NCBI RefSeq assembly: GCF_001547895.1 | Contig: NZ_AP014627.1 | Span: forward strand, 3,723,501 to 3,787,500 | From: Pseudomonas sp. Os17 | GTDB taxonomy: Bacteria; Pseudomonadota; Gammaproteobacteria; Pseudomonadales; Pseudomonadaceae | Length of the DNA stretch: 64,000 nt | Reading direction: 5' to 3' | In this document: in pieces, positions 1 through 64,000 of the stretch | Numbering within the stretch: the stretch's first letter is position 1 | Layout: the number at the start of each line of letters is the position of its first letter | Program-made: the position numbers and the translations under genes | Notes under the pieces: generated by a model | What the model was told of the DNA's origin: nothing | The model's database searches: none | What the model saw: the letters and a program-made list of their open reading frames with translations, nothing else

Positions 1-816
1 TGCGCCTATGAACTAGATAACAACCCGCCACTGGACCCACAGGCTGAGTCTTGGTTTCAACAAGCGCGCATTCTAGAAAAAACACACGGGGTTAAGGATT
101 GGAAAAAAATAGTGAGGCTTTATGAGCAAGCCATTGCCAAGGATCATTGGAAAGCCATGCACAACTTGGCCGGCCTTTATCGTACGGGTTGGCCCGGAAG
201 GCCTGGCGTTGAACAAGACACCGGCAAGATGCTCGATCTCTATGAGCGCATGGTGAAGCTTAAAGTACCACTGGGTTACTACAATTGGTCCGTTATTACT
301 GAACGTGGGAAAGGAGTCCTAAAATCTGAGCGGATGGCTGCCTCATATCTTTTTCAAGCGGCACAATTAGGCAGCCCCTTAGCACAAGCTCAAATAGGTC
401 AATATTTTGCTTATGCGCTGCCGAGACACAAACAAGATGATGACATGGCGGAACGTTACTATCGGTGCGCAGGTGCTCAGGAAGACCCTGAAGCGATTCT
501 AAAGACAGCTAGCTTTTATCAGATCGCCAAAAAAAACAAACCTCGTGCCCTGTTCTACTATCAGCGAGCAGCATCTTTAGGAAGCTCTATCGCCCTCGAT
601 AATTTACAGGGAGCATTCGAACCAACCCCTAGACCAATCCATAACTTTGGATATAAGCCAGACGAAAACCTCTATGAGCTTTACTCAAGCTTATCCAAGG
701 AACTTGATGAGAATCCAAACCTACGCTTCCCCAACCTCATGAAAGACCACCCTCTCCCCCCACACCCCACCCAAGGCTTCGACGCCGAACACCCGGACCG
801 CAGGCCGGAACTATAA
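1..816 (+). CDS. Sel1-repeat (TPR-like) protein, 5'-truncated by window edge
   Basis: The reading frame is open from base 1, so the gene begins outside the window; the GTG at 112 is only an internal codon. The visible 271 residues contain several degenerate Sel1-like helical repeats, seen as alternating A-x-x-x-L/Y and G-x-x-x-A patterns (for example around KAMHNLAGLY, SPLAQAQIGQY and RALFYYQRAASLG). Such repeats are protein-interaction scaffolds. The C-terminal tail is Pro/His-rich. Base composition is clearly lower in GC than the following genes until about base 720, which suggests a different origin. Similar Sel1 proteins in pseudomonads often lie in accessory islands; a DUF6396-type C-terminus is possible but not shown. 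It converges on the pdtA-like gene. Function unknown. Confidence 0.7.
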   Translation, partial: CAYELDNNPPLDPQAESWFQQARILEKTHGVKDWKKIVRLYEQAIAKDHWKAMHNLAGLYRTGWPGRPGVEQDTGKMLDLYERMVKLKVPLGYYNWSVITERGKGVLKSERMAASYLFQAAQLGSPLAQAQIGQYFAYALPRHKQDDDMAERYYRCAGAQEDPEAILKTASFYQIAKKNKPRALFYYQRAASLGSSIALDNLQGAFEPTPRPIHNFGYKPDENLYELYSSLSKELDENPNLRFPNLMKDHPLPPHPTQGFDAEHPDRRPEL

Positions 817-890
817 GCAAACCGTCATGAACGCCGCCCCCCGCTCTTCCCTCTCCGCCAACCATCACCACACCCCCTTCCCATCAGCCC

Positions 891-921
891 AAAAAAAGGG
901 GGCGATCAACGATCGCCCCCC
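891..921 (-). terminator. Rho-independent terminator of the pdtA-like gene
   Basis: A perfect hairpin GGGGGCGATC-AAC-GATCGCCCCC lies about 25 bases beyond the stop codon of the minus-strand exoprotein gene. It is followed in the minus direction by a run of seven T (A-run at 891-897 on the plus strand). Confidence 0.85.
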
Positions 922-944
922 AAGCGTGCTACCACGAGAGATTC

Positions 945-3900
945 CTACAGTGTCAGTTGCCCACGCTCCTCATCGGTCAGGCGCGCCCGGGCCTGGTCGC
1001 TCAAGGGGCCGGCGCCCAGGACCTGCACCGGGCTGTCGGGGTTGTAGCCCGGGGCGCGGCTGGCTTCTTCGCGCTGGCGTTGCACCGGCTCGGAGCCAAA
1101 GCCCAGCACTTCCACGGTGACGATCGACGCCCGGCCCTGCTTGGCCGCCGCCTGCTGGTTGCGGGCGGCATCTTCCGCGGCCTGGGACGCGGCGGAGCCG
1201 GCGGCGCTGGCCGAGGTCATGGCGCCGGTGTTGACGGTGGCGCTCACCGGCACTCCGGAGGACTTGCCCTGGGTCTGGATGTTCGCCGCGTTGACCACCC
1301 GCAGCGCGGCAATGTTGACGTTGCCCGACACGCGAATCCCCGCCTCGCCGGCGTCGATGGTGCCCAGGGGCGCGATCAGGTCGATGTCGCCGGCCGGCAC
1401 CTCGGGAATCGGGTTGAGGGTAGCGATCCCCGCCCCGGTGCTGGGCACCGACGGCGACAGGCCGACATTGCCCCAGTTGTCATAGACCCGTTTGGGCGGG
1501 GTGTAGACCACGGTGGTCTTGGAACCCCGGCCGGCGTTGATGTCGCCGGCCGCCGACCAGCCCATGATCGAGCCGCCGAAGGTGGTCATGATCCGGCTCT
1601 GGCCCAGGAGGATGCTGCCCAGGGAGTACAGCTGGATGTCCCCCGCGCCCTGGGTGATGACCCCCGCCGACGCCGGTGGCGCGGTGCCTTCGATGCCGAA
1701 GGTCTGGTTGCCGCCCGGGGTCAGCATCTGGATATTGCCGCCAAAGTTGGTGTGCACCCCGGCACCGCCGAACAGGGTGATGTCGCCCTTGTAGGTGATG
1801 GGGTTGCCGGCCACGTCGCTGCTCGGGAACAGCGCGGCAATCGCCGCCCGGCCCCGGGCGTAGCTGCCCTGGCGCACACCGCCTTCCTGGTTGTACTCGC
1901 GGCCGGCGGCCTTGAGCTCGGCGAAATACACCTCGCGGGCGAACACCCGCTGCTGCTCGGCCGGCAGCGCCGCGTAATAGGCCCGGGCCTGGGCGCTGTC
2001 GCCGACGAAACCGAAGCGCGCGCCCAGCCAGCCCAACAGTTCGCTGTCATAGGTCTTGGCCACCTTGCCAGCCGACAGGCTCTCGCCGGGCTGGGCCAGA
2101 TTGGCCGGCTCCAGGTAGGCCGCGACGAAACGGCGGAAGTCCGGGCCGTTGGCGCCGAACCCGGCCTGCATCACGATGCTCGCCCCGGGTCGGCTGTCCC
2201 CCGGTGCCACGGCGCCGAGGCTGGTGACGCTGACCTTGTCCTCCATCAGGATGTTGCGCCCCGCCGTCAGCTCCAGGGTGCCGGGGCCGGCGACGTTGAA
2301 GCTGCTGTAGAGGATGTCGCGGCCGGCACTGACCACCGAGATATCGTTGGGGTTGTCGTGCACGAACAGGTTGCCGGCAAAGCTGTAGCCGCCGAACTCC
2401 TTCTCGCCGCCCGTGGCACCGCCCAGTGGCGTGCCGCTGCTGACGATATCGCGCCCGGCCATCATCCACACCGGGCCTGCGCCGGCATGGTAGGTCTGCC
2501 CGTTACGCGGATCTTCCATGGTGGTGATGGTCAGTCTGCGCCCGCTGTTGACCCCCAGCAGGTCTCCGCTCAATGCATAGAAGCGCGCCGGCTCCTGGGG
2601 GTTGCGCCACTGCAGGCTGGCGCTGTCGGGGCCAAAGGCGAACAACGGGGCAACGCCGATCTTGACCCGGCTGCCGTCGCTGGACAGGTTGCCACTGCCC
2701 AAGACCTCGACGCCGTTGAGGAAGCCGACGAATGCCGGTTTCCAGATCGTCGCCAGGCTGTCCGGCGCCGCGCTGGAGCGGCTGATGCTGAGGTCGCCAC
2801 CGTAGATCGAATTGCCCGCCAACAGTTGCAACTGCCCCAGGTTCGAAGGCGCCAGCACCAGAGCCCTGAGAGGCCCCAGGTTGCCCGCGTCCATGACCGA
2901 GGCCCGGCCGTAATACAGGCTGCCGCTGGCGGCGACAGCGCGCAATGTCGCGGGATAGACCGCCGCCATATCGGTTTCCGTGGTCTGGGTCAGCGGCGTG
3001 AGGTTGCCCCCGGCGGAGAACAGGTCCACCGCCGTGCGTTCGCTCCACAGGCTGAACCAGCTTTGCCCGATGCCGTTGACCGCCCCGCTCTTGAAGGCTT
3101 GGGCATTCATCTGCGGAGCACGCCCCGGGTCGGCCACATCCTGTAGCACCAGGTCGCCGCGGGTGGCCAGGCTGAAAGTGGCGTCTCCCGGCAACAGGCT
3201 CAAGCCCCCGGTGGCGATGGCCGAGGTGGCGCGAAGTGGCTCGTAGGCGCGGACCTCGCTCGGGCTCTGATCCACCCGCTGGTTGCCATAACGCAGGGTC
3301 AGGGCGCCCAGGGCGCCGCCGCTCAGTTGGGCATGGCCGCGCACATCCACCAGGGCGCCATTGAGATGGCCCTGGGTGATCTGGCTGCCCGGATTGAGCA
3401 CCCCACCGACCCGCAGGTTGAGATCACCACCCCCGGTCAGTTGCAGGCTGCCATCGGCCGCCACCCGCCCGGTGCTGCCTACCGCCAGCACCAGCCCCTG
3501 GCTGCGGGGGCTGATGTTTTGCGCCATGGAGTCCGCCGCCAGCGGCCGGAGAATCCCGCCGTCGCCCCCGACCTCGACATTCAGGTTGCCGCCGCCCAGG
3601 GTGCCGAACCCGGTGAACCCCAACAGCTGGTCGGCGGCGCCCTGGTTCATGTTGGGGGCGTAGGAGCCGAAGTTGATCCACCAGGCGGTGGCTTGCGCCT
3701 GGCTGCCGCTCACGCCGTTGCCCTGGCGCCACAACCAGTTGCCGACGTTGGCCGAATCCTGCCCCAGGTCGCTGTTGACCGGGCGCTGCTGGTTGCTCGT
3801 CGCCAGGCTGGTGATGTTGCCGGTCAGGTTGCCCCCCACCTTCAGCAACAGGTTGCCGCCACCGTCCGGGTACCAGGCACGGTACAGGCTGTCGGGACCG

Positions 3901-6900
3901 CCATTGACCAGCTTCTCGTTGCCTCCGGCGATGTTGCCCAGCACCTTGTCGTTGCTGCCCAGGGCCCGTGGGCGGTTGTAAGGGTCGTTGGCCGCGGTGC
4001 CGGTGGAAGAACTGCCCGCGGTGTAGACACCAAACAGCGACTCCATGCTCAGGTTGCCCGCGGCCAGCAGGTCGAGGTCCGCCGCCCCGGTACGGATCAC
4101 GCTGAAGCGGGTGCTGCCCCCCGCCAACAGGGTGTACTCATCGCCCCCCGAGGCGCAGTACCCCAGGTAGTCCTCGCAGATGCCGGGATAGGCTTCGTCG
4201 AAATCGATCGGCTGGCCCACCCGGCTGTCGTCGCCGAACCATCCCAGGGAGCCCTCCTCGGTCCAGACCAGGGTGCCCTGGCCGAACATCCCGTAGTGGC
4301 TGTCGGCCAGACGCAGGTGACCGCTCAAGGGCTTGGGCTGCAGCAGGCGGCTGTCGGCGGCCTCGGTGTCGGCCCCCGCCACCAGGCGTATCGACCAGGA
4401 CTGGGCACCTTCTGCGAGCATCGGCGCCACCGCCCAGTTCTTGCCTTGGCGGCCGGAGTCCTGGGCCCGCAGTTGTACCGAGGTCGCGCCCCCCGGCAAC
4501 TTGACGTCGGTGCCCGCGGGCAACAGCGCGCCACGCAGCAGCGGCTTGTTGCCACTGAGGGTGACCATCTCCCTGCTGCCCAGGCGCCCGGGCAGTGGCA
4601 CGCCCTTGGGCCAGGTCAGAGACGCGACGCTGGCGTCGCTGCCCAGCAGGTAACCGGCATCCAGGGTGCTGCCGGCAGCCAGGGTCTGGCCCTGGCTCAA
4701 GAGCGTGCCCGCGGCGAACAGCACATTGCCCGAAGCGTCGCGCACCGCTGCCGCCAGCACGGTCCCCGCCGGCAACACCAATGGCTGATTGAGGGTCGCC
4801 GCCACCGGCAGGCGGGTGCCCGCCGGCAGGGTCTGGGCCTTGATCGGCAGATCGAAATTGAGGATCGAGCCGGCCGGGAAGCGGCTGCCATCGGCCAGGG
4901 TCACGCCGGTGCCCGGCACCACCTGGACGCCGCCGGTGTAGTCGATACCGGCCAACAGCACCCAACCGTTGTCATCGTCGGTCGGCGGCGGTGGCGCAAA
5001 GCCGTCGTTGATGCTGCCGTAGATATTCAGGTCGCCGCCGGCGCGCAGGGTCAGGCTGCCCACCTCGCCCGAACCGTAGACATTGTCGTCCTTGCGGGTA
5101 TGGGGATTGAGACTGGCGTAGCGATAACCGGACAGATCGAGATCGCCCTGCACCACCAGATCGCCATCCGCGGTTTTGCTGACGATTTCCACCCCGGGCC
5201 GCAGGTGCAAGGCATCGGCGTAGGTCGCGTTGTTCAGGCCGGCGAGCTTGTTCTGCAGCAGGTCGCTGTTCTGCAGCGCGGCGTTGATGAACGCCGTGCT
5301 CAAGTCATGTTTCTTTGTCAGATAGTCCTGGGTGATTTCCTGGTAGGGACGACCGCTGACGGCGTCGTTCTTCTGCGGCGCATCGTCATAACTGACCATG
5401 CCGTTGACCGCGATCGAACGCGCGCCCCGGATATCCAGCCGGCCACGGGCGTCGATGTCGATGTCGTTGCTGCTGCCGTCCGGCTTGAACAGCCGCGGCG
5501 CATTCAGCTCCAGGGTGCCGCGGCTGCGGCCGTCGTTCTGCCCCGCGGCGCTGCCCACGGCCACGTCGGTGCCATGGCGCAGGTCGATGCGCGCGCCATC
5601 GGCCAGGGTCAGCCGGCCCAGGCCGGAGCCGAGCACCACCGTGGCACGGTTGGGCGAGTCGATGATCTTGCCGTAGCTGTCCACCCGCAGCCGGCTGCCG
5701 TGGGCATCGAGCACCGCGCCGGCCTCCAGGGTCAGGCCGTTGCCTGCCGCCAGGTTGATGCTCCCGACCCGCTCGCCGCTGGCGTCGATCAGGCCATTGA
5801 CCCGCAGGCTGCCGTGGTCCACCGAGACATTGACGCTGTTGGCCTTGACCCCGTTGCCGATGCTCAGGTCGCCCTGCTTGAGCTGAAAGCTGCGCGCACC
5901 AAAGACCTGGCCCTGGTTCAGGCGCTGGTTGAGCGCGGCGAACTGCTCGTCCAGGGTGCCGCTGCCGCCCAGGCGCTGCGCCTGGATTTCCACCGCGCCC
6001 CCCAGGTACGGCACCTGGGTGCCGCCGGCATCGTAAGAGCCGCTGCTGGCGCCGAGGAGCTTGCCGGCCAGGTCCACCTGCCCGGCAGCACTGTCCAGCG
6101 CCACCGCCCGCAACTTGCCGGCCTGGTTGTTGCTGGCCGAGAGATCGATGGTCGCGCCGGCGGCCTGCAGTACATTGCCGGCGCGGCTTTCCAGCAGCAC
6201 TTCGCCACCGGCGCCGTAGCGGGTCAGGTCGTTGAAGGCAATAGCCCGGCCCGCCACGTCGATCAGCGAGCCGTCGGTCAGGCTGACATCCCCCCGAGCC
6301 CCCAGGGTCACCTTGCCGCTGGGCAGCACCACGGCGCTGGCCAGACGGATGCTGTCGCCCTGCAGGGACAGTTCCGCGCCCTGGCCATTGGCGGTGCCAC
6401 GGGGCCCGGCCGAGGCGCTGATATCGATGGCGCCGCCGGCGGTGATGCGGTTCACCGAGCCGGCCTCACCGGTCATCAACGGGGTGAGGATGTTCAGGTT
6501 GCCGCCGCTGTAGGCAAAGCCCTTGACCGGGTCGTAGGCGCCCTGGCTCTGGTAGACCGCGAGGCTGCCCTTGTGGTTGGCGGTGATGCGCTGGCTGGCG
6601 TTCAGGTCGACGTTGGCAAAACCCAGGGCCAGGCGGTCGAAGGTTTGGGTCGAGCTGGGCTGGGCAAAGGCGCCATAGCCGAACTCGATGCGCTCGGCGT
6701 TGACCTCCAGGCGCCCGCTGCCGGTTCCGGCGCCCCCGGCCACCACCGCCCCGGCGGGCGTCTGCCCCCCCTGCCAGATCAGGTTGGCGGTGTGGATGCG
6801 CGCCACGTCGCTGGCCTCCCCGGCACCATAGATCGCCGGGGTGGAGAGCATCAGGTTGCTCAGCAGCGACTTGCCGGTCAGCGGGTCATAGGTGTCCAGG

Positions 6901-9900
6901 GTGGTGCTGCCATAGAAGTTGAACGCGTCGCGGGCCGAGAGCTGCAAGGTTTCCAGGGCCGGCGCGCCGAACCGGGTGTCGCCGTGCAGCAGGCGGTCGA
7001 GCACTTGCTGGGTCAGGGTCATGCCGCTGGGCAGCCGGCCGCCGGCCGCCGCGGCCGCCAAGGCTTCGGGGCTGCCGACATTGATCGTGTTCAAGCCCAG
7101 GTTCAGATGCCGGGTGCCGTAGCTCAGCTGGTCACCCAACTCGAAGTTCCTGTCGCTCAAGGCAACGATGCTGCCTTCGGAGTACAAGGCGGTCTGCCCG
7201 CTGCAAGGCGGGCTGGCGCAGCTGCCCAGCTTGATGCCGCCGCTGGTGCCTGAGGCCTTGCCCTTGTTGATCACATTCAGCAGGCCGTTGGACACCGCCA
7301 GCACGTTGGCCATCTGGTAGGTGAAACCGTCACGCGCGTCGTAGCTGGCCTTGCCCCGGCCGATGCTGTTGATCGAGGCGCCCTGCTCCACGACGATCGC
7401 CCCGGTATTGCTCACCAGGAACACTTCAGGGGCGGCCAGGGTCGCGCCCTCGCGCAGGGTGATCGAGCCCTTGGCGGCATTCAGGCCCTCGGCCAGGGTG
7501 ATGAAGTTGCCGGGCTGGCCATACTTGATCAGGGTCATGCCGCCGAGCATCAGGCGCGCGGCGCCCAGGGCATTGAGGCTCTCGGCCTCCAGGGTCACGC
7601 CGGCAAAACCGCTGGTGGCCGACCTGCCGGCCGCAACCACCTCGATATCGCCGTTGCCCATGTTCAGCACCGCCACGGTGCCGCCGTAGCCCCCGGCAGC
7701 GGCATCGAAGCGGCCGATGCCCTGGAAGGAGAAGGCCTGCGCACCGGCCCCCGGTTGCAGGGCCAGCTTGAGGGTCTTGGCATCCACCGGCAACATCGGC
7801 CGCGGCACCCCGAGCTTGGCCGCATCGGCCAGGGCAAATTGGGCGTAGCCGGTTTCGTTGTATTGCGAATAGCGGCGCAAGGTGTCGGCCGAGGTCAGGA
7901 TCAACTGGCTGGCGACGCTGTTGCTGATTCCGGTATGGGCGATCGACAAACGCCCGGCGGTGGACCAGGAGCCATTGCGCAACTGCTGCGTGGCGCCTTC
8001 GCTGCCCAGCCCGGCCAGGCCATTGATCTCGACCCGGAAGGCTCCCGGCATCAGTGCATAGGTGGACGGCATCAGGGTGTAGGTGCCCGCCGCCAGCCCG
8101 GGCACCCCGGCGCCGATGCTGATCTGCTGGCCGATCAGCGGGTCCACCGCGCCACCCTCCGGCGCCACGGGCGCATAGCCCGGCTGCACCCCGGGGACAA
8201 TGGCGTAGATCGGGTTGCTGCCCAGGCCCGGGAGGACAAAGCTGCCGTTGGCGCCAATCTGCACCAGCGGGCTGTAGCGGGCATCGGTGGAGCCGCCGCG
8301 CCCGGAGACGAACCCGGCGCCCAGCAGCTCGCCGCCGCCAGACAGGTCCACGGTGGCGTCGGGCAGCACCTGCACCGACTTGCCACCGAGGATCACCCCG
8401 ACGCTCAGGTCGCTGTTTTCATTCGCCAGGGAGCCCTGGCCGAGGAAGGTCACGGTCTTGCCGTTGTACTTGTAGATTTGCCCGTCGACCGTGCCGCCGT
8501 AGGGCAGCACCAGGCCCTTGCCGCTGACCGAGGTCAGGCTGCCGGGCAGCAGCTCGACCTTGCTCGAGCCCAGGTTGCCGATCTCGATCAGGCCCAGGGG
8601 CGCGCGCACCACCCCGCCCTGCTTGATGGTGGCGGCGCCCAGTTGCAGGCGCCCGAAAGCCGAATAGGGCACGGCGCTCTGGCCGTTGCCGGTGCGGCCG
8701 ATGGTCAGGGTCCGCGCAGGGTCGAAGTTGATGCTGACGCCCGAGGCGTCATTGAGGTAGCCGGCCAGCACCCGGGCCCCGACCTCGGTGGCCGGGTACA
8801 GTTGCGCCGCCCGCAGGGTCATGTCGCCGTGGGTCAGCAACTGGGTGCTGATGCCCTTGGCGATGACGTCCGCGCCGGCACCGGCGAGGAAACGCAAATC
8901 GCCCTGGCTGGTCAGTTGCACGTCATCGAAGCCACGACGCTCGACACCGACCAGGCTGCTGTCCGCCTGGATCAGGTTGCCCTTGCTGCCGAACACCACG
9001 TTGCCGCGCACATCGATCAGTTGGGCGCTGGCATTGAACCGGGCCTGGGTGACCCGTTGCGACGGCGTGCCGGTGGAGACCGGGCGCAGGTACTGGTCCT
9101 TGGCCTCCGGCGGCGCGAGGATGCCTGCCAGCAGCAGGTACGGCGCCGACAGGTTGACCCGGGAGTTGGCCGCGGCGCCCTCGCTCAGGTTCAGCGCGCC
9201 GCTGTACAGGCGCAGGCTCTGGCCCATGTTCAGCGACACATCGCCGTCAAAGCTCAGCAGGCCGTTGCTCAGCAACGCCAGATTGTCGAAACCGCCGGCG
9301 CGGACCTGATCCACCCCGAGGCGCCCATGACCGTATTCCAGGCCCGCGGCCGCCGCCTCGGCACTGTCCGGCAACGTGCTGCCCTGGTGGACCTGGCTGA
9401 GCACCAGTTCCCGCGCCTTGAGCACCCGGTCGTTGACCGCGTTCTTGATGTAGTACGGGCTTTCCAGGGCCAGGGACAAGCTGCCCCCCGCCGCCCCGGC
9501 GCCGCCGGCCCGGGCGACGAAGCTGCCGTCCAGGTACAGGCCGTTGTTGGAGGCGAAGCTGATGCTGCCACCGTTGCTGGCCACCTGCACCCGGCCCTGG
9601 CCGGGAATGTCCAGGGCCGCCTGGGCGCCGGAAGCCTCAAGGCGCGCGCCCTCGCGCACCACCACGAACAGATCGCTGGCCTTGGCGATGCCGGTGGCCA
9701 GGTCGATCTCGCCGCCGATGGCGATCTTGCCGCCATCGCGCACCTGGCCGTATTGGCGCCCGCGGTTGTCCACCGCGCTCACCGCCCGCGCCGCGACATC
9801 GATCAGCGCCTGTTCGCCAACCCAGATCGACCGCCCATGACCGGCGGCATTGGCCGCTTCAGCGCTGGCCGGCGGCAGGCTCAGGCCACCGAGGCTGACG

Positions 9901-12900
9901 CTGCCGCCCCAGGCATTGAGGGTGCCGTTCATGGTCAGTTGGCCGACGCTGCGCAGGTTGATCGCCTGCCCCGGGTCGACGCTGATCACCGCGCCCTGCC
10001 CCACGTTCAACGCGGTGCTGGCCAGTTGGGCAGCCGTGGCGTACTGATTGCCGGCGCTCAGGGTCAGCCCGGCGCCACGGCGCTGGGTCAACACGCCCTT
10101 GAGCGGATCCTGCTGGTACAGCTCCGGCAGCCAGCGTTCCAGCACCGTGGCCGGGTCGCTGCCGGTGGCACTGCTGCCGGCCTGGGCCCCGACGCGGTAG
10201 ACCGGCAGGTTGACCTCGACCTTGGCGCCGTCGGCCACGGTCAGGCCTTCGTTGCCGGTGATGTCGTAGGCGCCGAAGCCCTTGTTGAAGAAGCCTTCGG
10301 CCAGTTGCAGGGTGCCGGCTTGCGCGGCGACATCCTTGGCACCGATCAGCACCTTGTGCGCCTGCAAGGCCAGGGTGCCGCCGCCGTTGACCCCATAGCC
10401 GCGCAGCTCGCCGTTCAGGTCGAGCTTGCCGTCGGCGGCCAGGGTCACGTCGCCGCCCTTGCCGCCCGTGGCCTTGCCGTCGTAGCCGAGGCTGGCACCG
10501 GAGCTGGCGTCCACCAGGGTGCCGTTGCCCAGGTTGAGGTCGCCGCTGCTGCGCAACGACAGCTTGCCGCCGTTGATAAAGGCCAGGCCGCTGTTGTCCG
10601 CAGGGTCCAGGGCCAGGTTGCTCCAGCGCCCGGACACGTCGAGCTTGACCCCGGCGGCCACATCGACCCGGGCCTGGGCGCCGCCGCTGGGCGCGAGGAT
10701 CACGTCGCCGACCACGAAGTTGCGGTTTACATCCACCTGCTTCAGCACGTTGCCGGCGTTGAGGCTGCCGCCATGGGCGGTCAGGTTGGCATTGAGCTGC
10801 ACCTGGGGCCCGAACAGGGTGATGTCGCCACCGTCGGCCACCTTCAGCGCGCCGTTGACCTGGATCTGCTGCTTGGCGCCAACCTTGATCGCCCCCAGCT
10901 GGAAACCGTTGAGCTGATCGCTGTCGAGCACCAACTGGCCCTGGCGATTGGCCGGCAGGGCCGTGGCGAGATCCAGGCCGTCGGCGATCTTCTGCTGGTT
11001 GCCGGCGATCAGCACCTGATCGGTGCTGGCCCCCAGGGCATAGCCCAGGGTGCCGGTGGTCTTGTTGTAGATCGGCGTGTAGTTGCCAATGATCAGTTGC
11101 GCGCGCTGGGCCGCGGCCTTGTGCGACTGCTGGTAGCCGTCGAGCTTGACGTTGGGCGCCTGGGTCTGGCGGTCGCCCTTGAACACCTCACTGATCAACT
11201 GGCCTTCGAGCACCGCATTGCCGGTGCCGATCACCAGCTTGCCGGCGTCGCGGCCCACGGTATAACCGGCTTCGTAGCGGCGCTGCTGGGCGATCAGCGG
11301 GTTGTAGTAGTAATCGGTGCGGCCCCAGCGCGGGCTGCTGTCCACGTAACCCTTGTAGATACCGGTGTAGAGCAGGTCCCCCGGGGCCCGGGAGAGTTCG
11401 TACAGGCGCCCGTCCACGCCCTTGAGCCAGGTCTGCTGGATGTAACCGGCCTGCACGTCGACGGTGCCACCGGAGAGGTTCAACTGGGCGCCGGACTGGG
11501 TCACCACGTCCTTGCCGGTGAAGGTCAGGGTGCCGCCCTGGGCCATCCACTCGCCGATATTGTGGCCCTGGGTGCCCAGGTAGCCGCCCACTTCCAGCAG
11601 GCCACCGGCGGTGTACCAGCGGTCGGTGGCGTAGCCGTTGGTGCCGGCCGGGACGAACACCAGCTCGCGCAGATCGACCCAGACGTCGTTGTTGATCAAC
11701 TGGCCGCTGTCGCGGTTGCCCGCCGAGTCGCGCTGCTCGTTGCCCTGGACGTTGATCTTGATGGTGTTGGACTCCATCGCCACCTTGACCCCGACCGCGC
11801 CGGCGACATCGATCACCGCGCCGTCGCGCACCAGGCTGCGCTGCCCGGCGCTGACCGCCACCTGGCCACCGGTGGCCAGGGTGATGGAGCCGTTCTGGAA
11901 GTCCACGGTGCCACCGCTGACGATCTCCACCCGCGACTGGTCGCTGCGGTCGGCGACGCTGCTGAGGTTGTTGAACTGGCCGGTGATCAGGTTGGTCGGG
12001 GTGCCGTCGAGGTTGATCTGGCCATTGTTGCGCTGGCTGTCCAGGGCGGTGCTGCCACTGCTGTCCAGCAGGATCGCGGTGGTGCTGCCCTGCCCCAGGG
12101 TCACGCTGCCGGTGCCGTCGCTGGCGGCATTGAGCAAGTGAATCGTGCCGCGGGTGTCCACCGAGGTGCTGGCCAGGGCCACGCCGTTCTGCTGCACCCG
12201 GTGCCCGGTGAGGGTGATGTCGCCGGTCGACGCCATGATCAGGCCGCTGTTGCTGACGTTGCCGGCGCTGCTGCCGGGCTTGAGCGCGGTGGCGACTTCA
12301 TTGCCGCGGGTGGTCGAATGCTGGTTGCCACTGGTGCCGACCCCACGGCGGATGTAGAAACTGTCACCCGCGGCCAGGGTGGTCTGGCCCTTGGCGGTGA
12401 CGATGGTGCCGGCGTTCTCCACCTCCGCGCCCAGCAGCAAGGCGTAGCCACCGGATTCGGTGGAGCTGGCCGCCGGGTGGGTCTGGATCAGCGCGCCGCG
12501 CTGCACCTGGACCTTGCCCAGGGCGTCGGTGAAGGTCGGCTGGGTGCCGTTGGCGTCGACATAGAGCCCGCGCTGGGTGAACTGCTCGTCGCTGATGCTG
12601 GCCGCGGCCGCCACCAGGTTGCGCACGTTGACCTGGCTGGTGCCGCTGAAGATCACCCCGTTGCGGTTCATGATCATCACCGTGCCGGCGCCCTTGATCT
12701 GGCCCTGGATCTCGCTGGGCCGACCGTTGGGGTCATTGACCTTGTTCAGCAGCGCCCAGTTGGACTGCTGCTGGAAGTCGACCGTGGTGTTGCGCCCGAC
12801 GTTGAAGGTTTCCCAGTTGAGGATGGCCTTGTCGGCGGTCTGCTCGATGGTCACCGTGGTCTTGCCACCGGACTGGCTCTGCACCGGCCCCTTGGCGTTG

Positions 12901-13319
12901 ATCCAGCCCTGGGTCAGGCTGTTGTCGACCTTCAGCCCGCCCTGGCCGAGGCCATCGGGAATCTGGCTCACCGTGCCAAACGCCGCCTGACGCGCGGCGG
13001 CCTGGGCCGCCTGCTGGGCGGCGATGGCGGCGACCGTGGAATTGAGGTTGCTCAAGGAACGCTGCAACTGCTGATTGGCCCGGGTCTGCTGCGACAGCGG
13101 TGGAATCCCCGGCACCTGGCCGCTAGTGCGCGCGGCCGTGGCGGCCTGGGACGCGCCCTTGTCGGCGAACCAGCCGGAGCTGAAGGCCGTGGCGCCATGG
13201 GCGCTGCCCGCCATCATCAACAAGGCGATGGCATGGGCCAGGGGCTTGAGCCGCAGGATCGGCAGTTCGCCGTCATGGCGCATGGCTGGGGATTTGACCG
13301 GTGGTTTGCAGCGAACCAT
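945..13319 (-). CDS. pdtA: PdtA-like filamentous-haemagglutinin-family exoprotein (TpsA), 4124 aa
   Basis: Very large two-partner-secretion exoprotein. An extended signal region (about residues 1-42, hydrophobic core AHAIALLMMAGSAHG) precedes a short Ala/Gln-rich linker. A TPS domain follows (about residues 125-330) with haemagglutination-activity hallmarks: NVGRNTTVDF, an NPNG inside LLNKVNDPNGR, and MNRNGVIFSG. The body is a long series of beta-helix-like G/N/L/V-rich repeats. The C-terminal ~500 residues look like the DUF3739 region seen in this family. The ATG at 13319 is preceded by AAAGGAT. Length and position beside hxcS and a DING gene match PdtA (PA0690) of P. aeruginosa, a phosphate-starvation adhesin/virulence factor; the name is by synteny. 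No TpsB transporter gene is present within the window, and downstream lies a convergent unrelated gene. Confidence 0.85.
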   Translation of the reverse strand: MVRCKPPVKSPAMRHDGELPILRLKPLAHAIALLMMAGSAHGATAFSSGWFADKGASQAATAARTSGQVPGIPPLSQQTRANQQLQRSLSNLNSTVAAIAAQQAAQAAARQAAFGTVSQIPDGLGQGGLKVDNSLTQGWINAKGPVQSQSGGKTTVTIEQTADKAILNWETFNVGRNTTVDFQQQSNWALLNKVNDPNGRPSEIQGQIKGAGTVMIMNRNGVIFSGTSQVNVRNLVAAAASISDEQFTQRGLYVDANGTQPTFTDALGKVQVQRGALIQTHPAASSTESGGYALLLGAEVENAGTIVTAKGQTTLAAGDSFYIRRGVGTSGNQHSTTRGNEVATALKPGSSAGNVSNSGLIMASTGDITLTGHRVQQNGVALASTSVDTRGTIHLLNAASDGTGSVTLGQGSTTAILLDSSGSTALDSQRNNGQINLDGTPTNLITGQFNNLSSVADRSDQSRVEIVSGGTVDFQNGSITLATGGQVAVSAGQRSLVRDGAVIDVAGAVGVKVAMESNTIKINVQGNEQRDSAGNRDSGQLINNDVWVDLRELVFVPAGTNGYATDRWYTAGGLLEVGGYLGTQGHNIGEWMAQGGTLTFTGKDVVTQSGAQLNLSGGTVDVQAGYIQQTWLKGVDGRLYELSRAPGDLLYTGIYKGYVDSSPRWGRTDYYYNPLIAQQRRYEAGYTVGRDAGKLVIGTGNAVLEGQLISEVFKGDRQTQAPNVKLDGYQQSHKAAAQRAQLIIGNYTPIYNKTTGTLGYALGASTDQVLIAGNQQKIADGLDLATALPANRQGQLVLDSDQLNGFQLGAIKVGAKQQIQVNGALKVADGGDITLFGPQVQLNANLTAHGGSLNAGNVLKQVDVNRNFVVGDVILAPSGGAQARVDVAAGVKLDVSGRWSNLALDPADNSGLAFINGGKLSLRSSGDLNLGNGTLVDASSGASLGYDGKATGGKGGDVTLAADGKLDLNGELRGYGVNGGGTLALQAHKVLIGAKDVAAQAGTLQLAEGFFNKGFGAYDITGNEGLTVADGAKVEVNLPVYRVGAQAGSSATGSDPATVLERWLPELYQQDPLKGVLTQRRGAGLTLSAGNQYATAAQLASTALNVGQGAVISVDPGQAINLRSVGQLTMNGTLNAWGGSVSLGGLSLPPASAEAANAAGHGRSIWVGEQALIDVAARAVSAVDNRGRQYGQVRDGGKIAIGGEIDLATGIAKASDLFVVVREGARLEASGAQAALDIPGQGRVQVASNGGSISFASNNGLYLDGSFVARAGGAGAAGGSLSLALESPYYIKNAVNDRVLKARELVLSQVHQGSTLPDSAEAAAAGLEYGHGRLGVDQVRAGGFDNLALLSNGLLSFDGDVSLNMGQSLRLYSGALNLSEGAAANSRVNLSAPYLLLAGILAPPEAKDQYLRPVSTGTPSQRVTQARFNASAQLIDVRGNVVFGSKGNLIQADSSLVGVERRGFDDVQLTSQGDLRFLAGAGADVIAKGISTQLLTHGDMTLRAAQLYPATEVGARVLAGYLNDASGVSINFDPARTLTIGRTGNGQSAVPYSAFGRLQLGAATIKQGGVVRAPLGLIEIGNLGSSKVELLPGSLTSVSGKGLVLPYGGTVDGQIYKYNGKTVTFLGQGSLANENSDLSVGVILGGKSVQVLPDATVDLSGGGELLGAGFVSGRGGSTDARYSPLVQIGANGSFVLPGLGSNPIYAIVPGVQPGYAPVAPEGGAVDPLIGQQISIGAGVPGLAAGTYTLMPSTYALMPGAFRVEINGLAGLGSEGATQQLRNGSWSTAGRLSIAHTGISNSVASQLILTSADTLRRYSQYNETGYAQFALADAAKLGVPRPMLPVDAKTLKLALQPGAGAQAFSFQGIGRFDAAAGGYGGTVAVLNMGNGDIEVVAAGRSATSGFAGVTLEAESLNALGAARLMLGGMTLIKYGQPGNFITLAEGLNAAKGSITLREGATLAAPEVFLVSNTGAIVVEQGASINSIGRGKASYDARDGFTYQMANVLAVSNGLLNVINKGKASGTSGGIKLGSCASPPCSGQTALYSEGSIVALSDRNFELGDQLSYGTRHLNLGLNTINVGSPEALAAAAAGGRLPSGMTLTQQVLDRLLHGDTRFGAPALETLQLSARDAFNFYGSTTLDTYDPLTGKSLLSNLMLSTPAIYGAGEASDVARIHTANLIWQGGQTPAGAVVAGGAGTGSGRLEVNAERIEFGYGAFAQPSSTQTFDRLALGFANVDLNASQRITANHKGSLAVYQSQGAYDPVKGFAYSGGNLNILTPLMTGEAGSVNRITAGGAIDISASAGPRGTANGQGAELSLQGDSIRLASAVVLPSGKVTLGARGDVSLTDGSLIDVAGRAIAFNDLTRYGAGGEVLLESRAGNVLQAAGATIDLSASNNQAGKLRAVALDSAAGQVDLAGKLLGASSGSYDAGGTQVPYLGGAVEIQAQRLGGSGTLDEQFAALNQRLNQGQVFGARSFQLKQGDLSIGNGVKANSVNVSVDHGSLRVNGLIDASGERVGSINLAAGNGLTLEAGAVLDAHGSRLRVDSYGKIIDSPNRATVVLGSGLGRLTLADGARIDLRHGTDVAVGSAAGQNDGRSRGTLELNAPRLFKPDGSSNDIDIDARGRLDIRGARSIAVNGMVSYDDAPQKNDAVSGRPYQEITQDYLTKKHDLSTAFINAALQNSDLLQNKLAGLNNATYADALHLRPGVEIVSKTADGDLVVQGDLDLSGYRYASLNPHTRKDDNVYGSGEVGSLTLRAGGDLNIYGSINDGFAPPPPTDDDNGWVLLAGIDYTGGVQVVPGTGVTLADGSRFPAGSILNFDLPIKAQTLPAGTRLPVAATLNQPLVLPAGTVLAAAVRDASGNVLFAAGTLLSQGQTLAAGSTLDAGYLLGSDASVASLTWPKGVPLPGRLGSREMVTLSGNKPLLRGALLPAGTDVKLPGGATSVQLRAQDSGRQGKNWAVAPMLAEGAQSWSIRLVAGADTEAADSRLLQPKPLSGHLRLADSHYGMFGQGTLVWTEEGSLGWFGDDSRVGQPIDFDEAYPGICEDYLGYCASGGDEYTLLAGGSTRFSVIRTGAADLDLLAAGNLSMESLFGVYTAGSSSTGTAANDPYNRPRALGSNDKVLGNIAGGNEKLVNGGPDSLYRAWYPDGGGNLLLKVGGNLTGNITSLATSNQQRPVNSDLGQDSANVGNWLWRQGNGVSGSQAQATAWWINFGSYAPNMNQGAADQLLGFTGFGTLGGGNLNVEVGGDGGILRPLAADSMAQNISPRSQGLVLAVGSTGRVAADGSLQLTGGGDLNLRVGGVLNPGSQITQGHLNGALVDVRGHAQLSGGALGALTLRYGNQRVDQSPSEVRAYEPLRATSAIATGGLSLLPGDATFSLATRGDLVLQDVADPGRAPQMNAQAFKSGAVNGIGQSWFSLWSERTAVDLFSAGGNLTPLTQTTETDMAAVYPATLRAVAASGSLYYGRASVMDAGNLGPLRALVLAPSNLGQLQLLAGNSIYGGDLSISRSSAAPDSLATIWKPAFVGFLNGVEVLGSGNLSSDGSRVKIGVAPLFAFGPDSASLQWRNPQEPARFYALSGDLLGVNSGRRLTITTMEDPRNGQTYHAGAGPVWMMAGRDIVSSGTPLGGATGGEKEFGGYSFAGNLFVHDNPNDISVVSAGRDILYSSFNVAGPGTLELTAGRNILMEDKVSVTSLGAVAPGDSRPGASIVMQAGFGANGPDFRRFVAAYLEPANLAQPGESLSAGKVAKTYDSELLGWLGARFGFVGDSAQARAYYAALPAEQQRVFAREVYFAELKAAGREYNQEGGVRQGSYARGRAAIAALFPSSDVAGNPITYKGDITLFGGAGVHTNFGGNIQMLTPGGNQTFGIEGTAPPASAGVITQGAGDIQLYSLGSILLGQSRIMTTFGGSIMGWSAAGDINAGRGSKTTVVYTPPKRVYDNWGNVGLSPSVPSTGAGIATLNPIPEVPAGDIDLIAPLGTIDAGEAGIRVSGNVNIAALRVVNAANIQTQGKSSGVPVSATVNTGAMTSASAAGSAASQAAEDAARNQQAAAKQGRASIVTVEVLGFGSEPVQRQREEASRAPGYNPDSPVQVLGAGPLSDQARARLTDEERGQLTL

Positions 13320-13467
13320 TACTACTCATCCTTTGTGATGACGCCCAGGGGTGCGCGACGCTTGTATGGCCCAGGGCACGCGTCACTGCTTCAGGGAATA
13401 GGCCGTTGGCGCGGGGCGCGACCGAACGGATGTCACGGAAAATTCATCTGCGGGGTGTAAGTGCCGC

Positions 13468-13505
13468 AAAAAACAAAATCAGCAACGGCCGGAGCCGTTG
13501 CTGAT
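13468..13505 (-). terminator. Rho-independent terminator of the DING gene
   Basis: Hairpin CAGCAACGGC-CGGA-GCCGTTGCTG sits 30 bases after the DING stop codon and is followed on the minus strand by a T-rich run. It separates DING transcription from the pdtA-like gene, which therefore needs its own promoter in 13320-13467. I saw no convincing Pho box there. Confidence 0.85.
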
Positions 13506-13534
13506 CGGGTGTTGCGAACAGCCCAAAGGCCGGT

Positions 13535-14698
13535 TTACTGCGGACGACCGATGTTGTTGCAGACGTTGCTGTTGCCGATGCTCAGGCCGTTGGAGGCGGT
13601 CAGGAAGGTGGTGCGGATCACGCCCTTCCAGGACGCCGGCAGTGGCACGAAACGGTTGGCCTGGATGGCGTCGTCGTTGTTCGACGAAGTGTTCTGGCCG
13701 TAGTGACGAGCGAAGAAGTCACGCACTTGGCTGGTCTGAGTGGCGTCGGCGTAGCACTGGCTGAAGATCAGGTTGGTGAAACCCAGGATCGGGTAGCCGC
13801 TGTCCGGGTAAGGCACGGTGCCCGCAACGCCGGCCTTGCCAAAGACCGGAACCCACTTGTCCGGATTGGCACGGTCCGCCAGGGCTGGGATCGCGACCCC
13901 ACCGATGGCGGCGGAAACGTTGCCGGGAGCCGGCGAGACACCGGCGACGCGGGCGACCTTGGTCGCATCGTCCAGGCCGGCCAGGGTCGGCGCGGCGTAG
14001 TCCGGGCTCATGTAGGTGATGCGGCTGTCGGCGGCGTTCAGCGCGGTCATCACGCCCTGGCTGCCGGTCGCGGCCACAGCACCGGCAGGCAGACCGCCGG
14101 TGTAGCTGGAGGCGAAGGTGGTGGTGACGTTGAAGGTGCCGGTCTCGGCGCACTTGGCGTTGAGGAAGCGGGTGAACAGCTCGGTGGTGCCGCTGCTTTC
14201 GCTACGGTAAACCACGGTGAGAGGGCCGGTACGGCCGGAAGACGGGATATCTTCCCACTTCGACAAGCGCCCCGAGAACACGCCACACAGCTGATCGACG
14301 CTCAGGTCAACGGCGGTGGCACCGGCCTTGTTGAACGGAATGGCAACCGAAGTGGCCACCGAAGGCACCTGGATCAGCGGGCCCCAGGCAGCGTTGTGAG
14401 CCGCGGCGTAGTTGGACAGCTCGGTGCTGCTGAGCTTGGAGTCGCTACCGGCCCAATGCACGTTCTTGCCGGTAGTGCCGGCCACGAACTTGGTGTAGTC
14501 GTTGTTCAGGAAGGCAGCCTTGCCATTGCCGCTGCCTACGCCGATGTAGGGAGCGAAGCCGGCGGTCAGTACGCCAGCGGTCTGGTACAGCGGTTGTGGC
14601 AGGGTGGCGCCACCGCCGTTGATATCAGCCAGGGCGGCCTGTGCCGAGCACAGGGCTGCCAGGGTCAGGGATGCCGCGAGAACGTTGCGCTTAAACAT
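13535..14698 (-). CDS. DING-family phosphate-binding protein (PstS-like, secreted)
   Basis: 387-aa precursor. The ATG at 14698 has AGGAG seven bases upstream and encodes a clean Sec signal peptide (MFKRNVLAASLTLAALCSAQAALA). The mature protein would start exactly DINGGGATLP, the motif that names the DING family. PstS-type phosphate contacts are visible: GGGATLP near the mature N-terminus, a GSGNGKAAF loop, SDSKLSS, and RSESSGTTELFTRF. DING proteins bind phosphate tightly; some (P. aeruginosa LapA/LapC) act as alkaline phosphatases and leave the cell through Hxc. The location directly beyond hxcS matches lapA (PA0688). It is transcribed alone, with its own terminator and a candidate upstream control motif at 14831-14859. 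Whether this member is a phosphatase or only a binding protein cannot be decided from sequence. Confidence 0.92.
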   Translation of the reverse strand: MFKRNVLAASLTLAALCSAQAALADINGGGATLPQPLYQTAGVLTAGFAPYIGVGSGNGKAAFLNNDYTKFVAGTTGKNVHWAGSDSKLSSTELSNYAAAHNAAWGPLIQVPSVATSVAIPFNKAGATAVDLSVDQLCGVFSGRLSKWEDIPSSGRTGPLTVVYRSESSGTTELFTRFLNAKCAETGTFNVTTTFASSYTGGLPAGAVAATGSQGVMTALNAADSRITYMSPDYAAPTLAGLDDATKVARVAGVSPAPGNVSAAIGGVAIPALADRANPDKWVPVFGKAGVAGTVPYPDSGYPILGFTNLIFSQCYADATQTSQVRDFFARHYGQNTSSNNDDAIQANRFVPLPASWKGVIRTTFLTASNGLSIGNSNVCNNIGRPQ

Positions 14699-14830
14699 GA
14701 AGAATCTCCTTTCGTCGTGTTCGTACGTTGGGTGAATAGCGCTTGCATGACGCCATGGCACTCGGGCCAGAAGCCTTGATCCAGACGGCTTGATGGGTGA
14801 GGCCATGGGAAGAGAAGTTCGCAGTTTCCG

Positions 14831-14859
14831 GTGACAGATAAAGGAAAAAACCTCGGGAG
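14831..14859 (-). promoter_or_regulatory. Candidate VreI/PhoB control motif upstream of the DING gene
   Basis: On the minus strand the order is CTCCCGAGGTTTTT, eight bases, CTGTCAC. The identical 14-mer followed at the same spacing by CTGACAT occurs upstream of hxcT (24535-24563). CTGTCAC differs by one base from the CTGTCAT half-site of the Pho box. The motif ends 132 bases before the DING ATG. Promoter function is inferred from duplication upstream of two genes expected to be co-regulated. Confidence 0.45.
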
Positions 14860-15117
14860 AAACCGACTGTTTTTGCAAAAGATTCTCGGGTGTTCAGCAA
14901 GGGTTTTCCGGCCTTTGCCGGCAAGGTGACAGCAAGATTGCCCGAGCTGGCGCCGGCATCGCTCTGCAAGCGCCGAAGGTGGTGCAGACAGCGCCGGAAC
15001 ATGACAGAACAAGGAACCCGAGCTTGGCCGATTGCCGGGGCGGGAGTGAGGTAGGCAGCGTGAAATTTTCTGGCTGTCCCGCCCTGCGCTTCGGACCACA
15101 CCTTCGCTACGCCTCTC

Positions 15118-15201
15118 GTAGGAGCCGACTTGCCGGCGAAGGGGCCCGCGAGACCTGCATCGCCAGTGCCGACGCCTTCGCTGGCAAGCCAGCTCCTACG
15201 G
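15118..15201. repeat. REPIN (paired inverted REPs)
   Basis: GTAGGAGCCGACTTGCCGGC at the left end pairs with GCTGGCAAGCCAGCTCCTAC at the right end, with about 40 bases between. It lies just beyond the hxcS stop codon and may stabilise or end the hxcRS message. Confidence 0.85.
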
Positions 15202-15251
15202 ACCGGGCCAGACCGGGCCGGACGGGGTCAGGTCGAATCGGGTTGTGTGGC

Positions 15252-16463
15252 TCAGGTCACCAGCTGGTTGATCTCGATGATCGGCAACATCACCGCCATG
15301 ACGATCACCAGCACCACGCCGCCCATGACCACGATCATCAGCGGTTCGAGCAAGGCGGTCATGCCCATGGCCCGGCGTTCGATGTCCCGGGACAGGGTCT
15401 GCGCCGCGCGCTCCAGCATCGGCGGCAAGGCGCCGGTCTTTTCGCCGCTGGCGATCAGGTGGATCAGCACTGGCGGGAAGACCTTCTCCACCCGCAGCGC
15501 GGCCGCCAGGTTGGCCCCCTCGCGCACCTTGGCCGTGGCCTCGCTGACGCTCTGGCTCAGACGGTCGTTGGACAGGGTCTGGCGCGCCGCGTCCAGGGCC
15601 CGCAGCAGCGGCACCCCGGCACCGCTGAGAATCGCCAGGGTCGAGGCGAAACGCGCGGTGTTCAACCCCAGGACAAAACGCCCGAACAGCGGCAGGCGCA
15701 GAATCCGGCTGTGCCAGCTCAAGCGGGCCCGGGGGTTGCGCAGGTACAGCCGCCAGCCCCAGAACCCCGCCGCCATGGCGCCGAAACACTCAAGGCCCCA
15801 GGCACGAATGAAGTCGCTGGCGTTGAGCATGGCCAGGGTCAGCCCCGGCAGGTCCTGGCGCGCCTGGGAAAAGGCGCTGACCACCTGGGGCACCACATAG
15901 CTGAGCAGGAAGATGACGATGCCGATGGACACCAGCCCCACCACCCCGGGGTAGATGAAGGCGGTGAGGATCTTGCCCCGCAGGCCGTTGCGCTCCTCGA
16001 TGTAATCCGCCAGCCGCTCCATGACCTGGGCCAGATCGCCGGACTCCTCGCCCGCGGCGATCAGCGCCCGGTAGATTTCCGGAAAATCCCGCGGTCGCGC
16101 CGCCAGGGCCTCGGCCAGGCGCATGCCGCTGCGCACATCGGCGCGCACCGCGCTCAGGGCCTGGGCGATGTGCTTGCGCTCGGCCTGCTCCACCGTGGCG
16201 CTGAGCGCCGCCTCCAGCGGCAGGCTGGCCCCCAGCAGGCTGGCCAGCTGGCGGGTGGCCCAGGCCAGGTCGTTGTCCGAGAGCCTGGGGCTGAATACGC
16301 CTCCGGTGCCAGTGGCGGCACCGTTGCTGTCCAGTTGCACCTGCAAGGCGGTCAAGCCACGGCTGCGCAGGCTGGCGAAGGCCGCGCCCTGGCTGTCGGC
16401 TTCCAGGTGCCCGGATTCGATCTTGCCGAGGGCGTCGGCGGCTTCGTAGCGATAGCGATTCAT
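15252..16463 (-). CDS. hxcS: HxcS, type II secretion inner-membrane platform protein (GspF)
   Basis: 403 aa, usual GspF length. It starts [14 protein letters not shown] and contains two repeated T2SSF domains (about residues 65-190 and 270-390), each with the R-x-L-A-x-L-L-x-S/A-G-x-x-L pattern (ATRQLASLLGASLPL and ASTLAILSGAGVPL). Three hydrophobic segments are visible, including LVSIGIVIFLLSYVVPQVV and the C-terminal LMIVVMGGVVLVIVMAVMLP. GspF proteins form the inner-membrane platform that couples the ATPase to pseudopilus growth. Its ATG overlaps the hxcR stop by one base, so the two are translated together. Confidence 0.95.
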   Translation of the reverse strand: MNRYRYEAADALGKIESGHLEADSQGAAFASLRSRGLTALQVQLDSNGAATGTGGVFSPRLSDNDLAWATRQLASLLGASLPLEAALSATVEQAERKHIAQALSAVRADVRSGMRLAEALAARPRDFPEIYRALIAAGEESGDLAQVMERLADYIEERNGLRGKILTAFIYPGVVGLVSIGIVIFLLSYVVPQVVSAFSQARQDLPGLTLAMLNASDFIRAWGLECFGAMAAGFWGWRLYLRNPRARLSWHSRILRLPLFGRFVLGLNTARFASTLAILSGAGVPLLRALDAARQTLSNDRLSQSVSEATAKVREGANLAAALRVEKVFPPVLIHLIASGEKTGALPPMLERAAQTLSRDIERRAMGMTALLEPLMIVVMGGVVLVIVMAVMLPIIEINQLVT

Positions 16464-17893
16464 CAGGCGTCCCGTGTCACACGTAGGATTTCTTCCGCGG
16501 CGGTGGCGCCGCTGCGTACCCAGCGCTCACCGTCCTCGCGCATGCTGAGCATCCCGGCCCGACGCGCGGCGGCGCGCAAGGCCTGCTCATCCGCGCCCTG
16601 ATGAATCAGGCTGCGAATGTCGTCGTCGATGCAGAACAGCTCATGGATCCCGGTCCGCCCGCTGTAGCCGATGTGATTGCAGGCCGGGCAGCCCACCGGG
16701 CGCCAGGTGCCGGGGTTGGCCGGATCCGCCGCCTTGCACTGGTTGCACAAGCGCCGCACCAGACGCTGGGCCAGCACCCCGAGCATCGACGAGGCCAGCA
16801 GGAACGGCTCCACCCCCATGTCGACCAGACGGTTGACCGCCGACACCGCGTCATTGGTGTGCAGGGTCGCCAGCACCAGGTGCCCGGTAAGCGAGGCCTG
16901 GACCGCGATCTGCGCAGTCTCCAGGTCACGGATCTCGCCGATCATGATCACGTCCGGGTCCTGGCGCAGGATCGCCCGCAGGGCCAGGGCGAAGGTCATG
17001 TCGATCTTGGCATTGACCTGGATCTGGCTGATGCCCGACAGGTCGTATTCCACCGGGTCCTCGACGGTGAGGATATTGCTGGTGCTGGCGTCCAGCCGGG
17101 CCAGGGCGGCGTAGAGGCTGGTGGTCTTGCCGCTGCCGGTGGGCCCGGTGACCAGGACGATGCCGTGGGGCTGGTGGATCAGGGTATCCAGGCGCGCCAG
17201 CAAGTCCGGGTCCATGCCCAGGGTTTCCAGCTGCAGGCGCCCGGCCTGCTTGTCCAGCAGGCGCATCACCACCCGCTCACCGTGGCCGGTGGGCACCGTG
17301 GACACCCGAATGTCGATGGGCCGCCCGGCCACGCGCAAGGCGATGCGACCGTCCTGGGGCAGGCGTTTCTCGGCGATGTCCAACTGGGCCATGATCTTGA
17401 TCCGCGACACCAGCGCGCCGTGCAACGCCTTGCGCGGCGACACCACGTCACGCAGGGTGCCATCGACCCGGTAGCGCACCACCGAGTGCGTCTCGAAGGG
17501 TTCGATATGGATATCGCTGGCCTCGTCCCGCGCGGCCTGGGTGAGCAAGGCGTTGATCATGCGGATCACCGGCGCGCCGTCCTGGGTGTCCAGCAGGTCG
17601 GTGATTTCCGGCATGTCCTGCATCAGGCGGTCCAGGTCCACCTCGTTCTCCGCGGCACCGACCACCGCCGCGGCGCTGCCGGTGTCGGCGTAGGCCGTGG
17701 CCAACAGACCGTCGAGTTCCTCGTCGCGGATCCGCTCCAGGCGGGCGGGGCCGAACTGGCGGCGGGCTTCGCCGATGGACCAGCCGGGGGTCGAGGGGCA
17801 GACCAGCAGAGTGGCGCCCTCCTCGCTGTGGCGCAGGAGAATGCGGTGGGATTTGGCCCAGGCGTAGGGGAGCTGGGGGGACTGGGAGGGCAT
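16463..17893 (-). CDS. hxcR: HxcR, type II secretion traffic ATPase (GspE)
   Basis: 476 aa. Walker [10 protein letters not shown] is at residues 250-258, an Asp box at DIHIEPF (127-133), and a Walker B region at [12 protein letters not shown] (312-323). A zinc-binding tetracysteine lies at C383/C386 and C402/C405 (CNQC...CPAC), all typical of GspE. It powers pseudopilus assembly at the cytoplasmic face of the Hxc machine. AGGAG lies nine bases before the ATG. A long palindromic repeat element begins about 20 bases upstream of the start codon, directly behind the ribosome binding site, and separates hxcR from hxcQ. In P. aeruginosa these two genes are adjacent, so hxcR-hxcS expression here must pass through, or start within, that element. 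Confidence 0.96.
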
Positions 17894-17913
17894 TGTTTGG
17901 GGCTCCTGATTGG

Positions 17914-18772
17914 GGGTACATATCCGTTGCTGCGGGTGCGGCCACTTACGGTTTCGCTCTTACAGCGAGTCACTTTGAAACCCGGAATGCCGGCCAGCCC
18001 AAAGTAACCAAAGGCTCCTGCCCCTCCACTCGGTGCCTCGCATAGCGAGGCATGCCCGAACTCCGGCATTGATCCGTGGGCCGCCGCAATGGGCCATCCA
18101 TGGCCCAGTGCGGCTAACCCGGCGTCCTGCCGGGCTACCCACGGCTCAATGCCTGCGTTCGGCCATCGTGTTTAAGGGGGCAGGAAGATCAAAATCTGAC
18201 GGCGGCCTGCCGGCCTTGTTTCATTTGTCCTTCACAGGGCGATGCTGCTCTTGGGATGGTCGAAGGTCCTGCGGACCTTTACGCAGCTTCGCAGGCTCAG
18301 CAGCGGCTACAGAACGCACGTACTCTGTAGCCGCTGCCGCAGGCTGCGAACGCTCTGGGCGGCACTCCGTCGCAGGAGACGCTAAACCTGCCTCCCCAAT
18401 GTTCCTGAACCACCGCGCCGCCTGGTTTTGCGAGCGCTAGCGCTCGTTCGCAGCCTTCGGCAGCGGCTACAAGGAGCCGGCCTGCGCACCTTGGCTTTTG
18501 ATCTTGATCTTCAGGCCCCTTCCCAGCAGGCCGAGTGCAGGCGTTGCGTAGGGGGCAGCTCGGCAGGGATGCCGAGCTAGCCGCCACCCGGCCATGGATG
18601 GCCGGTTGGCGGCGGGCCCCCGGAGCAATGCCGAAGCGAGGGCACCCCGAGCCCCAGCGAGGGGCCGTATGGAGGGGCAAGCGTTTTTGCTTACTTTTTT
18701 GGCGTTTGAAAAAAGTAAGTCGCCGTAAGGGCGAAACCCTAAGTGGCCGCACCCGCAGCAACGGACATGTAC
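17914..18772. repeat. Giant imperfect palindromic element, copy 1
   Basis: The ends are inverted ~57-bp units: 17914-17970 (GGGTACATATCCGTTGCTGC ... TCTTACAGCGAG) and 18718-18772 (AAGTCGCCGTAAGGGCGAAA ... ACGGACATGTAC). Inside them lie two diverged inverted arms of about 230-280 bases. Landmarks are CTTTGAAACC and TTACTTTTTTGGCG near the ends, CCCCTCCAC against its counterpart GGAGGGGC, and a perfect inverted pair GGCCATCCATGGCC (18092-18105) / GGCCATGGATGGCC (18590-18603). The arms end at AAGATCAAAA near 18186-18195 and TTTTGATCTTGATC near 18495. The centre carries cagcggctac-type palindromes and one inserted AAGGTCCTGCGG repeat. The same structure recurs at 51094-52132. No transposase is encoded; a non-autonomous mobile or RNA-structural element is possible. 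Confidence 0.85.
18262..18310 (+). repeat. AAGGTCCTGCGGACCTTT repeat, copy in palindromic element 1
   Basis: AAGGTCCTGCGGACCTTTAC followed by GCAGCTTCGCAGGCTCAGCAGCGGCTAC-like sequence. It is present in the centre of copy 1 but absent from copy 2 of the large element, so it marks an insertion. Related copies lie at 26759-26810 and, inverted, at 38329-38380. Confidence 0.7.
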
Positions 18773-18896
18773 ACAGCCCACCGCTGTCAGAGCGAACCCC
18801 TGAGCAGCCCTGACCACAGCCACAAATGGGTACCCCGTAGCACAGTGCCCCAGAGGCGCAACCGCCAGCCACCGCAGCCGCCGCCATGCCCCCCAC
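18773..18896. repeat. Two degenerate terminal units beside palindromic copy 1
   Basis: Beyond the right end of copy 1, CGCTGTCAGAGCGAACCCCT followed by CCACAAATGGGTACCCC, then CCAGAGGCGCAACCGCCAGC followed by CCGCCATGCCCC, keep the pattern of the ~57-bp terminal unit in decayed form. Three right-hand units therefore once existed here, as at copy 2. They end about 26 bases from the hxcQ stop. Confidence 0.5.
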
Positions 18897-18922
18897 CCCA
18901 CCATCACCCATCAACGCCCCCT

Positions 18923-21310
18923 TCATTGCACCGGCACCGCCCGAATCGGCGCCCGCGGCGTCTGCGGCACGCCCTGCAACGACACCGGCACCGCCCCGGG
19001 AATCGCCTTGCTCGCCGCCGGCAACTGCGGCGCCTGCATATCCGGCATCGCCCAGCTGCGCTCCGGCTGCAACTCCCCCTGGGCCCGGCGCATGAAGTCA
19101 TAGCGATTGAGGGTGATGCTGCGCCCCGCGCCACTGTCGCGAATGATGTAAGGCCGCAGGAACACCATCAGGTTGGTCTTGGTGATGCTGCGTTTCTCGT
19201 TGCGGAACAAGGCGCCGATCCCCGGGATGCTCGACAGCCACGGCACCGCGTCGTTGCTCTGGCTGTAGCCGTCCTGCAGCAAACCGCCCAGGACCATGAT
19301 CTGCCCGTCATCCAGCAGGATGCTGGTGTCGATCGCCCGTTTGTTGGTCACGGTCCCGGCGTCCACCGAGGCCCGGGGGTCAACGCTGCTGACCTCCTGG
19401 TAGATGTCCAGCTTGACCGTGCCGCCCTCGGAAATCTGCGGCCGCACATTGAGCTTCAACCCCACTTCTTCGCGCTGCACGGTCTGGAACGGGTTGTTGC
19501 TGGTGCCGCCACCGCCGGTGACGTAGCTGCCGGTGACGAAGGGAATGGTCTGGCCGACGAAGATGCTCGCCGCTTCGTTGTCCAGGGTCAAAAGGTTCGG
19601 GGTCGACAGCACGTTGGTCCCGCCCTTGCTCTTCAGGGCCCGGGCCAGGACCTTGAGGTCCAGCACCTTGCCGATCCCGGGGATGTCCACGGTGCCGTTG
19701 ACCACGCCGATGTTCAGGCCCTTGGGCAGTGCGTCGATGCTGGTCTTGCTGGCCGGGGTCCCCACCAGCCCGCTGCCGCCGAGGTTGACTCCGCCAAAGC
19801 CGCCGCGGCCGCCGAGGTTGCCGGCCTGCCACTGCACGCCGAACTCGCTGGCGTCGTCTTCGCCGACTTCGACGATCAGGCTTTCGATCACCACCTGGGC
19901 CCGGCGCTGGTCGAGCTGGTCGATGACTTCCCGCAGGTTGCGGTACAGCGGGTCCGGCGCGGAGATCAGCAAGGTGTTGGTGGTGGCGTCGGCCTGGATG
20001 GTCACGCCGCCGGCGCTGAAGGCGGTGTTCTGGTCGTTCTGCTGGCCGTTGCCACTCAGGCTGCTGGCGCTGGCGCCCTGGCCATAGGCGCCGCTGGTGC
20101 TGGCGCTGCCGTTGAGGTTGCCGCTGGCGGTGGGCGTGCCGCTGCTGTTCTGGGCGCTGCCCTGGGTGCCCTGGGTGCTGGCGCCCATGCCGCTGAGCAT
20201 GGCTCGGGCGCCATCGTTGCCGGTGCTGTCACTCTCGCCGGTGAGCAGGCCGCGCAGGGCCTGGGCCAGCTTGCCGGCCTGGGCATTGCGCAGGTAGACC
20301 ACGTGCAGGTTGCTCGGGTTGCTCTGGGCGTTGTCCAGTTTGTAGACCAGGTTGCGCGCCAGCTCGGTGCGCTCCGGGCTGCCGGCGCGAATGATGATGG
20401 AGTTGGAACGCGGATCGCCGATCACGCTGATCTTCTGGGTCGGGTCGGCGCCCTGGGTTTCCAGCAGTTCGGCCACCATGGTGGCAATGTCCACGGCGAT
20501 GCCGTTGTGCACCGCCACCACATCGGTGTCGATGGCGCTGGGGGTGTCGATGCCGTCGATGATCTGCGCCACCCGCTGCAGGTTCTCGGCGTAGTCGGTG
20601 ACCACGATGCTGTTGTTGCCCGGGTAGGCGTTGATCGGGTTGTTCGGCGAGACGATGGGCCGCAGCACCGGGATCAGGTTCACCGCGTTTTCATACTGCA
20701 GGCGGAAGGTGCGGGTCAGCATGCCGTTGCCCGCCGGTTTGTCGCCGCTGTAGATCGGCCCGCCCAACAGCTTGGCATCGGCCTCGGGCACCACCTGGGC
20801 CACCCCGCCCACGTCCACCACGGCAAAACCCTGCATGCGCAGGGCCGCCAGCAGCATGTCGTAGGCCTGATGGGCCGGCACCTGGCCCTCGCTGACCAGG
20901 GTCAGGTTGCCCTTGACCCGCGGGTCCACCAGGAACTGCTGGCCGGTGGAACGGGCCAGGGCGCGCACCACCGCCTGGATATCGGCCTCGACGAAGTTCA
21001 ATTGCACCGGCTGGTCCCCCAGGGGGTTGCGCGGCACGCTGGTGCTGCGTGGCGTGCCCTGGCCACGGCGGCTGTCGGTCACCGGGTGCAGGACTTTGGG
21101 TCGCGTGGCCTGTTGCGCCTGCACGCGTTCGCGGTCCGCCAGGGCGTCGCCGCTGCGCCGGGTGTCGGCCAGGGGCTGGCCCAGTTCACTGTCCACCAGC
21201 AAGGGCGGCGGCGTGGTGGAGGTGGTGTTGCTGCAAGCCCCCAGCGCCAGCAGCAGAAACGGTGCGACCTTGCGACACTGGCGCACGTAGTTGGAGCCTG
21301 ACCCCTTCAT
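18923..21310 (-). CDS. hxcQ: HxcQ, lipid-modified type II secretin (GspD)
   Basis: 795 aa. The N-terminus has a lipoprotein signal with lipobox LGAC (Cys26) instead of an ordinary Sec leader. This fits HxcQ of P. aeruginosa, a self-piloting lipo-secretin that reaches the outer membrane without a GspS pilotin. N0 domain (about residues 100-170, QLNFVEADIQAVVRALA) and N1-N3 modules follow. A Ser/Gly/Asn/Gln-rich linker lies at roughly 358-430. The secretin core holds VGQTIPFVTGSY and the conserved VGLKLNVRPQISEGGTVKL block. A Pro-rich tail ends the protein. It forms the outer-membrane channel of Hxc. Its ATG overlaps the hxcZ stop (ATGA). Downstream the operon is interrupted by a 1-kb repeat element. 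Confidence 0.96.
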   Translation of the reverse strand: MKGSGSNYVRQCRKVAPFLLLALGACSNTTSTTPPPLLVDSELGQPLADTRRSGDALADRERVQAQQATRPKVLHPVTDSRRGQGTPRSTSVPRNPLGDQPVQLNFVEADIQAVVRALARSTGQQFLVDPRVKGNLTLVSEGQVPAHQAYDMLLAALRMQGFAVVDVGGVAQVVPEADAKLLGGPIYSGDKPAGNGMLTRTFRLQYENAVNLIPVLRPIVSPNNPINAYPGNNSIVVTDYAENLQRVAQIIDGIDTPSAIDTDVVAVHNGIAVDIATMVAELLETQGADPTQKISVIGDPRSNSIIIRAGSPERTELARNLVYKLDNAQSNPSNLHVVYLRNAQAGKLAQALRGLLTGESDSTGNDGARAMLSGMGASTQGTQGSAQNSSGTPTASGNLNGSASTSGAYGQGASASSLSGNGQQNDQNTAFSAGGVTIQADATTNTLLISAPDPLYRNLREVIDQLDQRRAQVVIESLIVEVGEDDASEFGVQWQAGNLGGRGGFGGVNLGGSGLVGTPASKTSIDALPKGLNIGVVNGTVDIPGIGKVLDLKVLARALKSKGGTNVLSTPNLLTLDNEAASIFVGQTIPFVTGSYVTGGGGTSNNPFQTVQREEVGLKLNVRPQISEGGTVKLDIYQEVSSVDPRASVDAGTVTNKRAIDTSILLDDGQIMVLGGLLQDGYSQSNDAVPWLSSIPGIGALFRNEKRSITKTNLMVFLRPYIIRDSGAGRSITLNRYDFMRRAQGELQPERSWAMPDMQAPQLPAASKAIPGAVPVSLQGVPQTPRAPIRAVPVQ

Positions 21311-21867
21311 GAAGCTTCCTTAGCGCCCTGCGCCTGATCCATGCGAACGGTCCCGGACAGTGTGCCTGCCGAGTCTTGGGCGGTGGCCGGGGCGGCGCGT
21401 TGCAGCCGGGCCTCCACCACCTGCAGTGAAAGCTGTCGGGGAGTCCCCAGCAGCCAGCCGACCACGGCATCCGCCGGGGCCTGCTCAAAGGTCAAGCGCC
21501 AGCTCTCGGGGCCGGCTTGATCGGTGCGTTGCAACTGGTAGCGGTCCTTGAGCCCGGCCCGATCCAGGGTCTGGCGCAGGGACTGCTCAAGGTCGGCGCC
21601 CCGGCGATCCGTGCCCGCGGCCTCGTGCAACAGCACTTCCAGGGCCTCGGCCTGGGAGCGCAGCTTCGGCGTCTCGGCTTGCCAGTAGTCGATCTTCTTC
21701 AGCGGCGGCTGAATCAGCAGCCACCACAGCAACAGCCCCAGCACCCCCAGGGCGGTGGCGCTCAGCAGACGTTTCTCCCGGAGCGCCAGAGCCTTCCAAT
21801 GGCCCCGGGCCTGGGTCCGCAGGCGTGACCAGCGCGCCTGATACTGGGCCAGCACGGGCTTATTCAT
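21307..21867 (-). CDS. hxcZ: HxcZ, type II secretion GspM-like protein
   Basis: 186 aa, bitopic inner-membrane protein. A cytoplasmic basic N-terminus is followed by one membrane segment (about residues 38-53, TALGVLGLLLWWLLIQP), a heptad-rich region (AETPKLRSQAEALEVLLHEA) and a small ferredoxin-like C-terminal domain. GspM partners GspL in the assembly platform. It starts 8 bases inside hxcY and ends in an ATGA overlap with hxcQ, so it is translationally coupled on both sides. The family is poorly conserved; position in the cluster carries much of the assignment. Confidence 0.88.
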   Translation of the reverse strand: MNKPVLAQYQARWSRLRTQARGHWKALALREKRLLSATALGVLGLLLWWLLIQPPLKKIDYWQAETPKLRSQAEALEVLLHEAAGTDRRGADLEQSLRQTLDRAGLKDRYQLQRTDQAGPESWRLTFEQAPADAVVGWLLGTPRQLSLQVVEARLQRAAPATAQDSAGTLSGTVRMDQAQGAKEAS

Positions 21868-23047
21868 CTGCGGCTCCCGGGGCGTCGGCGGCGAGGTCAG
21901 CGGGCTCGCCCGCGGCCGGGCTCAGGGTCCAGCCGTTGCCCTCGGCCTGGACGCTGTAGCCGGCCTGGGTCAAGGCGCCCTGCCAGCCGCTGTCGGTGCG
22001 TTTCGGGGTATCGGGCAGCAGTTCCAGCTGCAGGCGCTGGTCGGCAAAACTCAGGCTCTGCACGCTGCCCACCATGAACGGCATGGCGCTGCCGGCCTGC
22101 AGCAGCAGGTTGACGAATCCCTGGCTCGGGTCCGCCGCCCCGCTCTGCTGCGCCGCCAGTTGCTGGCGGGCCTGTTGTAGGGGATTGAGCACCACCGGCA
22201 ACTGCGGAAACACCTGCCGGACCCGCTGGCTCATCTGGTTCTTGAGGCGCAGGCCCTGCTCGGCCTCACGGGCGGCATACAGGTTCAGGCCCACGACCCA
22301 CACGGCCACGGCCAGTGCGCAGCAACCCAGGGCCCGGCCCCAGCCCTGGACCGCGCCGCGGGTCGCCATCGCCCCCGCCTGCAGGCCCCAGGCCGGCGCC
22401 GCGCCGCTCCAGCGCTGTTCGACCGGCAGGCGCTGCAGCGCGCCCTCCGGCGCGTCGTCACCAATCCAGCCCAGCCCGGCGCCGGAGGCGCGCAACTGTT
22501 CCAGGGTTTCCTCGACCAGAGGCTCCACGCTGGCCTGGGCGGCGCTGTGGCGCAGCAGCAACTGACCGTCCAGCAGGCACAGGTTGTGCTGCCCCGGCGC
22601 CGGCACCGCCAAGGCGTATGGCGCCGGGTACAGGCCCGAAAGCTTCAGCCCGGCCTGTTGCAGCAGCTCGCCCAGGGCTTGCAGGCGGCTGATGGGCAGC
22701 CAGCTCAAGGTCACCTGGCCCTGGGCATCCCGCGGGCCGTGGGCGACATGCATCTGCTCGCCGCAACCGAGGATCAGCGCCTGGGCCGCGCAGTCCACCG
22801 CGGCCTTGGTCCGAGCCGCCGGCAACGGCGGCAGCTCGATGCAGGCCAGCAGGCTGTCCTGCGGGTGCAGAAAGCACTCCAGGGCCAGCCCTCGGGCGTC
22901 CTGGGCCAGTGCCTCAAGCGCCCTGCGGCCGAGCGCGGTCACCCGCCCGGCGCGGTCCAGCCGGGCGCATTCCACGGGCACGGCCAGGGGCCGGGGCGCG
23001 TGCAACAGCTCGGCCAGGGGCGGCAAGGCCAGGCGCAAGCGGCTCAT
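21860..23047 (-). CDS. hxcY: HxcY, type II secretion GspL-like protein
   Basis: 395 aa from the ATG at 23047, chosen because it forms an ATGA overlap with the hxcX stop; a longer frame exists but would run deep into hxcX. The cytoplasmic actin-like GspL domain (about residues 1-240) is followed by a membrane segment near residues 250-270 (GRALGCCALAVAVWVVGLNLYA, split here only by description), and a periplasmic GspL C-terminal ferredoxin-like domain. GspL links the GspE ATPase to the inner-membrane platform. Confidence 0.9.
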   Translation of the reverse strand: MSRLRLALPPLAELLHAPRPLAVPVECARLDRAGRVTALGRRALEALAQDARGLALECFLHPQDSLLACIELPPLPAARTKAAVDCAAQALILGCGEQMHVAHGPRDAQGQVTLSWLPISRLQALGELLQQAGLKLSGLYPAPYALAVPAPGQHNLCLLDGQLLLRHSAAQASVEPLVEETLEQLRASGAGLGWIGDDAPEGALQRLPVEQRWSGAAPAWGLQAGAMATRGAVQGWGRALGCCALAVAVWVVGLNLYAAREAEQGLRLKNQMSQRVRQVFPQLPVVLNPLQQARQQLAAQQSGAADPSQGFVNLLLQAGSAMPFMVGSVQSLSFADQRLQLELLPDTPKRTDSGWQGALTQAGYSVQAEGNGWTLSPAAGEPADLAADAPGAADE

Positions 23048-24027
23048 GCTCCCACCCGCGACCAGATCACCTGGGGCATGCGGTCTTCGGGGCGGTGCAG
23101 CAAGGCATGCAGGGTGATCCGCCGCTGGTCGCGACGGACCTGCCCCTGGAGCAGGAACCACTCGCTGGTGATGCCGACCTTGATCCGCTCCTGCGCGGCA
23201 AAGGGCATGCGCAGGCGATTGACGAAGTCGCCCCGGTTGATGAACCAGTGCCCGGCGTCGCGCTCTGCCACCAGGGCCCGGGCCCGGGACAACGACAGCC
23301 CCGGCACCGCCACCGCCAGTACTTCGGCGCTGGCGGTGTTGCCATTGATCCAGGTGTTGCCCGGCAGGACGCTGACGTAGGGCTCAAGGCGCGCCAGCAG
23401 CGCCTCGTCGACGCCCTGAACGCCCAGCAGGTCGTCCAGGCTGCGCAGCATTGGCTGGCGCGGCGGCAAGGTCTGCACCGCCGCCCCCGGCGAGGTCAGG
23501 CGACCGCTGTTGAATGCACCCGGGGTGCCTGCGGTGGCGGCCGGACTGGACAGGCGCTGGGGATACGAGGCGATCACCCGCTGGCTGATTCGCCGGCTCA
23601 GGGCGGCGTCGACGCCGAGCAGCTGGCACAGCTGTTGGAAACTCTGCACCTGCTCCGGGTCCACCTGCTGGTTGAACACCAGGTTGCGCAGGTTGAACTT
23701 GCCCTGCAGGTCTTGCAGGCGGCCCTGGAAACCGCCGCCGGATGCGCCGAGGGCCGGATCGCCGATGGGCCGCGCCCAGGGCTGGTCGAGCCGGGTCAGC
23801 ACCTCGCGCTGGCGGGCTTCCCAGAGCAGTTGCCGGCTGAATTCCAGGCCGCCCCGCAACGCCCCGCCGCCGACGATCCGCGCCTGCTCGGCTTCCACCG
23901 CGCGGGTCAGGACGGTCTGCCGCGAGAGCATGCCGGCGGCGAGCACCGCCACCACCGCGGCAATCAGCAAGGCGCTGATGATGGCCATGCCGCGCTGCTT
24001 CGCCGCACAGGGCGAATGACTGTTCAT
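23044..24027 (-). CDS. hxcX: HxcX, minor pseudopilin GspK
   Basis: 327 aa, typical for GspK, the largest pseudopilin. The start MNSHSP at 24027 follows hxcT by eight bases. The prepilin peptidase site is KQRG/MAIISALLIAAVVAVLAAG; the usual Glu at mature position 5 is replaced, which is normal for GspK. The large alpha-domain contains helix-hairpin-helix-like repeats (SLDDLLGVQGVDEALLARL and VPGLSLSRARALVAER). GspK caps the pseudopilus tip with GspI and GspJ. The longer 494-codon frame upstream is only open reading through the alternate frame of hxcT. Confidence 0.93.
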   Translation of the reverse strand: MNSHSPCAAKQRGMAIISALLIAAVVAVLAAGMLSRQTVLTRAVEAEQARIVGGGALRGGLEFSRQLLWEARQREVLTRLDQPWARPIGDPALGASGGGFQGRLQDLQGKFNLRNLVFNQQVDPEQVQSFQQLCQLLGVDAALSRRISQRVIASYPQRLSSPAATAGTPGAFNSGRLTSPGAAVQTLPPRQPMLRSLDDLLGVQGVDEALLARLEPYVSVLPGNTWINGNTASAEVLAVAVPGLSLSRARALVAERDAGHWFINRGDFVNRLRMPFAAQERIKVGITSEWFLLQGQVRRDQRRITLHALLHRPEDRMPQVIWSRVGA

Positions 24028-24035
24028 GGGCGGCC

Positions 24036-24482
24036 CTAGAGCTGCCAGGAGCCGATATCGGCATTCACGCCTTCGCCGTCGGGCTGACCGTCGGCGCCCA
24101 GGGAGAACACGTCCACTTCGCCGCTGGCCCCCGGGTTGAGGTAGTGATAGGGGCGTCCCCAGGGATCGTTGGGCAGGCGTTCCAGGTAGGAGCGCCAGTT
24201 GCTGTCCTTGGCGTTGGCCGGACGCTCCACCAGCACCTTGAGGCCCTGGTTCATGCTCGGGTAGCTGCCGTGGTCGAGGCGATACAGCTTCAGGGCCTGC
24301 ATCAGTCCGGCGATGTCCTGCTTGGCCGCGGTGGCCCGCGCCTGGTCGGGACGGTCGAGCACCTTGGGCACCACCATGACCGCGAGGATCCCGAGGATGA
24401 CCACCACCACCATGATCTCGATCAGGGTGAAGCCATGCTGGCCTCGGGGTGCGGCGGTTGACGTTACAGGCGCGATATCCAT
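24036..24482 (-). CDS. hxcT: HxcT, major pseudopilin GspG
   Basis: 148 aa from the ATG at 24482, which has AAGGA eight bases upstream; the frame extends further upstream without support. The type IV prepilin site is RGQHG/FTLIEIMVVVVILGILA with the conserved Glu5. The C-terminal domain has the GspG signature NDPWGRPYHYLNPG and the calcium-site region DVFSLGADGQPDGEG. It polymerises into the pseudopilus piston. It heads the hxcT-X-Y-Z-Q run and is divergent from hxcV, with a candidate control motif 53-81 bases upstream of its start. Confidence 0.96.
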   Translation of the reverse strand: MDIAPVTSTAAPRGQHGFTLIEIMVVVVILGILAVMVVPKVLDRPDQARATAAKQDIAGLMQALKLYRLDHGSYPSMNQGLKVLVERPANAKDSNWRSYLERLPNDPWGRPYHYLNPGASGEVDVFSLGADGQPDGEGVNADIGSWQL

Positions 24483-24534
24483 CTCGACATTCCTTGGCTT
24501 GAGTTCGATTCGTCGCGCAGTGTTGCAAGAAGAT

Positions 24535-24563
24535 ATGTCAGTGGTATTGAAAAACCTCGGGAG
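24535..24563 (-). promoter_or_regulatory. Candidate VreI/PhoB control motif upstream of hxcT
   Basis: On the minus strand: CTCCCGAGGTTTTT, eight bases, CTGACAT, 53 bases before the hxcT ATG. The 14-mer and its spacing to CTGWCAY are the same as upstream of the DING gene (14831-14859). CTGACAT differs at one base from the Pho-box half CTGTCAT. Function is inferred. Confidence 0.45.
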
Positions 24564-24630
24564 TTTCGGTCGCCATTCGGTCAAGCCTGCAGGCTAGGCT
24601 GCGAGGCTGTTTCCCGGTGTCGAGCGGCCC

Positions 24631-25017
24631 ATGCAAGCCCTGCGCAAACAAGCTGGATTTACCCTGATCGAAGTGCTGGTGGCCCTGGCCATCATTGCCG
24701 TGGCCATGGCCGCGGCGGTGCGCGTGGCCGCGCTGATGACCCAGAGCAACGGCCTGTTGCGGGACAAGTCCCTGGCCCTGCTGGCGGCCCAGAGTCGGCT
24801 CGCCGAGCTGCGCCTGGAAGGCCGCTGGCCCAGCGGATTGAAGAGCGTCGATTGCGACCAGGGGCGCCTGGCGCTGCGCTGCGAACAGTCGATCGGCGCC
24901 ACAGCGCTGCCCGGGCTGCTGCGGGTCAGTGTCCAGGTGCGCGAACGCGGTCGCGAAGCACCGCCCCTGGCCCGCCTGGAAACCCTGCTCGGCCGCCCCC
25001 AGGAGCCAGGGCGGTGA
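24631..25017 (+). CDS. hxcV: HxcV, minor pseudopilin GspI
   Basis: 128 aa, usual GspI size. The prepilin site is KQAG/FTLIEVLVALAIIAVAM with Glu5, and the GspI-type segment is LLAAQSRLAELRLEGRWP. It is a tip pseudopilin acting with HxcW and HxcX. It is divergent from hxcT across 148 bases and nearly abuts hxcP tail to tail (three bases between stops). Confidence 0.9.
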   Translation: MQALRKQAGFTLIEVLVALAIIAVAMAAAVRVAALMTQSNGLLRDKSLALLAAQSRLAELRLEGRWPSGLKSVDCDQGRLALRCEQSIGATALPGLLRVSVQVRERGREAPPLARLETLLGRPQEPGR

Positions 25018-25020
25018 GCG

Positions 25021-25461
25021 TCAGCGGGTCAGCCGCGGCAACAGCGGCGAGTCCGGCAGCTTGCTGACCTTGATCCGCGACTGCTCGGCGCCGCGCTCGA
25101 TCAGCACGCCATCGGCCTCCACCGCCGCCAGGCGCACGCCCGGGGTCAGTTGTTCGCCAGCCAGGAAGCTGCGGGGCGGTCCGTCGTTCAAGCGCAGGAT
25201 CGCCACCGCGCCACGGGCCCCGGCCAGGACCCCGGAGACCTTGATCTCCACGGCGCTGGGCTGGTTGGCAAACCACTGCAGGGCCGGGCTGTCGGAACGG
25301 GCGGCGAGCACCTGGGGCGCCACGGCCGGGGTCTGGGATTCGGCCGGGGTCAGCAGCAGCGACGACCAGGTGGCCACCCCGGCCAGGGCCGCCAGCAGCG
25401 CGGTGTATTGCAATAGTCGGGGGGCGGAAAAATCTGCGGCACGCAGCATGGTGGCAAGCAT
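25021..25461 (-). CDS. hxcP: HxcP, type II secretion GspC-like protein
   Basis: 146 aa. One N-terminal membrane segment (about residues 17-37, LQYTALLAALAGVATWSSLL) is followed by a single homology-region domain (SAVEIKVSGVLAG ... AILRLNDGPPRSFLAGEQL ... GVRLAAVEADGVLIERG). It lacks the PDZ or coiled-coil end found in longer GspC proteins, which agrees with a compact HxcP. GspC bridges the inner-membrane platform and the secretin and helps choose substrates. A single gene on the minus strand between two plus-strand pseudopilin genes. Confidence 0.9.
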   Translation of the reverse strand: MLATMLRAADFSAPRLLQYTALLAALAGVATWSSLLLTPAESQTPAVAPQVLAARSDSPALQWFANQPSAVEIKVSGVLAGARGAVAILRLNDGPPRSFLAGEQLTPGVRLAAVEADGVLIERGAEQSRIKVSKLPDSPLLPRLTR

Positions 25462-25579
25462 TGGCGGGACCTCCTGTTTGTCCGTTCCCGCAGCCTACAG
25501 GGCAATTCTCACGGTTTTATTTCACCCCGCGATCATCGGCCCCAGGCCGGCTGATCCTATCGCCAAGGAGTGCAATCCG

Positions 25580-26041
25580 ATGCCGTCGGGCAAGCAACGG
25601 GGCTTCACCCTGATCGAACTGATGGTGGTCCTGGTGATCATCGGCATCGCCAGCGCGGCGGTGGGCCTGAGCATCAAGCCCGACCCGCTGCAACAGGTGC
25701 GCAAGGACGCCGAACGCCTGGCGCAGCTGCTGCAAGTGGCCCAGGCCGAGGCCCGCGCCGATGGTCGACCGATCACCTGGCGGGCCACCGCCAAGGGCTT
25801 TGCCTTCAGCCGCCGGGCGGAATCCGGCAGCGGTATCGACGACCTGCGTGGCGATCCCCTGCTGCGCCCCCGCGCCTGGGAAACCCCGGGGCTGCAAGTG
25901 CGCATCGAACCCGGGCCACGGCTGATCCTCAACGCCGAATGGATCACCCCACCGTTGCGGCTGGTGCTCTCCGACGGCCGCCACAGCCTCGGCGTGGAAC
26001 GCAGCGCCGCCGGCCAGCTGCGGGTGGTGAACCAGCCATGA
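25580..26041 (+). CDS. hxcU: HxcU, minor pseudopilin GspH
   Basis: 153 aa from the ATG at 25580, preceded by AAGGAG at nine bases; the long upstream frame is not coding. The prepilin site is KQRG/FTLIELMVVLVIIGIA with Glu5. The body ends with LVLSDGRHSLGVERSAAG, resembling GspH. It links the major pseudopilus to the tip complex. Its stop overlaps the hxcW start (ATGA), and it is divergent from hxcP over 118 bases, which should contain both promoters. Confidence 0.9.
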   Translation: MPSGKQRGFTLIELMVVLVIIGIASAAVGLSIKPDPLQQVRKDAERLAQLLQVAQAEARADGRPITWRATAKGFAFSRRAESGSGIDDLRGDPLLRPRAWETPGLQVRIEPGPRLILNAEWITPPLRLVLSDGRHSLGVERSAAGQLRVVNQP

Positions 26042-26649
26042 AGCCTGGGCAAAGCGGCTTCACCCTGATCGAAGTGCTGGTGGCGGTGATGCTCATGGCC
26101 ATCGTCAGCCTGATTGCCTGGCGCGGCCTGGACAGCGTCACCCGGGCCGACACCCACCTGAAGGCCAGCACCGAACAGACCGAGGAACTGCTGCGCAGCC
26201 TCAACCAGCTGGAGCGCGACGTCGCCCTGCGAGCCGCCGTGCAACTGCGCGAACCGATCCAGAGCGACAGCGAAGAGGCCGAGCCCGACAGCCCGGTGCC
26301 GCTGAGCGTGCGCAGCTCCGACAGCAAGGGCTTTCGCCTGGAGGTGATCCGCAGCGCCGCCAACCCCGGCGACGGCCTGCAACGGGTGCGCTGGTGGCTC
26401 AAGGGCGACACCCTGTACCGCGCCGCGGCCGAGCCCCGGGACCGCTACCCCCTGCCCGCGCCCAGGGACGGGGTGGCGGTGTTGCGGCGGGTCAGTGACC
26501 TGCAGGTGCGGGTCTGGGAGAGCGGCAAGGGCTGGCGCCAGCTCAGCGGCAATCGCCGGGACAACCCCCAGGGCCTGGAGATCCGCCTGACCCGGCAAAC
26601 GCCCCAGGGCCAGGAGCATTACCGGCAAGTGCTGGGCCCCCTGCCCTGA
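26038..26649 (+). CDS. hxcW: HxcW, minor pseudopilin GspJ
   Basis: 203 aa, usual GspJ length. The prepilin site is GQSG/FTLIEVLVAVMLMAIVS with Glu5, followed by the GspJ signature LIAWRGLDSV and LLRSLNQLERDVALR. It forms the tip complex with HxcV and HxcX. Translationally coupled to hxcU by ATGA. It converges on vreR with a repeat-rich 195-base gap. Confidence 0.92.
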   Translation: MKPGQSGFTLIEVLVAVMLMAIVSLIAWRGLDSVTRADTHLKASTEQTEELLRSLNQLERDVALRAAVQLREPIQSDSEEAEPDSPVPLSVRSSDSKGFRLEVIRSAANPGDGLQRVRWWLKGDTLYRAAAEPRDRYPLPAPRDGVAVLRRVSDLQVRVWESGKGWRQLSGNRRDNPQGLEIRLTRQTPQGQEHYRQVLGPLP

Positions 26650-26758
26650 CCGGCTTGGTGCAGCCGCTGCCGCAGGCTGCCAGCGGCTTGGGCGGCAGGC
26701 CGACGCAGGCGACGTGGAGGGCTGGAAAGCGCTGGAGGTTCGGCGGGAGGACGCCAGG

Positions 26759-26810
26759 CAAGGTCCTGCGGACCTTTGCGCAGCCTCGCCGGAAGCTCGG
26801 CAGCGGCTAC
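26759..26810 (+). repeat. AAGGTCCTGCGGACCTTT repeat, copy between hxcW and vreR
   Basis: CAAGGTCCTGCGGACCTTTG followed by cgcagcctcgcc and cggcagcggctac. Same family as 18262-18310 and the inverted copy at 38329-38380. A palindromic GCAGCCGCTGCCGCAGGCTG stretch precedes it at about 26661. It may act as a bidirectional end signal for the convergent genes. Confidence 0.7.
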
Positions 26811-26844
26811 GCAGCGGCGACATTGGGGCGGTGCGGTCGGGCGC

Positions 26845-27795
26845 TCAGCTGAGCAGCACCACGCCGCCCGGCAGTTCGGTGCATTTGGCGCCGTAGGCGT
26901 CGCGGATCAGCAGGGCCACGCCCGCCAGCTGGTTGAGGGTGAAACGCGCCTGGACCTTGCGCCGGCCCAGTTCGGCGTTAAGCAGCACCAGCATCCCCGG
27001 GCGGTAACGGTTGATCTCGCTGATCACCGTGTCGAGGCTGGCGTTGTCGAACACCAGCACCTGTTCGCGCCAGGCGAGGACGTTCCGGGGATCCACGGCG
27101 GTCGGCTCGCCCACCGTCTTGGCGTCGTAGGTCAGTTGCCGACCGCTGTCCAGGCGGATGCTGCGCCCAGCCACGGCCACCTGCAGGCTGCCTTCGATGC
27201 AGGTCACGCAGACCTGATGGTCAGTGTTGCGCAGGTTGAAACGGGCCTGACGGGCACTGAGCCTGCCGTCACCGGCCTGGACCTGGAGCGGCTGCTGGCG
27301 CTGGCTGAAGACTTCCACCTCGCCCTCCAGCAGTTCGAAGGCCTGTTCCCCCGGGGCCGGATCACGGCGGCTGATGCGGGTCTGGGTGTTGAGTTCCAGG
27401 CTCAGGCCCTCGGCCAGATCGACCCGGCGCTGTTCGCCGACCGCCGTGGAAAAATCCGCGGTCAACCCGGCCAGGCCTCCGGGCACCGTGTAGCGGACCA
27501 TGAACAGCGCCGCCGAGGCGGCCAGCGCACCGCCCAGAAAGGCCCGCCGCCCGAAGTGGCGCGGCCGCGATTGCTGCTCCAGCTGCACCGCCGCCGGTTG
27601 CAGGCAGTGCCACAGGGCCTTGGTCTGCTCGAAGGCCGCCGCGTGCTGCGGGCTCTGCGCGCACCACTGGCGCAGGGCACGGGCGTCGGCGGCGGTGGCC
27701 CGGCCCGACGTCAGAAGGACCAGCCAGTCCCGGGCTTCGCTCAGCAGTTGCTGGTCCGCCGAGGCCTGGGGTGGGGAGATGCTAAAAATGTTCAA
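26845..27795 (-). CDS. vreR: VreR, FecR-like anti-sigma regulator
   Basis: 316 aa. A cytoplasmic DUF4880-like N-terminal sigma-binding region (RDWLVLLTSGRATAADARALRQW, described in part, residues 22-55) is followed by one membrane segment (about 85-105) and a periplasmic FecR domain (about 115-210, TAVGEQRRVDLAEGLSLELN). A secretin/STN-like C-terminus contacts the receptor. A twin-arginine pattern FGRRAFLGG precedes the membrane segment at residues 81-89, as in FecR proteins inserted by the Tat route. It holds VreI inactive until VreA signals. Gene order vreA-vreI-vreR next to hxcW is that of the P. aeruginosa PUMA3 locus. Confidence 0.93.
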   Translation of the reverse strand: MNIFSISPPQASADQQLLSEARDWLVLLTSGRATAADARALRQWCAQSPQHAAAFEQTKALWHCLQPAAVQLEQQSRPRHFGRRAFLGGALAASAALFMVRYTVPGGLAGLTADFSTAVGEQRRVDLAEGLSLELNTQTRISRRDPAPGEQAFELLEGEVEVFSQRQQPLQVQAGDGRLSARQARFNLRNTDHQVCVTCIEGSLQVAVAGRSIRLDSGRQLTYDAKTVGEPTAVDPRNVLAWREQVLVFDNASLDTVISEINRYRPGMLVLLNAELGRRKVQARFTLNQLAGVALLIRDAYGAKCTELPGGVVLLS

Positions 27796-27832
27796 GCGCG
27801 CAGGTACTCACGGATTGATCAGGGACTCTTGT

Positions 27833-28378
27833 CTAGGACGGTTTTCCGGCCCCGGGACCGAACCGCTGAATGACTTTTCTTTCAAGGCGCAGGGCGCAAT
27901 GCCCGAGGGCGGCCTTGAGTTCCTTCTCCACCATCCGTGTGGAAATGCCGAAGCGTTGGGAGATTTCCAGGTGCGGCGCCTCTTCCAGGCGCGCGGCGAT
28001 AAAGATCTGGCGCCGCCGCGCCGGCAACTCGTAGAGGGCCTTGAGCAGGGTCTGGATTTCTTTCTGCCCGCCCACCACCCGGGACGGGTCCTGGGCGTCA
28101 TCGGCGATCTGCAGCAGTTCCTCGACCTCCTCGCCGGTGAGCAGGCGCGCGTCGGACTGGCGCCGATCGGCAGCGATGTTCAGGGCCATGCGGTACAGGT
28201 AGGCATTGGGCTGCAGCAGGTTCGGCGGCTCTTCCATGCGGTCGACCCGCAGGTAGGTTTCATGCAGGACGTCGTTGGCCAGGTCCTCGGACCCCAGGCG
28301 CCTGCGCAAGCGCACCCGAAAGTCCTCGTAGGACGTCAGGAACAGCCTGACCATCGTACTGTGTCCGGTATTTTTCAT
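27833..28378 (-). CDS. vreI: VreI, FecI-type ECF sigma factor
   Basis: 181 aa from the ATG at 28378, chosen because it overlaps the vreA stop in an ATGA; an upstream ATG would add seven residues. Sigma region 2 spans about residues 15-75 (LANDVLHETYLRVDRM and AYLYRMALNIAADRRQ), region 4 about 115-165 (LYELPARRRQIFIAARLEE ... EISQRFGISTRMVEKELKAAL). In P. aeruginosa VreI activates hxc, the pdt two-partner system and other phosphate-starvation genes together with PhoB. The target promoters in this window may be those carrying the motif at 14831-14859 and 24535-24563. Confidence 0.95.
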   Translation of the reverse strand: MKNTGHSTMVRLFLTSYEDFRVRLRRRLGSEDLANDVLHETYLRVDRMEEPPNLLQPNAYLYRMALNIAADRRQSDARLLTGEEVEELLQIADDAQDPSRVVGGQKEIQTLLKALYELPARRRQIFIAARLEEAPHLEISQRFGISTRMVEKELKAALGHCALRLERKVIQRFGPGAGKPS

Positions 28379-29148
28379 ACCCCGGAAGCTCCTTCCCATT
28401 CCTTGCAGTCCATGCGTTTCCCTGTTGTGTCCGGTATCAAGAGTAAGGTCAGCGGCTGACGCAGCGAGCTGGGGGCCGGGCGTTCGACCCGGGTTGCCGC
28501 CAGGCGCTGCACCAGGGCTTCGTCCCGTTGCAGATCACCGGTGGAGCTCACCAGGCGACTGTGCTGCACCGTGCCATCGGCGCCGATCCACAGTTGCAGC
28601 AAGGCACGGAACGCCCCGGGTCGGGTCAAGCGCGACGCGCACAGGCTGCGCTCCACCGCCTGCTGCACGGCGCTGGCGTAGCTGCTGTTGAGCCGCGTCG
28701 CGCGGGCGCTGCTGACGCCCTGGGGCGTCGCAGGCGCCGAGGCTGGCGGCACCTGCAGGGTGAAAGCGTCGCTGCGGGCGTAACGCGCCATCAGGCCAGT
28801 GCCCGCCAACAGGCGACTCAATCCCTCGCGAGCGCTGTAGCGGCCCTTGATCCCCACCGAGCGCCGGCCCCGGGCCAGTTCCTGGTCCACCAGCACGGCC
28901 ATCCCGGTCAAGCGACTGAACCGCTCCAGGGCCTGGGCCAGGTCCTGGGCCGGAATCTCCAATTCCAGCACCGCCTGGGAATCCACCCGGGGCGGCCCTT
29001 CGACCGCGGCCTGCGCCCAGGCCAGAGGCAGTGGCGCCAGCAGCACAAGGCCCAGCACACAGGTCGCCAAGCCCCCGTGCAATGAAGTCCATCGCCCGAC
29101 CTGCGCGCTGTGTTGCTGCACGAGCGTCCAATCCCTGAAAAGCGTCAT
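28375..29148 (-). CDS. vreA: VreA, barrel-less receptor-like signalling protein (STN plus TonB-C)
   Basis: 257 aa. A hydrophobic N-terminal signal segment (about residues 25-46, ending LAWAQA) precedes an STN signalling domain (about 62-134, IPAQDLAQALERFSRLTGM ... KGRYSAREGLSRLLAGTGL). A TonB C-terminal-like domain follows (about 157-240, ALLQLWIGADGTVQHSRLV and a SSTGD turn). It has neither plug nor beta-barrel, so it cannot be an ordinary TonB-dependent transporter; P. aeruginosa VreA has the same odd make-up. It should sit in the periplasm or inner membrane and relay an unknown signal to VreR. Confidence 0.92.
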   Translation of the reverse strand: MTLFRDWTLVQQHSAQVGRWTSLHGGLATCVLGLVLLAPLPLAWAQAAVEGPPRVDSQAVLELEIPAQDLAQALERFSRLTGMAVLVDQELARGRRSVGIKGRYSAREGLSRLLAGTGLMARYARSDAFTLQVPPASAPATPQGVSSARATRLNSSYASAVQQAVERSLCASRLTRPGAFRALLQLWIGADGTVQHSRLVSSTGDLQRDEALVQRLAATRVERPAPSSLRQPLTLLLIPDTTGKRMDCKEWEGASGV

Positions 29149-29275
29149 CCTGAGGCCAATTTATGAATCTGGTGTTACGAGCGCGGCAAAAAAACCATCA
29201 CTTTTCAGGCCTGGGCTTTGCACTACACTCGGCCGTCATCGAGGCCCGATTCCGCGGGCCAGCCAGGAGGCCAGG

Positions 29276-29590
29276 ATGAAACGTTTAAGCTGCTACACCG
29301 CTGCCCTGCTGTTGCTCAGCGCCCTGCCCTGGACGCTGCACGCCGAGGACGCCAGCGAGGGCTGCGTGGAAGTCAGCGTCGGCGGCTACAAGGCCCCCGA
29401 CTACAACTGCCTGAGCAAACAGATGGGCAACAACCCGGACGCGGTGAAGGCCGCCCAGGCCAACCAGCAGGCCATGGACAAGCCGGTGAACAAGCGCCCG
29501 CCGAACCAGGTGGGACTGTCGACTCCGGCGGCCACCAGCGTGCGCATGGGCAACACCTTCGGCACCTCGGTCAAGCCGCAACGGCCCTGA
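29276..29590 (+). CDS. Small secreted protein of unknown function
   Basis: 104 aa. The start at 29276 is preceded by AGGAGG. A Sec signal peptide (about residues 1-23, cut after LHA) is followed by an 81-residue mature part with two Cys (30 and 45 of the precursor) that could form a disulfide, then an Ala/Gln/Asn/Pro-rich tail ending SVKPQRP. No enzyme motif is visible. It is divergent from vreA by 127 bases, so the promoter region is shared and co-regulation by phosphate is possible. I do not recognise the family. Confidence 0.7.
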   Translation: MKRLSCYTAALLLLSALPWTLHAEDASEGCVEVSVGGYKAPDYNCLSKQMGNNPDAVKAAQANQQAMDKPVNKRPPNQVGLSTPAATSVRMGNTFGTSVKPQRP

Positions 29591-29872
29591 GTGGCGCCCC
29601 CGGGCCACTGACCGCCACCGGGCCCGTTGCCGCGGCTGGCAGCGAGCCTGGGCAGCGACAAACGCAGCGGGCGAAGATCGCCCTGCGCGCCATCGCGCAC
29701 CGCGCCGCCAGCCCCTGATCGGCCACGCTCCGTATACCGGGCGTTAACCTTGATCGCGCTAGATTGCCGCGCCTTGAAACCCGGAGCCGACAAGGGCTCC
29801 GAGCACGGCACGTGGATGGCGTTCGACTAGCGGCCACCGTATCATTGGCGTTTTTTTTTGCATGTTGGAAGC

Positions 29873-31237
29873 ATGGAAAGCTATAAAAAACTGATCTTGC
29901 AACGACCCTGCCAGAGCATTTTCCTGATCGCCCTCGCGCTGTTCATGGGGCTGCAGTACAAACCGGCAGTGCTCAACTACACCACGCGCTTCGTCGACTT
30001 TGCCGACTACATGCTGCAGCACGGCATGACGCTGTTCCCCATCGCCGACGATCTGCAGCCCTACCCCGACTACACCATTGTCAACACGGTGCTGGTCTAT
30101 CTGGCCTCGCTGCCGTTCGGCCAGCTGTCGGTGCTGTCGATGGGCCTGCCCTTCTGCATCGCCGCCGCGCTGATGCTGGTGTTCATCTACAAGCTGGGGG
30201 CCCTGCATGAGCAGAAATGGGGCGTCTGCGGCGTGCTCTTTGCGCTGTTCACCTGGGCCTTTCTGGACAGCGTCAACTCCCTGGCCCTGGACATCTATCC
30301 CGCCCTGATCACCGCGGGCTGCTTCTACCTGGCCTACTCCGCCGATTTCAAGCAGCAGCGGGGACGCCTGGCGCTGGTGTTCCTCGGCCTGATCCTGGGC
30401 TTTTCCCTGCGCGGCCCCATCGGCATGATCGGCCCGGCGCTGGTGGTCGGCACCTACTACCTGCTGAGCCGGCAATGGCGGACCCTGGTCGGCTTCTCGC
30501 TGCTTTGCGGCCTGCTGTTCGCCGCCGGGGTCGCCCTGCTGGCCTGGGCCGCCCACGTGCAGGGCGGCGACGCCTTCATGCAGGAAGTGCTGGAGATGCA
30601 GGGCCTGGGGCGGATCGCCAGCGATCACTCGCCGCGCTATTACTTCTACTTCAGCGTCGGGCTGCTCACCTACAGCTTCACCGCGTTCTACGCCCTCTGC
30701 GTCATGGCCAGGAGCGGTCGCCAGTGGCTCGGCGCTCCGCCGCTGTCGGCGCCGCGCCTGCTGCTTCACCTGGGGGCGTGGTTCGTGGTGCTGATCCTGT
30801 TCTTCACCATCCCCAACTCGAAGAAGGCGCGCTATGTGCTGTCCATCACCCCGGCCATTTCCCTGCTGGCGGCCTATATCTTCATCGACCCCAACGGCGT
30901 GTTCAGCGCCACCCGCAGACGCCTGCTGCGCCTGTGCCTGAACCTGCCGACCATCGGCGCGCTCCTGGCGCTGCTGGTGCTGGGCTACAACTGCTTTGCC
31001 GCGCGGCCCTTGCAACCCAACTTCGCCGGGGTGTTCGCAAGCTTTGCCCTGCTCAGCGGCGTGCGCTACTGGATCACCCGGCAGTACGCCGCACACCGGC
31101 ATTACGAGGTCATCGTCCTGGCGTTCGGCGTGGTGGCCTTCCTGCTGCTGGATGGGTTCTTCTTCAACGCCATCACCTATCACCTGGAACTGGCCAACGA
31201 GCCAACCCCCAAGTTCCTGCCTTACTGGTTCTGGTAA
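29873..31237 (+). CDS. Polytopic membrane protein, GT-C/ArnT-like glycosyltransferase candidate
   Basis: 454 aa from the ATG at 29873; a TTG at 29858 is possible but less likely. About eleven to twelve hydrophobic segments run through the whole protein. The first periplasmic loop carries RFVDFADYMLQHG and a distal DDLQPYPDYT, which resembles the acidic loop of ArnT/PMT-type GT-C enzymes that use polyprenyl-phosphate sugars. Later features include SLRGPIGMIGPALVVG and FFTIPNSKKARYVLSITPA, the latter very like the conserved R-Y-x-L-P segment of that family. No lipid-A or glycan genes are adjacent, so the acceptor is unknown. Confidence 0.65.
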   Translation: MESYKKLILQRPCQSIFLIALALFMGLQYKPAVLNYTTRFVDFADYMLQHGMTLFPIADDLQPYPDYTIVNTVLVYLASLPFGQLSVLSMGLPFCIAAALMLVFIYKLGALHEQKWGVCGVLFALFTWAFLDSVNSLALDIYPALITAGCFYLAYSADFKQQRGRLALVFLGLILGFSLRGPIGMIGPALVVGTYYLLSRQWRTLVGFSLLCGLLFAAGVALLAWAAHVQGGDAFMQEVLEMQGLGRIASDHSPRYYFYFSVGLLTYSFTAFYALCVMARSGRQWLGAPPLSAPRLLLHLGAWFVVLILFFTIPNSKKARYVLSITPAISLLAAYIFIDPNGVFSATRRRLLRLCLNLPTIGALLALLVLGYNCFAARPLQPNFAGVFASFALLSGVRYWITRQYAAHRHYEVIVLAFGVVAFLLLDGFFFNAITYHLELANEPTPKFLPYWFW

Positions 31238-31552
31238 GGCGGGCGTCCCCCCGGGATCAGCGCCGCACCCCGGGTGCGGCCGCATCCAGGCCCGCCGAGC
31301 CCGGCCGGAAGCGGGCAACCCCGTAGATCGGCATCGTGCAAGATTTGGTAACACTCCCGGGCACCCCCGAGCATGCAACGGAACTGGCACAGTGCTGTCA
31401 CATCGCAATCGGTAACGGCACAGCTCGTCCGGCGACCGGCGGCCCAGGTGGCGGCGCCGCGCACGCACGAGTGCTTGACTGCCACAGGTTACCGGCCTTG
31501 GCCTGCTGCCCCCGCGGCAAGCCCTATTCCCTCAAGGCTGAAAGAGCGAACC
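31238..31552. other. Intergenic region before the META lipoprotein gene
   Basis: 315 bases. A GC-rich hairpin CCGCACCCCGGGTGCGG (31263-31279) follows the membrane protein gene without a clear T-run. The rest should include the promoter of the lipoprotein gene; no convincing boxes were recognised and no small gene is supported. Confidence 0.4.
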
Positions 31553-32368
31553 ATGAAGCAAAACCTCCTCCTCGTATCCGTCTGTGCCGCCCTGCTCCAG
31601 GCCTGCACCCCGGTTTCCACCACTCCTGAAGGACGTCCCTCCATGCCCGCCAGCACGGCCTCCGCCAGCGCCCAGCCTGCACTGTCCGCCTACTACTGGC
31701 AGCTGGTCGCGGCCAGCGACGCGGCGGGCAAGCCCATCGCCGCCCTGGACAAGGGCATCGAGCGCCCGCTGCGCCTGACCTTCGTCGAGCAGAACCTGAG
31801 CATCAGCGGCGGCTGCAATCGCCAGTTCGGCGGCTTCGAGCATGAAAACGGCCTGCTCAAGGTGCAGCCACTGGCCTCGACCCTGATGGCCTGCGAACCC
31901 AGCCTGATGACCCTGGACGCCGAAGTCGGGCGCCTGTTCAAGGGCGAGCTGCGCACCACCTTCGGCGGTGACGAATCGACTCCGACCCTGCAACTGACCA
32001 CCCAGAACGGCACGCAGCTCAAGTTCCAGGGCCAGCCAACCGCAGAAACCCGCTACGGCAGCCAGGGCCAGACCCGCTTCCTGGAAGTGGCGGCCAAGAC
32101 CGTCAAGTGCAGCCACCCGCTGATCCCCGACTACCAATGCCTGCAAGTGCGTGAGCGACGCTACGACGCCGCCGGCCTGCAACTGCCGACCCAGGACACC
32201 TGGCACCCGCTGTATCAGTCCATCGAGGGCTACGAGCACCAGGACGGCGTGCGCAACGTGCTGCGGGTGAAGCAATACGAATGGAAGCATGCTCCCGCCG
32301 ACGCCCCGTCCACGGTCTACGTGCTGGACATGGTGGTCGAGCAGGACGCCTCGGCCCAGGGCCACTGA
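31553..32368 (+). CDS. Lipoprotein with META (HslJ-like) and DUF4377 domains
   Basis: 271 aa. The start at 31553 gives a lipoprotein signal with lipobox LQAC (Cys18). A META/HslJ domain covers about residues 45-155 (YYWQLVAASD ... RLTFVEQNLSISGGCNRQFGGFE ... LASTLMACEPSLMTLDAEVGRLF). A DUF4377 domain covers about 175-265 (LEVAAKTVKCSH ... YQCLQVRER ... GVRNVLRVKQYEW ... STVYVLDMVVE). HslJ proteins are linked to envelope stress and novobiocin tolerance; the fused arrangement is common in pseudomonads but functionally undefined. Monocistronic, ending at a strong bidirectional terminator. Confidence 0.88.
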   Translation: MKQNLLLVSVCAALLQACTPVSTTPEGRPSMPASTASASAQPALSAYYWQLVAASDAAGKPIAALDKGIERPLRLTFVEQNLSISGGCNRQFGGFEHENGLLKVQPLASTLMACEPSLMTLDAEVGRLFKGELRTTFGGDESTPTLQLTTQNGTQLKFQGQPTAETRYGSQGQTRFLEVAAKTVKCSHPLIPDYQCLQVRERRYDAAGLQLPTQDTWHPLYQSIEGYEHQDGVRNVLRVKQYEWKHAPADAPSTVYVLDMVVEQDASAQGH

Positions 32369-32410
32369 CCGGCGCCGACACCTCCCGATCGCTCACCAGC
32401 GGCGGGCAAT

Positions 32411-32447
32411 AAAAAAGCCCCGTATCTTGCGATACGGGGCTTTTTTG
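32411..32447. terminator. Bidirectional rho-independent terminator
   Basis: AAAAAAGCCCCGTATC-TTGC-GATACGGGGCTTTTTT: perfect ten-base stem with A/T runs on both sides, serving the lipoprotein gene and convergent gdhB. Confidence 0.95.
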
Positions 32448-32467
32448 CTCTGGGCGGGGTCAGGCCG

Positions 32468-35400
32468 TTACAGCGCCGACTGACCGCTCATGGCCAGGTC
32501 CAGCAGTTCACGGTTGGCCACCGCATACATGGCGTAGTCGGTGCCGCTGGCGGCACGGATTTCCACCAGCATCGAGCGCCAGCGCTCGACCATGCTCTGG
32601 TTCTGCTCAAGCCACAGGGCCACGCGGGCTTCCATGTCTTGCGGGCCATCGGCCATTTGCAGAACCGAGATGGTGATCGCCCGCTGCTGCCAGTCCACGT
32701 CGTCGCGGAAGGCTTCGCGCGCCGCCGCCTGCCAGTTGTTGGCCACTGGCAGATCGCTGATCTGCTGCAGGTACCACGGCAGGTCGAGGGCACTGCCCAC
32801 GGCGAAGTAGGCCTTGGCCACTTCGGCGGCATCGTGACCGGTGACATCGGCGGCCTCGATGATCGGCAGCAGGGTGTACAGGTGGGTAGTGCCTGCCACC
32901 ATGCGCGCCAGCAGCTCCGGAACGCCGGCTTCGACGTAGGCGGTGTAACGGCTCTGCCAGCCTTCGCGGGTCGGGCCTTCCAGCAGCTCGTCGAGCTTCA
33001 GGCCCAGGGCCGCCAGGTGCGGACCGAAGTGGGCGACATCACGCGCGGCATCCTGCTCGTTGCGCCGGCTGCGCAGGAACCAGCGAGTGGCCCGACGCCC
33101 CAGACGCATCAGCTCGTCCATCAGCTCCAGTTGCACCTGGGCCGAAACCTGGTGATCCAGGGCCTCGATCTGACGGAACCAGTGCGGCAGGTGGAAGATG
33201 TCCCGCACGATCACGTAGGCACCGGCGACGTTGGCCGGGCTCATGCCGGTGGACTCCTTCAGGCGCTGCACGAAGGTGATGCCCATGTGGTTGACCAGGT
33301 CGTTGGCGATCTGGGTGCTGACGATCTCGCGCTTCAGGCGGTGGCGACGCATGGCTTCGGAGAACTTGGCCACCAGGCTTGGCGGGAACGCGGTCTCCAT
33401 GTCACGGGTCAGGTAGTCGTCATCCGGCACCAGGGACTTGAGCAGGGCTTCCTTGAGGTCGATCTTGCTGTAGGAAATCAGCACCGACAGTTCCGGACGG
33501 GTCAGGCCCTTGCCGGTCGCGGCGCGCTCGGTGAGCTGCTCCTCGGTCGGCAGGTACTCGATGGCCCGGTCCAGCTTGCCGCGGCCTTCCAGATCGCTCA
33601 TCAGGCGCTTGTACTCGGCCGCACGCTCGTAGGCACGGCGCGCCGCCAGGGACAGGGCCTGGGTCTGCTTGTAGTTGTTGCCCAACACCAGGCCACCGAC
33701 TTCGTCGGTCATGCTGGCCAGCAGCTGGTTGCGCTGCTTGTCGGTCATGTCGCCGGCCTGCACCACTTCGTTGAGCAGGATCTTGATGTTCACTTCGTGG
33801 TCGGAGCAGTCCACGCCACCGGCGTTGTCGATGAAGTCGGTGTTGGAGCCGCCGCCATTGAGGCCGAACTCCACACGACCCAATTGGGTCATGCCCAGGT
33901 TGCCGCCCTCGCCCACCACCTTGCAGCGCAGCTCGTTGCCGTTGACCCGCAGGGCGTCGTTGGCCTTGTCGCCGACGTCGGCGTGGCTTTCGCTGCTGGC
34001 CTTGACGTAGGTGCCGATACCGCCGTTCCACAACAGGTCCACCGGCGCCTTGAGCAAGGCGTTGAGCAGCTCGGTCGGGGTCAGCTTGTCAGCCTGGATG
34101 TCGAAGCGCTCTTTCATCTGCGGCGAGATGGCAATGCTTTTGGCGCTGCGCGAGAAGATGCCGCCGCCCTCGGACATGATGCTGGTGTCGTAGTCACTCC
34201 AGGCCGAACGCGGCAGCTCGAACATGCGCTTGCGCTCGACGAAGCTGGTGGCCGGATCCGGGTTCGGGTCGATGAAGATGTGCAGGTGGTTGAACGCTGC
34301 CACCAGTTGCAGCTTGTCGGACATCAGCAGGCCGTTGCCGAACACGTCGCCGGCCATGTCGCCGATGCCGACCACGGTGATGCTGTCTTCCTGGACATTG
34401 ATCCCGCGTTCGCGGAAGTGGCGCTGCACGCCGACCCATGCGCCCTTGGCGGTGATGCCCATCTTCTTGTGGTCGTAACCGGCGGAACCGCCGGAGGCGA
34501 AGGCGTCGCCGAGCCAGAAGCCGTAGTCGATGGCGATGCCGTTGGCGATGTCGGAGAAGGTCGCGGTGCCCTTGTCCGCCGCCACCACCAGGTACGGGTC
34601 ATCGTTGTCGTGACGCACCACGTTGGCCGGCGGCACCAGGACGCCGTCCTTCAGGTTGTCGGTGATGTCCAGCAGGCCGGAGATGAAGATGCGGTAGCAG
34701 GCGATGCCCTCGGCCGCGATCTCGTCCCGGCTGCCGCCCAGTGGCAGGCGACGGGGCAGGAAGCCGCCCTTGGCGCCCACCGGCACGATCACCGAGTTCT
34801 TCACTTGCTGGGCTTTGACCAGGCCCAGGACTTCGGTACGGAAGTCTTCTTCACGGTCGGACCAGCGCAGGCCGCCGCGGGCGACGTTGCCAAAGCGCAG
34901 GTGCACGCCCTCGACCCGTGGCGAGTAGACGAAGATCTCGAACTTGGGCACCGGCTTGGGCAGCTCGGGGATCAGGTGCGGGTTGAACTTGAAGCTGAAG
35001 TAGGACTTGTTCTGGCCGTTGGCGTCGGTCTGGTAGAAGTTTGTCCGCAAGGTGGCCTTGATCAGGTCCAGGTAGCGCCGCAGGATGCGGTCTTCGTTGA
35101 GCACCTGAACGTCGTCCAGGGCGGTGAGGATCGCCTGCTCCAGACGCTGCTGCTTGTCTTCCAGGTCTTCGCTGGTGAGCTTGCGCGCCAGGTAGAAGCG
35201 GGTCTTGAACAACCGGGTCAGCTCGCGGGCGATGTCGGTGTGGTTGTTCAGGGTGCTGGCGATGTAGCCCAGGTCGAAGCCCAGGCGGATCTGCTTCAGG
35301 TAGCGGGCGTAGGCACGCAGCAGCGCCACGTCGCGCCATGGCAGGCCGGCGGTCAGTACCAGGCGGTTGAACGCATCGTTCTCGGCATCGCCGCGCACGA

Positions 35401-37327
35401 TGTGGACAAAGGCGTCCTGCAGGGTGTCGTTGAGCTGCTGGATATCCAGGTTCAGGCCTTCGGCAGCGGTGAAGGCGAAGTCGTGGATCCAGAACTCGCG
35501 GCCGTTGTTGTGGCGCAGGCGATACGGGAACTCACCGAGCACCCGCAGGCCGAGGTTTTCCAGGATCGGCAATACGTCGGACAGCGCCAGCGGGGTGTCG
35601 GCGTGGTACAGCTTGCAATGCAGCTCGCGCTGGCCGGACACCTGGCCCAGGGGCTGGTAGAAGCTCATCACCAGCGGATTGGCTTCCGACAGGCTCAGCA
35701 GGTGCTGCATGTCCACCACCGCCGAGTGCGCGGCAAAACGCTCGCGGTAACCGGCCGGGAAGCCTTTGGGGAAGTCCGCCAGCACGTTGGTGCCGTGGGC
35801 TTCGCCGAAGCTTTCCACCACCAGGCTGGCGTAGTCGTCCTGCCAGCTGCGGCAGGCCTGCACCACTTCTTTTTCCAGCAGCAGCGGGTCGATGTCGATG
35901 CGCTGTTTCGGGTCCACTCGCAGGATCAACTGCACGCGGGCCAGCACCGACTCGGAGAAGAAGGTCCAGAATTCGCAGTCAGTGGCTTGCAGACGATCCA
36001 TCAGCACTTGCTGGATCTTCTGCCGCACTTCGGTGGAATAGATGTCGCGCGGCACATAGGCCAGGCAGTAGCAGAAGCGACCGTAGGGGTCCTTGCGCAG
36101 GAACACGCGGATCTTGTTGCGTTCCTGGATCTGCACGATCGACATCACGGTGCTGAACAGCTCGTCCACCGGGGTCTGGAACAGATCGTCCCGAGGCAGC
36201 ACTTCCAGGACCTGGGCCAGTTCCTTGCCCAGGTGCGCCTTGGCCTGGAAGCCCGAGCGCTGTTCGATGACCTCGACCTTGCGGCGAATGTAGGGAATCA
36301 CCCGCACGCTTTCGCCGTACACCGACGAGGTGTAGAGGCCCATGAAGCGGCATTCCTTGATCACCTTGCCGTCGGCATCGATCTGGCGGATCGAGACGAA
36401 GTCCGGGTAGGCCGGACGGTGCACGCGGCTTGGGTGCGCGGCCTTGGCGAACGACAGCGGCGTCGGTTCGCGCAGGTAGTTGACGGCGTAGTCTTCGATG
36501 CGCAGATCTTCGGCGGTCAGGCCGGCGCGCAGCAGTTTGGCCAGGCCGAGGAAGGAGCTCGGGTCATAGTCGATATGCCCGCCGTCCTGATCGGTACCGA
36601 CCACGAACTCTTCATAGCCGAGGAAGGTGAAGTGGTTGCCCACCAGCCATTCGAGGAAGCTCTTGATCTCGGTCTTTTCATCGGCAGCGATGGCGAACTG
36701 GCTGTTGTCGATGCTTTCGATCAGCTCCTGGACCTTGGCCTTCATCGGCTCGAAGTCGGCCACGGCCACTCGCACTTCGCCCAGCACCTGCTCCAGTTCC
36801 TTGCCCAGCACGCTGAGTTCGGCGGCATTGGCGCAACGGTCGATCTCCAGGTACATCAGCGACTCTTGCAGCACGCCTTCGCCCTGGGTGCCCTTGGGCA
36901 GGACTTCCAGCAGCTCGCCCTTGCTGCCACGGCGCACGCTGAGCACGGTGGTCTGCAGGGTGTGGATGCTGTAGCCGCGACGGTTGAGCTCGGTGCGTAC
37001 CGAGTCCACCAGGAACGGCAGGTCGTGGTGCAGCACTTCCACCGCGGTGTGGGTCGACTGCCAGCCGTGACGTTCATAGTCGGGGTTGTAGACGCGCACT
37101 TGCGGTTGCGCGTGGTCGAAGCGCTCAAGCAGGCGCCAGGCAGAAAGGGTGCAGCCCGCCAGGTCGGACATGCGACGCTGGGTGAGTTCGTCCAGGGAAA
37201 TGATGCCGAAGAATTGTTCAGCGAACAGCGCCACTTGTGGCAGTGCCTGTTCACTGATGTGCTGCGCCAGTGCCGCTTGCAGTTGGTGCTGGAAGTCGGC
37301 TTTGCTGGCTGCGGTGAAGAACGCCAT
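32468..37327 (-). CDS. gdhB: Large NAD-specific glutamate dehydrogenase (~180 kDa class)
   Basis: 1619 aa, as in P. aeruginosa GdhB. The start MAFFTAASKADF at 37327 has GGAG eight bases upstream. The N-terminal ~700 residues are regulatory, with ACT-like segments. The Bac_GDH catalytic core is in the second half: VARGGLRWSDREEDFRTE, VPVGAKGGF with the substrate lysine region, FWLGDAFASGGSAGYDHKK, and the nucleotide fold VVGIGDMAGDVFGNGLL. Later blocks are EGGNLGMTQLGRVEF and NTDFIDNAGGVDCSDHEVN. It converts glutamate to 2-oxoglutarate and ammonia with NAD, mainly for amino-acid (arginine) catabolism. Monocistronic. Confidence 0.97.
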   Translation of the reverse strand: MAFFTAASKADFQHQLQAALAQHISEQALPQVALFAEQFFGIISLDELTQRRMSDLAGCTLSAWRLLERFDHAQPQVRVYNPDYERHGWQSTHTAVEVLHHDLPFLVDSVRTELNRRGYSIHTLQTTVLSVRRGSKGELLEVLPKGTQGEGVLQESLMYLEIDRCANAAELSVLGKELEQVLGEVRVAVADFEPMKAKVQELIESIDNSQFAIAADEKTEIKSFLEWLVGNHFTFLGYEEFVVGTDQDGGHIDYDPSSFLGLAKLLRAGLTAEDLRIEDYAVNYLREPTPLSFAKAAHPSRVHRPAYPDFVSIRQIDADGKVIKECRFMGLYTSSVYGESVRVIPYIRRKVEVIEQRSGFQAKAHLGKELAQVLEVLPRDDLFQTPVDELFSTVMSIVQIQERNKIRVFLRKDPYGRFCYCLAYVPRDIYSTEVRQKIQQVLMDRLQATDCEFWTFFSESVLARVQLILRVDPKQRIDIDPLLLEKEVVQACRSWQDDYASLVVESFGEAHGTNVLADFPKGFPAGYRERFAAHSAVVDMQHLLSLSEANPLVMSFYQPLGQVSGQRELHCKLYHADTPLALSDVLPILENLGLRVLGEFPYRLRHNNGREFWIHDFAFTAAEGLNLDIQQLNDTLQDAFVHIVRGDAENDAFNRLVLTAGLPWRDVALLRAYARYLKQIRLGFDLGYIASTLNNHTDIARELTRLFKTRFYLARKLTSEDLEDKQQRLEQAILTALDDVQVLNEDRILRRYLDLIKATLRTNFYQTDANGQNKSYFSFKFNPHLIPELPKPVPKFEIFVYSPRVEGVHLRFGNVARGGLRWSDREEDFRTEVLGLVKAQQVKNSVIVPVGAKGGFLPRRLPLGGSRDEIAAEGIACYRIFISGLLDITDNLKDGVLVPPANVVRHDNDDPYLVVAADKGTATFSDIANGIAIDYGFWLGDAFASGGSAGYDHKKMGITAKGAWVGVQRHFRERGINVQEDSITVVGIGDMAGDVFGNGLLMSDKLQLVAAFNHLHIFIDPNPDPATSFVERKRMFELPRSAWSDYDTSIMSEGGGIFSRSAKSIAISPQMKERFDIQADKLTPTELLNALLKAPVDLLWNGGIGTYVKASSESHADVGDKANDALRVNGNELRCKVVGEGGNLGMTQLGRVEFGLNGGGSNTDFIDNAGGVDCSDHEVNIKILLNEVVQAGDMTDKQRNQLLASMTDEVGGLVLGNNYKQTQALSLAARRAYERAAEYKRLMSDLEGRGKLDRAIEYLPTEEQLTERAATGKGLTRPELSVLISYSKIDLKEALLKSLVPDDDYLTRDMETAFPPSLVAKFSEAMRRHRLKREIVSTQIANDLVNHMGITFVQRLKESTGMSPANVAGAYVIVRDIFHLPHWFRQIEALDHQVSAQVQLELMDELMRLGRRATRWFLRSRRNEQDAARDVAHFGPHLAALGLKLDELLEGPTREGWQSRYTAYVEAGVPELLARMVAGTTHLYTLLPIIEAADVTGHDAAEVAKAYFAVGSALDLPWYLQQISDLPVANNWQAAAREAFRDDVDWQQRAITISVLQMADGPQDMEARVALWLEQNQSMVERWRSMLVEIRAASGTDYAMYAVANRELLDLAMSGQSAL

Positions 37328-37881
37328 CTGTGGTACTCCGCTTGGGCTTGTTATTGATGGTAGCGTCGCGTGCAAACCCCTTGCGGGGCGTTGGTGCATC
37401 CTGCTCCTGGTCTCGGGCAGAGGTCGCAGGATGCCAGGTGGATGAAGCTGGACGAGACGTGCAGGTCACATTCACCTTCCCGGGATGGGCATCTGCAAAA
37501 ACGACTGGCGCCGGCATGCCGCGCAATGCCTTTACAGGTGACCATCACAAATCAGACGCAACCTATTGCACTTGAGAACAAAATGTCCGCTGCGCAGCTT
37601 AACGAGTGAAACGCGGCAGCTGCTTGCGATGCTGCGACATATTCGGTCAACGGCACGCATCCGGACGCTCATGCCCTGAACAACACTAGCAGGCAGCGGG
37701 AAAAAACCAGGGTTTTTCCCCGGTTTCAGGGTACTTGCGTACCAAAAGCGACTGCCGGACCCGATGCGTCCACGACCTGTCCTCAGACAGACAGGCCAGC
37801 AGAAATTCCCCCGGGCTGGCAGAATTGCTTCTTTTTTTGCACCGCCCGGCCGCTGCCGGCCCCAGCCTCAGGAATGCCCCC
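37328..37881. other. Divergent intergenic region gdhB / small hypothetical gene
   Basis: 554 bases, more AT-rich near gdhB. The only clear structure is a hairpin GGGAAAAA-CC-AGG-GTTTTTCCC-type at 37698-37720, which could be a leader structure or attenuator for the downstream gene. No tRNA or small CDS seen. Confidence 0.45.
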
Positions 37882-38238
37882 ATGCTGATGACCACCGCCC
37901 ACCTGATCGCCAACCCCTGCGACGACGAAGAAGACAACATGGCCATGCTCTGCTGCCACAGCAGCCAGGGCGAGATGTTCCTGATGAGCCGCTACCCGGA
38001 CGAAGACGAGCTGGAAATCACCCTCGACGGCGAGCCCTCGACCCTCGATGGCGTGAAGGTCACCCTGAGCCCCACCACCCTGCTGATCGAAATCGCCGCG
38101 GCCGATGCCGACGCCCTCAATGGCGCCGACCACCTGGAAATCCGCCACAGCACCGCCGCCTCGGACCTGGCCGAAGTGGAACTGACCCTGCAGAACATCC
38201 TCAAGGGCACCGGCACCTACATCAGCCAGCTGTCCTGA
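37882..38238 (+). CDS. Conserved hypothetical protein, acidic, 118 aa
   Basis: ATG at 37882 with AGGA eight bases upstream. Acidic protein (DDEEDN, YPDEDELE, DADALNGADH) without signal peptide or membrane segment; mostly alternating beta-type sequence. Two vicinal Cys occur at MLCCHSS. A gene of similar size lies between gdhB and the moxR operon in P. aeruginosa as I recall it. No domain recognised. Confidence 0.75.
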   Translation: MLMTTAHLIANPCDDEEDNMAMLCCHSSQGEMFLMSRYPDEDELEITLDGEPSTLDGVKVTLSPTTLLIEIAAADADALNGADHLEIRHSTAASDLAEVELTLQNILKGTGTYISQLS

Positions 38239-38643
38239 GCCGCCGTCGAACCTGCGGCGGCCTCCAGATCCCCGCGTCTCCTGCGCAGCCTGCGGCAGCG
38301 GCTACACACCCCCGATCGGCATCGGCCTGTAGCCGCTGCTGAGCCACGGCGAAGCTGCGCAAAGGTCCGCAGGACCTTGCCTGACGATCGCCCGCCGATC
38401 CTGGACGGCCTCAAGATCCCTGCCTCTCCTGCGCCAGCATGCCACCCATGCCGTTCGCAGCCTGGGGCAGCGGCTACAGGGCCCGCCCGGGGGAATCGGT
38501 GGGCGGCGCTGTTTTTTTTCGACTAATTCGCTAAATCAGCTGTTCCCCGTTAGTCGCCGCACCCCGCTATGGATTAAAGTATCGCCCCCAGCCCCAAGGT
38601 TATTTCGACGCCCGGGGTGCACCCTCTCCAGGAACAGTCACCG
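38239..38643. other. Repeat-bearing intergenic region before moxR
   Basis: 405 bases. The left two-thirds hold palindromes of the gcagcggctac / gtagccgctgc family (about 38281-38480). The stretch 38505-38590 is AT-richer (poly-T at 38512, TAATTCGCTAAATC, GGATTAAAGTATCG) and most probably holds the promoter of the moxR operon, although no exact boxes can be assigned. Confidence 0.5.
38329..38380 (-). repeat. AAGGTCCTGCGG repeat, inverted copy
   Basis: GTAGCCGCTGCTGAGCCACG followed by gcgaagctgcgcaaaggtccgcaggacc is the reverse complement of the repeats at 18262-18310 and 26759-26810. Confidence 0.7.
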
Positions 38644-39603
<960 letters not shown>

Positions 39604-39608
39604 CCCCC

Positions 39609-40550
39609 ATGACCCAGCCCGTTGCCGAACCCGGCATTCGCATCACCCTCGGTGAACTGATCGAGATGCGCCACCGCGTGCGCGAGGTGCAGCTGTTCTC
39701 CACCCCGAGCCAGCGCAGCCCGCTGATCGGCCTGCACCACTCCAAGCTGCGCGGGCGCGGCGTGGACTTCGACCAGGTGCGGGTCTACCAGGCCGGCGAC
39801 GACGTGCGCACCATCGACTGGCGGGTCACCGCGCGCACCCAGGAACCCCACACCAAGCTGTTCCACGAGGAGCGCGAGCGGCCGATCTTCATCATGGTCG
39901 AGCAGAGCCGCCAGCTGTTCTTCGGCTCCGGGCTGATGTTCAAGTCGGTGCTCGCCGCCCAGGCCGCAAGCCTGATCGGCTGGGCCGCCCTGGGCCATAA
40001 CGACCGGGTCGGCGGGCTGGTCTACGGCGACGACGAGCACTACGAGATCAAGCCCCGGCGCAGCAAGCAGAGCCTGTTGCAGCTGCTCAACCGCCTGGTG
40101 CGGGTCAACCAGTCGCTGCACAGCGAAGCCCAGCCCCAGCGCGATGCCCTGGGCACCGCGCTGCTGCGCGGGCGCGAAGTGCTGCGTCCCGGCAGCCTGG
40201 TGATCGTGATCTGCGACGAGCGCGCCTTGAGCGACGCCGCCGAGCAACAGCTGAGCCTGCTGTCGCGCCATTGCGACCTGCTGCTGATGCCGTTGTCCGA
40301 TCCCCTCGACCACGCCCTGCCCGCCGCCGGCCTGCTGCGCTTTGCCGAACGCGGCGCGCAGCTGGAACTGGACACCCTGAACTACGAACTGCGCCAGGCC
40401 TACCGGGCCCAGAGCGAGGCGCGCATCGCCCGCTGGGAACGCCTGGCGCAAAAACTGCGGGTGCTGCTGATGCCCCTGAGCACCCAGAGCGAAATGGTCG
40501 AGCAACTGCGCGAGTACCTCAATCCGCAGCGCCCGGGAGCCGGCCGATGA
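39609..40550 (+). CDS. DUF58 protein of the MoxR-VWA operon
   Basis: 313 aa. The DUF58 signature RGRGVDFDQVRVYQAGDDVR followed by TIDWRVTART lies at residues 49-77; a VWA-like fold follows (IFIMVEQSRQLFFGSG, ending with LVIVICDERALSD). It has no membrane segment, so it is probably cytoplasmic and contacts MoxR. Starts five bases after the moxR stop and overlaps the next gene by ATGA. Confidence 0.92.
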   Translation: MTQPVAEPGIRITLGELIEMRHRVREVQLFSTPSQRSPLIGLHHSKLRGRGVDFDQVRVYQAGDDVRTIDWRVTARTQEPHTKLFHEERERPIFIMVEQSRQLFFGSGLMFKSVLAAQAASLIGWAALGHNDRVGGLVYGDDEHYEIKPRRSKQSLLQLLNRLVRVNQSLHSEAQPQRDALGTALLRGREVLRPGSLVIVICDERALSDAAEQQLSLLSRHCDLLLMPLSDPLDHALPAAGLLRFAERGAQLELDTLNYELRQAYRAQSEARIARWERLAQKLRVLLMPLSTQSEMVEQLREYLNPQRPGAGR

Positions 40551-41041
40551 GCAGCCTGGAACAACTGCAACCGCTGCTGCCGCCGCCGGATATCGGCCTG
40601 TGGCCACCGGCCCCGGGCTGGTGGGTGCTGGCGGTGGTCCTGCCGCTGCTGGGCCTGGCCCTGTGGCGCTGGCGCCACCTGTGGCCGCGCAAGACCACCC
40701 GCCCTCGCCGCGAACAACCCCTGGACCCGGTGCGCCTGGCCGCCCTGGCGGAACTGGCGCTGTTGCCCAAGCCCTATGACGGCGCCCCGGCCGGCGCCTG
40801 GCTGCAGGCCCTCAATGCCCTGCTCAAGCGCCTGTGCCGCAACCACTATCCCTACAGCCAGAGCCATACCCTCAATGGCCGCAAGTGGCTGGCGTTTCTC
40901 GACAACCGCTGCCCCGCCGCCGGCCTGACCCGCTGGATGGTGCTGGTGGAAGGCGCCTACAAACCCGAGTGCAAGCTCGACGACAAAGCCATCGCCGGCC
41001 TGACCCAGGCGGTGGACACCTGGATTCGCAAGCATGTTTGA
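40547..41041 (+). CDS. DUF4381 membrane protein
   Basis: 164 aa. A Pro-rich N-terminus (LLPPPDIGLWPPAPGWW) precedes one membrane segment (about 25-41), then a basic stretch and a helical cytoplasmic domain (ALNALLKRLCRNHYP and NGRKWLAFLDNRCPA). This is the DUF4381 pattern, always found between DUF58 and VWA genes in this operon type. Start and stop overlap the neighbours (ATGA upstream, eight bases downstream). Biochemical role unknown. Confidence 0.9.
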   Translation: MSSLEQLQPLLPPPDIGLWPPAPGWWVLAVVLPLLGLALWRWRHLWPRKTTRPRREQPLDPVRLAALAELALLPKPYDGAPAGAWLQALNALLKRLCRNHYPYSQSHTLNGRKWLAFLDNRCPAAGLTRWMVLVEGAYKPECKLDDKAIAGLTQAVDTWIRKHV

Positions 41042-42110
41042 GTTCGCCTGGCCGTGGATCTTCGCCCTGTTGCCGCTGCCCTGGCTGCTGCGCCTGGTGC
41101 TGCCGGTGGCCGACAGCGGCGAACCGGCGCTGAAGGTGAGTTTTCTCAGTGATCTGGAAGGTCTGTCGCGGCGCCGGGCCCGGGCCCACATGCCGGCCTG
41201 GCGCCAGCAGGTCCGCTTCGTCCTGCTCTGGGTCTTGTTGCTGCTGGCCGCGGCCCGCCCGCAATGGCTGGGGGAACCGCTGCCGGTGGCCGCCAGTGGC
41301 CGCGACCTGCTGGTGGCGGTGGACGTGTCCGGCTCCATGGACTTTCCCGACATGCAGTGGCAGGACGAAGACGTCAGCCGCCTGAGCCTGGTCAAGCACC
41401 TGCTGGGGGACTTTCTCGAACATCGCGAGGGTGACCGGGTTGGCCTGATCCTGTTCGGCAGCAAGGCCTATCTGCAAGCGCCCCTGACCTTCGACCGGCG
41501 CACGGTACGTATCTGGCTCGACGAGGCGAAGATCGGCATCGCCGGCAAGAACACCGCCATCGGCGACGCCATCGGTCTGGCCCTCAAGCGCCTGCGCCAG
41601 CGTCCGGCGCAGAGCCGGGTGCTGATCCTGGTCACCGACGGCGCCAACAACGGCGGCGAGATCGCACCGATCACCGCCGCCCGGCTGGCCGCCGCGGAAG
41701 GGGTGAAGATCTACCCCATCGGCATCGGCGCCGACCCGCAGGACAGCGCCACGCTCGGGGTACTGGGGCTCAACCCGAGCCTGGACCTGGACGAACCGGC
41801 GCTCAAGGAGCTGGCCGAGGTCACCGGCGGGCGCTACTTCCGCGCCCATGACGGCCAGGAGCTGCAGGCCATCAAGGAAACCCTCGACCAACTGGAGCCG
41901 GTGGCCCAGCAACCGACCCAGGCCCGCCCGGCCCAGGCCCTGTACCACTGGCCCCTGGCGGCCGCCCTGCTGCTCAGCGTGCTGCTGGTGCTGCGCGAGC
42001 GCTGGCCGCACAACCCGCTGCAGCGTTTCTTCAGCGAGTCGAATTTCCTGCTGCCTGCCCATGACTGGCGCCAGCGGCTCAAGCGCCTGCGCTTGCGGAG
42101 GCGTCGATGA
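41034..42110 (+). CDS. BatA-like von Willebrand factor A membrane protein
   Basis: 358 aa. Two N-terminal hydrophobic segments (about 4-24 and 60-75), a VWA domain (about 90-290) with an intact metal-ion-dependent adhesion site DVSGS (97-101) and LVTDGANNGG, and a C-terminal membrane segment near 305-322. It should sit in the inner membrane with the VWA domain outside, chaperoned by MoxR. Eight-base overlap with the preceding gene; ATGA overlap with the next. Confidence 0.93.
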   Translation: MFEFAWPWIFALLPLPWLLRLVLPVADSGEPALKVSFLSDLEGLSRRRARAHMPAWRQQVRFVLLWVLLLLAAARPQWLGEPLPVAASGRDLLVAVDVSGSMDFPDMQWQDEDVSRLSLVKHLLGDFLEHREGDRVGLILFGSKAYLQAPLTFDRRTVRIWLDEAKIGIAGKNTAIGDAIGLALKRLRQRPAQSRVLILVTDGANNGGEIAPITAARLAAAEGVKIYPIGIGADPQDSATLGVLGLNPSLDLDEPALKELAEVTGGRYFRAHDGQELQAIKETLDQLEPVAQQPTQARPAQALYHWPLAAALLLSVLLVLRERWPHNPLQRFFSESNFLLPAHDWRQRLKRLRLRRRR

Positions 42111-43849
42111 TCAGTCTCTGGCCCCACTGGTTCCGGCCCGGATGGTTGCTGGTGCTGCCGCTGCTGGCCCTGCTGCTGTGGAAGCTGTGGCACCGGCAGA
42201 AGCGCGCCGGACGCTGGCAGATGATCCTGCCGCCGGCCTTTCACGCTGCCCTGCTCAGCGGCGGCAACGGCCGCGAAAGCAAGCTGCCCTGGGTGGCCCT
42301 GGGCCTGGCCTGGCTGCTGGCGGTGCTGGCCCTGCTCGGCCCCGGCTGGCAGCGCGTGGAACAGACCAGCCAGAAACCCGCCGACCCGCTGGTGGTGCTG
42401 CTGGAGCTGACCCCGCAGATGCTCGCAAGCGACGTGCCGCCCAACCGCCTGGAGCAGGCCCGGCACAAGTTGCTGGACCTGCTGCAAGCGCGCAGCGACG
42501 CCCAGACCGCGATCGTGGTCTATGCCGGCAGCGCCCACACCCTGGTGCCGCTGTCCGACGACCTGGCCACCAGCCGCAATCTGCTGGACGCGCTGAAACC
42601 GTCGATCATGCCCCAGCCCGGCCAGCGCGCCGACCTGGCCCTGCTCAAGGCCCTCAAGCTGCTGGACCAGGGCGCCCTGGGCCAGGGCCGGGTGCTGCTG
42701 ATGGCCGCGTCCCTCAGCGAACAGGAGCGCCAGGGCATCCGCCAGGCCCTGAGCGGTGACGCGCCGCAGTTGCTGATGCTGGGCCTGGGCAGCCGCGACG
42801 GCGCCCCGGTGACCCTGGAAGACGGCAGCTACCTCAAGGACGACCTGGGGGCGATCCTGGTGTCGCGCCTGGACAGCCCGGACCTCAAGCAGTTCATCGG
42901 CGAGGTCGGCGGCCGCTACCGTCAGGCGCGCCTGGACGACAGCGACCTCAAGGGCCTGGGCCTGCTGGGCGGCCCCCAGGGATTGCGCAACGACGGCCAG
43001 ACCCTGCGCCTGGACACCTGGGCCGACCAGGGCTACTGGCTGTTGCTGCCGCTGCTGTTGCTGGCCGCCTGCGCCGGGCGCCGGGGCTGGCTGTTCTGCC
43101 TGCCGCTGCTGCTGTTGGCCGCGCCGCAACCGAGCTACGCCTTCGACTTGCAAGACCTGTGGCTGCGTCCCGACCAGCAGGGCCGGCGCCTGCTGGAGCA
43201 GCAGCGCCCGGCCGAAGCGGCGCGGCGCTTCCAGGACCCGCAATGGCAAGGCGTGGCCCTGTACGAATCCGGCAACTACAATGCCGCCGCCGAGCGCTTT
43301 GCCGAAGGCAATGACGCCCGCGCCCACTACAATCGCGGCAATGCCCTGGCCCGCAGCGGCGAACTGGAAGCGGCCCTGGACGCCTACGAGCAAGCCCTGG
43401 AACGCCAGCCGGACCTGCAACCGGCCCTGTACAACAAGGCCCTGGTGCAAAGCCTGTTGCAACAGCAGCAGACTGCGCCGCCGACCGCGCCGCAAAAGCC
43501 GCAGAACCCCGACAGCGACGAGAGCAACAACGCCGGGCCCAGCGGCGCCGCGACTCAGCCGGCCAGCGGCAGCGAACCCCCGGACAACGCCGGGCAGACC
43601 GCGACCGAAACCGGCGAGGCCACGGCGCCGCCGCCACCGGGCAACGGCCACAGCGAGGTGCCCGGCAGCGAACTGGACGACCAGCACACCACCACCCCGC
43701 TGCGTCCGGCCCAGGACAGCCTGGACGCCGAACACCAGCAGGCGCTGGAACAATGGCTGCGCAAGATCCCGGATGATCCGGGCGAACTGCTGAGGCGTAA
43801 ATTCTGGTACGAACAGCAACAACATCAGGATCAGGGAAAAACTCGATGA
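42107..43849 (+). CDS. BatB/BatC fusion: degenerate VWA domain plus TPR
   Basis: 580 aa. N-terminal membrane segments (about 12-26 and 62-78) and a VWA-like domain (about 93-290) in which the metal site is ELTPQ (100-104) rather than DxSxS. Another membrane stretch (about 308-345) precedes a TPR region (about 360-450; WQGVALYESGNYNAAAERFA, YNRGNALARSGELEAALDAY). The tail is disordered and Pro/Gln/Thr-rich. The VWA-TPR fusion replaces separate BatB and BatC. The lost metal site suggests a structural or binding role. Confidence 0.9.
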   Translation: MISLWPHWFRPGWLLVLPLLALLLWKLWHRQKRAGRWQMILPPAFHAALLSGGNGRESKLPWVALGLAWLLAVLALLGPGWQRVEQTSQKPADPLVVLLELTPQMLASDVPPNRLEQARHKLLDLLQARSDAQTAIVVYAGSAHTLVPLSDDLATSRNLLDALKPSIMPQPGQRADLALLKALKLLDQGALGQGRVLLMAASLSEQERQGIRQALSGDAPQLLMLGLGSRDGAPVTLEDGSYLKDDLGAILVSRLDSPDLKQFIGEVGGRYRQARLDDSDLKGLGLLGGPQGLRNDGQTLRLDTWADQGYWLLLPLLLLAACAGRRGWLFCLPLLLLAAPQPSYAFDLQDLWLRPDQQGRRLLEQQRPAEAARRFQDPQWQGVALYESGNYNAAAERFAEGNDARAHYNRGNALARSGELEAALDAYEQALERQPDLQPALYNKALVQSLLQQQQTAPPTAPQKPQNPDSDESNNAGPSGAATQPASGSEPPDNAGQTATETGEATAPPPPGNGHSEVPGSELDDQHTTTPLRPAQDSLDAEHQQALEQWLRKIPDDPGELLRRKFWYEQQQHQDQGKTR

Positions 43850-45483
43850 CCCGCTGCACCGCCGCCCTTCTGCTAGCCCTCGCGTTCTGGACTGCCCCGT
43901 CCCAGGCTGCCGGGCTGTCCGCCAGCCTGGACCGCAGCCAGGTGAACGCCGGGGAAACCGTCGAGCTGACCCTGGAGTCCACCGACGTCACCCAGTTCGG
44001 CAAGCCCGATCTCACGCCTCTGGACAGTCAGTTCGAAGTGCGCGGCACACGCCAGGTCAACCAGCTCAACAGCCTGGGCGACAACCACGCCAGCACCCGC
44101 TGGATCATCACCCTGCTGCCGCGCCAGCTCGGCACCCTGGAGATCGCCCCGCTGCAACTGGGCAATCTGCACAGCCAGGCCCTGAGCCTGCAAGTCAACG
44201 CCGGGGCGGCCCAGGACCAGGACGCCCGGCTGGAGCCGGTGTTCATCAAGGCCGAACTCGACCGCCCCAAGGTCTACGTCCAGGCCCAGGCCCTGCTGAC
44301 CCTGCACATCTACCATTCGGTGCCACTGTTCGACGACAGCAACCTCAGCCCCCTGCAACTCGACGATGCCCGGGTCGAGCAACTGGGCGAGCCACGCACC
44401 TACGAAAAACTCATCAATGGCGTGCGTCACGGGGTGATCGAGATGCGCTACGCCCTGTACCCCCAGCGCAGCGGCCAGTTGCAGATCCCGGCGCTGACCT
44501 TCAGCGCCACCCTGGCCAACCCGGGCAACGACCAGGAACCCGCGCCCCAGGCTCCCAAGCCCGGCAAGCTGATCCATGTGAGCTCCGAGCCCATGAGCCT
44601 GGACGTGCTGGGCAAGCCCGCCGGCTATCCCGCCGACGTCCCCTGGCTGCCGGCGCGCCGCCTGGAGTTGACTGAAAGCTGGAACCCGGAGCCCGATCAC
44701 CCGCAGGTCGGTGACTCCCTGACCCGCACCCTGACCCTGCGCGCCGAAGGCCTGTCCAGCACCCAACTGCCGCCCCTGCCCCAGCCCGAGGTCAACGGCC
44801 TGCGCAGCTACCCCGACCAGCCGCAACTGAGCAACCAGCACGTCGAGCAGGGCCTGCTGGGCATTCGCGAAGAGCGCCAGGCGCTGGTGCCGACCCGCAC
44901 CGGCGAAGTGAATTTGCCGGGCCTGGAAGTGACCTGGTGGAACACCCAGGAAGAGCGCCTGGAACTCACCCGCCTGCCGGCCCGCAGCCTGCAAGTGGCG
45001 AACAACCCGAGCCTGGTGGTGGATACCCCGGCCGGCACGCCCCCGGCCGGCAGCAACGATGGTCCGCTCTGGCCCTGGCAACTGAGCACCCTGCTGCTGG
45101 CCTGCACCACCCTCCTGGGCTTCGGCCTGTGGTGGCGGGCACGCTCGCAACCGGCGGTGCTGCGCGCCACCCAGACCGGCCCGAGCCCACGCTCGCTGCT
45201 GGACGACCTCAAGCGCGCCTGTCAGGCCAACGACCCGCAGACCACCCGCCAGGCCCTGGACGCCTGGGCGCGCCAGCAACCGGAAACCCTGGCCGACATG
45301 GCGGCGCGATTCATCCCGCTGTCCGATGCCCTGGACGGCCTCAACGGCGCCCTCTACAGCGAAACCGGCCAGTATTGGCAAGGTGAGGAGCTGTGGCGGG
45401 CAATCCGCGCCATTCCCATCAACGAGCGGGTCCAGGACCCGTTGACGGACACCACCAGCCTGCCACCGCTCTACCCCAAATAA
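43846..45483 (+). CDS. BatD-like protein (oxygen tolerance family)
   Basis: 545 aa. A signal peptide (MTRCTAALLLALAFWTAPSQAA) precedes several beta-sandwich domains typical of BatD (SASLDRSQVNAGETVELTLE; VYVQAQALLTLHIYHSVPLF). A late membrane segment lies near 395-425 (WPWQLSTLLLACTTLLGFGL) followed by a short cytoplasmic helical tail. Last gene of the MoxR-Bat operon, coupled by ATGA. It is probably a periplasmic scaffold for the VWA proteins. Confidence 0.92.
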   Translation: MTRCTAALLLALAFWTAPSQAAGLSASLDRSQVNAGETVELTLESTDVTQFGKPDLTPLDSQFEVRGTRQVNQLNSLGDNHASTRWIITLLPRQLGTLEIAPLQLGNLHSQALSLQVNAGAAQDQDARLEPVFIKAELDRPKVYVQAQALLTLHIYHSVPLFDDSNLSPLQLDDARVEQLGEPRTYEKLINGVRHGVIEMRYALYPQRSGQLQIPALTFSATLANPGNDQEPAPQAPKPGKLIHVSSEPMSLDVLGKPAGYPADVPWLPARRLELTESWNPEPDHPQVGDSLTRTLTLRAEGLSSTQLPPLPQPEVNGLRSYPDQPQLSNQHVEQGLLGIREERQALVPTRTGEVNLPGLEVTWWNTQEERLELTRLPARSLQVANNPSLVVDTPAGTPPAGSNDGPLWPWQLSTLLLACTTLLGFGLWWRARSQPAVLRATQTGPSPRSLLDDLKRACQANDPQTTRQALDAWARQQPETLADMAARFIPLSDALDGLNGALYSETGQYWQGEELWRAIRAIPINERVQDPLTDTTSLPPLYPK

Positions 45484-45487
45484 CGGC

Positions 45488-45548
45488 AGCCGCAAGCGGC
45501 GAGCTGCAAGCCTCAAGCAGCTCGTAGCTTGCCGCTTGCCACTTGCCG
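45488..45548. repeat. Degenerate palindromic repeat / hairpin after batD
   Basis: GCAAGCGGCGAGCTGCAAGC followed by ctcaagcagctcgtagcttgccgcttgccacttgccgc: nested inverted GCAAGCGGC / GCCGCTTGC and GAGCTGC / GCAGCTC. Likely ends the bat operon message; no T-run. Confidence 0.55.
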
Positions 45549-45569
45549 CTGCTTTACCTGGAGTTTGCC

Positions 45570-46814
45570 TTGCGTCTGTTTCACACCTCCGACTGGCACC
45601 TGGGCCAGAACCTCCACGGCCAGGAACGCGACTTCGAACACGCCTGCTTCCTTGAGTGGCTGCTGCGTCAGCTCAAGCATGAGCAGCCGGATGTGCTGCT
45701 GATCGCCGGCGACATCTTCGACACCGTCAACCCGCCGGTCAAAGCCCAGGAGCGGCTCTACGACTTCATCGTCAGCGCCCACGAACAACAGCCGGCCCTG
45801 ACCGTGGTGATGATCGCCGGCAACCACGACTCCGGCTCGCGCATCGAACTGCCGGCGCCCCTGATGCGGCGCCTGCGCACCCACGCCCTGGGCCGGGTGC
45901 TGTGGCTGGATGACGGCCAGCTGGATGTCGAACGCCTGCTGCTGCCGCTGCCCGACGCCAGTGGCGCGGTCCGCGCCTGGTGCCTGGCGCTGCCGTTCCT
46001 GCGGCCAGCGGAAGTCACCGGCCCGCAACGGGGCGACGACTACCTCAAGGGCATCGCCCAGGTCCATGAATGGCTGATCGCCGCGGCCAACGCCAAGCGC
46101 CAGCCGGGCCAGGCCCTGGTGGCGGTGAGCCACGCCCACATGGCCGGCGGCTCAATCTCGGAAGATTCCGAGCGCAGCCTGATCATCGGCAACGCCGAGG
46201 CCCTGCCCGCCAGCCTGTTCGGCGCGGACATCAGCTACGTGGCCCTGGGGCACCTGCACCAGCCGCAGAAGGTCAATGGCGAGGAGCGCATCCGCTACAG
46301 CGGCTCGCCGATCCCGCTGTCGTTTTCCGAGATCGGCTATCAGCACCAGATCCTCGATGTGCGCCTGGACGGCGAGACCCTGGTCAGCGTCGAACCGCGG
46401 CTGATTCCCCGGGCGGTGAACCTGCAACGCCTGGGCCCGGCGCCCCTCGGAGAAATCCTCGACCAGCTCGGCGAGCTGCCGGACATCGACCTTCTGGCCG
46501 AAGAACAGCGCCAGCCCTGGCTGGAAGTGCGGGTACGTCTGGACGAACCGCAGCCGGACCTGCGCCAGCAAGTGGAAAGCGCCCTGCAAGGCAAGGCCGT
46601 GCGCCTGGTACGGATTGCCGCCGAATACGCCGGCAAGGGCGGACGCGACGCGCAAGACAGCGGCGCCGAGCTGATCGAACTGGATCAACTGAGCCCCGAA
46701 GAACTGTTCCGCCGGGCCTGGCGCGACGCCTACGGCAACGAGGTGGACGACACCACCCTCAAGGATTTCGCCCTGCTGTTGCAGGACGTGCAGCAAGAAG
46801 GGGAACAGCCATGA
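45570..46814 (+). CDS. sbcD: SbcD, nuclease subunit of SbcCD
   Basis: 414 aa. The TTG at 45570 is taken as start because it puts LRLFHTSDWHLGQ at the N-terminus as in SbcD and has GGAG six bases upstream; an ATG at 45543 would add nine atypical residues. Metallophosphoesterase motifs are in order: SDWHLG, GDIFD, AGNHDSGS, SHAHMAGG, LGHLHQPQ. It provides the Mn-dependent nuclease that trims hairpins and protein-blocked ends. Its stop overlaps the sbcC start (ATGA). Confidence 0.95.
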   Translation: MRLFHTSDWHLGQNLHGQERDFEHACFLEWLLRQLKHEQPDVLLIAGDIFDTVNPPVKAQERLYDFIVSAHEQQPALTVVMIAGNHDSGSRIELPAPLMRRLRTHALGRVLWLDDGQLDVERLLLPLPDASGAVRAWCLALPFLRPAEVTGPQRGDDYLKGIAQVHEWLIAAANAKRQPGQALVAVSHAHMAGGSISEDSERSLIIGNAEALPASLFGADISYVALGHLHQPQKVNGEERIRYSGSPIPLSFSEIGYQHQILDVRLDGETLVSVEPRLIPRAVNLQRLGPAPLGEILDQLGELPDIDLLAEEQRQPWLEVRVRLDEPQPDLRQQVESALQGKAVRLVRIAAEYAGKGGRDAQDSGAELIELDQLSPEELFRRAWRDAYGNEVDDTTLKDFALLLQDVQQEGEQP

Positions 46815-49800
46815 AGATCCTGGCCATCCGCCTGAAGAACCTGGCCTCCCTGGCCGGGCCGTTCGAGATCGACTTCACCGCCGAGCCCCTGGCCAGCGCC
46901 GGGCTGTTTGCCATTACCGGGCCGACCGGCGCCGGCAAGAGCACCCTGCTCGACGCCCTGTGCCTGGCGCTGTTCGGCGCGGTGCCGCGGCTGAACAACA
47001 TCGGCCGCGAGACCAAGGTCCCCGAGGTCGACAGCGAGATCCTCACCAGCGACCCGCGCACCCTGCTGCGCCGGGGCAGCGGCAGCGGCTATGCCGAGGT
47101 GGACTTTGTCGGCATTGACGGGCGCCGCTACCGCGCCCGCTGGGAGGCCAACCGCGCCCGCGACAAGGCCAACGGCAAGCTGCAGGCCAGCCGGCAGAAC
47201 CTCACCGACCTGGACAGCGAACAACTGCTGAGCAACCAGAGCAAGAGCGAATACAAGCAGTTGATCGAGGCCCGCCTGGGGCTCAACTTCGAGCAATTCA
47301 CCCGCGCGGTGATGCTGGCCCAGAGCGAGTTCAGCGCCTTCCTCAAGGCCGATGACAAGGAACGCAGCGAGCTGCTGGAAAAGCTCACCAACACCTCGAT
47401 CTACAGCCAGTTGGGGCGGCGCGCCTACAGCAAGAGCAAGGAGGCCGAAGAGGTCCACAAGGAACTCAAGGCCCAGGCCAGCGGCATCACCCCGCTGGAC
47501 CCCGAAGCCCGGGCCGAGCTGGATCAACAGTTCGACGCCGCCCGGCAGCAGCTCAAGGAGCAGCAGGCCCGGCTCAAGCAACTGGAGGCCCAGCACAGCT
47601 GGCTCAAGGAGCTGGGACAGTGGCAGCAGGCCCGACAGGACGCCGCCGAGCAGTTGCAACAGGCCGAGCAGCAGGCCCTGGCTCTGGCCCCAGAGCGCCT
47701 GCGCCTGCAGCGTCTGGAACAACTGGCGCCGCAGCGCCACCAGTTCCTGCGCCAGATCGAGCTGCACCAAGCACTGGAGCCCCTGGGCCAACAGATCGAG
47801 CAGCAGGCCGCGCAACAGGTTGAGCTGCAACAACGTCACCAACAGCTGCAACAGCACGTGCTCGACGCCGACAGCGCCCTGACCCAGGCCCAGAGCCAGC
47901 ACAGCGACAGCGCGCCGCTGCTGCGCGAAGCCTTTGCCGAACAGGCCAATCTGAGCCGTCTTGGCCAGAGCCTGAGCGAGGCCGGCGAAACCCGTGACCG
48001 CGCGCAAAGCGTCAGTGCCCAAGGCCAGCAAAGCATTGCCCAACTGCTGGAGAAGCAGCGTCTGGTGGGTGAGCGCCTGGAGCGGATTGCCGGGCAGTTG
48101 GCGCACAGCGCCGCCCTCGCCCCCTTGAGCGAAGCCTGGACGCTCTACCGCGAACGCCTGCAGCAACTGATGCTGATCGGCAACCGCCTGAATCAGGGCC
48201 AGGCCGAATTGCCAGCCCTGGAACAGCGGGCCGGCACCGCGGCTCAGCAACTGGCCGAACAACGTTCCCACCTTGAATTGCTCTACAGCGAAGCCGGTGC
48301 CGAACCCCAGGCCGTGGCCGAGCAGATCCAATTGCTGGACGGCCTGCTCAAGGACAACCGCAAGCAACAACGGGCCACGGAAGAGCTGGCACGGCTCTGG
48401 GCCCAGCAACAGGAACTGGACCAGCGCGGCCGGGCCCTGCAAGACAAGCAGCAAGCCGTGGCCGCCCAGCGCGAGGCGCTGAACCAGGCCGGCCTGCAAG
48501 CCAAGGCCGAACTGAGCGTCGCCGAGCAGACCCTGAGCGTCACCCAGGCCTTGCTGGAGCGCCAGCGCCTGGCCCGCAGTGCCAGTGTCGAGGAGCTACG
48601 CGGGCAGTTGCAGGACGACCAGCCCTGCCCGGTGTGCGGCAGCGTCGAGCACCCCTATCACCAGCCCGAAGCCCTGCTGCAAAGCCTGGGGCGCCATGAC
48701 GAAAGCGAAGAAGCCAACGCCCGCCAGGCGGTGGACAGGCTCAAGGAACAGCTCAACGAATTGCGGGCCCAGGTCCAGGGCCTGATCGCCCAGCAGAAGG
48801 AATTCCTCCAGCAACAGGAACAACTGGCCAGCCAGCAACAGGCGCTGGCCCCCAGCCTGCAAGCCCACCCGCAGAGTGCCAGCCTGCTGGACCAGGACCC
48901 GGCGCGACGCGATGCCTGGCTACGCCAGCAACTGGAACAGTTGCAACAGAGCATCACCCAGGATGAAAGCCGCCTGGATGCCTTGCTGACCCTGCAAAAG
49001 GACGCCACGCGGCTCCAGCAGCAGTTGCAGCAAGCACAAGACGCCAGCCAGCAGGCGGCCCAGCATCTGCACAAGCAGCAGGAGCAATTGGCCGCCGACC
49101 AACAGCGTCTCGAAGAAGAACTGGGCAGCTTCAACAACCTGCTGCCGGCCGAGGTGCTCGAAGGCCTGCGCCGTGATCCGGCCAGCACCTTCATGCAACT
49201 GGACCAGCAGGTGCTGCAACGCATCGAACAACTGCGCGAGCGCCAGGATGAAGCCGAAGAACAGCAGCAGCGCCAACTGCTGCTGGACAAGGAACAGGAC
49301 CGCCAACTGACCCGCCAGCAGCAACTGAGCGACGCTCAGCAGCAGCTCGACGCCCTGAGCCAACAGCACCAGGCCTGCCAGGACCGGCTGGCCGCCCTGC
49401 TGGGGTCGCACCCTAGCGCCGAGCTCTGGCAGCAACAGCTCGATCAAGCCGTGGAACAGGCCCGCAGCGCCCAGGCCAAGGCCCAGCACGAGCAGCAGGA
49501 GCTGCAGCAGCAACTGATCCAACTGAGCGCCGAGCTCAAGGCCCGGCAAGAGCGTCTGCAAGCCCTGGACAGCGAACGACAGCAACTGGCCGGCAGCATC
49601 GAACAATGGCGTGCCCAGCATCCGGAGCTGGACGACAGCGGCCTGCAACAGCTGCTGGAACTGGACGAGGAACAGGTCCAGCAACTGCGCCAGCACCTGC
49701 AGGCCAACGACAAGGCCATCGAACAAGCCAAGGTCCTGCTCCAGGAGCGTCAGCAACGCCTGCAACAGCACCAGGCCCAGCACAACGGCAACCTGGAGGC

Positions 49801-50455
49801 CGGGCAACTGGCCCAGGCCCTTGAAGGGCTGCAGCAACAAGCCCTCGCCAGCGAACAGCAGGTGGCGGAACTGCGCGCCCGGCAAAGCGAGGACCAGCGC
49901 CGCCAGGAGGCCAATCAGGCCCTGGGCCAGCAGATCCACGACGCCTACCAGCAATGGCAGCGCTGGGCCCGCCTGAATGCCCTGATCGGCTCGGCCACCG
50001 GCGACACCTTCCGCAAGATCGCCCAGGCCTACAACCTCGACCTGCTGGTGCACCACGCCAACGCCCAACTGCGCCAGCTGGTGCGGCGCTACCGCCTCAA
50101 GCGCGGCGGCAGCATGCTCGGCCTGCTGGTGCTGGACACCGAAATGGGCGATGAACTGCGCTCGGTGCACTCGCTGTCCGGCGGCGAAACCTTCCTGGTG
50201 TCCCTGGCCCTGGCCCTGGGGCTGGCGTCCATGGCCTCCAGCACCCTGAAGATCGAATCGCTGTTCATCGACGAAGGTTTCGGCAGCCTCGACCCCGAGT
50301 CCCTGCAACTGGCCATGGACGCCCTCGACGGCCTGCAGGCCCAGGGGCGCAAGGTCGCGGTGATTTCCCACGTGCAGGAAATGCACGAACGGATCCCGGT
50401 GCAGATCCAGGTCAGCCGCCAGGGCAACGGCCTGAGCACCCTGGAGGTGAAATGA
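46811..50455 (+). CDS. sbcC: SbcC, SMC-like ATPase subunit of SbcCD
   Basis: 1214 aa. Walker A GPTGAGKST (37-45) heads an ABC half-domain. Two very long Gln/Leu-rich coiled coils flank the zinc hook CPVC (606-609). The ABC signature SLSGGETFLVSLALALGL and Walker B LFIDEGFGSLD are at the C-terminus. It forms the ATP-driven clamp for SbcD in DNA end and palindrome processing. The coiled coil is unusually rich in Gln-Gln and Gln-Leu pairs. Overlaps both neighbours by ATGA. Confidence 0.97.
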   Translation: MKILAIRLKNLASLAGPFEIDFTAEPLASAGLFAITGPTGAGKSTLLDALCLALFGAVPRLNNIGRETKVPEVDSEILTSDPRTLLRRGSGSGYAEVDFVGIDGRRYRARWEANRARDKANGKLQASRQNLTDLDSEQLLSNQSKSEYKQLIEARLGLNFEQFTRAVMLAQSEFSAFLKADDKERSELLEKLTNTSIYSQLGRRAYSKSKEAEEVHKELKAQASGITPLDPEARAELDQQFDAARQQLKEQQARLKQLEAQHSWLKELGQWQQARQDAAEQLQQAEQQALALAPERLRLQRLEQLAPQRHQFLRQIELHQALEPLGQQIEQQAAQQVELQQRHQQLQQHVLDADSALTQAQSQHSDSAPLLREAFAEQANLSRLGQSLSEAGETRDRAQSVSAQGQQSIAQLLEKQRLVGERLERIAGQLAHSAALAPLSEAWTLYRERLQQLMLIGNRLNQGQAELPALEQRAGTAAQQLAEQRSHLELLYSEAGAEPQAVAEQIQLLDGLLKDNRKQQRATEELARLWAQQQELDQRGRALQDKQQAVAAQREALNQAGLQAKAELSVAEQTLSVTQALLERQRLARSASVEELRGQLQDDQPCPVCGSVEHPYHQPEALLQSLGRHDESEEANARQAVDRLKEQLNELRAQVQGLIAQQKEFLQQQEQLASQQQALAPSLQAHPQSASLLDQDPARRDAWLRQQLEQLQQSITQDESRLDALLTLQKDATRLQQQLQQAQDASQQAAQHLHKQQEQLAADQQRLEEELGSFNNLLPAEVLEGLRRDPASTFMQLDQQVLQRIEQLRERQDEAEEQQQRQLLLDKEQDRQLTRQQQLSDAQQQLDALSQQHQACQDRLAALLGSHPSAELWQQQLDQAVEQARSAQAKAQHEQQELQQQLIQLSAELKARQERLQALDSERQQLAGSIEQWRAQHPELDDSGLQQLLELDEEQVQQLRQHLQANDKAIEQAKVLLQERQQRLQQHQAQHNGNLEAGQLAQALEGLQQQALASEQQVAELRARQSEDQRRQEANQALGQQIHDAYQQWQRWARLNALIGSATGDTFRKIAQAYNLDLLVHHANAQLRQLVRRYRLKRGGSMLGLLVLDTEMGDELRSVHSLSGGETFLVSLALALGLASMASSTLKIESLFIDEGFGSLDPESLQLAMDALDGLQAQGRKVAVISHVQEMHERIPVQIQVSRQGNGLSTLEVK

Positions 50456-51078
50456 GCACGCGGCCGATGCCCGAGGCGACCCTCTACTCGTTCCGCCGCT
50501 GCCCTTACGCCATGCGCGCGCGACTGGCGCTGCGCTATGCCCAGGTGCCCGTGCAGATCGTCGAGGTCAGCCTCAAGGCCAAGCCGGCCGAGATGCTGGC
50601 TCTGTCGCCCAAGGGCACGGTGCCGGTGCTGGCGGTGGATGGGCGGGTGATCGATGAGAGCATGGAGATCATGCACTGGGCGCTGGAGCAGCATGATCCG
50701 GACAACTGGCGGCTCATCGGCGCCCCCGAGGCCCAGACACAGATGGCGGCCTTGATTGCCGAGAATGATCAGGTGTTCAAGGTGCACCTCAATCGCTACA
50801 AGTACGCCGAGCGTTATCCCGAAGCGCCCATGGAGCATTACCGGGCCCAGGGCGAGGTGTTTCTGGCGCAGTTGGAGCGCCTGCTGCAGGAGCGACGCTA
50901 TCTGCTGGCGGCGCATCCGAGCTTGGCGGACATGGCCCTGCTGCCGTTTGTTCGCCAGTTTGCTCATGTGGACCGGGAGTGGTTTGCGCAGACGCCTTAT
51001 CCTGCGTTGCAGGAGTGGTTGCAGGTGTTTCTTGAATCGAAGTTGTTTGTGGGGGTCATGGCCAAGACTTTGGCGTGA
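50452..51078 (+). CDS. Glutathione S-transferase family protein
   Basis: 208 aa. The N-terminal thioredoxin fold begins TLYSFRRCPYAMRARLALRY, with a glutaredoxin-like CPYA at the catalytic site, then the cis-proline region GTVPVLAV and DESMEIMHWA that binds glutathione. An all-helical C-domain follows (SLADMALLPFVRQFAHVD). The cysteine active site suggests thiol transfer or deglutathionylation rather than classical conjugation. Coupled to sbcC by ATGA. The substrate cannot be predicted. Confidence 0.9.
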   Translation: MSTRPMPEATLYSFRRCPYAMRARLALRYAQVPVQIVEVSLKAKPAEMLALSPKGTVPVLAVDGRVIDESMEIMHWALEQHDPDNWRLIGAPEAQTQMAALIAENDQVFKVHLNRYKYAERYPEAPMEHYRAQGEVFLAQLERLLQERRYLLAAHPSLADMALLPFVRQFAHVDREWFAQTPYPALQEWLQVFLESKLFVGVMAKTLA

Positions 51079-51093
51079 GTTTTTGTTGTGGGG

Positions 51094-51275
51094 TTGGGTA
51101 CATATCCGGGGCTGCGGGTGTAGCGGCTTATGGTTCCGCTTTTACAGCGGGGTTGGGTACATATCCGTTTCTGCGGGTGCGGCCGCTGGCGGTTCCGCTC
51201 TTACAGCGAGTGGGAGGGGGTACATATCCATTCCTGCGGTCACGGCCACTGGCGGTTTCGCTCTTACAGCGAGTC
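51094..51275. repeat. Left array of three ~57-60 bp terminal units, palindromic copy 2
   Basis: Three head-to-tail units at about 51094-51150, 51151-51211 and 51217-51275. Each begins GGGTACATATCC, passes CTGCGGGTG-type sequence and ends CTTACAGCG or TTTACAGCG. They differ from one another at many sites, so this is not a recent duplication. Inverted relatives form the right array at 51951-52132. Confidence 0.85.
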
Positions 51276-51950
51276 ACTTTGAAACCCGGAATGCCGGCCA
51301 GCCCAAAGTAACCAAAGGCTCCTGCCCCTCCACTCGGTGCCTCGCATAGCGAGGCATGCCCTCACTCCGGCATTGATCCGTGGGCCGCCGCAATGGGCCA
51401 TCCATGGCCCAGTGCGGCTAACCCAGCGTCCTGCCGGGTTACCCACGGCTCAATGCCTGCGTTCGGCCATCGTGTTTAAGGGGGCAGGAAGATCAAAAAC
51501 CAGATCAAGATCAACATCTGACGGCGGCCTACCGGCCGACCTGTTTCATTGCCGTTCGCGTTACATGTAGCCGCTGCCGAAGGCTGCGACCGGCTCCGCA
51601 GGAGACGCTAAACCTGCCTCCCCGATATTCCTGACCTATCGCGCCGCCTGGTTTTGCGAGCGCGAGCGCTCGTTCGCAGCCTTCGGCAGCGGCTACAAGG
51701 AGCCAGCCTGCGCAACTTGGCTTTGGCTTTTGATCTTGATCTTCAGGCCCCTTCCCAGCAGGCCGAGCGCAGGCGTTGCGTAGGGGGCAGCTCGGCAGGG
51801 ATGCCGAGCTAGCCGCCACCCGGCCATGGATGGCCGGTTGGCGGCGGGCCCCCGGAGCAATGCCGGAGAGAGGGAACCCCGAGCCCCAGCGAGGGGCCGT
51901 ATGGAGGGGCAAGCGTTTTTGCTTACTTTTTTGGCGTTTGAAAAAAGTAA
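51276..51950. repeat. Core of giant imperfect palindromic element, copy 2
   Basis: Nearly identical to copy 1 over the outer arms: CTTTGAAACCCGGAATGCCG at the left and TTGCTTACTTTTTTGGCG with GTTTGAAAAAAGTAAG at the right. The inverted landmark pair GGCCATCCATGGCC (51396-51409) / GGCCATGGATGGCC (51822-51835) is present. The centre is shorter than in copy 1 because the AAGGTCCTGCGG insertion is missing. It lies between the GST gene and the DUF1345 gene. Confidence 0.87.
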
Positions 51951-52132
51951 GTCGCCGTAAGGGCGAAACCCTAAGTGGCCGCACCCGCAGCAACGGATAT
52001 GCACACCGTCCCACTCGCCGTAAGGGCGAAACCGTAAGTGGCCACACCCACAGCAACGGGTATGTACCCCCTCAAACTCGCCGTAAAGGCGAAACCACCA
52101 GCCGCCACACCCGCAGCAACGGATATGCCCCC
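51951..52132. repeat. Right array of three terminal units, palindromic copy 2
   Basis: Units at about 51951-52010, 52013-52070 and 52076-52132, each of the form CGCCGTAAGGGCGAAACC ... CCCGCAGCAACGGATATG. They are inverted relative to the left array, giving a 3+core+3 symmetric arrangement. Confidence 0.85.
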
Positions 52133-52214
52133 TCCCAGCACACGCCCAGAACATAACCCCCACCGCCCCACATGCTAATGTTCCCCTCCTTCAGCCCCAA
52201 CGCCACGAGCCCCC

Positions 52215-52856
52215 ATGTCCGTCGTAATCCGCACCCACCCTCGCTTAACCATCGGCGTACTGATCGGCTGCGCCGTCGGCCTCTTCGCCCCCGCCGCGAC
52301 CCTCACCAGCAAGATCCTCATCGGCTGGAACGCCGCCGTCTGGACTTACCTGCTGCTGATGTTCTGGCTGACCCTGCGCGCTCGCGCCGACCAGGTGAAG
52401 CGCATCGCCGAAGCCGAGGACGAAAACGCCGGGCTGGTGTTGCTCATCGTGTGCATCGCCGCTATCGCCAGCCTGGTGGCGATCACCCTGGAACTGGTCG
52501 GCAGCAAGGACCTGGACAGCACCCGGCGGCTGGTCCACTACGCCTTTACAGGGTTGACGGTGATCGGTTCCTGGCTGCTGGTCGGGGTGATCTTCAGCCT
52601 GCACTACGCGCGCCTGTACTACACCTGGGACGGCCAGGAACCGGCGCTGCGCTTTGCCGAAGGCCCGATCGACCCGGACTACTGGGACTTCCTGTACTTC
52701 TCCTTCACCATCGGCGTGGCGGTGCAGACCTCGGACGTCGGTGTCGCCACCCGCGAGCTGCGCAAGATCGTCCTCGCCCAGTCCTTGATCGGCTTTCTGT
52801 TCAACACCGCGATCCTCGGTTTTTCCATCAACATTGCCGCCGGGCTGTTCAGCTGA
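52215..52856 (+). CDS. DUF1345 inner-membrane protein
   Basis: 213 aa with five hydrophobic segments (about 12-32, 38-55, 75-95, 112-132, 185-210). The family signature [20 protein letters not shown] recalls the pore region of potassium channels, but function is unestablished. Start ATG at 52215 in a CCCCC-ATG context without a strong ribosome binding site. Monocistronic, downstream of the palindromic repeat copy 2. Confidence 0.88.
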
Positions 52857-53364
52857 ACCGGTACGAGACGGCTTGAGCCCAGTCCTGGCAGCTTCGCGGG
52901 ATCGTCCGTGAGAATCGCGACGGCTTCGTCCGAGATGCCATATAGCGAGTGTCAGGCTGGGTAAGGCTGGGTAAGCCTAGTTGATCTTATTCAAACGACC
53001 GCCAATACCAAGCAACTAAATTCAGTTGTGCTGATCGACCTTCCAAACAAATCGCCCCAACACTTCAAGAGCAATTTAAGAATCATCTTAAAGACCCACC
53101 CTCTTACTAAAAATAAAATAGCCGCCTTTTACAGCCCTGGATTTAGCCAACTAACTTCTTAACGTTAGTCCCTCGCCTTCAACTAATCCCCCCTTTTCCC
53201 CGAACCTGAAGTTTGCCGACCTCGCCATGTCCAAATGACGAAAGCACTTGCAATAGAGCGCCCGCGCACCCAATCCATGGGCCCAACAGCAAACAGCCAC
53301 CCCAAAAGCAGCCTGTAACTTCCACAGACTGTTGTGTTTTCTGCTTCGCCAAAAGGTTACAACG
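52857..53364. other. AT-rich intergenic region before the autotransporter
   Basis: 508 bases, clearly more AT-rich than its surroundings from about 52970 on. A short direct repeat GGCTGGGTAAGGCTGGGTAA lies near 52959-52978. No credible CDS, tRNA or terminator was recognised. The composition marks a likely boundary of horizontally acquired DNA that includes the autotransporter gene. Confidence 0.5.
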
Positions 53365-55332
53365 TTGAAATACCCATCCGTAATAACAGCTATTACCCTG
53401 CTATACAGCGTCACTTATTCAGTACAGTCCCATGCGATCACTGCAATCGACAGCATTGATTTAGGTTCTTTGAGTAACGAGTACTCTATGGCCTTCGGCG
53501 TCTCTGCCGACGGTCGTCTAATCGCGGTAAACAAAACATTACCCACAGGCCAAGATCGCGCATTCAAATACAGCGATGCGACTGGCATGGTCGATCTGGG
53601 GACCCTGGGTGGGAACCATGCCTATGCCCATGCCATATCCGCCGATGGCAGTGTGGTCGTGGGAAAAGCGGCTACCCCGGCCTCGGCTCATGCCTTCAAG
53701 CACTCCGATGCGACCGGCATGATCGATCTAGGCACACTGGGCGGCGCATCATCCAGCGCCAATGGCGTATCCGCTGACGGCGCCGTGGTGGTTGGCGACT
53801 CCTTGAATCTCCAAGGGAGGACTCGTGCCTTCAAGCACACGGAGGCGACCGGCATGATCGATCTGGGGACCTTGAAGGCAGACAACAGTGGCGACTCCCT
53901 TGCAACTGCGGTGTCCGGCGACGGTAGCGTCGTCGTCGGGCAGTCGGACATCGATACGGATTCGAACGTACAACACGCGTTCAAGTACACCGATGCCAAC
54001 GGCATGACCGACCTGGGCACCCTCGGCGGAACATCTTCCCAGGCTCTGGGAATATCCGCCGACGGCCAGGTGGTCGTGGGCAGTTCGGAAACTATCACCG
54101 GCGGTACTCAAGCGTTCAAACACACTGACGCCAACGGCATGGTCGAGCTCGGCTCCTGGGGGGGCGACTCCAGTGCTAGCGCGGCATCCGCCGACGGCCG
54201 CGTTGTCGTCGGTTTTGCCATTACCGCAGAGGGCGATAACCACGCCTTCAGACACACCGATGCCGACGGCATGATCGATCTGGGCACGTTAGGCGGCCAA
54301 CATTCGGCAGCGACTGCCGTGTCCGCCGACGGCAATATTGCCGTCGGCCTGAGCCTCACGGCGAGTGGTGACCTACACGCCGCGCTGTGGAAGATCACGG
54401 AAACCGGCACTCACCTGCTTGATCTGGACAACACCCGGAGCGCGATGGCCAAAAGCGCCAATCGGGCATGGGGAGTCCTGGACCTGCGCAGTGCGCAACT
54501 GGACCGGTTGATGAGCCAGGAGTGCCAGATCGACAGCGGCTCGTTCTGTATTGGGGTTGGCCCCAGCTACAGCAGAAACCGCGAGACTCGCCAGACCTCG
54601 ACGAGTCTGACCCTGGGCGCCCGTCCCAGCGACCATCTGCGTGTGGGCATCACCCTGGACCAGAACCTCGATCAACAGTTGCCGGACAACTACACCAAGG
54701 CAGGGTCCAACGCACCCGCAGTCGCGATGTTCGTTGCCATGGACGAATCGGGCCAGGGCCTGGGTTGGCAGGGGCGTCTGGCTGCGGCCTATCTGTCTTC
54801 CAAAGTCGATATCCGCCGTGAGCAACTGGCTTATACCGACGCCGGTCAAGGGCGTTCGAGCCTGCGTGGCAAGGCCTTCAGCATCGAGGGTGGCTATGGC
54901 CTGCGGCTCGATAGCCTGACCGTGACGCCTTACATCGGCCTCAGCCAGACTCAAGTCAGCCGCCAGGGCTATAGCGAGCACAGCGGCGCCGTCATGGCGG
55001 CCAGCTACGCAAAAATGCAGCGCTCGGTGACCCGCCTGAACGCCGGCGTACGGACTGCCAAACGCCTGACAAAACAGCTGGAGCTCAATGCCAGCCTGGG
55101 CCTGATCCAGGACCTGGACAAAGACCAGGACGCCTTTCAAGCGCGCATGGACTACCTGGGTCGCTATACCTACCAGGCCGATAAACAGCACGACACCCGT
55201 TTTGCCGCGGGCACCGGGGCAAGCTATGCCTTGAACGAGAACAGCGCCGTGCATGCCGGTGTGTTCTGGACACAGGAGCCGGGCGGCAATGACACGACCG
55301 GTATTCAAACCGCCTTTACCTATCAGTTCTGA
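53365..55332 (+). CDS. HAF-repeat autotransporter
   Basis: 655 aa from the TTG at 53365, which has AAAAGG eight bases upstream and yields a signal peptide ending VQSHA; a TTG at 53332 would add eleven residues. The passenger has seven HAF-type repeats of about 45 residues, each with SADG, VVVG, HAFKHTDATGM and DLGTLGG (residues about 35-350). A C-terminal autotransporter barrel (about 390-655) ends in TYQF, the usual terminal aromatic. It should be displayed on the surface by type V secretion. Two Cys in QECQIDSGSFCIG lie before the barrel. Ligand unknown. Confidence 0.88.
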   Translation: MKYPSVITAITLLYSVTYSVQSHAITAIDSIDLGSLSNEYSMAFGVSADGRLIAVNKTLPTGQDRAFKYSDATGMVDLGTLGGNHAYAHAISADGSVVVGKAATPASAHAFKHSDATGMIDLGTLGGASSSANGVSADGAVVVGDSLNLQGRTRAFKHTEATGMIDLGTLKADNSGDSLATAVSGDGSVVVGQSDIDTDSNVQHAFKYTDANGMTDLGTLGGTSSQALGISADGQVVVGSSETITGGTQAFKHTDANGMVELGSWGGDSSASAASADGRVVVGFAITAEGDNHAFRHTDADGMIDLGTLGGQHSAATAVSADGNIAVGLSLTASGDLHAALWKITETGTHLLDLDNTRSAMAKSANRAWGVLDLRSAQLDRLMSQECQIDSGSFCIGVGPSYSRNRETRQTSTSLTLGARPSDHLRVGITLDQNLDQQLPDNYTKAGSNAPAVAMFVAMDESGQGLGWQGRLAAAYLSSKVDIRREQLAYTDAGQGRSSLRGKAFSIEGGYGLRLDSLTVTPYIGLSQTQVSRQGYSEHSGAVMAASYAKMQRSVTRLNAGVRTAKRLTKQLELNASLGLIQDLDKDQDAFQARMDYLGRYTYQADKQHDTRFAAGTGASYALNENSAVHAGVFWTQEPGGNDTTGIQTAFTYQF

Positions 55333-55605
55333 TAACGGCTCCCGCCCTGTCTCGCGGTACTCCACATCAGCCCGGTCGAGGCTGCACCGCACGTCAAGAC
55401 CCCAGCCCTGGCGCACCGCCAGGGCTGTTGCTGATCGCGACCTGGACAAGCCTGTGGGCGTGAAGTGCGCCCGGGCAGTCGTCACAGTGCAAAAGCCGGT
55501 CGCTACAGAGCGTTTCCCGGGCCATCGGGGCCACGTAAGGTGGCCAGCACGGCGCGACAAGACGCCGCTCAGAACAACAAGCCACCTGCCGGAAGAGATC
55601 CTCTG
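55333..55605. other. Intergenic region after the autotransporter
   Basis: A strong hairpin CAGCCCTGGCG-CA-CCGCCAGGGCTG (55403-55426) lacks a T-run but may end the autotransporter message. The remainder is the leader of the binding-protein gene. Confidence 0.45.
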
Positions 55606-56547
55606 ATGAAAACACCGTTCAAGCGTTGTTTCCTGGTCCTCTGCGCCAGCGCACTGCTGAGTGCCTCCACCTGGGCCGCCGAGCCCGCGTCCTGCAAGAC
55701 CGTGCGCATGGGAGTGGTCAACTGGACCGATGTGATCGCCACCAGCGCCGTGGCCGATGTCCTGCTCACCGGGCTGGGCTACGACAGCAAGCAGACCAGC
55801 GCCGTGCAGCAGATCATCTTCGCCGGCATTCGCGACCAGCGCCTGGACATCTTCCTCGGCTACTGGAAGCCCGCCATGGACCAGAACATCGCGCCCTTCC
55901 TCGAGGCCGGGCAGGTCAAGGTCATGGACCGGCCCAGCCTCACGGACGCCCAGGCGACCCTGGCGGTGCCGGATTACGTGGCCCAGGCGGGGCTGAAAAC
56001 CTTCGCCGACATTGCCCGCTTCAAGGACCAGCTGGGGGGCAAGATCTACGGCATCGAGCCCGGCAGCGGCGCCAACACCACGATCAAGACCATGATCGAC
56101 ACCGACCAATTCGGCCTCAAGGGCTTCAAGCTGATCGAATCCGGCGAGGCCGGGATGCTGGCGGCGGTGCAGCGGGCGATCAATCGCAAGGAATTCGTGG
56201 TGTTCGTCGGCTGGACCCCGCACCCGATGAACATCAACATGGCCATCACCTACCTCACCGGCAGCGAGGACGTGTACGGCCCCAACGAGGGGGCGGCCAC
56301 GGTGTCCACGGTCACCGCGCCGAACTACGCCGAGCGTTGCCCCAACGTGTATCGGCTGCTGCAGAACCTGAACTTCAGCGCGGCCCAGGAAAGCCAGCTG
56401 ATGGTGCCGATCATGCAGCGCAAGACGCCCCAGGACGTGGCCCGACAGTGGCTGCGCGAGCATCCCGAAGACCTGCAGCGCTGGCTGACGGGGGTGAGCA
56501 CCTTCGACGGCGGCGATGGTGTGGCGGCGGTCAAAGCCCACCTGTAA
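55606..56547 (+). CDS. Choline/betaine/carnitine-type ABC substrate-binding protein
   Basis: 313 aa. The start at 55606 (GGAAGAG upstream) gives a signal peptide cut after TWAA. The mature protein fits the ChoX/CbcX/CaiX/BetX group: VRMGVVNWTDVIATSAVAD, DIFLGYWKPAMD, GIEPGSGANTTIK and FVGWTPHPMN contain the aromatic residues that box quaternary amines. No permease or ATPase gene is adjacent, so it is an orphan receptor that probably shares a core transporter (CbcVW in P. aeruginosa). Which amine it prefers cannot be told. An esterase gene follows in the same direction after a REP element. Confidence 0.88.
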   Translation: MKTPFKRCFLVLCASALLSASTWAAEPASCKTVRMGVVNWTDVIATSAVADVLLTGLGYDSKQTSAVQQIIFAGIRDQRLDIFLGYWKPAMDQNIAPFLEAGQVKVMDRPSLTDAQATLAVPDYVAQAGLKTFADIARFKDQLGGKIYGIEPGSGANTTIKTMIDTDQFGLKGFKLIESGEAGMLAAVQRAINRKEFVVFVGWTPHPMNINMAITYLTGSEDVYGPNEGAATVSTVTAPNYAERCPNVYRLLQNLNFSAAQESQLMVPIMQRKTPQDVARQWLREHPEDLQRWLTGVSTFDGGDGVAAVKAHL

Positions 56548-56555
56548 CCGCCTGT

Positions 56556-56620
56556 CGCAGCAGCCGGCTTGCCGGCGAAGGCCGCCTCACGCAGCTCTTC
56601 GCCAGCAAGCCGGCGCCCAC
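56556..56620. repeat. REP pair (compact REPIN)
   Basis: AGCAGCCGGCTTGCCGGCGA at the left and TTCGCCAGCAAGCCGGCGCC at the right form inverted REPs with a short spacer, between the binding-protein gene and the esterase gene. Confidence 0.7.
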
Positions 56621-56637
56621 CCCCAGCGAGGCTATCC

Positions 56638-57570
56638 ATGAGCCATTACCCGCTTTCCGCCGAGCTGACGGCCTTCGTCCGACGCACCCTGAGCTACACC
56701 AGCGCCGACAGCAGCCTCAAAGGCCTGCGCGACAGCTATGAACGCATGTGCCGGGACTTCACCCCGCCCCGTCCCCCCGGGCTGGCCGTGCATGACCTGC
56801 AACTGGCAAAGGTGCCGCTGCGGGCCTATCACCCGGACCGCCCGGCCCCCGCGTCCGGCTGGCCCTGGCTGCTGTACCTGCACGGCGGCGGCTGGGTGCT
56901 GGGCAGCCTGGACTCCCACGATTTCATCTGCGCCGCACTGGCCGACGAACTGGACATACTGGTGATCGCCGTGGACTACCGACGGGCTCCGGAACATCCG
57001 TTCCCGGCGGCTTTCGACGATTGCCTGGGGGTCTGGCGCGCCCTGGAGCAGGGCCTGAGCCCGCTGCCCCTGGACAGCCGGCGACGGCTGGTGATGGGCG
57101 ACAGCGCCGGGGGCAATCTGGCCGCGGCCCTGTGCCTGGCCCTGCGCGACGCCGCCGAACCCTTGCCCGCCGCCCAGGTGCTGGTCTACCCCGGACTGGG
57201 TGGCGCGGCCGACCTGCCCTCGCGCAGCCAGTACGCCGATGCCCCGCTGCTCAGCAGCAGCGACCTGGACTGTTTCCAGGCCCTGTACCTGCCCGGCCGG
57301 CCACAGCGCTCGGCCTATGCCCGGCCGCTGCTGGCGGAGCAGTTCAGCGGCCTGCCGCCGGCCTTCATCGCCCTGGCGCAGTTCGACCCGCTGCGCGACG
57401 ACGGCGAATGCTATCACCGGCACCTGCTCGGGGCCGGGGTCGCCAGCCAGCTGTACCCCGGCCTCGGGCTGGTGCACGGTTGCCTGCGCGCCAGGGGCCT
57501 GGCCGCCGAAGTCGACGCGCTCTACAGCGCCCTGTTGCGCTACCTGCAGCAGCACCTGGAGCGTCCCTGA
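56638..57570 (+). CDS. HSL-type alpha/beta hydrolase (esterase)
   Basis: 310 aa from the ATG at 56638. The hormone-sensitive-lipase oxyanion motif is HGGG (in LYLHGGGWVLGS), the nucleophile elbow GDSAGG, and DYRRAPEHPFPAAFDD is the conserved HSL segment. The acid is probably in QFDPLRDDGE and the His in LGLVHG. Cytoplasmic, no signal peptide. Substrate unknown; its place behind a choline/betaine receptor hints at choline or carnitine esters, but this is only context. Confidence 0.88.
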   Translation: MSHYPLSAELTAFVRRTLSYTSADSSLKGLRDSYERMCRDFTPPRPPGLAVHDLQLAKVPLRAYHPDRPAPASGWPWLLYLHGGGWVLGSLDSHDFICAALADELDILVIAVDYRRAPEHPFPAAFDDCLGVWRALEQGLSPLPLDSRRRLVMGDSAGGNLAAALCLALRDAAEPLPAAQVLVYPGLGGAADLPSRSQYADAPLLSSSDLDCFQALYLPGRPQRSAYARPLLAEQFSGLPPAFIALAQFDPLRDDGECYHRHLLGAGVASQLYPGLGLVHGCLRARGLAAEVDALYSALLRYLQQHLERP

Positions 57571-57656
57571 GGGCGACCGTTGGTCAGCCATCCACGGCCG
57601 CGCGGGGTATTTCCTGTCTTGGCACCCTTGACGGCGAACGGCATTTTGCGGTTTCC

Positions 57657-57670
57657 TGAAACCGGTTTCA
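57657..57670. promoter_or_regulatory. PtxS operator upstream of ptxS
   Basis: Perfect palindrome TGAAACCGGTTTCA, the published PtxS site, 56 bases before the ptxS start. It should mediate autorepression relieved by 2-ketogluconate. Confidence 0.92.
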
Positions 57671-57725
57671 GCCTGATCTCCGGAAAGACTGCAAACCGAT
57701 AATTCCAAGAATAAGGTCCGCGCCC

Positions 57726-58742
57726 GTGAATCCGTTTTCCGCCGCCCAGCGCAATCGCGTCACCATGCTCGATGTCGCCCGTCATGCCGGGGTCTCCAAG
57801 GCCAGCGTGTCGCGCTTCATCGGCGACGACCGCGCCCTGCTGTCCACCGCCACCGCCTTGCGCATCGAGCAAGCCATCAACGACCTGGGCTACCGCCCGA
57901 ACCAGATGGCCCGCGGCCTCAAGCGCGGGCGCACGCGGCTGATCGGCATGCTGGTGGCGGATATCCGCAACCCCTATTCGATTGCCGTGATGCACGGCGT
58001 GGAAACCGCCTGCCGCCAGCACGGCTACAGCCTGGTGGTGTGCAACACCGACCGTGACGACGAACAGGAAGCCCGGCACCTGGCCAACCTGCGGGCCTAC
58101 AACATCGAAGGCCTGATCGTGAACACCCTGGGCCACCACCTGGAGCAGTTGCTGGAATTGCAGCAGGAAATGCCCCTGGTGCTGGTGGACCGCAAGCTCG
58201 ACCCCCTGCACGCCGATCTGGTGGGCCTGGACAATCCGGCGGCGGTGCACAGCGCCATCGAGCACCTGGAACACCAGGGCTACCGCGACCTGCTGCTGGT
58301 CAGCGAACCCCATGACGGCACCAGCTCACGGCTCGAACGCAGCGCCGCGTTCCAGGCCGAGATCGCCCGGCGCCCGGCCTTGCGCGGCCAGTCGCTGGAA
58401 ACCGGCGAGGCCCTGGCCCGCCACCTGAAGGACTTTCTCGACACGCCCGGTCCCGGGCCCAAGGCGCTGTTCTGCGCCAACGGCGTGGCGACCCTGGCGG
58501 CGACCCGCGCCCTGCGCGAACTGCAGTGCCCGCTGTTCGAGGGCATCGGCCTGATCGCCCTCGACGACCTGGACTGGTACCCCCTGGTGGGCAGCGGCAT
58601 CACCGCCCTGGCCCAGCCCACCGCCGCCATCGGCGCCAGCGCCTTCGACTGCCTGCTCAAGCGTCTGCGGGGCGACGAGGCCGCGCCGCGGGTGATGGAT
58701 TTTCCGACGCAATTGATCGTGCGCGGCTCCACCGTGTTGTAA
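57726..58742 (+). CDS. ptxS: PtxS, LacI-family repressor of 2-ketogluconate use
   Basis: 338 aa with a GTG start at 57726 (AAGG nine bases upstream). The LacI-type helix-turn-helix (MLDVARHAGVSKASVSRFIG, residues about 15-34) has the hinge YRPNQMARGLKRGRTRLIG. A periplasmic-binding-protein-like effector domain follows. PtxS binds 2-ketogluconate and represses itself and the kgu operon; both operators are present here. Gene order ptxS-kguE-K-T-D is that of P. aeruginosa. Confidence 0.96.
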   Translation: MNPFSAAQRNRVTMLDVARHAGVSKASVSRFIGDDRALLSTATALRIEQAINDLGYRPNQMARGLKRGRTRLIGMLVADIRNPYSIAVMHGVETACRQHGYSLVVCNTDRDDEQEARHLANLRAYNIEGLIVNTLGHHLEQLLELQQEMPLVLVDRKLDPLHADLVGLDNPAAVHSAIEHLEHQGYRDLLLVSEPHDGTSSRLERSAAFQAEIARRPALRGQSLETGEALARHLKDFLDTPGPGPKALFCANGVATLAATRALRELQCPLFEGIGLIALDDLDWYPLVGSGITALAQPTAAIGASAFDCLLKRLRGDEAAPRVMDFPTQLIVRGSTVL

Positions 58743-58782
58743 CGGTGGCGGCACGCGCCACAAGGCTTTTTTCGAACAAAAA

Positions 58783-58796
58783 TGAAACCGGTTTCA
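58783..58796. promoter_or_regulatory. PtxS operator upstream of kguE
   Basis: Second perfect TGAAACCGGTTTCA, 12 bases before the kguE ATG and 40 bases after the ptxS stop. Such a position close to the start implies that bound PtxS blocks transcription elongation or that the promoter lies just upstream. Confidence 0.92.
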
Positions 58797-58808
58797 GAGG
58801 TCAGGAAC

Positions 58809-59591
58809 ATGCAGCGATCCCCCGTTTCCATCAGTCTGTCCAGCTACGGCGCGGACCTTGTGCGCGAGCACGGTCAGGCGCATTTCATCCCCCTGGTGGC
58901 CGCCGCCGGCGCGTCCTGCATTGAATGGCGCGAAGAGCTGCTGAGCGGCGAAAACCCCGCGCAGCTGGCCCAAGGCGCCGAGCAACATGGCCTGGAAAGC
59001 GTGTTTTCCTCACCCCTGGAGCTGTGGCAGGCCGAGCGCCGCGCGCCCAACCTCGAACTCGCCGCCGCCTTGCAGCGGGCCCGGGCGTTCGGCGCCCGCG
59101 ACCTCAAGGTGTCCCTCGGTCACTTCAGCGAGCATCACGACCTGCACAGCCTCGCCAGCCTGCTGGCGGATCAGCCGGTGCGGCTGTTGGTGGAGAACGA
59201 CCAGACCGGGCACGGTGGCCGCATCGAACCCTTCCAGCGCTTTTTCAGCGCCGTGGAGGCGCTGAACCTGCCGCTGCGCATGACCTTCGATATCGGCAAC
59301 TGGCAATGGCAGGCGCAGTCGGCGCTCGACGCCGCGCGCCTGCTGGGCCGCCACGTGGCCTATGTGCACTGCAAGGCCGTGCGCCTGCGAACCGATGGCA
59401 AGCGGGTGGCCGTAGCGCCGGACGCCCCGGACCTGCAGCAGTGGGAACACCTGCTGCGGCACATGACCCAAGGTATTACCCGGGCCGTGGAATACCCGCT
59501 GCAAGGCGCCGACCTGCTGCAGGTCAGCGCCCTGCAGGTGAACCTGCTGGCCGGCCTCGGTCAGTCGCGACTGGAGCCTGCCCATGTCTGA
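58809..59591 (+). CDS. kguE: KguE, TIM-barrel sugar epimerase/isomerase family
   Basis: 260 aa from the ATG at 58809 with AGAGG eight bases upstream. An earlier ATG at 58782 lies inside the PtxS operator and is rejected. AP-endonuclease-2 / xylose-isomerase-like fold: SLSSYGADLVREHGQAHFIP, a metal-ligand Glu in LLVENDQTGHGGR and Asp in TFDIGNWQW, and HCKAVRLRTDGK. It belongs to the kgu operon, but its exact step in 2-ketogluconate catabolism is not settled. Overlaps kguK by eight bases. Confidence 0.92.
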   Translation: MQRSPVSISLSSYGADLVREHGQAHFIPLVAAAGASCIEWREELLSGENPAQLAQGAEQHGLESVFSSPLELWQAERRAPNLELAAALQRARAFGARDLKVSLGHFSEHHDLHSLASLLADQPVRLLVENDQTGHGGRIEPFQRFFSAVEALNLPLRMTFDIGNWQWQAQSALDAARLLGRHVAYVHCKAVRLRTDGKRVAVAPDAPDLQQWEHLLRHMTQGITRAVEYPLQGADLLQVSALQVNLLAGLGQSRLEPAHV

Positions 59592-60546
59592 GATCGATAT
59601 CCTGTCCTTCGGTGAAACCATGGCGATGTTTGTCGCCGAACACAGCGGCGATCTGGCCCGGGTCGAGCACTTTCACAAGCGCATCGCCGGGGCCGACAGC
59701 AACGTCGCCATCGGCCTGTCGCGCCTGGGCTTCAAGGTGGCCTGGCTGAGCCGGGTCGGCAACGACTCCCTGGGACGCTTCGTGCTCGACACCCTCGAAG
59801 CCGAGGGCCTGGACTGCCGCTTCGTGCGCCGCGACCCGCTGCACCCTACCGGCTTTCAGCTCAAGTCCCGGGAAGACACCGGCGACGACCCGCGGGTCGA
59901 ATACTTCCGCCGCGGCTCGGCGGCCAGCCACCTGAGCCTCGACGACCTGGCCCCGGCCCTGCTCCAGGCCCGTCACCTGCACGCCACCGGCATTCCCCCG
60001 GCCCTCTCGGACTCGGCCCGGGAGCTGTCCGGCCACCTGATGCAGACCCAGCGCGCCAGCGGCCGCAGCGTGTCGTTCGATCCCAATCTGCGTCCCGGCC
60101 TGTGGGCCAGCGAAGCGCTGATGATCCGTGAGATCAACCGCCTCGCGGCCCTGGCCCACTGGGTGCTGCCGGGCCTCGGCGAGGGTCGCCTGCTCACCGG
60201 CCGTGACGACCCGGCGGACATTGCCGCGTTCTACCTGGACCAGGGCGCCGAAGCCGTGGTGATCAAGCTCGGCGCCCATGGCGCCTACTACCGCACCCAC
60301 CTGGACGCTGGCTTCGTCGACGGCGTGCCGGTGCCCCAGGTGGTGGACACCGTCGGCGCCGGCGATGCCTTCGCCGTGGGCCTGATCAGCGCCCTGCTGG
60401 AAAGCCGCAGCGTGATCGAAGCGGTGCAGCGCGCCAACTGGGTCGGCAGCCGCGCGATACAGAGCCGGGGCGACATGGAAGGCCTGCCCCGACGCCACGA
60501 ACTGCCGGACCAGGCAGCGCCCCTGAAAACCGCCTGCGCCCTGTAG
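59584..60546 (+). CDS. kguK: KguK, 2-ketogluconate kinase (PfkB family)
   Basis: 320 aa. PfkB-family markers are the N-terminal GAD-SNVAIGLSRLG block, FDPNLRPGLW and the ATP/catalytic motif DTVGAGDAFAVGL. It phosphorylates 2-ketogluconate to 2-keto-6-phosphogluconate in the cytoplasm. The gene ends ...ACAL-TAG, where TAG is part of the first GTAGGAGC of a REPIN, so the repeat supplies the stop codon. Confidence 0.95.
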   Translation: MSEIDILSFGETMAMFVAEHSGDLARVEHFHKRIAGADSNVAIGLSRLGFKVAWLSRVGNDSLGRFVLDTLEAEGLDCRFVRRDPLHPTGFQLKSREDTGDDPRVEYFRRGSAASHLSLDDLAPALLQARHLHATGIPPALSDSARELSGHLMQTQRASGRSVSFDPNLRPGLWASEALMIREINRLAALAHWVLPGLGEGRLLTGRDDPADIAAFYLDQGAEAVVIKLGAHGAYYRTHLDAGFVDGVPVPQVVDTVGAGDAFAVGLISALLESRSVIEAVQRANWVGSRAIQSRGDMEGLPRRHELPDQAAPLKTACAL

Positions 60547-60623
60547 GAGCTGGCTTGCCAGCGAAGGGGCCCGCCAGGGCGATGCAAGGCTCGAGGGCCC
60601 TTTCGCCGGCAAGCCGGCTCCTG
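60543..60623. repeat. REPIN at the kguK 3' end
   Basis: GTAGGAGCTGGCTTGCCAGC at the left pairs with GCCGGCAAGCCGGCTCCTGC at the right. The left end overlaps the kguK stop codon. It lies inside the kgu operon between kguK and kguT. Confidence 0.88.
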
Positions 60624-60700
60624 CACAACAGCAGTGCGCATGCGAACAAAAAACCAGAACCACCTGTTGCGACAAAAACAACAAGCTCAGGAGAACTTTC

Positions 60701-61996
60701 ATGGACAGCCTCAAACTCGCCGCCCGCCGCTGGTGGTACATCATGCCGATTGTCTTCATCACCTACAGCCTGGCCTACCTGGACCGCGCCAACTATGGCT
60801 TCGCCGCCGCCTCCGGGATGGCCAACGACCTGCAGATCACCCCGGGGCTGTCCTCGCTCCTGGGGGCGCTGTTCTTCCTCGGCTATTTCTTCTTCCAGGT
60901 GCCGGGGGCGATCTACGCGCAAAAACGCAGCGTGAAGAAGCTGATTTTCGTTAGCCTGATCCTCTGGGGCGGCCTGGCCACCCTCACCGGGATCGTGTCC
61001 AACGCCTACATGCTGATCGCCATCCGCTTCATGCTCGGGGTGGTGGAAGCGGCGGTGATGCCGGCGATGCTGGTGTACCTGTGCCACTGGTTCACCCGGG
61101 CCGAACGTTCCCGGGCCAATACCTTCCTGATCCTCGGCAACCCGGTGACCATGCTCTGGATGTCGGTGGTCTCGGGCTATCTGGTGGAGCATTTCAGCTG
61201 GCGCTGGATGTTCATCGTCGAAGGCTTGCCGGCGGTGCTCTGGGCCTTTATCTGGTGGCGCCTGGCCGATGACCGGCCCAGCCAGGCCCAGTGGCTCAGC
61301 CCCCAGGAGAAGCAGGACCTGGAAAGCGCCCTGGCCGCCGAACAGCAAGGCATCAAGGCGATGAAGAACTACGCCGAAGCCTTCCGCTCGCCCAAGGTGA
61401 TCATCCTCGCCCTGCAGTTTTTCTGCTGGAGCATCGGGGTCTACGGTTTCGTCCTGTGGCTGCCGTCGATCCTCAAGCACGGCGCGCAAATGGACATGGT
61501 CGAAGCCGGCTGGCTCTCGGCCCTGCCCTACCTGGCGGCGGTGATCGCCATGCTTGCGGTGTCCTGGGGTTCGGACCGGACCCAGAAGCGCAAGCGCTTC
61601 GTCTGGCCGCCGCTGCTGGTGGCCGCCATCGCCTTCTACGCCTCCTACCTGCTGGGTGCCGAGCACTTCTGGTGGTCCTACGGCCTGCTGGTGATCGCCG
61701 GAGCCTGCATGTACGCGCCCTATGGGCCGTTCTTCGCCATCGTTCCGGAGATTCTCCCGGCCAACGTGGCCGGCGGCGCCATGGCCCTGATCAACAGCAT
61801 GGGGGCCCTGGGCTCCTTCGGCGGCTCCTACCTGGTGGGCTACCTGAACAGCGCCACCGGCTCCCCCGGTGCCTCCTACCTGCTGATGAGCGGCGCGCTG
61901 CTGCTCTCGGTGCTGCTGACCCTGCTGCTGACGCCCGGCGCCGGAGCGCCTCGGGCCAAGGGCCTGCCCCTGCCGCGCCGCCTGGCCCACTCCTGA
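60701..61996 (+). CDS. kguT: KguT, 2-ketogluconate MFS transporter
   Basis: 431 aa, twelve membrane segments. The start has AGGAG six bases upstream. The anion:cation symporter group pattern is seen in YLDRANYGFAAASGMANDL, and GYFFFQVPGAIYA with RFMLGVVEAAVMPAML. The central loop carries DRPSQAQWLSPQEKQDLE. Imports 2-ketogluconate across the inner membrane. Follows kguK after a REPIN, which may lower downstream expression. Confidence 0.94.
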   Translation: MDSLKLAARRWWYIMPIVFITYSLAYLDRANYGFAAASGMANDLQITPGLSSLLGALFFLGYFFFQVPGAIYAQKRSVKKLIFVSLILWGGLATLTGIVSNAYMLIAIRFMLGVVEAAVMPAMLVYLCHWFTRAERSRANTFLILGNPVTMLWMSVVSGYLVEHFSWRWMFIVEGLPAVLWAFIWWRLADDRPSQAQWLSPQEKQDLESALAAEQQGIKAMKNYAEAFRSPKVIILALQFFCWSIGVYGFVLWLPSILKHGAQMDMVEAGWLSALPYLAAVIAMLAVSWGSDRTQKRKRFVWPPLLVAAIAFYASYLLGAEHFWWSYGLLVIAGACMYAPYGPFFAIVPEILPANVAGGAMALINSMGALGSFGGSYLVGYLNSATGSPGASYLLMSGALLLSVLLTLLLTPGAGAPRAKGLPLPRRLAHS

Positions 61997-62015
61997 ACTG
62001 CCACAGAGAACCGTC

Positions 62016-63011
62016 ATGAAAAAACACCTGGTGCTGTACAAGAAACTCTCGCCGTCGCTGATGGCGCGCCTGCAGGAACAGACCGAGGTCACCCTGATCG
62101 AGGACCTGGGCCCCAACGGCCTCAAGGCCCTGCGCCAGGCCCTGCCCAGCGCCGACGGGTTGCTGGGGGCCAGCCTGCGCCTGGACGCCGAACTGCTGGA
62201 CCTGGCACCGCGCCTGCAGGCGGTGGCCAGCGTCTCGGTGGGGGTCGACAACTACGACATCGACTACCTGACCCAACGTGGGATCCTGCTCAGCAACACC
62301 CCGGACGTGCTCACCGAAACCACCGCCGACACCGGCTTCGCGCTGATCCTGGCCACCGCCCGGCGGGTGGTGGAACTGGCCAACCTGGTGCGCGCCGGGC
62401 AATGGCAGCGCAACATCGGTCCGCTGCATTTCGGCAGCGACGTGCACGGCAAGACCCTGGGCATCATCGGCATGGGCCGCATTGGCGAGGCGTTGGCCCA
62501 GCGCGGGCATTTCGGCTTCGGCATGCCGCTGATCTACCACAGCAACCGCCCCAAGCCGGCGGTGGAACAACGCTTCAATGCCCGCTACCGGAGCCTGGAG
62601 CAACTGCTGCAAGAGGCCGACTTCATCTGCCTGACCCTGCCCTTGACCGAAAAGACCCAGGGGCTGATTGGCCGCCGCGAACTGGCGCTGATGCGCCCGG
62701 AGAGCATCTTCATCAATATTTCCCGGGGCAAGGTGGTGGACGAAGCGGCGCTGATCGAAGCCTTGCAGGCCCGGCGGATCCGCGGCGCCGGGCTGGACGT
62801 GTTCGAGCGCGAACCGCTGGACCCGGACTCACCGCTGCTGCAACTGCCCAACGTGGTGGCCACTCCGCACATGGGCTCGGCCACCCACGAAACCCGCGAA
62901 GCCATGGCCCGCTGCGCCGTGGACAACCTGCTGGCGGCCCTGTCCGGCCAGCGCCCGCCCAACCTGGTCAATAGCGCCGCGTGGAGCCTCGGGACACGAC
63001 AGACCGGTTAA
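62016..63011 (+). CDS. kguD: KguD, 2-keto-6-phosphogluconate reductase
   Basis: 331 aa, D-2-hydroxyacid dehydrogenase family. The Rossmann motif is GIIGMGRIGEALAQRG, catalytic Arg is in NISRGKVVDEAALIEAL, Glu in DVFEREPL and His in ATPHMGSAT. SVSVGVDNYDID is the family substrate-loop region. It reduces 2-keto-6-phosphogluconate to 6-phosphogluconate, feeding the Entner-Doudoroff route. Last gene of the operon; a REPIN array follows. Confidence 0.94.
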   Translation: MKKHLVLYKKLSPSLMARLQEQTEVTLIEDLGPNGLKALRQALPSADGLLGASLRLDAELLDLAPRLQAVASVSVGVDNYDIDYLTQRGILLSNTPDVLTETTADTGFALILATARRVVELANLVRAGQWQRNIGPLHFGSDVHGKTLGIIGMGRIGEALAQRGHFGFGMPLIYHSNRPKPAVEQRFNARYRSLEQLLQEADFICLTLPLTEKTQGLIGRRELALMRPESIFINISRGKVVDEAALIEALQARRIRGAGLDVFEREPLDPDSPLLQLPNVVATPHMGSATHETREAMARCAVDNLLAALSGQRPPNLVNSAAWSLGTRQTG

Positions 63012-63041
63012 GGAATTGCCCCCACCACGCCCCTCGCGACC

Positions 63042-63455
63042 GTAGGAGCTGGCTTGCCAGCGAAGGCGCTCACCAGGGCAATGCAAGACCTGATGGTCGC
63101 TTCGCCGGCAAGCCGGCTCCTACGAAAATATCGTGCAGTGCCAGGGCGACCGTAGGAGCTGGCTTGCCAGCGAAGGCGCTCACCAGGGCAATGCAAGACC
63201 TGATGGCCGCTTCGCCGGCAAGCCGGCTCCTACGAAAATATCGTGCAGTGCCAGGGCGACCGTAGGAGCTGGCTTGCCAGCGAAGGCGCTCACCAGGGCA
63301 ATGCAAGACCTGATGGCCGCTTCGCCGGCAAGCCGGCTCCTACGAAAATATCGTGCAATGCCAGGGCGGCCGTAGGAGCTGGCTTGCCAGCGAAGGCGCT
63401 CACCAGGGCGATGCAAGATCTGATGGCCGCTTCGCCGGCAAGCCGGCTCCTGCAA
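63042..63455. repeat. Tandem array of four REPINs, exact 110-base period
   Basis: GTAGGAGCTGGCTTGCCAGC begins at 63042, 63152, 63262 and 63372, exactly 110 bases apart. Each unit contains a facing CTTCGCCGGCAAGCCGGCTC and an identical or nearly identical spacer CACCAGGGCAATGCAAGACC. Linkers are TACGAAAATATCGTGCAGTG-type. The fourth unit lacks the linker and ends differently. The near identity points to recent duplication. The frames inside are repeat-derived. Confidence 0.95.
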
Positions 63456-63479
63456 GAGGCGACGCGGTACGTCTGGCGC

Positions 63480-64000
63480 CTAGGGGTGGCGGGTGGGGGG
63501 ACGGCGTTCGAGGAGTTCGCCGGTGCAGCGGGCAATGCGCCGGCAGGCTTCGGCCAGGCGTTCGCAGTCCAGCACCAGGCCGATGCGGATGTGCCCCGCG
63601 GCGCTGGGGCCGAAGGCTTCGCCGGCCAGCACCGAGACGCCATGGCCCTCCAGCAGGCAGTCGGCGAAGGATTGGGCGTCCAGCCCGGTGCTGCGCACGT
63701 CCACCATGACGAACATGCCGCCGTCCGGGCGGATCGGCGCCAGGCCCGGGCACTGGCTCAGCAGCGAACACACCAGGTCCCGGCGTCGCCGGTACTCTTC
63801 GCGCATCTGCGCCACCTCCGGCAGGTCGCGGTCCAGGGCCACCACCGCGGCGTTCTGCACAAAATCCGGCAGGCCATAGAGCATGCACAGGGACAGGTTG
63901 CTCAGGTGCCCGGCCAGGGTCGGCGGAGCAATCACCCAGCCCACCCGCCAACCGCTCATGGCGTGGGACTTGGACAGGCTGTTGATGGTGGCGGTGCGCT
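63480..64000 (-). CDS. Class I/II PLP-dependent aminotransferase, C-terminal part
   Basis: The frame runs off the right edge, so only the last ~173 residues are visible. They start inside the cofactor lysine region SLSKSHAMSGWRVGW, where Lys forms the aldimine with pyridoxal phosphate, and continue with the small domain (RPDGGMFVMVDVRSTGLDA and GHIRIGLVLDCERLAEACRR). The conserved substrate Arg is in HIRIGL. Fold type I aminotransferase; amino-acid specificity cannot be told from this part. Convergent with the kgu operon. Confidence 0.92.
   Translation of the reverse strand, partial: RTATINSLSKSHAMSGWRVGWVIAPPTLAGHLSNLSLCMLYGLPDFVQNAAVVALDRDLPEVAQMREEYRRRRDLVCSLLSQCPGLAPIRPDGGMFVMVDVRSTGLDAQSFADCLLEGHGVSVLAGEAFGPSAAGHIRIGLVLDCERLAEACRRIARCTGELLERRPPTRHP

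What the first reader, a model, noticed from the sequence alone, without database searches (positions are those of the whole stretch)
17914..52132. A ~0.9-kb non-coding element, present twice, is a giant diverged palindrome
Copies at 17914-18772 and 51094-52132 share outer arms almost base for base. Within each copy the left arm and the reverse complement of the right arm follow the same order of landmarks: CCCCTCCA, CGGCATTG-TCCG, GGCCATCCATGGCC, CGGC-TCCTGCCG, CGCCTGC-TCGGCC, AAGATCAAAA. The arms are related but diverged, so this is an old inverted duplication that has been kept as a unit. A transcript could fold into a hairpin of roughly 250 paired bases per arm. No protein is encoded. It may be a non-autonomous mobile element or an RNA-structure element distinct from the known short REP/REPIN families.
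Basis: seen in the sequence. Interest (0 to 1): 0.75.

Follow-up and report, generated by a model that had tools for sequence, protein, structure and literature searches.

The report
Head-to-head twin Rsm-binding RNA repeat
The palindrome is a dispersed DNA repeat in which two copies of a known but unexplained RNA (TwoAYGGAY) sit head to head; each RNA carries hairpins shaped like landing sites for the global regulator RsmA/CsrA, so scattered repeats may be soaking up that regulator.

Summary
In detail: both copies are diverged inverted repeats with no evident protein. Each arm scores as a known RNA family, TwoAYGGAY (Rfam RF01731), RNA strand outward, in the same Rfam clan as this genome's RsmX and RsmY. 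The genome has nine two-arm copies, one with a shortened arm, plus single arms. The family occurs in 32 of 59 genomes of the genus and, multi-copy, in six other families of the class. Adjacent units are outward pairs in 36 of 41 cases (five genomes of the genus) and 25 of 27 (eight distant genomes). In five genomes 53 of 55 pairs join two arm subtypes, so the pair looks like the unit that spreads. Fifty arms show strong, strand-specific RNA covariation with A-N-GGA loops, N free. In distant genomes the first loop keeps this rule in 57 of 57, the second in 42. Best reading: a dispersed element that, when transcribed, makes Rsm/CsrA-binding RNA. Transcription, binding and the way it moves were not shown. 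The family and a proposed CsrA role were in print; my searches found no paper linking it to paired repeats. New variant of a known kind.

The parts
17914..18772 (.). Copy 1, whole element: left arm, REP-type centre, right arm; lies between gspE and gspD
   Evidence: (eight other two-arm copies in the genome, one with a shortened arm), (flanking T2SSE and Secretin)
17916..18196 (-). Copy 1 left arm; RNA strand is minus, pointing outward
   Evidence: arm profile hit
18058..18160 (-). TwoAYGGAY RNA (RF01731) core of left arm, 49.5 bits (gathering 43)
18115..18137 (-). Rsm/CsrA-type hairpin, loop CAGGACG (A-GGA, N missing)
18090..18107 (-). Rsm/CsrA-type hairpin, loop CAUGGAUG
18263..18392 (.). 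Centre: repeat sequence (read as REP-type) also found at many other places of the genome
   Evidence: many dispersed matches to query bases 350-479
18499..18772 (+). Copy 1 right arm; RNA strand is plus, pointing outward
   Evidence: arm profile hit
18553..18619 (+). TwoAYGGAY RNA (RF01731) core of right arm, 57.5 bits
18557..18578 (+). Rsm/CsrA-type hairpin, loop CAGGGAUG
18588..18605 (+). Rsm/CsrA-type hairpin, loop CAUGGAUG
51098..51211 (-). Two tandem ~55-bp sub-repeats of the outer end, left flank of copy 2
51220..51500 (-). Copy 2 left arm
51362..51464 (-). TwoAYGGAY RNA core, 46.8 bits
51419..51441 (-). Rsm/CsrA-type hairpin, loop CAGGACG
51394..51411 (-). Rsm/CsrA-type hairpin, loop CAUGGAUG
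51731..52004 (+). Copy 2 right arm
51785..51851 (+). TwoAYGGAY RNA core, 57.5 bits
51789..51810 (+). Rsm/CsrA-type hairpin, loop CAGGGAUG
51820..51837 (+). Rsm/CsrA-type hairpin, loop CAUGGAUG
52013..52127 (+). Two tandem ~55-bp sub-repeats of the outer end, right flank of copy 2

Best explanation
Each copy is a dispersed intergenic repeat made of two TwoAYGGAY RNA units placed head to head, RNA strands facing outward, here around a REP-type centre. The pair is the usual unit of spread; single arms are a minority in the four genomes profiled. Selection acts on each arm as RNA on the outward strand: a closed stem holding two A-N-GGA hairpins about 28 nt apart, plus three further hairpins. The most likely action is that, when a copy is transcribed (by read-through from a neighbouring gene, or from a start in the centre that I could not find), the arm binds RsmA/RsmE/CsrA through its loops, acting as a small decoy or as a local regulatory site. 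With arms head to head, read-through from either side yields one sense arm. Shown here: identity, pairing, dispersal, RNA-level selection, loop rule. Inferred: transcription, protein binding, effect on Rsm level.
For: RF01731 hits on all four window arms; 21 of 22 own-genome hits are over the family cut-off. Same Rfam clan (CL00106) as this genome's RsmY and rsmX. 50 arms: 97.3% of cells paired against 79.8% shuffled, 39 of 50 pairs compensated, covariation 0.471 against 0.143 (0 of 500 shuffles reach it) and 0.03-0.09 when slid. 88 G-U against 8 A-C cells over 49 of the 50 pairs, marking the outward strand. Loops: A 50 of 50, each base of GGA at least 49 of 50, N variable (T24 G10 A7 absent 9; T38 G9 A2 absent 1), spacing 28 nt in 42 of 50. 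In 60 matches of eight distant genomes a loop-blind script found both hairpins in 57; the first loop obeys A-(N)-GGA in 57 of 57, both loops in 42. Outward pairs 36 of 41 and 25 of 27; two-subtype pairs 53 of 55. A CsrA role was proposed for the family in PMC4333381 (passage read).
Against: No transcript or binding data were available. In 15 of 57 distant arms (five genera) the second loop reads mostly ACGA, so one site is lost; in 9 of 50 arms of the main set the first loop lacks N. The matches were found with a family model that itself contains the loops. No sigma-70-type promoter was found in copy 1 (0, expected 0.2). The whole copy folds in silico as one arm-to-arm hairpin that would bury the sites. 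Outer ends often face a gene tail (65 of 95), so read-through first makes the antisense of the near arm. CsrA presence does not discriminate: 20 of 20 genomes with the family and 17 of 19 without it encode CsrA. The fold program allows G-U but not A-C, so the A-C count is biased down.
Confidence: 0.62

Rival explanations
1. A non-autonomous transposon (MITE or foldback type): the arms are long terminal inverted repeats read as DNA by a transposase acting in trans, and the RNA-like features are a by-product of single-strand hairpins.
For: Multi-copy and dispersed; one site, the gspD-gspE spacer, seen with and without arms in relatives; the outer ~55 bp are nearly identical between the arms of copy 1; pairs of two subtypes recur as units; REP-like sequence in the centre, and REPs are thought to be moved by a single-strand transposase (recalled).
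Against: No target duplication recognised and no autonomous copy seen (no systematic search). Ends are not constant: most G020 arms printed end in another hairpin and the printed G383 copies have two kinds of end. G-U cells far exceed A-C cells, which DNA hairpins do not predict. A free N inside otherwise invariant loops fits CsrA better than a fixed DNA site.
Confidence: 0.22
2. A gene-end element: the copies serve as two-way transcription terminators or mRNA 3'-end protectors and survive because they sit safely behind stop codons.
For: 65 of 95 outer ends face a gene tail, 27 of them within 60 nt; a terminator-like hairpin with T run on the read-through strand of the right arm at 18734-18720.
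Against: The same bias is expected of any insertion that must avoid promoters. In the own genome only 11 of 18 ends face tails. Terminator-like sites in copy 1 are 3 against 1.0 (sd 1.1) expected. Covariation marks the opposite, outward strand and reaches into the outer hairpin (a U-G pair in 33 of 50 at columns 265/306). It does not explain the A-N-GGA loops.
Confidence: 0.13
3. Cis-regulatory RNA: arms act mainly on the gene they precede, most genome-wide copies being relics.
For: Rfam types the family as cis-regulatory; a single arm in sense orientation lies 70-85 nt upstream of a mutS open frame in nine virus-database contigs, its core nearly invariant by eye.
Against: Outer ends face gene tails more often than starts (65 against 30). 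Whether arms without a gene downstream in sense keep the structure as well was not tested separately.
Confidence: 0.15

Closest known systems
TwoAYGGAY RNA (Rfam RF01731)
   Same: Each window arm reaches the family's curated score with the two-hairpin core in order.
   Different: In the passages I read it is a probable RNA of human gut, gammaproteobacteria and Clostridiales (PMC2864571) with two CsrA-type motifs (PMC4333381); genomic repeats or pairs are not mentioned there. Here the conserved arm is about 270 nt, longer than the matched core, multi-copy and usually paired head to head.
RsmX/RsmY and other CsrA/Rsm decoy RNAs (clan CL00106)
   Same: Same Rfam clan; loops obey A-N-GGA.
   Different: Those are single- or few-copy genes with their own promoters and more GGA sites (recalled); here at most two sites per arm, many dispersed copies, no promoter found in copy 1.
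REP/REPIN and the R-family repeats of P. fluorescens (PMC2718517, passages with Table 3 read)
   Same: Intergenic, dispersed, hairpin-forming; a REP-type sequence fills the centre of copy 1.
   Different: Arms are about 270 nt and carry an RNA fold.
MITE / foldback elements
   Same: Small, non-coding, inverted arms, multi-copy.
   Different: No target duplication recognised, ends vary between genomes, RNA-level selection.

Membership tests
TwoAYGGAY RNA (RF01731) | Covariance-model score at or above the curated cut-off | tested here: met
   46.8-57.5 bits against 43 for the four window arms
TwoAYGGAY RNA (RF01731) | Two hairpins with AYGGAY-type loops | tested here: met
   Loops A-N-GGA-Y in 50 arms; the second base is often G or A and is absent in 9 of 50 first hairpins
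CsrA/Rsm-binding RNA | A-N-GGA in hairpin loops, at least two sites | tested here: met
   Window arms and 50-arm set; only 42 of 60 matches in distant genomes have both sites by a loop-blind script
CsrA/Rsm-binding RNA | Binds RsmA/RsmE/CsrA and lowers its free level | not testable with these tools
   needs gel shift, CLIP or reporter work
CsrA/Rsm-binding RNA | Transcribed | not testable with these tools
   no RNA data; promoter scan of copy 1 found none
REP/REPIN | Short palindromic core making up the arms | tested here: not met
   Arms are ~270-nt RNA units; REP-type sequence lies in the centre or on the inner side
MITE | Terminal inverted repeats | tested here: met
MITE | Target-site duplication | tested here: inconclusive
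   flanks of nine own copies and one site in relatives read by eye; none recognised, decayed outer sub-repeats blur the edges
MITE | Shared ends with an autonomous transposon | tested here: inconclusive
   only an IS110-type transposase inserted into one centre was seen; no systematic search
R87/R178/R200 repeats of P. fluorescens | Sequence identity to the published families | not tested

The most novel reading that the evidence does not exclude
An ancient gammaproteobacterial repeat that spreads as a head-to-head pair of CsrA/Rsm-binding RNAs and works as a distributed decoy: each inserted pair gives one sense decoy whichever neighbour is transcribed, so copy number tunes the host's Rsm set point, and the repeat gains by weakening or riding on a global regulator.
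Probability: 0.25. Interest if true: 0.85.

Novelty: new variant of a known kind. Interest (0 to 1): 0.6.

Why it matters
TwoAYGGAY was listed without a function in 2010 (PMC2864571) and still called of unknown function in 2014 (PMC4333381; passages read). Seeing it as a paired, dispersed genomic repeat gives that family a genome-scale context. It also suggests that a repeat can carry binding sites for a global post-transcriptional regulator: Rfam counts 22 arms, so up to 44 GGA hairpins, in this genome. It makes two questions testable together: what intergenic repeats of Pseudomonas do, and whether the Gac/Rsm balance is set only by the known Rsm RNAs.

Tried and rejected
Replication polarity. 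In the own genome all nine two-arm copies and the six single arms scored by Rfam point from dif to the origin. In a five-genome test, arms counted as single pointed against the fork in 4 of 4, 6 of 7 and 6 of 7 (G000, G010, G017) but 1 of 6 and 7 of 21 (G015, G020). Some of those 'single' arms have a partner below the Rfam threshold. Not universal; left as a lead.

Autonomous version between widely spaced arms. One G010 pair holds an IS110-type transposase in the centre, read as an insertion. Two G000 arms at 2.326 and 2.328 Mb are in tandem, not inverted, with a HicB-like frame between.

Carriage by phages and plasmids. One phage record and one plasmid record match. Twenty virus-database stretches match; about ten share one site by DNA similarity, and nine show mutS, so these are chromosomal edges and not evidence of phage carriage.

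Ancient split of arm types. A tree groups both types by genome in G015, G017 and G020; in the own genome the two types fall apart, one grouping with G015 at support 0.17.

CsrA co-occurrence: uninformative.

Loop rule in distant genomes. A first strict search included the loops in its pattern and found double hairpins in 33 of 60 loci. A first recount undercounted, because it let the first and last loop bases pair. The loop-blind recount is and showed the loss of the second site in 15 arms; confidence was lowered a little for that.

Literature. Searches listed no paper tying TwoAYGGAY to genomic repeats. I read passages of five papers (PMC2718517, PMC2864571, PMC4333381, PMC11701678, PMC7657543) and saw the rest as listings only. 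Only open-licence PubMed Central text is held.

Rows dropped. The covariation set is 50 of 51 non-redundant arms of at least 240 nt, chosen from 88 unique arms of at least 200 nt. The strand count uses 49 of 50 pairs. The two-subtype test left out one of nine own copies, one of twelve G383 pairs, and pairs with an arm of 200 nt or less. The gene-context test used 61 arm clusters from 60 fetched regions of four genomes, with my own codon-usage gene caller, arms over 90 bits, and neighbours within 1 kb.

Full report
What was checked. The window lies in a complete genome (G000, 6,885,464 bases, window at 3,723,501-3,787,500). Both copies are real diverged inverted repeats: aligning the left half to the reverse complement of the right half gives scores of 180 and 264 against shuffle maxima of 37 and 28. 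A search of the genome with copy 1 finds nine two-arm copies (one, at 2.797 Mb, lacks about 90 bases of its left arm), single arms, and many dispersed matches to the centre, which I read as REP-type.

What each arm is. Rfam places TwoAYGGAY RNA (RF01731) on all four arms of the window: on the minus strand in left arms and the plus strand in right arms, so the RNAs face outward. Of 14 further own-genome loci scanned, 11 carry the family, six of them as outward pairs. RsmY and rsmX of this genome belong to the same Rfam clan, CL00106. PMC4333381 (passage read) had proposed CsrA binding for TwoAYGGAY on motif grounds; PMC2864571 (passages read) lists the family without a function.

RNA-level selection. 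From 88 unique arms of at least 200 nt I kept 51 non-redundant ones and aligned 50. The consensus fold has 50 pairs, 39 with changes on both sides; 97.3% of cells pair, against 79.8% in shuffles and 33-47% when slid by 1-3 columns. Over 49 of the pairs there are 88 G-U cells but only 8 A-C cells (55 against 8 without the one pair that is mostly U-G), which marks the outward strand as the working one; the fold program permits G-U and not A-C, so part of this is bias. In both loops A and GGA are invariant or nearly so, while the base between them is free. Mean entropy is 0.035 for A and GGA, 1.15 for N, 0.71 for stems and 0.70 for other unpaired positions. The GGA motifs are 28 nt apart in 42 of 50. 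That is what CsrA-type proteins read (recalled; motif match in PMC4333381) and is hard to explain by a DNA site. In the whole 64-kb window the only such hairpins lying 20-60 nt apart are those of the four arms.

Spread. RF01731 matches 32 of 59 genomes of the genus (30 over the cut-off) and 24 of 369 genomes of the class, own genome included (16 over the cut-off, which scored few candidates per genome, so these are lower bounds). Eight genomes of six other families have 6 to 30 matches each. In 60 of those matches that lay in fetched stretches, a script blind to the loop letters found two hairpins 20-36 nt apart in 57. The first loop is A-(N)-GGA in 57 of 57 and both loops are in 42. In the other 15 (G322, G443, G455, G566, G660, G383) the second loop is mostly ACGA, so one site is lost. 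Stems there are unrelated in sequence to the Pseudomonas ones. Outer hairpins of the form GGTNACTTTT...AAAAGTNACTCGC recur by eye in several distant arms, not in all (L369 and L253 lack them).

Pairing. Among adjacent matches starting within 2.5 kb, 36 of 41 are outward in five genomes of the genus and 25 of 27 in eight distant ones, 12 of 12 in G383. With a more sensitive profile, 36 of 61 arm clusters in four genomes are outward pairs, 3 are triples and 22 single. In five genomes 53 of 55 pairs join one arm of each of two types. Arms of one type from different pairs (mean 87-97% identical by genome) are closer than the two arms of a pair (77-86%), though in G020 the gap is small (89 against 86%). 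So the pair spreads as a unit and the arms are not being made identical. A tree nevertheless groups arms mainly by genome, which suggests species-specific amplification or exchange rather than one ancient duplication.

Sites. In the gspD-gspE spacer that holds copy 1, no arm matched in 26 of 29 relatives fetched (in one, L130, the contig ends short of gspE). L117 and L137 hold a single arm, L132 a fragment at its contig end, and G017 a full pair. REP-like inverted repeats are seen by eye in L116, L118, L121, L122 and L138. The closest relative (L113) keeps what look like remnants of the outer ends, so its site may be a deletion rather than never filled. I recognised no target duplication. Outer ends face gene tails in 65 of 95 cases, median 77 nt, against 30 heads, median 184 nt; pairs with heads on both sides are 2 of 35. 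For the own nine copies it is 11 of 18. In G020 a REP-like 12-base word lies on the inner side of 28 of 32 arms, and its 10-base core on the inner side of 26 and the outer side of none. In G015 no such word stood out and the centres are short, so a REP centre is not universal. Ends are modular: by eye 15 of 17 G020 arms printed end in a different hairpin followed by GATCTT-like repeats, and the six G383 copies printed have two kinds of end.

How it may work. An arm RNA alone folds into the conserved structure (z -5.2 to -6.9 for four arms) and would offer two sites to an Rsm dimer. Because arms face outward, transcription through the element from either side gives one sense arm. The same transcript would also carry the antisense of the other arm, and in silico the whole copy prefers an arm-to-arm hairpin; the sustained difference between arm types may weaken that, which is inference. 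No promoter was found in copy 1, so read-through is the likelier source. CsrA is encoded in 20 of 20 genomes checked that have the family and 17 of 19 that lack it, which is consistent but uninformative.

Verdict. Its arms are a known RNA family with a proposed regulator. What I did not find in print is the head-to-head pairing, the dispersal as a unit, the strand-specific covariation over the whole ~270-nt arm, and the free-N loop rule across genera. Function as an Rsm/CsrA decoy or local regulatory site is the best reading and is not demonstrated.

Noticed in passing
IMG/VR stretches L378, L382, L384, L385, L386, L387, L389, L390, L395: A single TwoAYGGAY arm in sense orientation lies 70-85 nt upstream of the start of a mutS open frame in nine contigs, with a core nearly invariant by eye and a variable outer part; possibly a domesticated copy.
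   Followed up: partly
G000 arms at 2.298-4.708 Mb, dif at 3,414,818: All nine two-arm copies and the six single arms scored by Rfam in the own genome point from dif toward the origin; other genomes do not show this consistently.
   Followed up: partly
L017, L020, L021 (G000 3.674, 2.346, 4.635 Mb): Three single arms lie within about 0.45 kb of a C4 antisense RNA match (69-79 bits, gathering 45). Neighbouring proteins with a Pfam match were a transposase domain, a ShlB-type protein, an MFS transporter and an acetyltransferase, no clear phage gene.
   Followed up: partly
window 16463-21310: Copy 1 lies between gspE and gspD of a type II secretion cluster, both on the minus strand, 21 nt from the start of gspE; the two genes are close together in several relatives.
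   Followed up: partly
L098 1280-2308: An IS110-type transposase gene sits in the centre of one G010 pair, between the arms.
   Followed up: no
L338, L340, L341 (G383): GGCATGAAT-like units (in tandem in L338) with a CAGATTTTGC hairpin occur next to or inside the outer hairpin of some G383 arms.
   Followed up: no
MT121968.1 5285-5481 and NZ_CP015601.1 58034-58194: The only records that matched copy 1 in the phage and plasmid collections; two places in each record.
   Followed up: no
G322, G443, G455, G660 arms: In these genomes the second hairpin loop often reads ACGA in place of A-GGA, with a nearly constant GCGACACGACGTCGC hairpin; whether another protein reads it is open.
   Followed up: no
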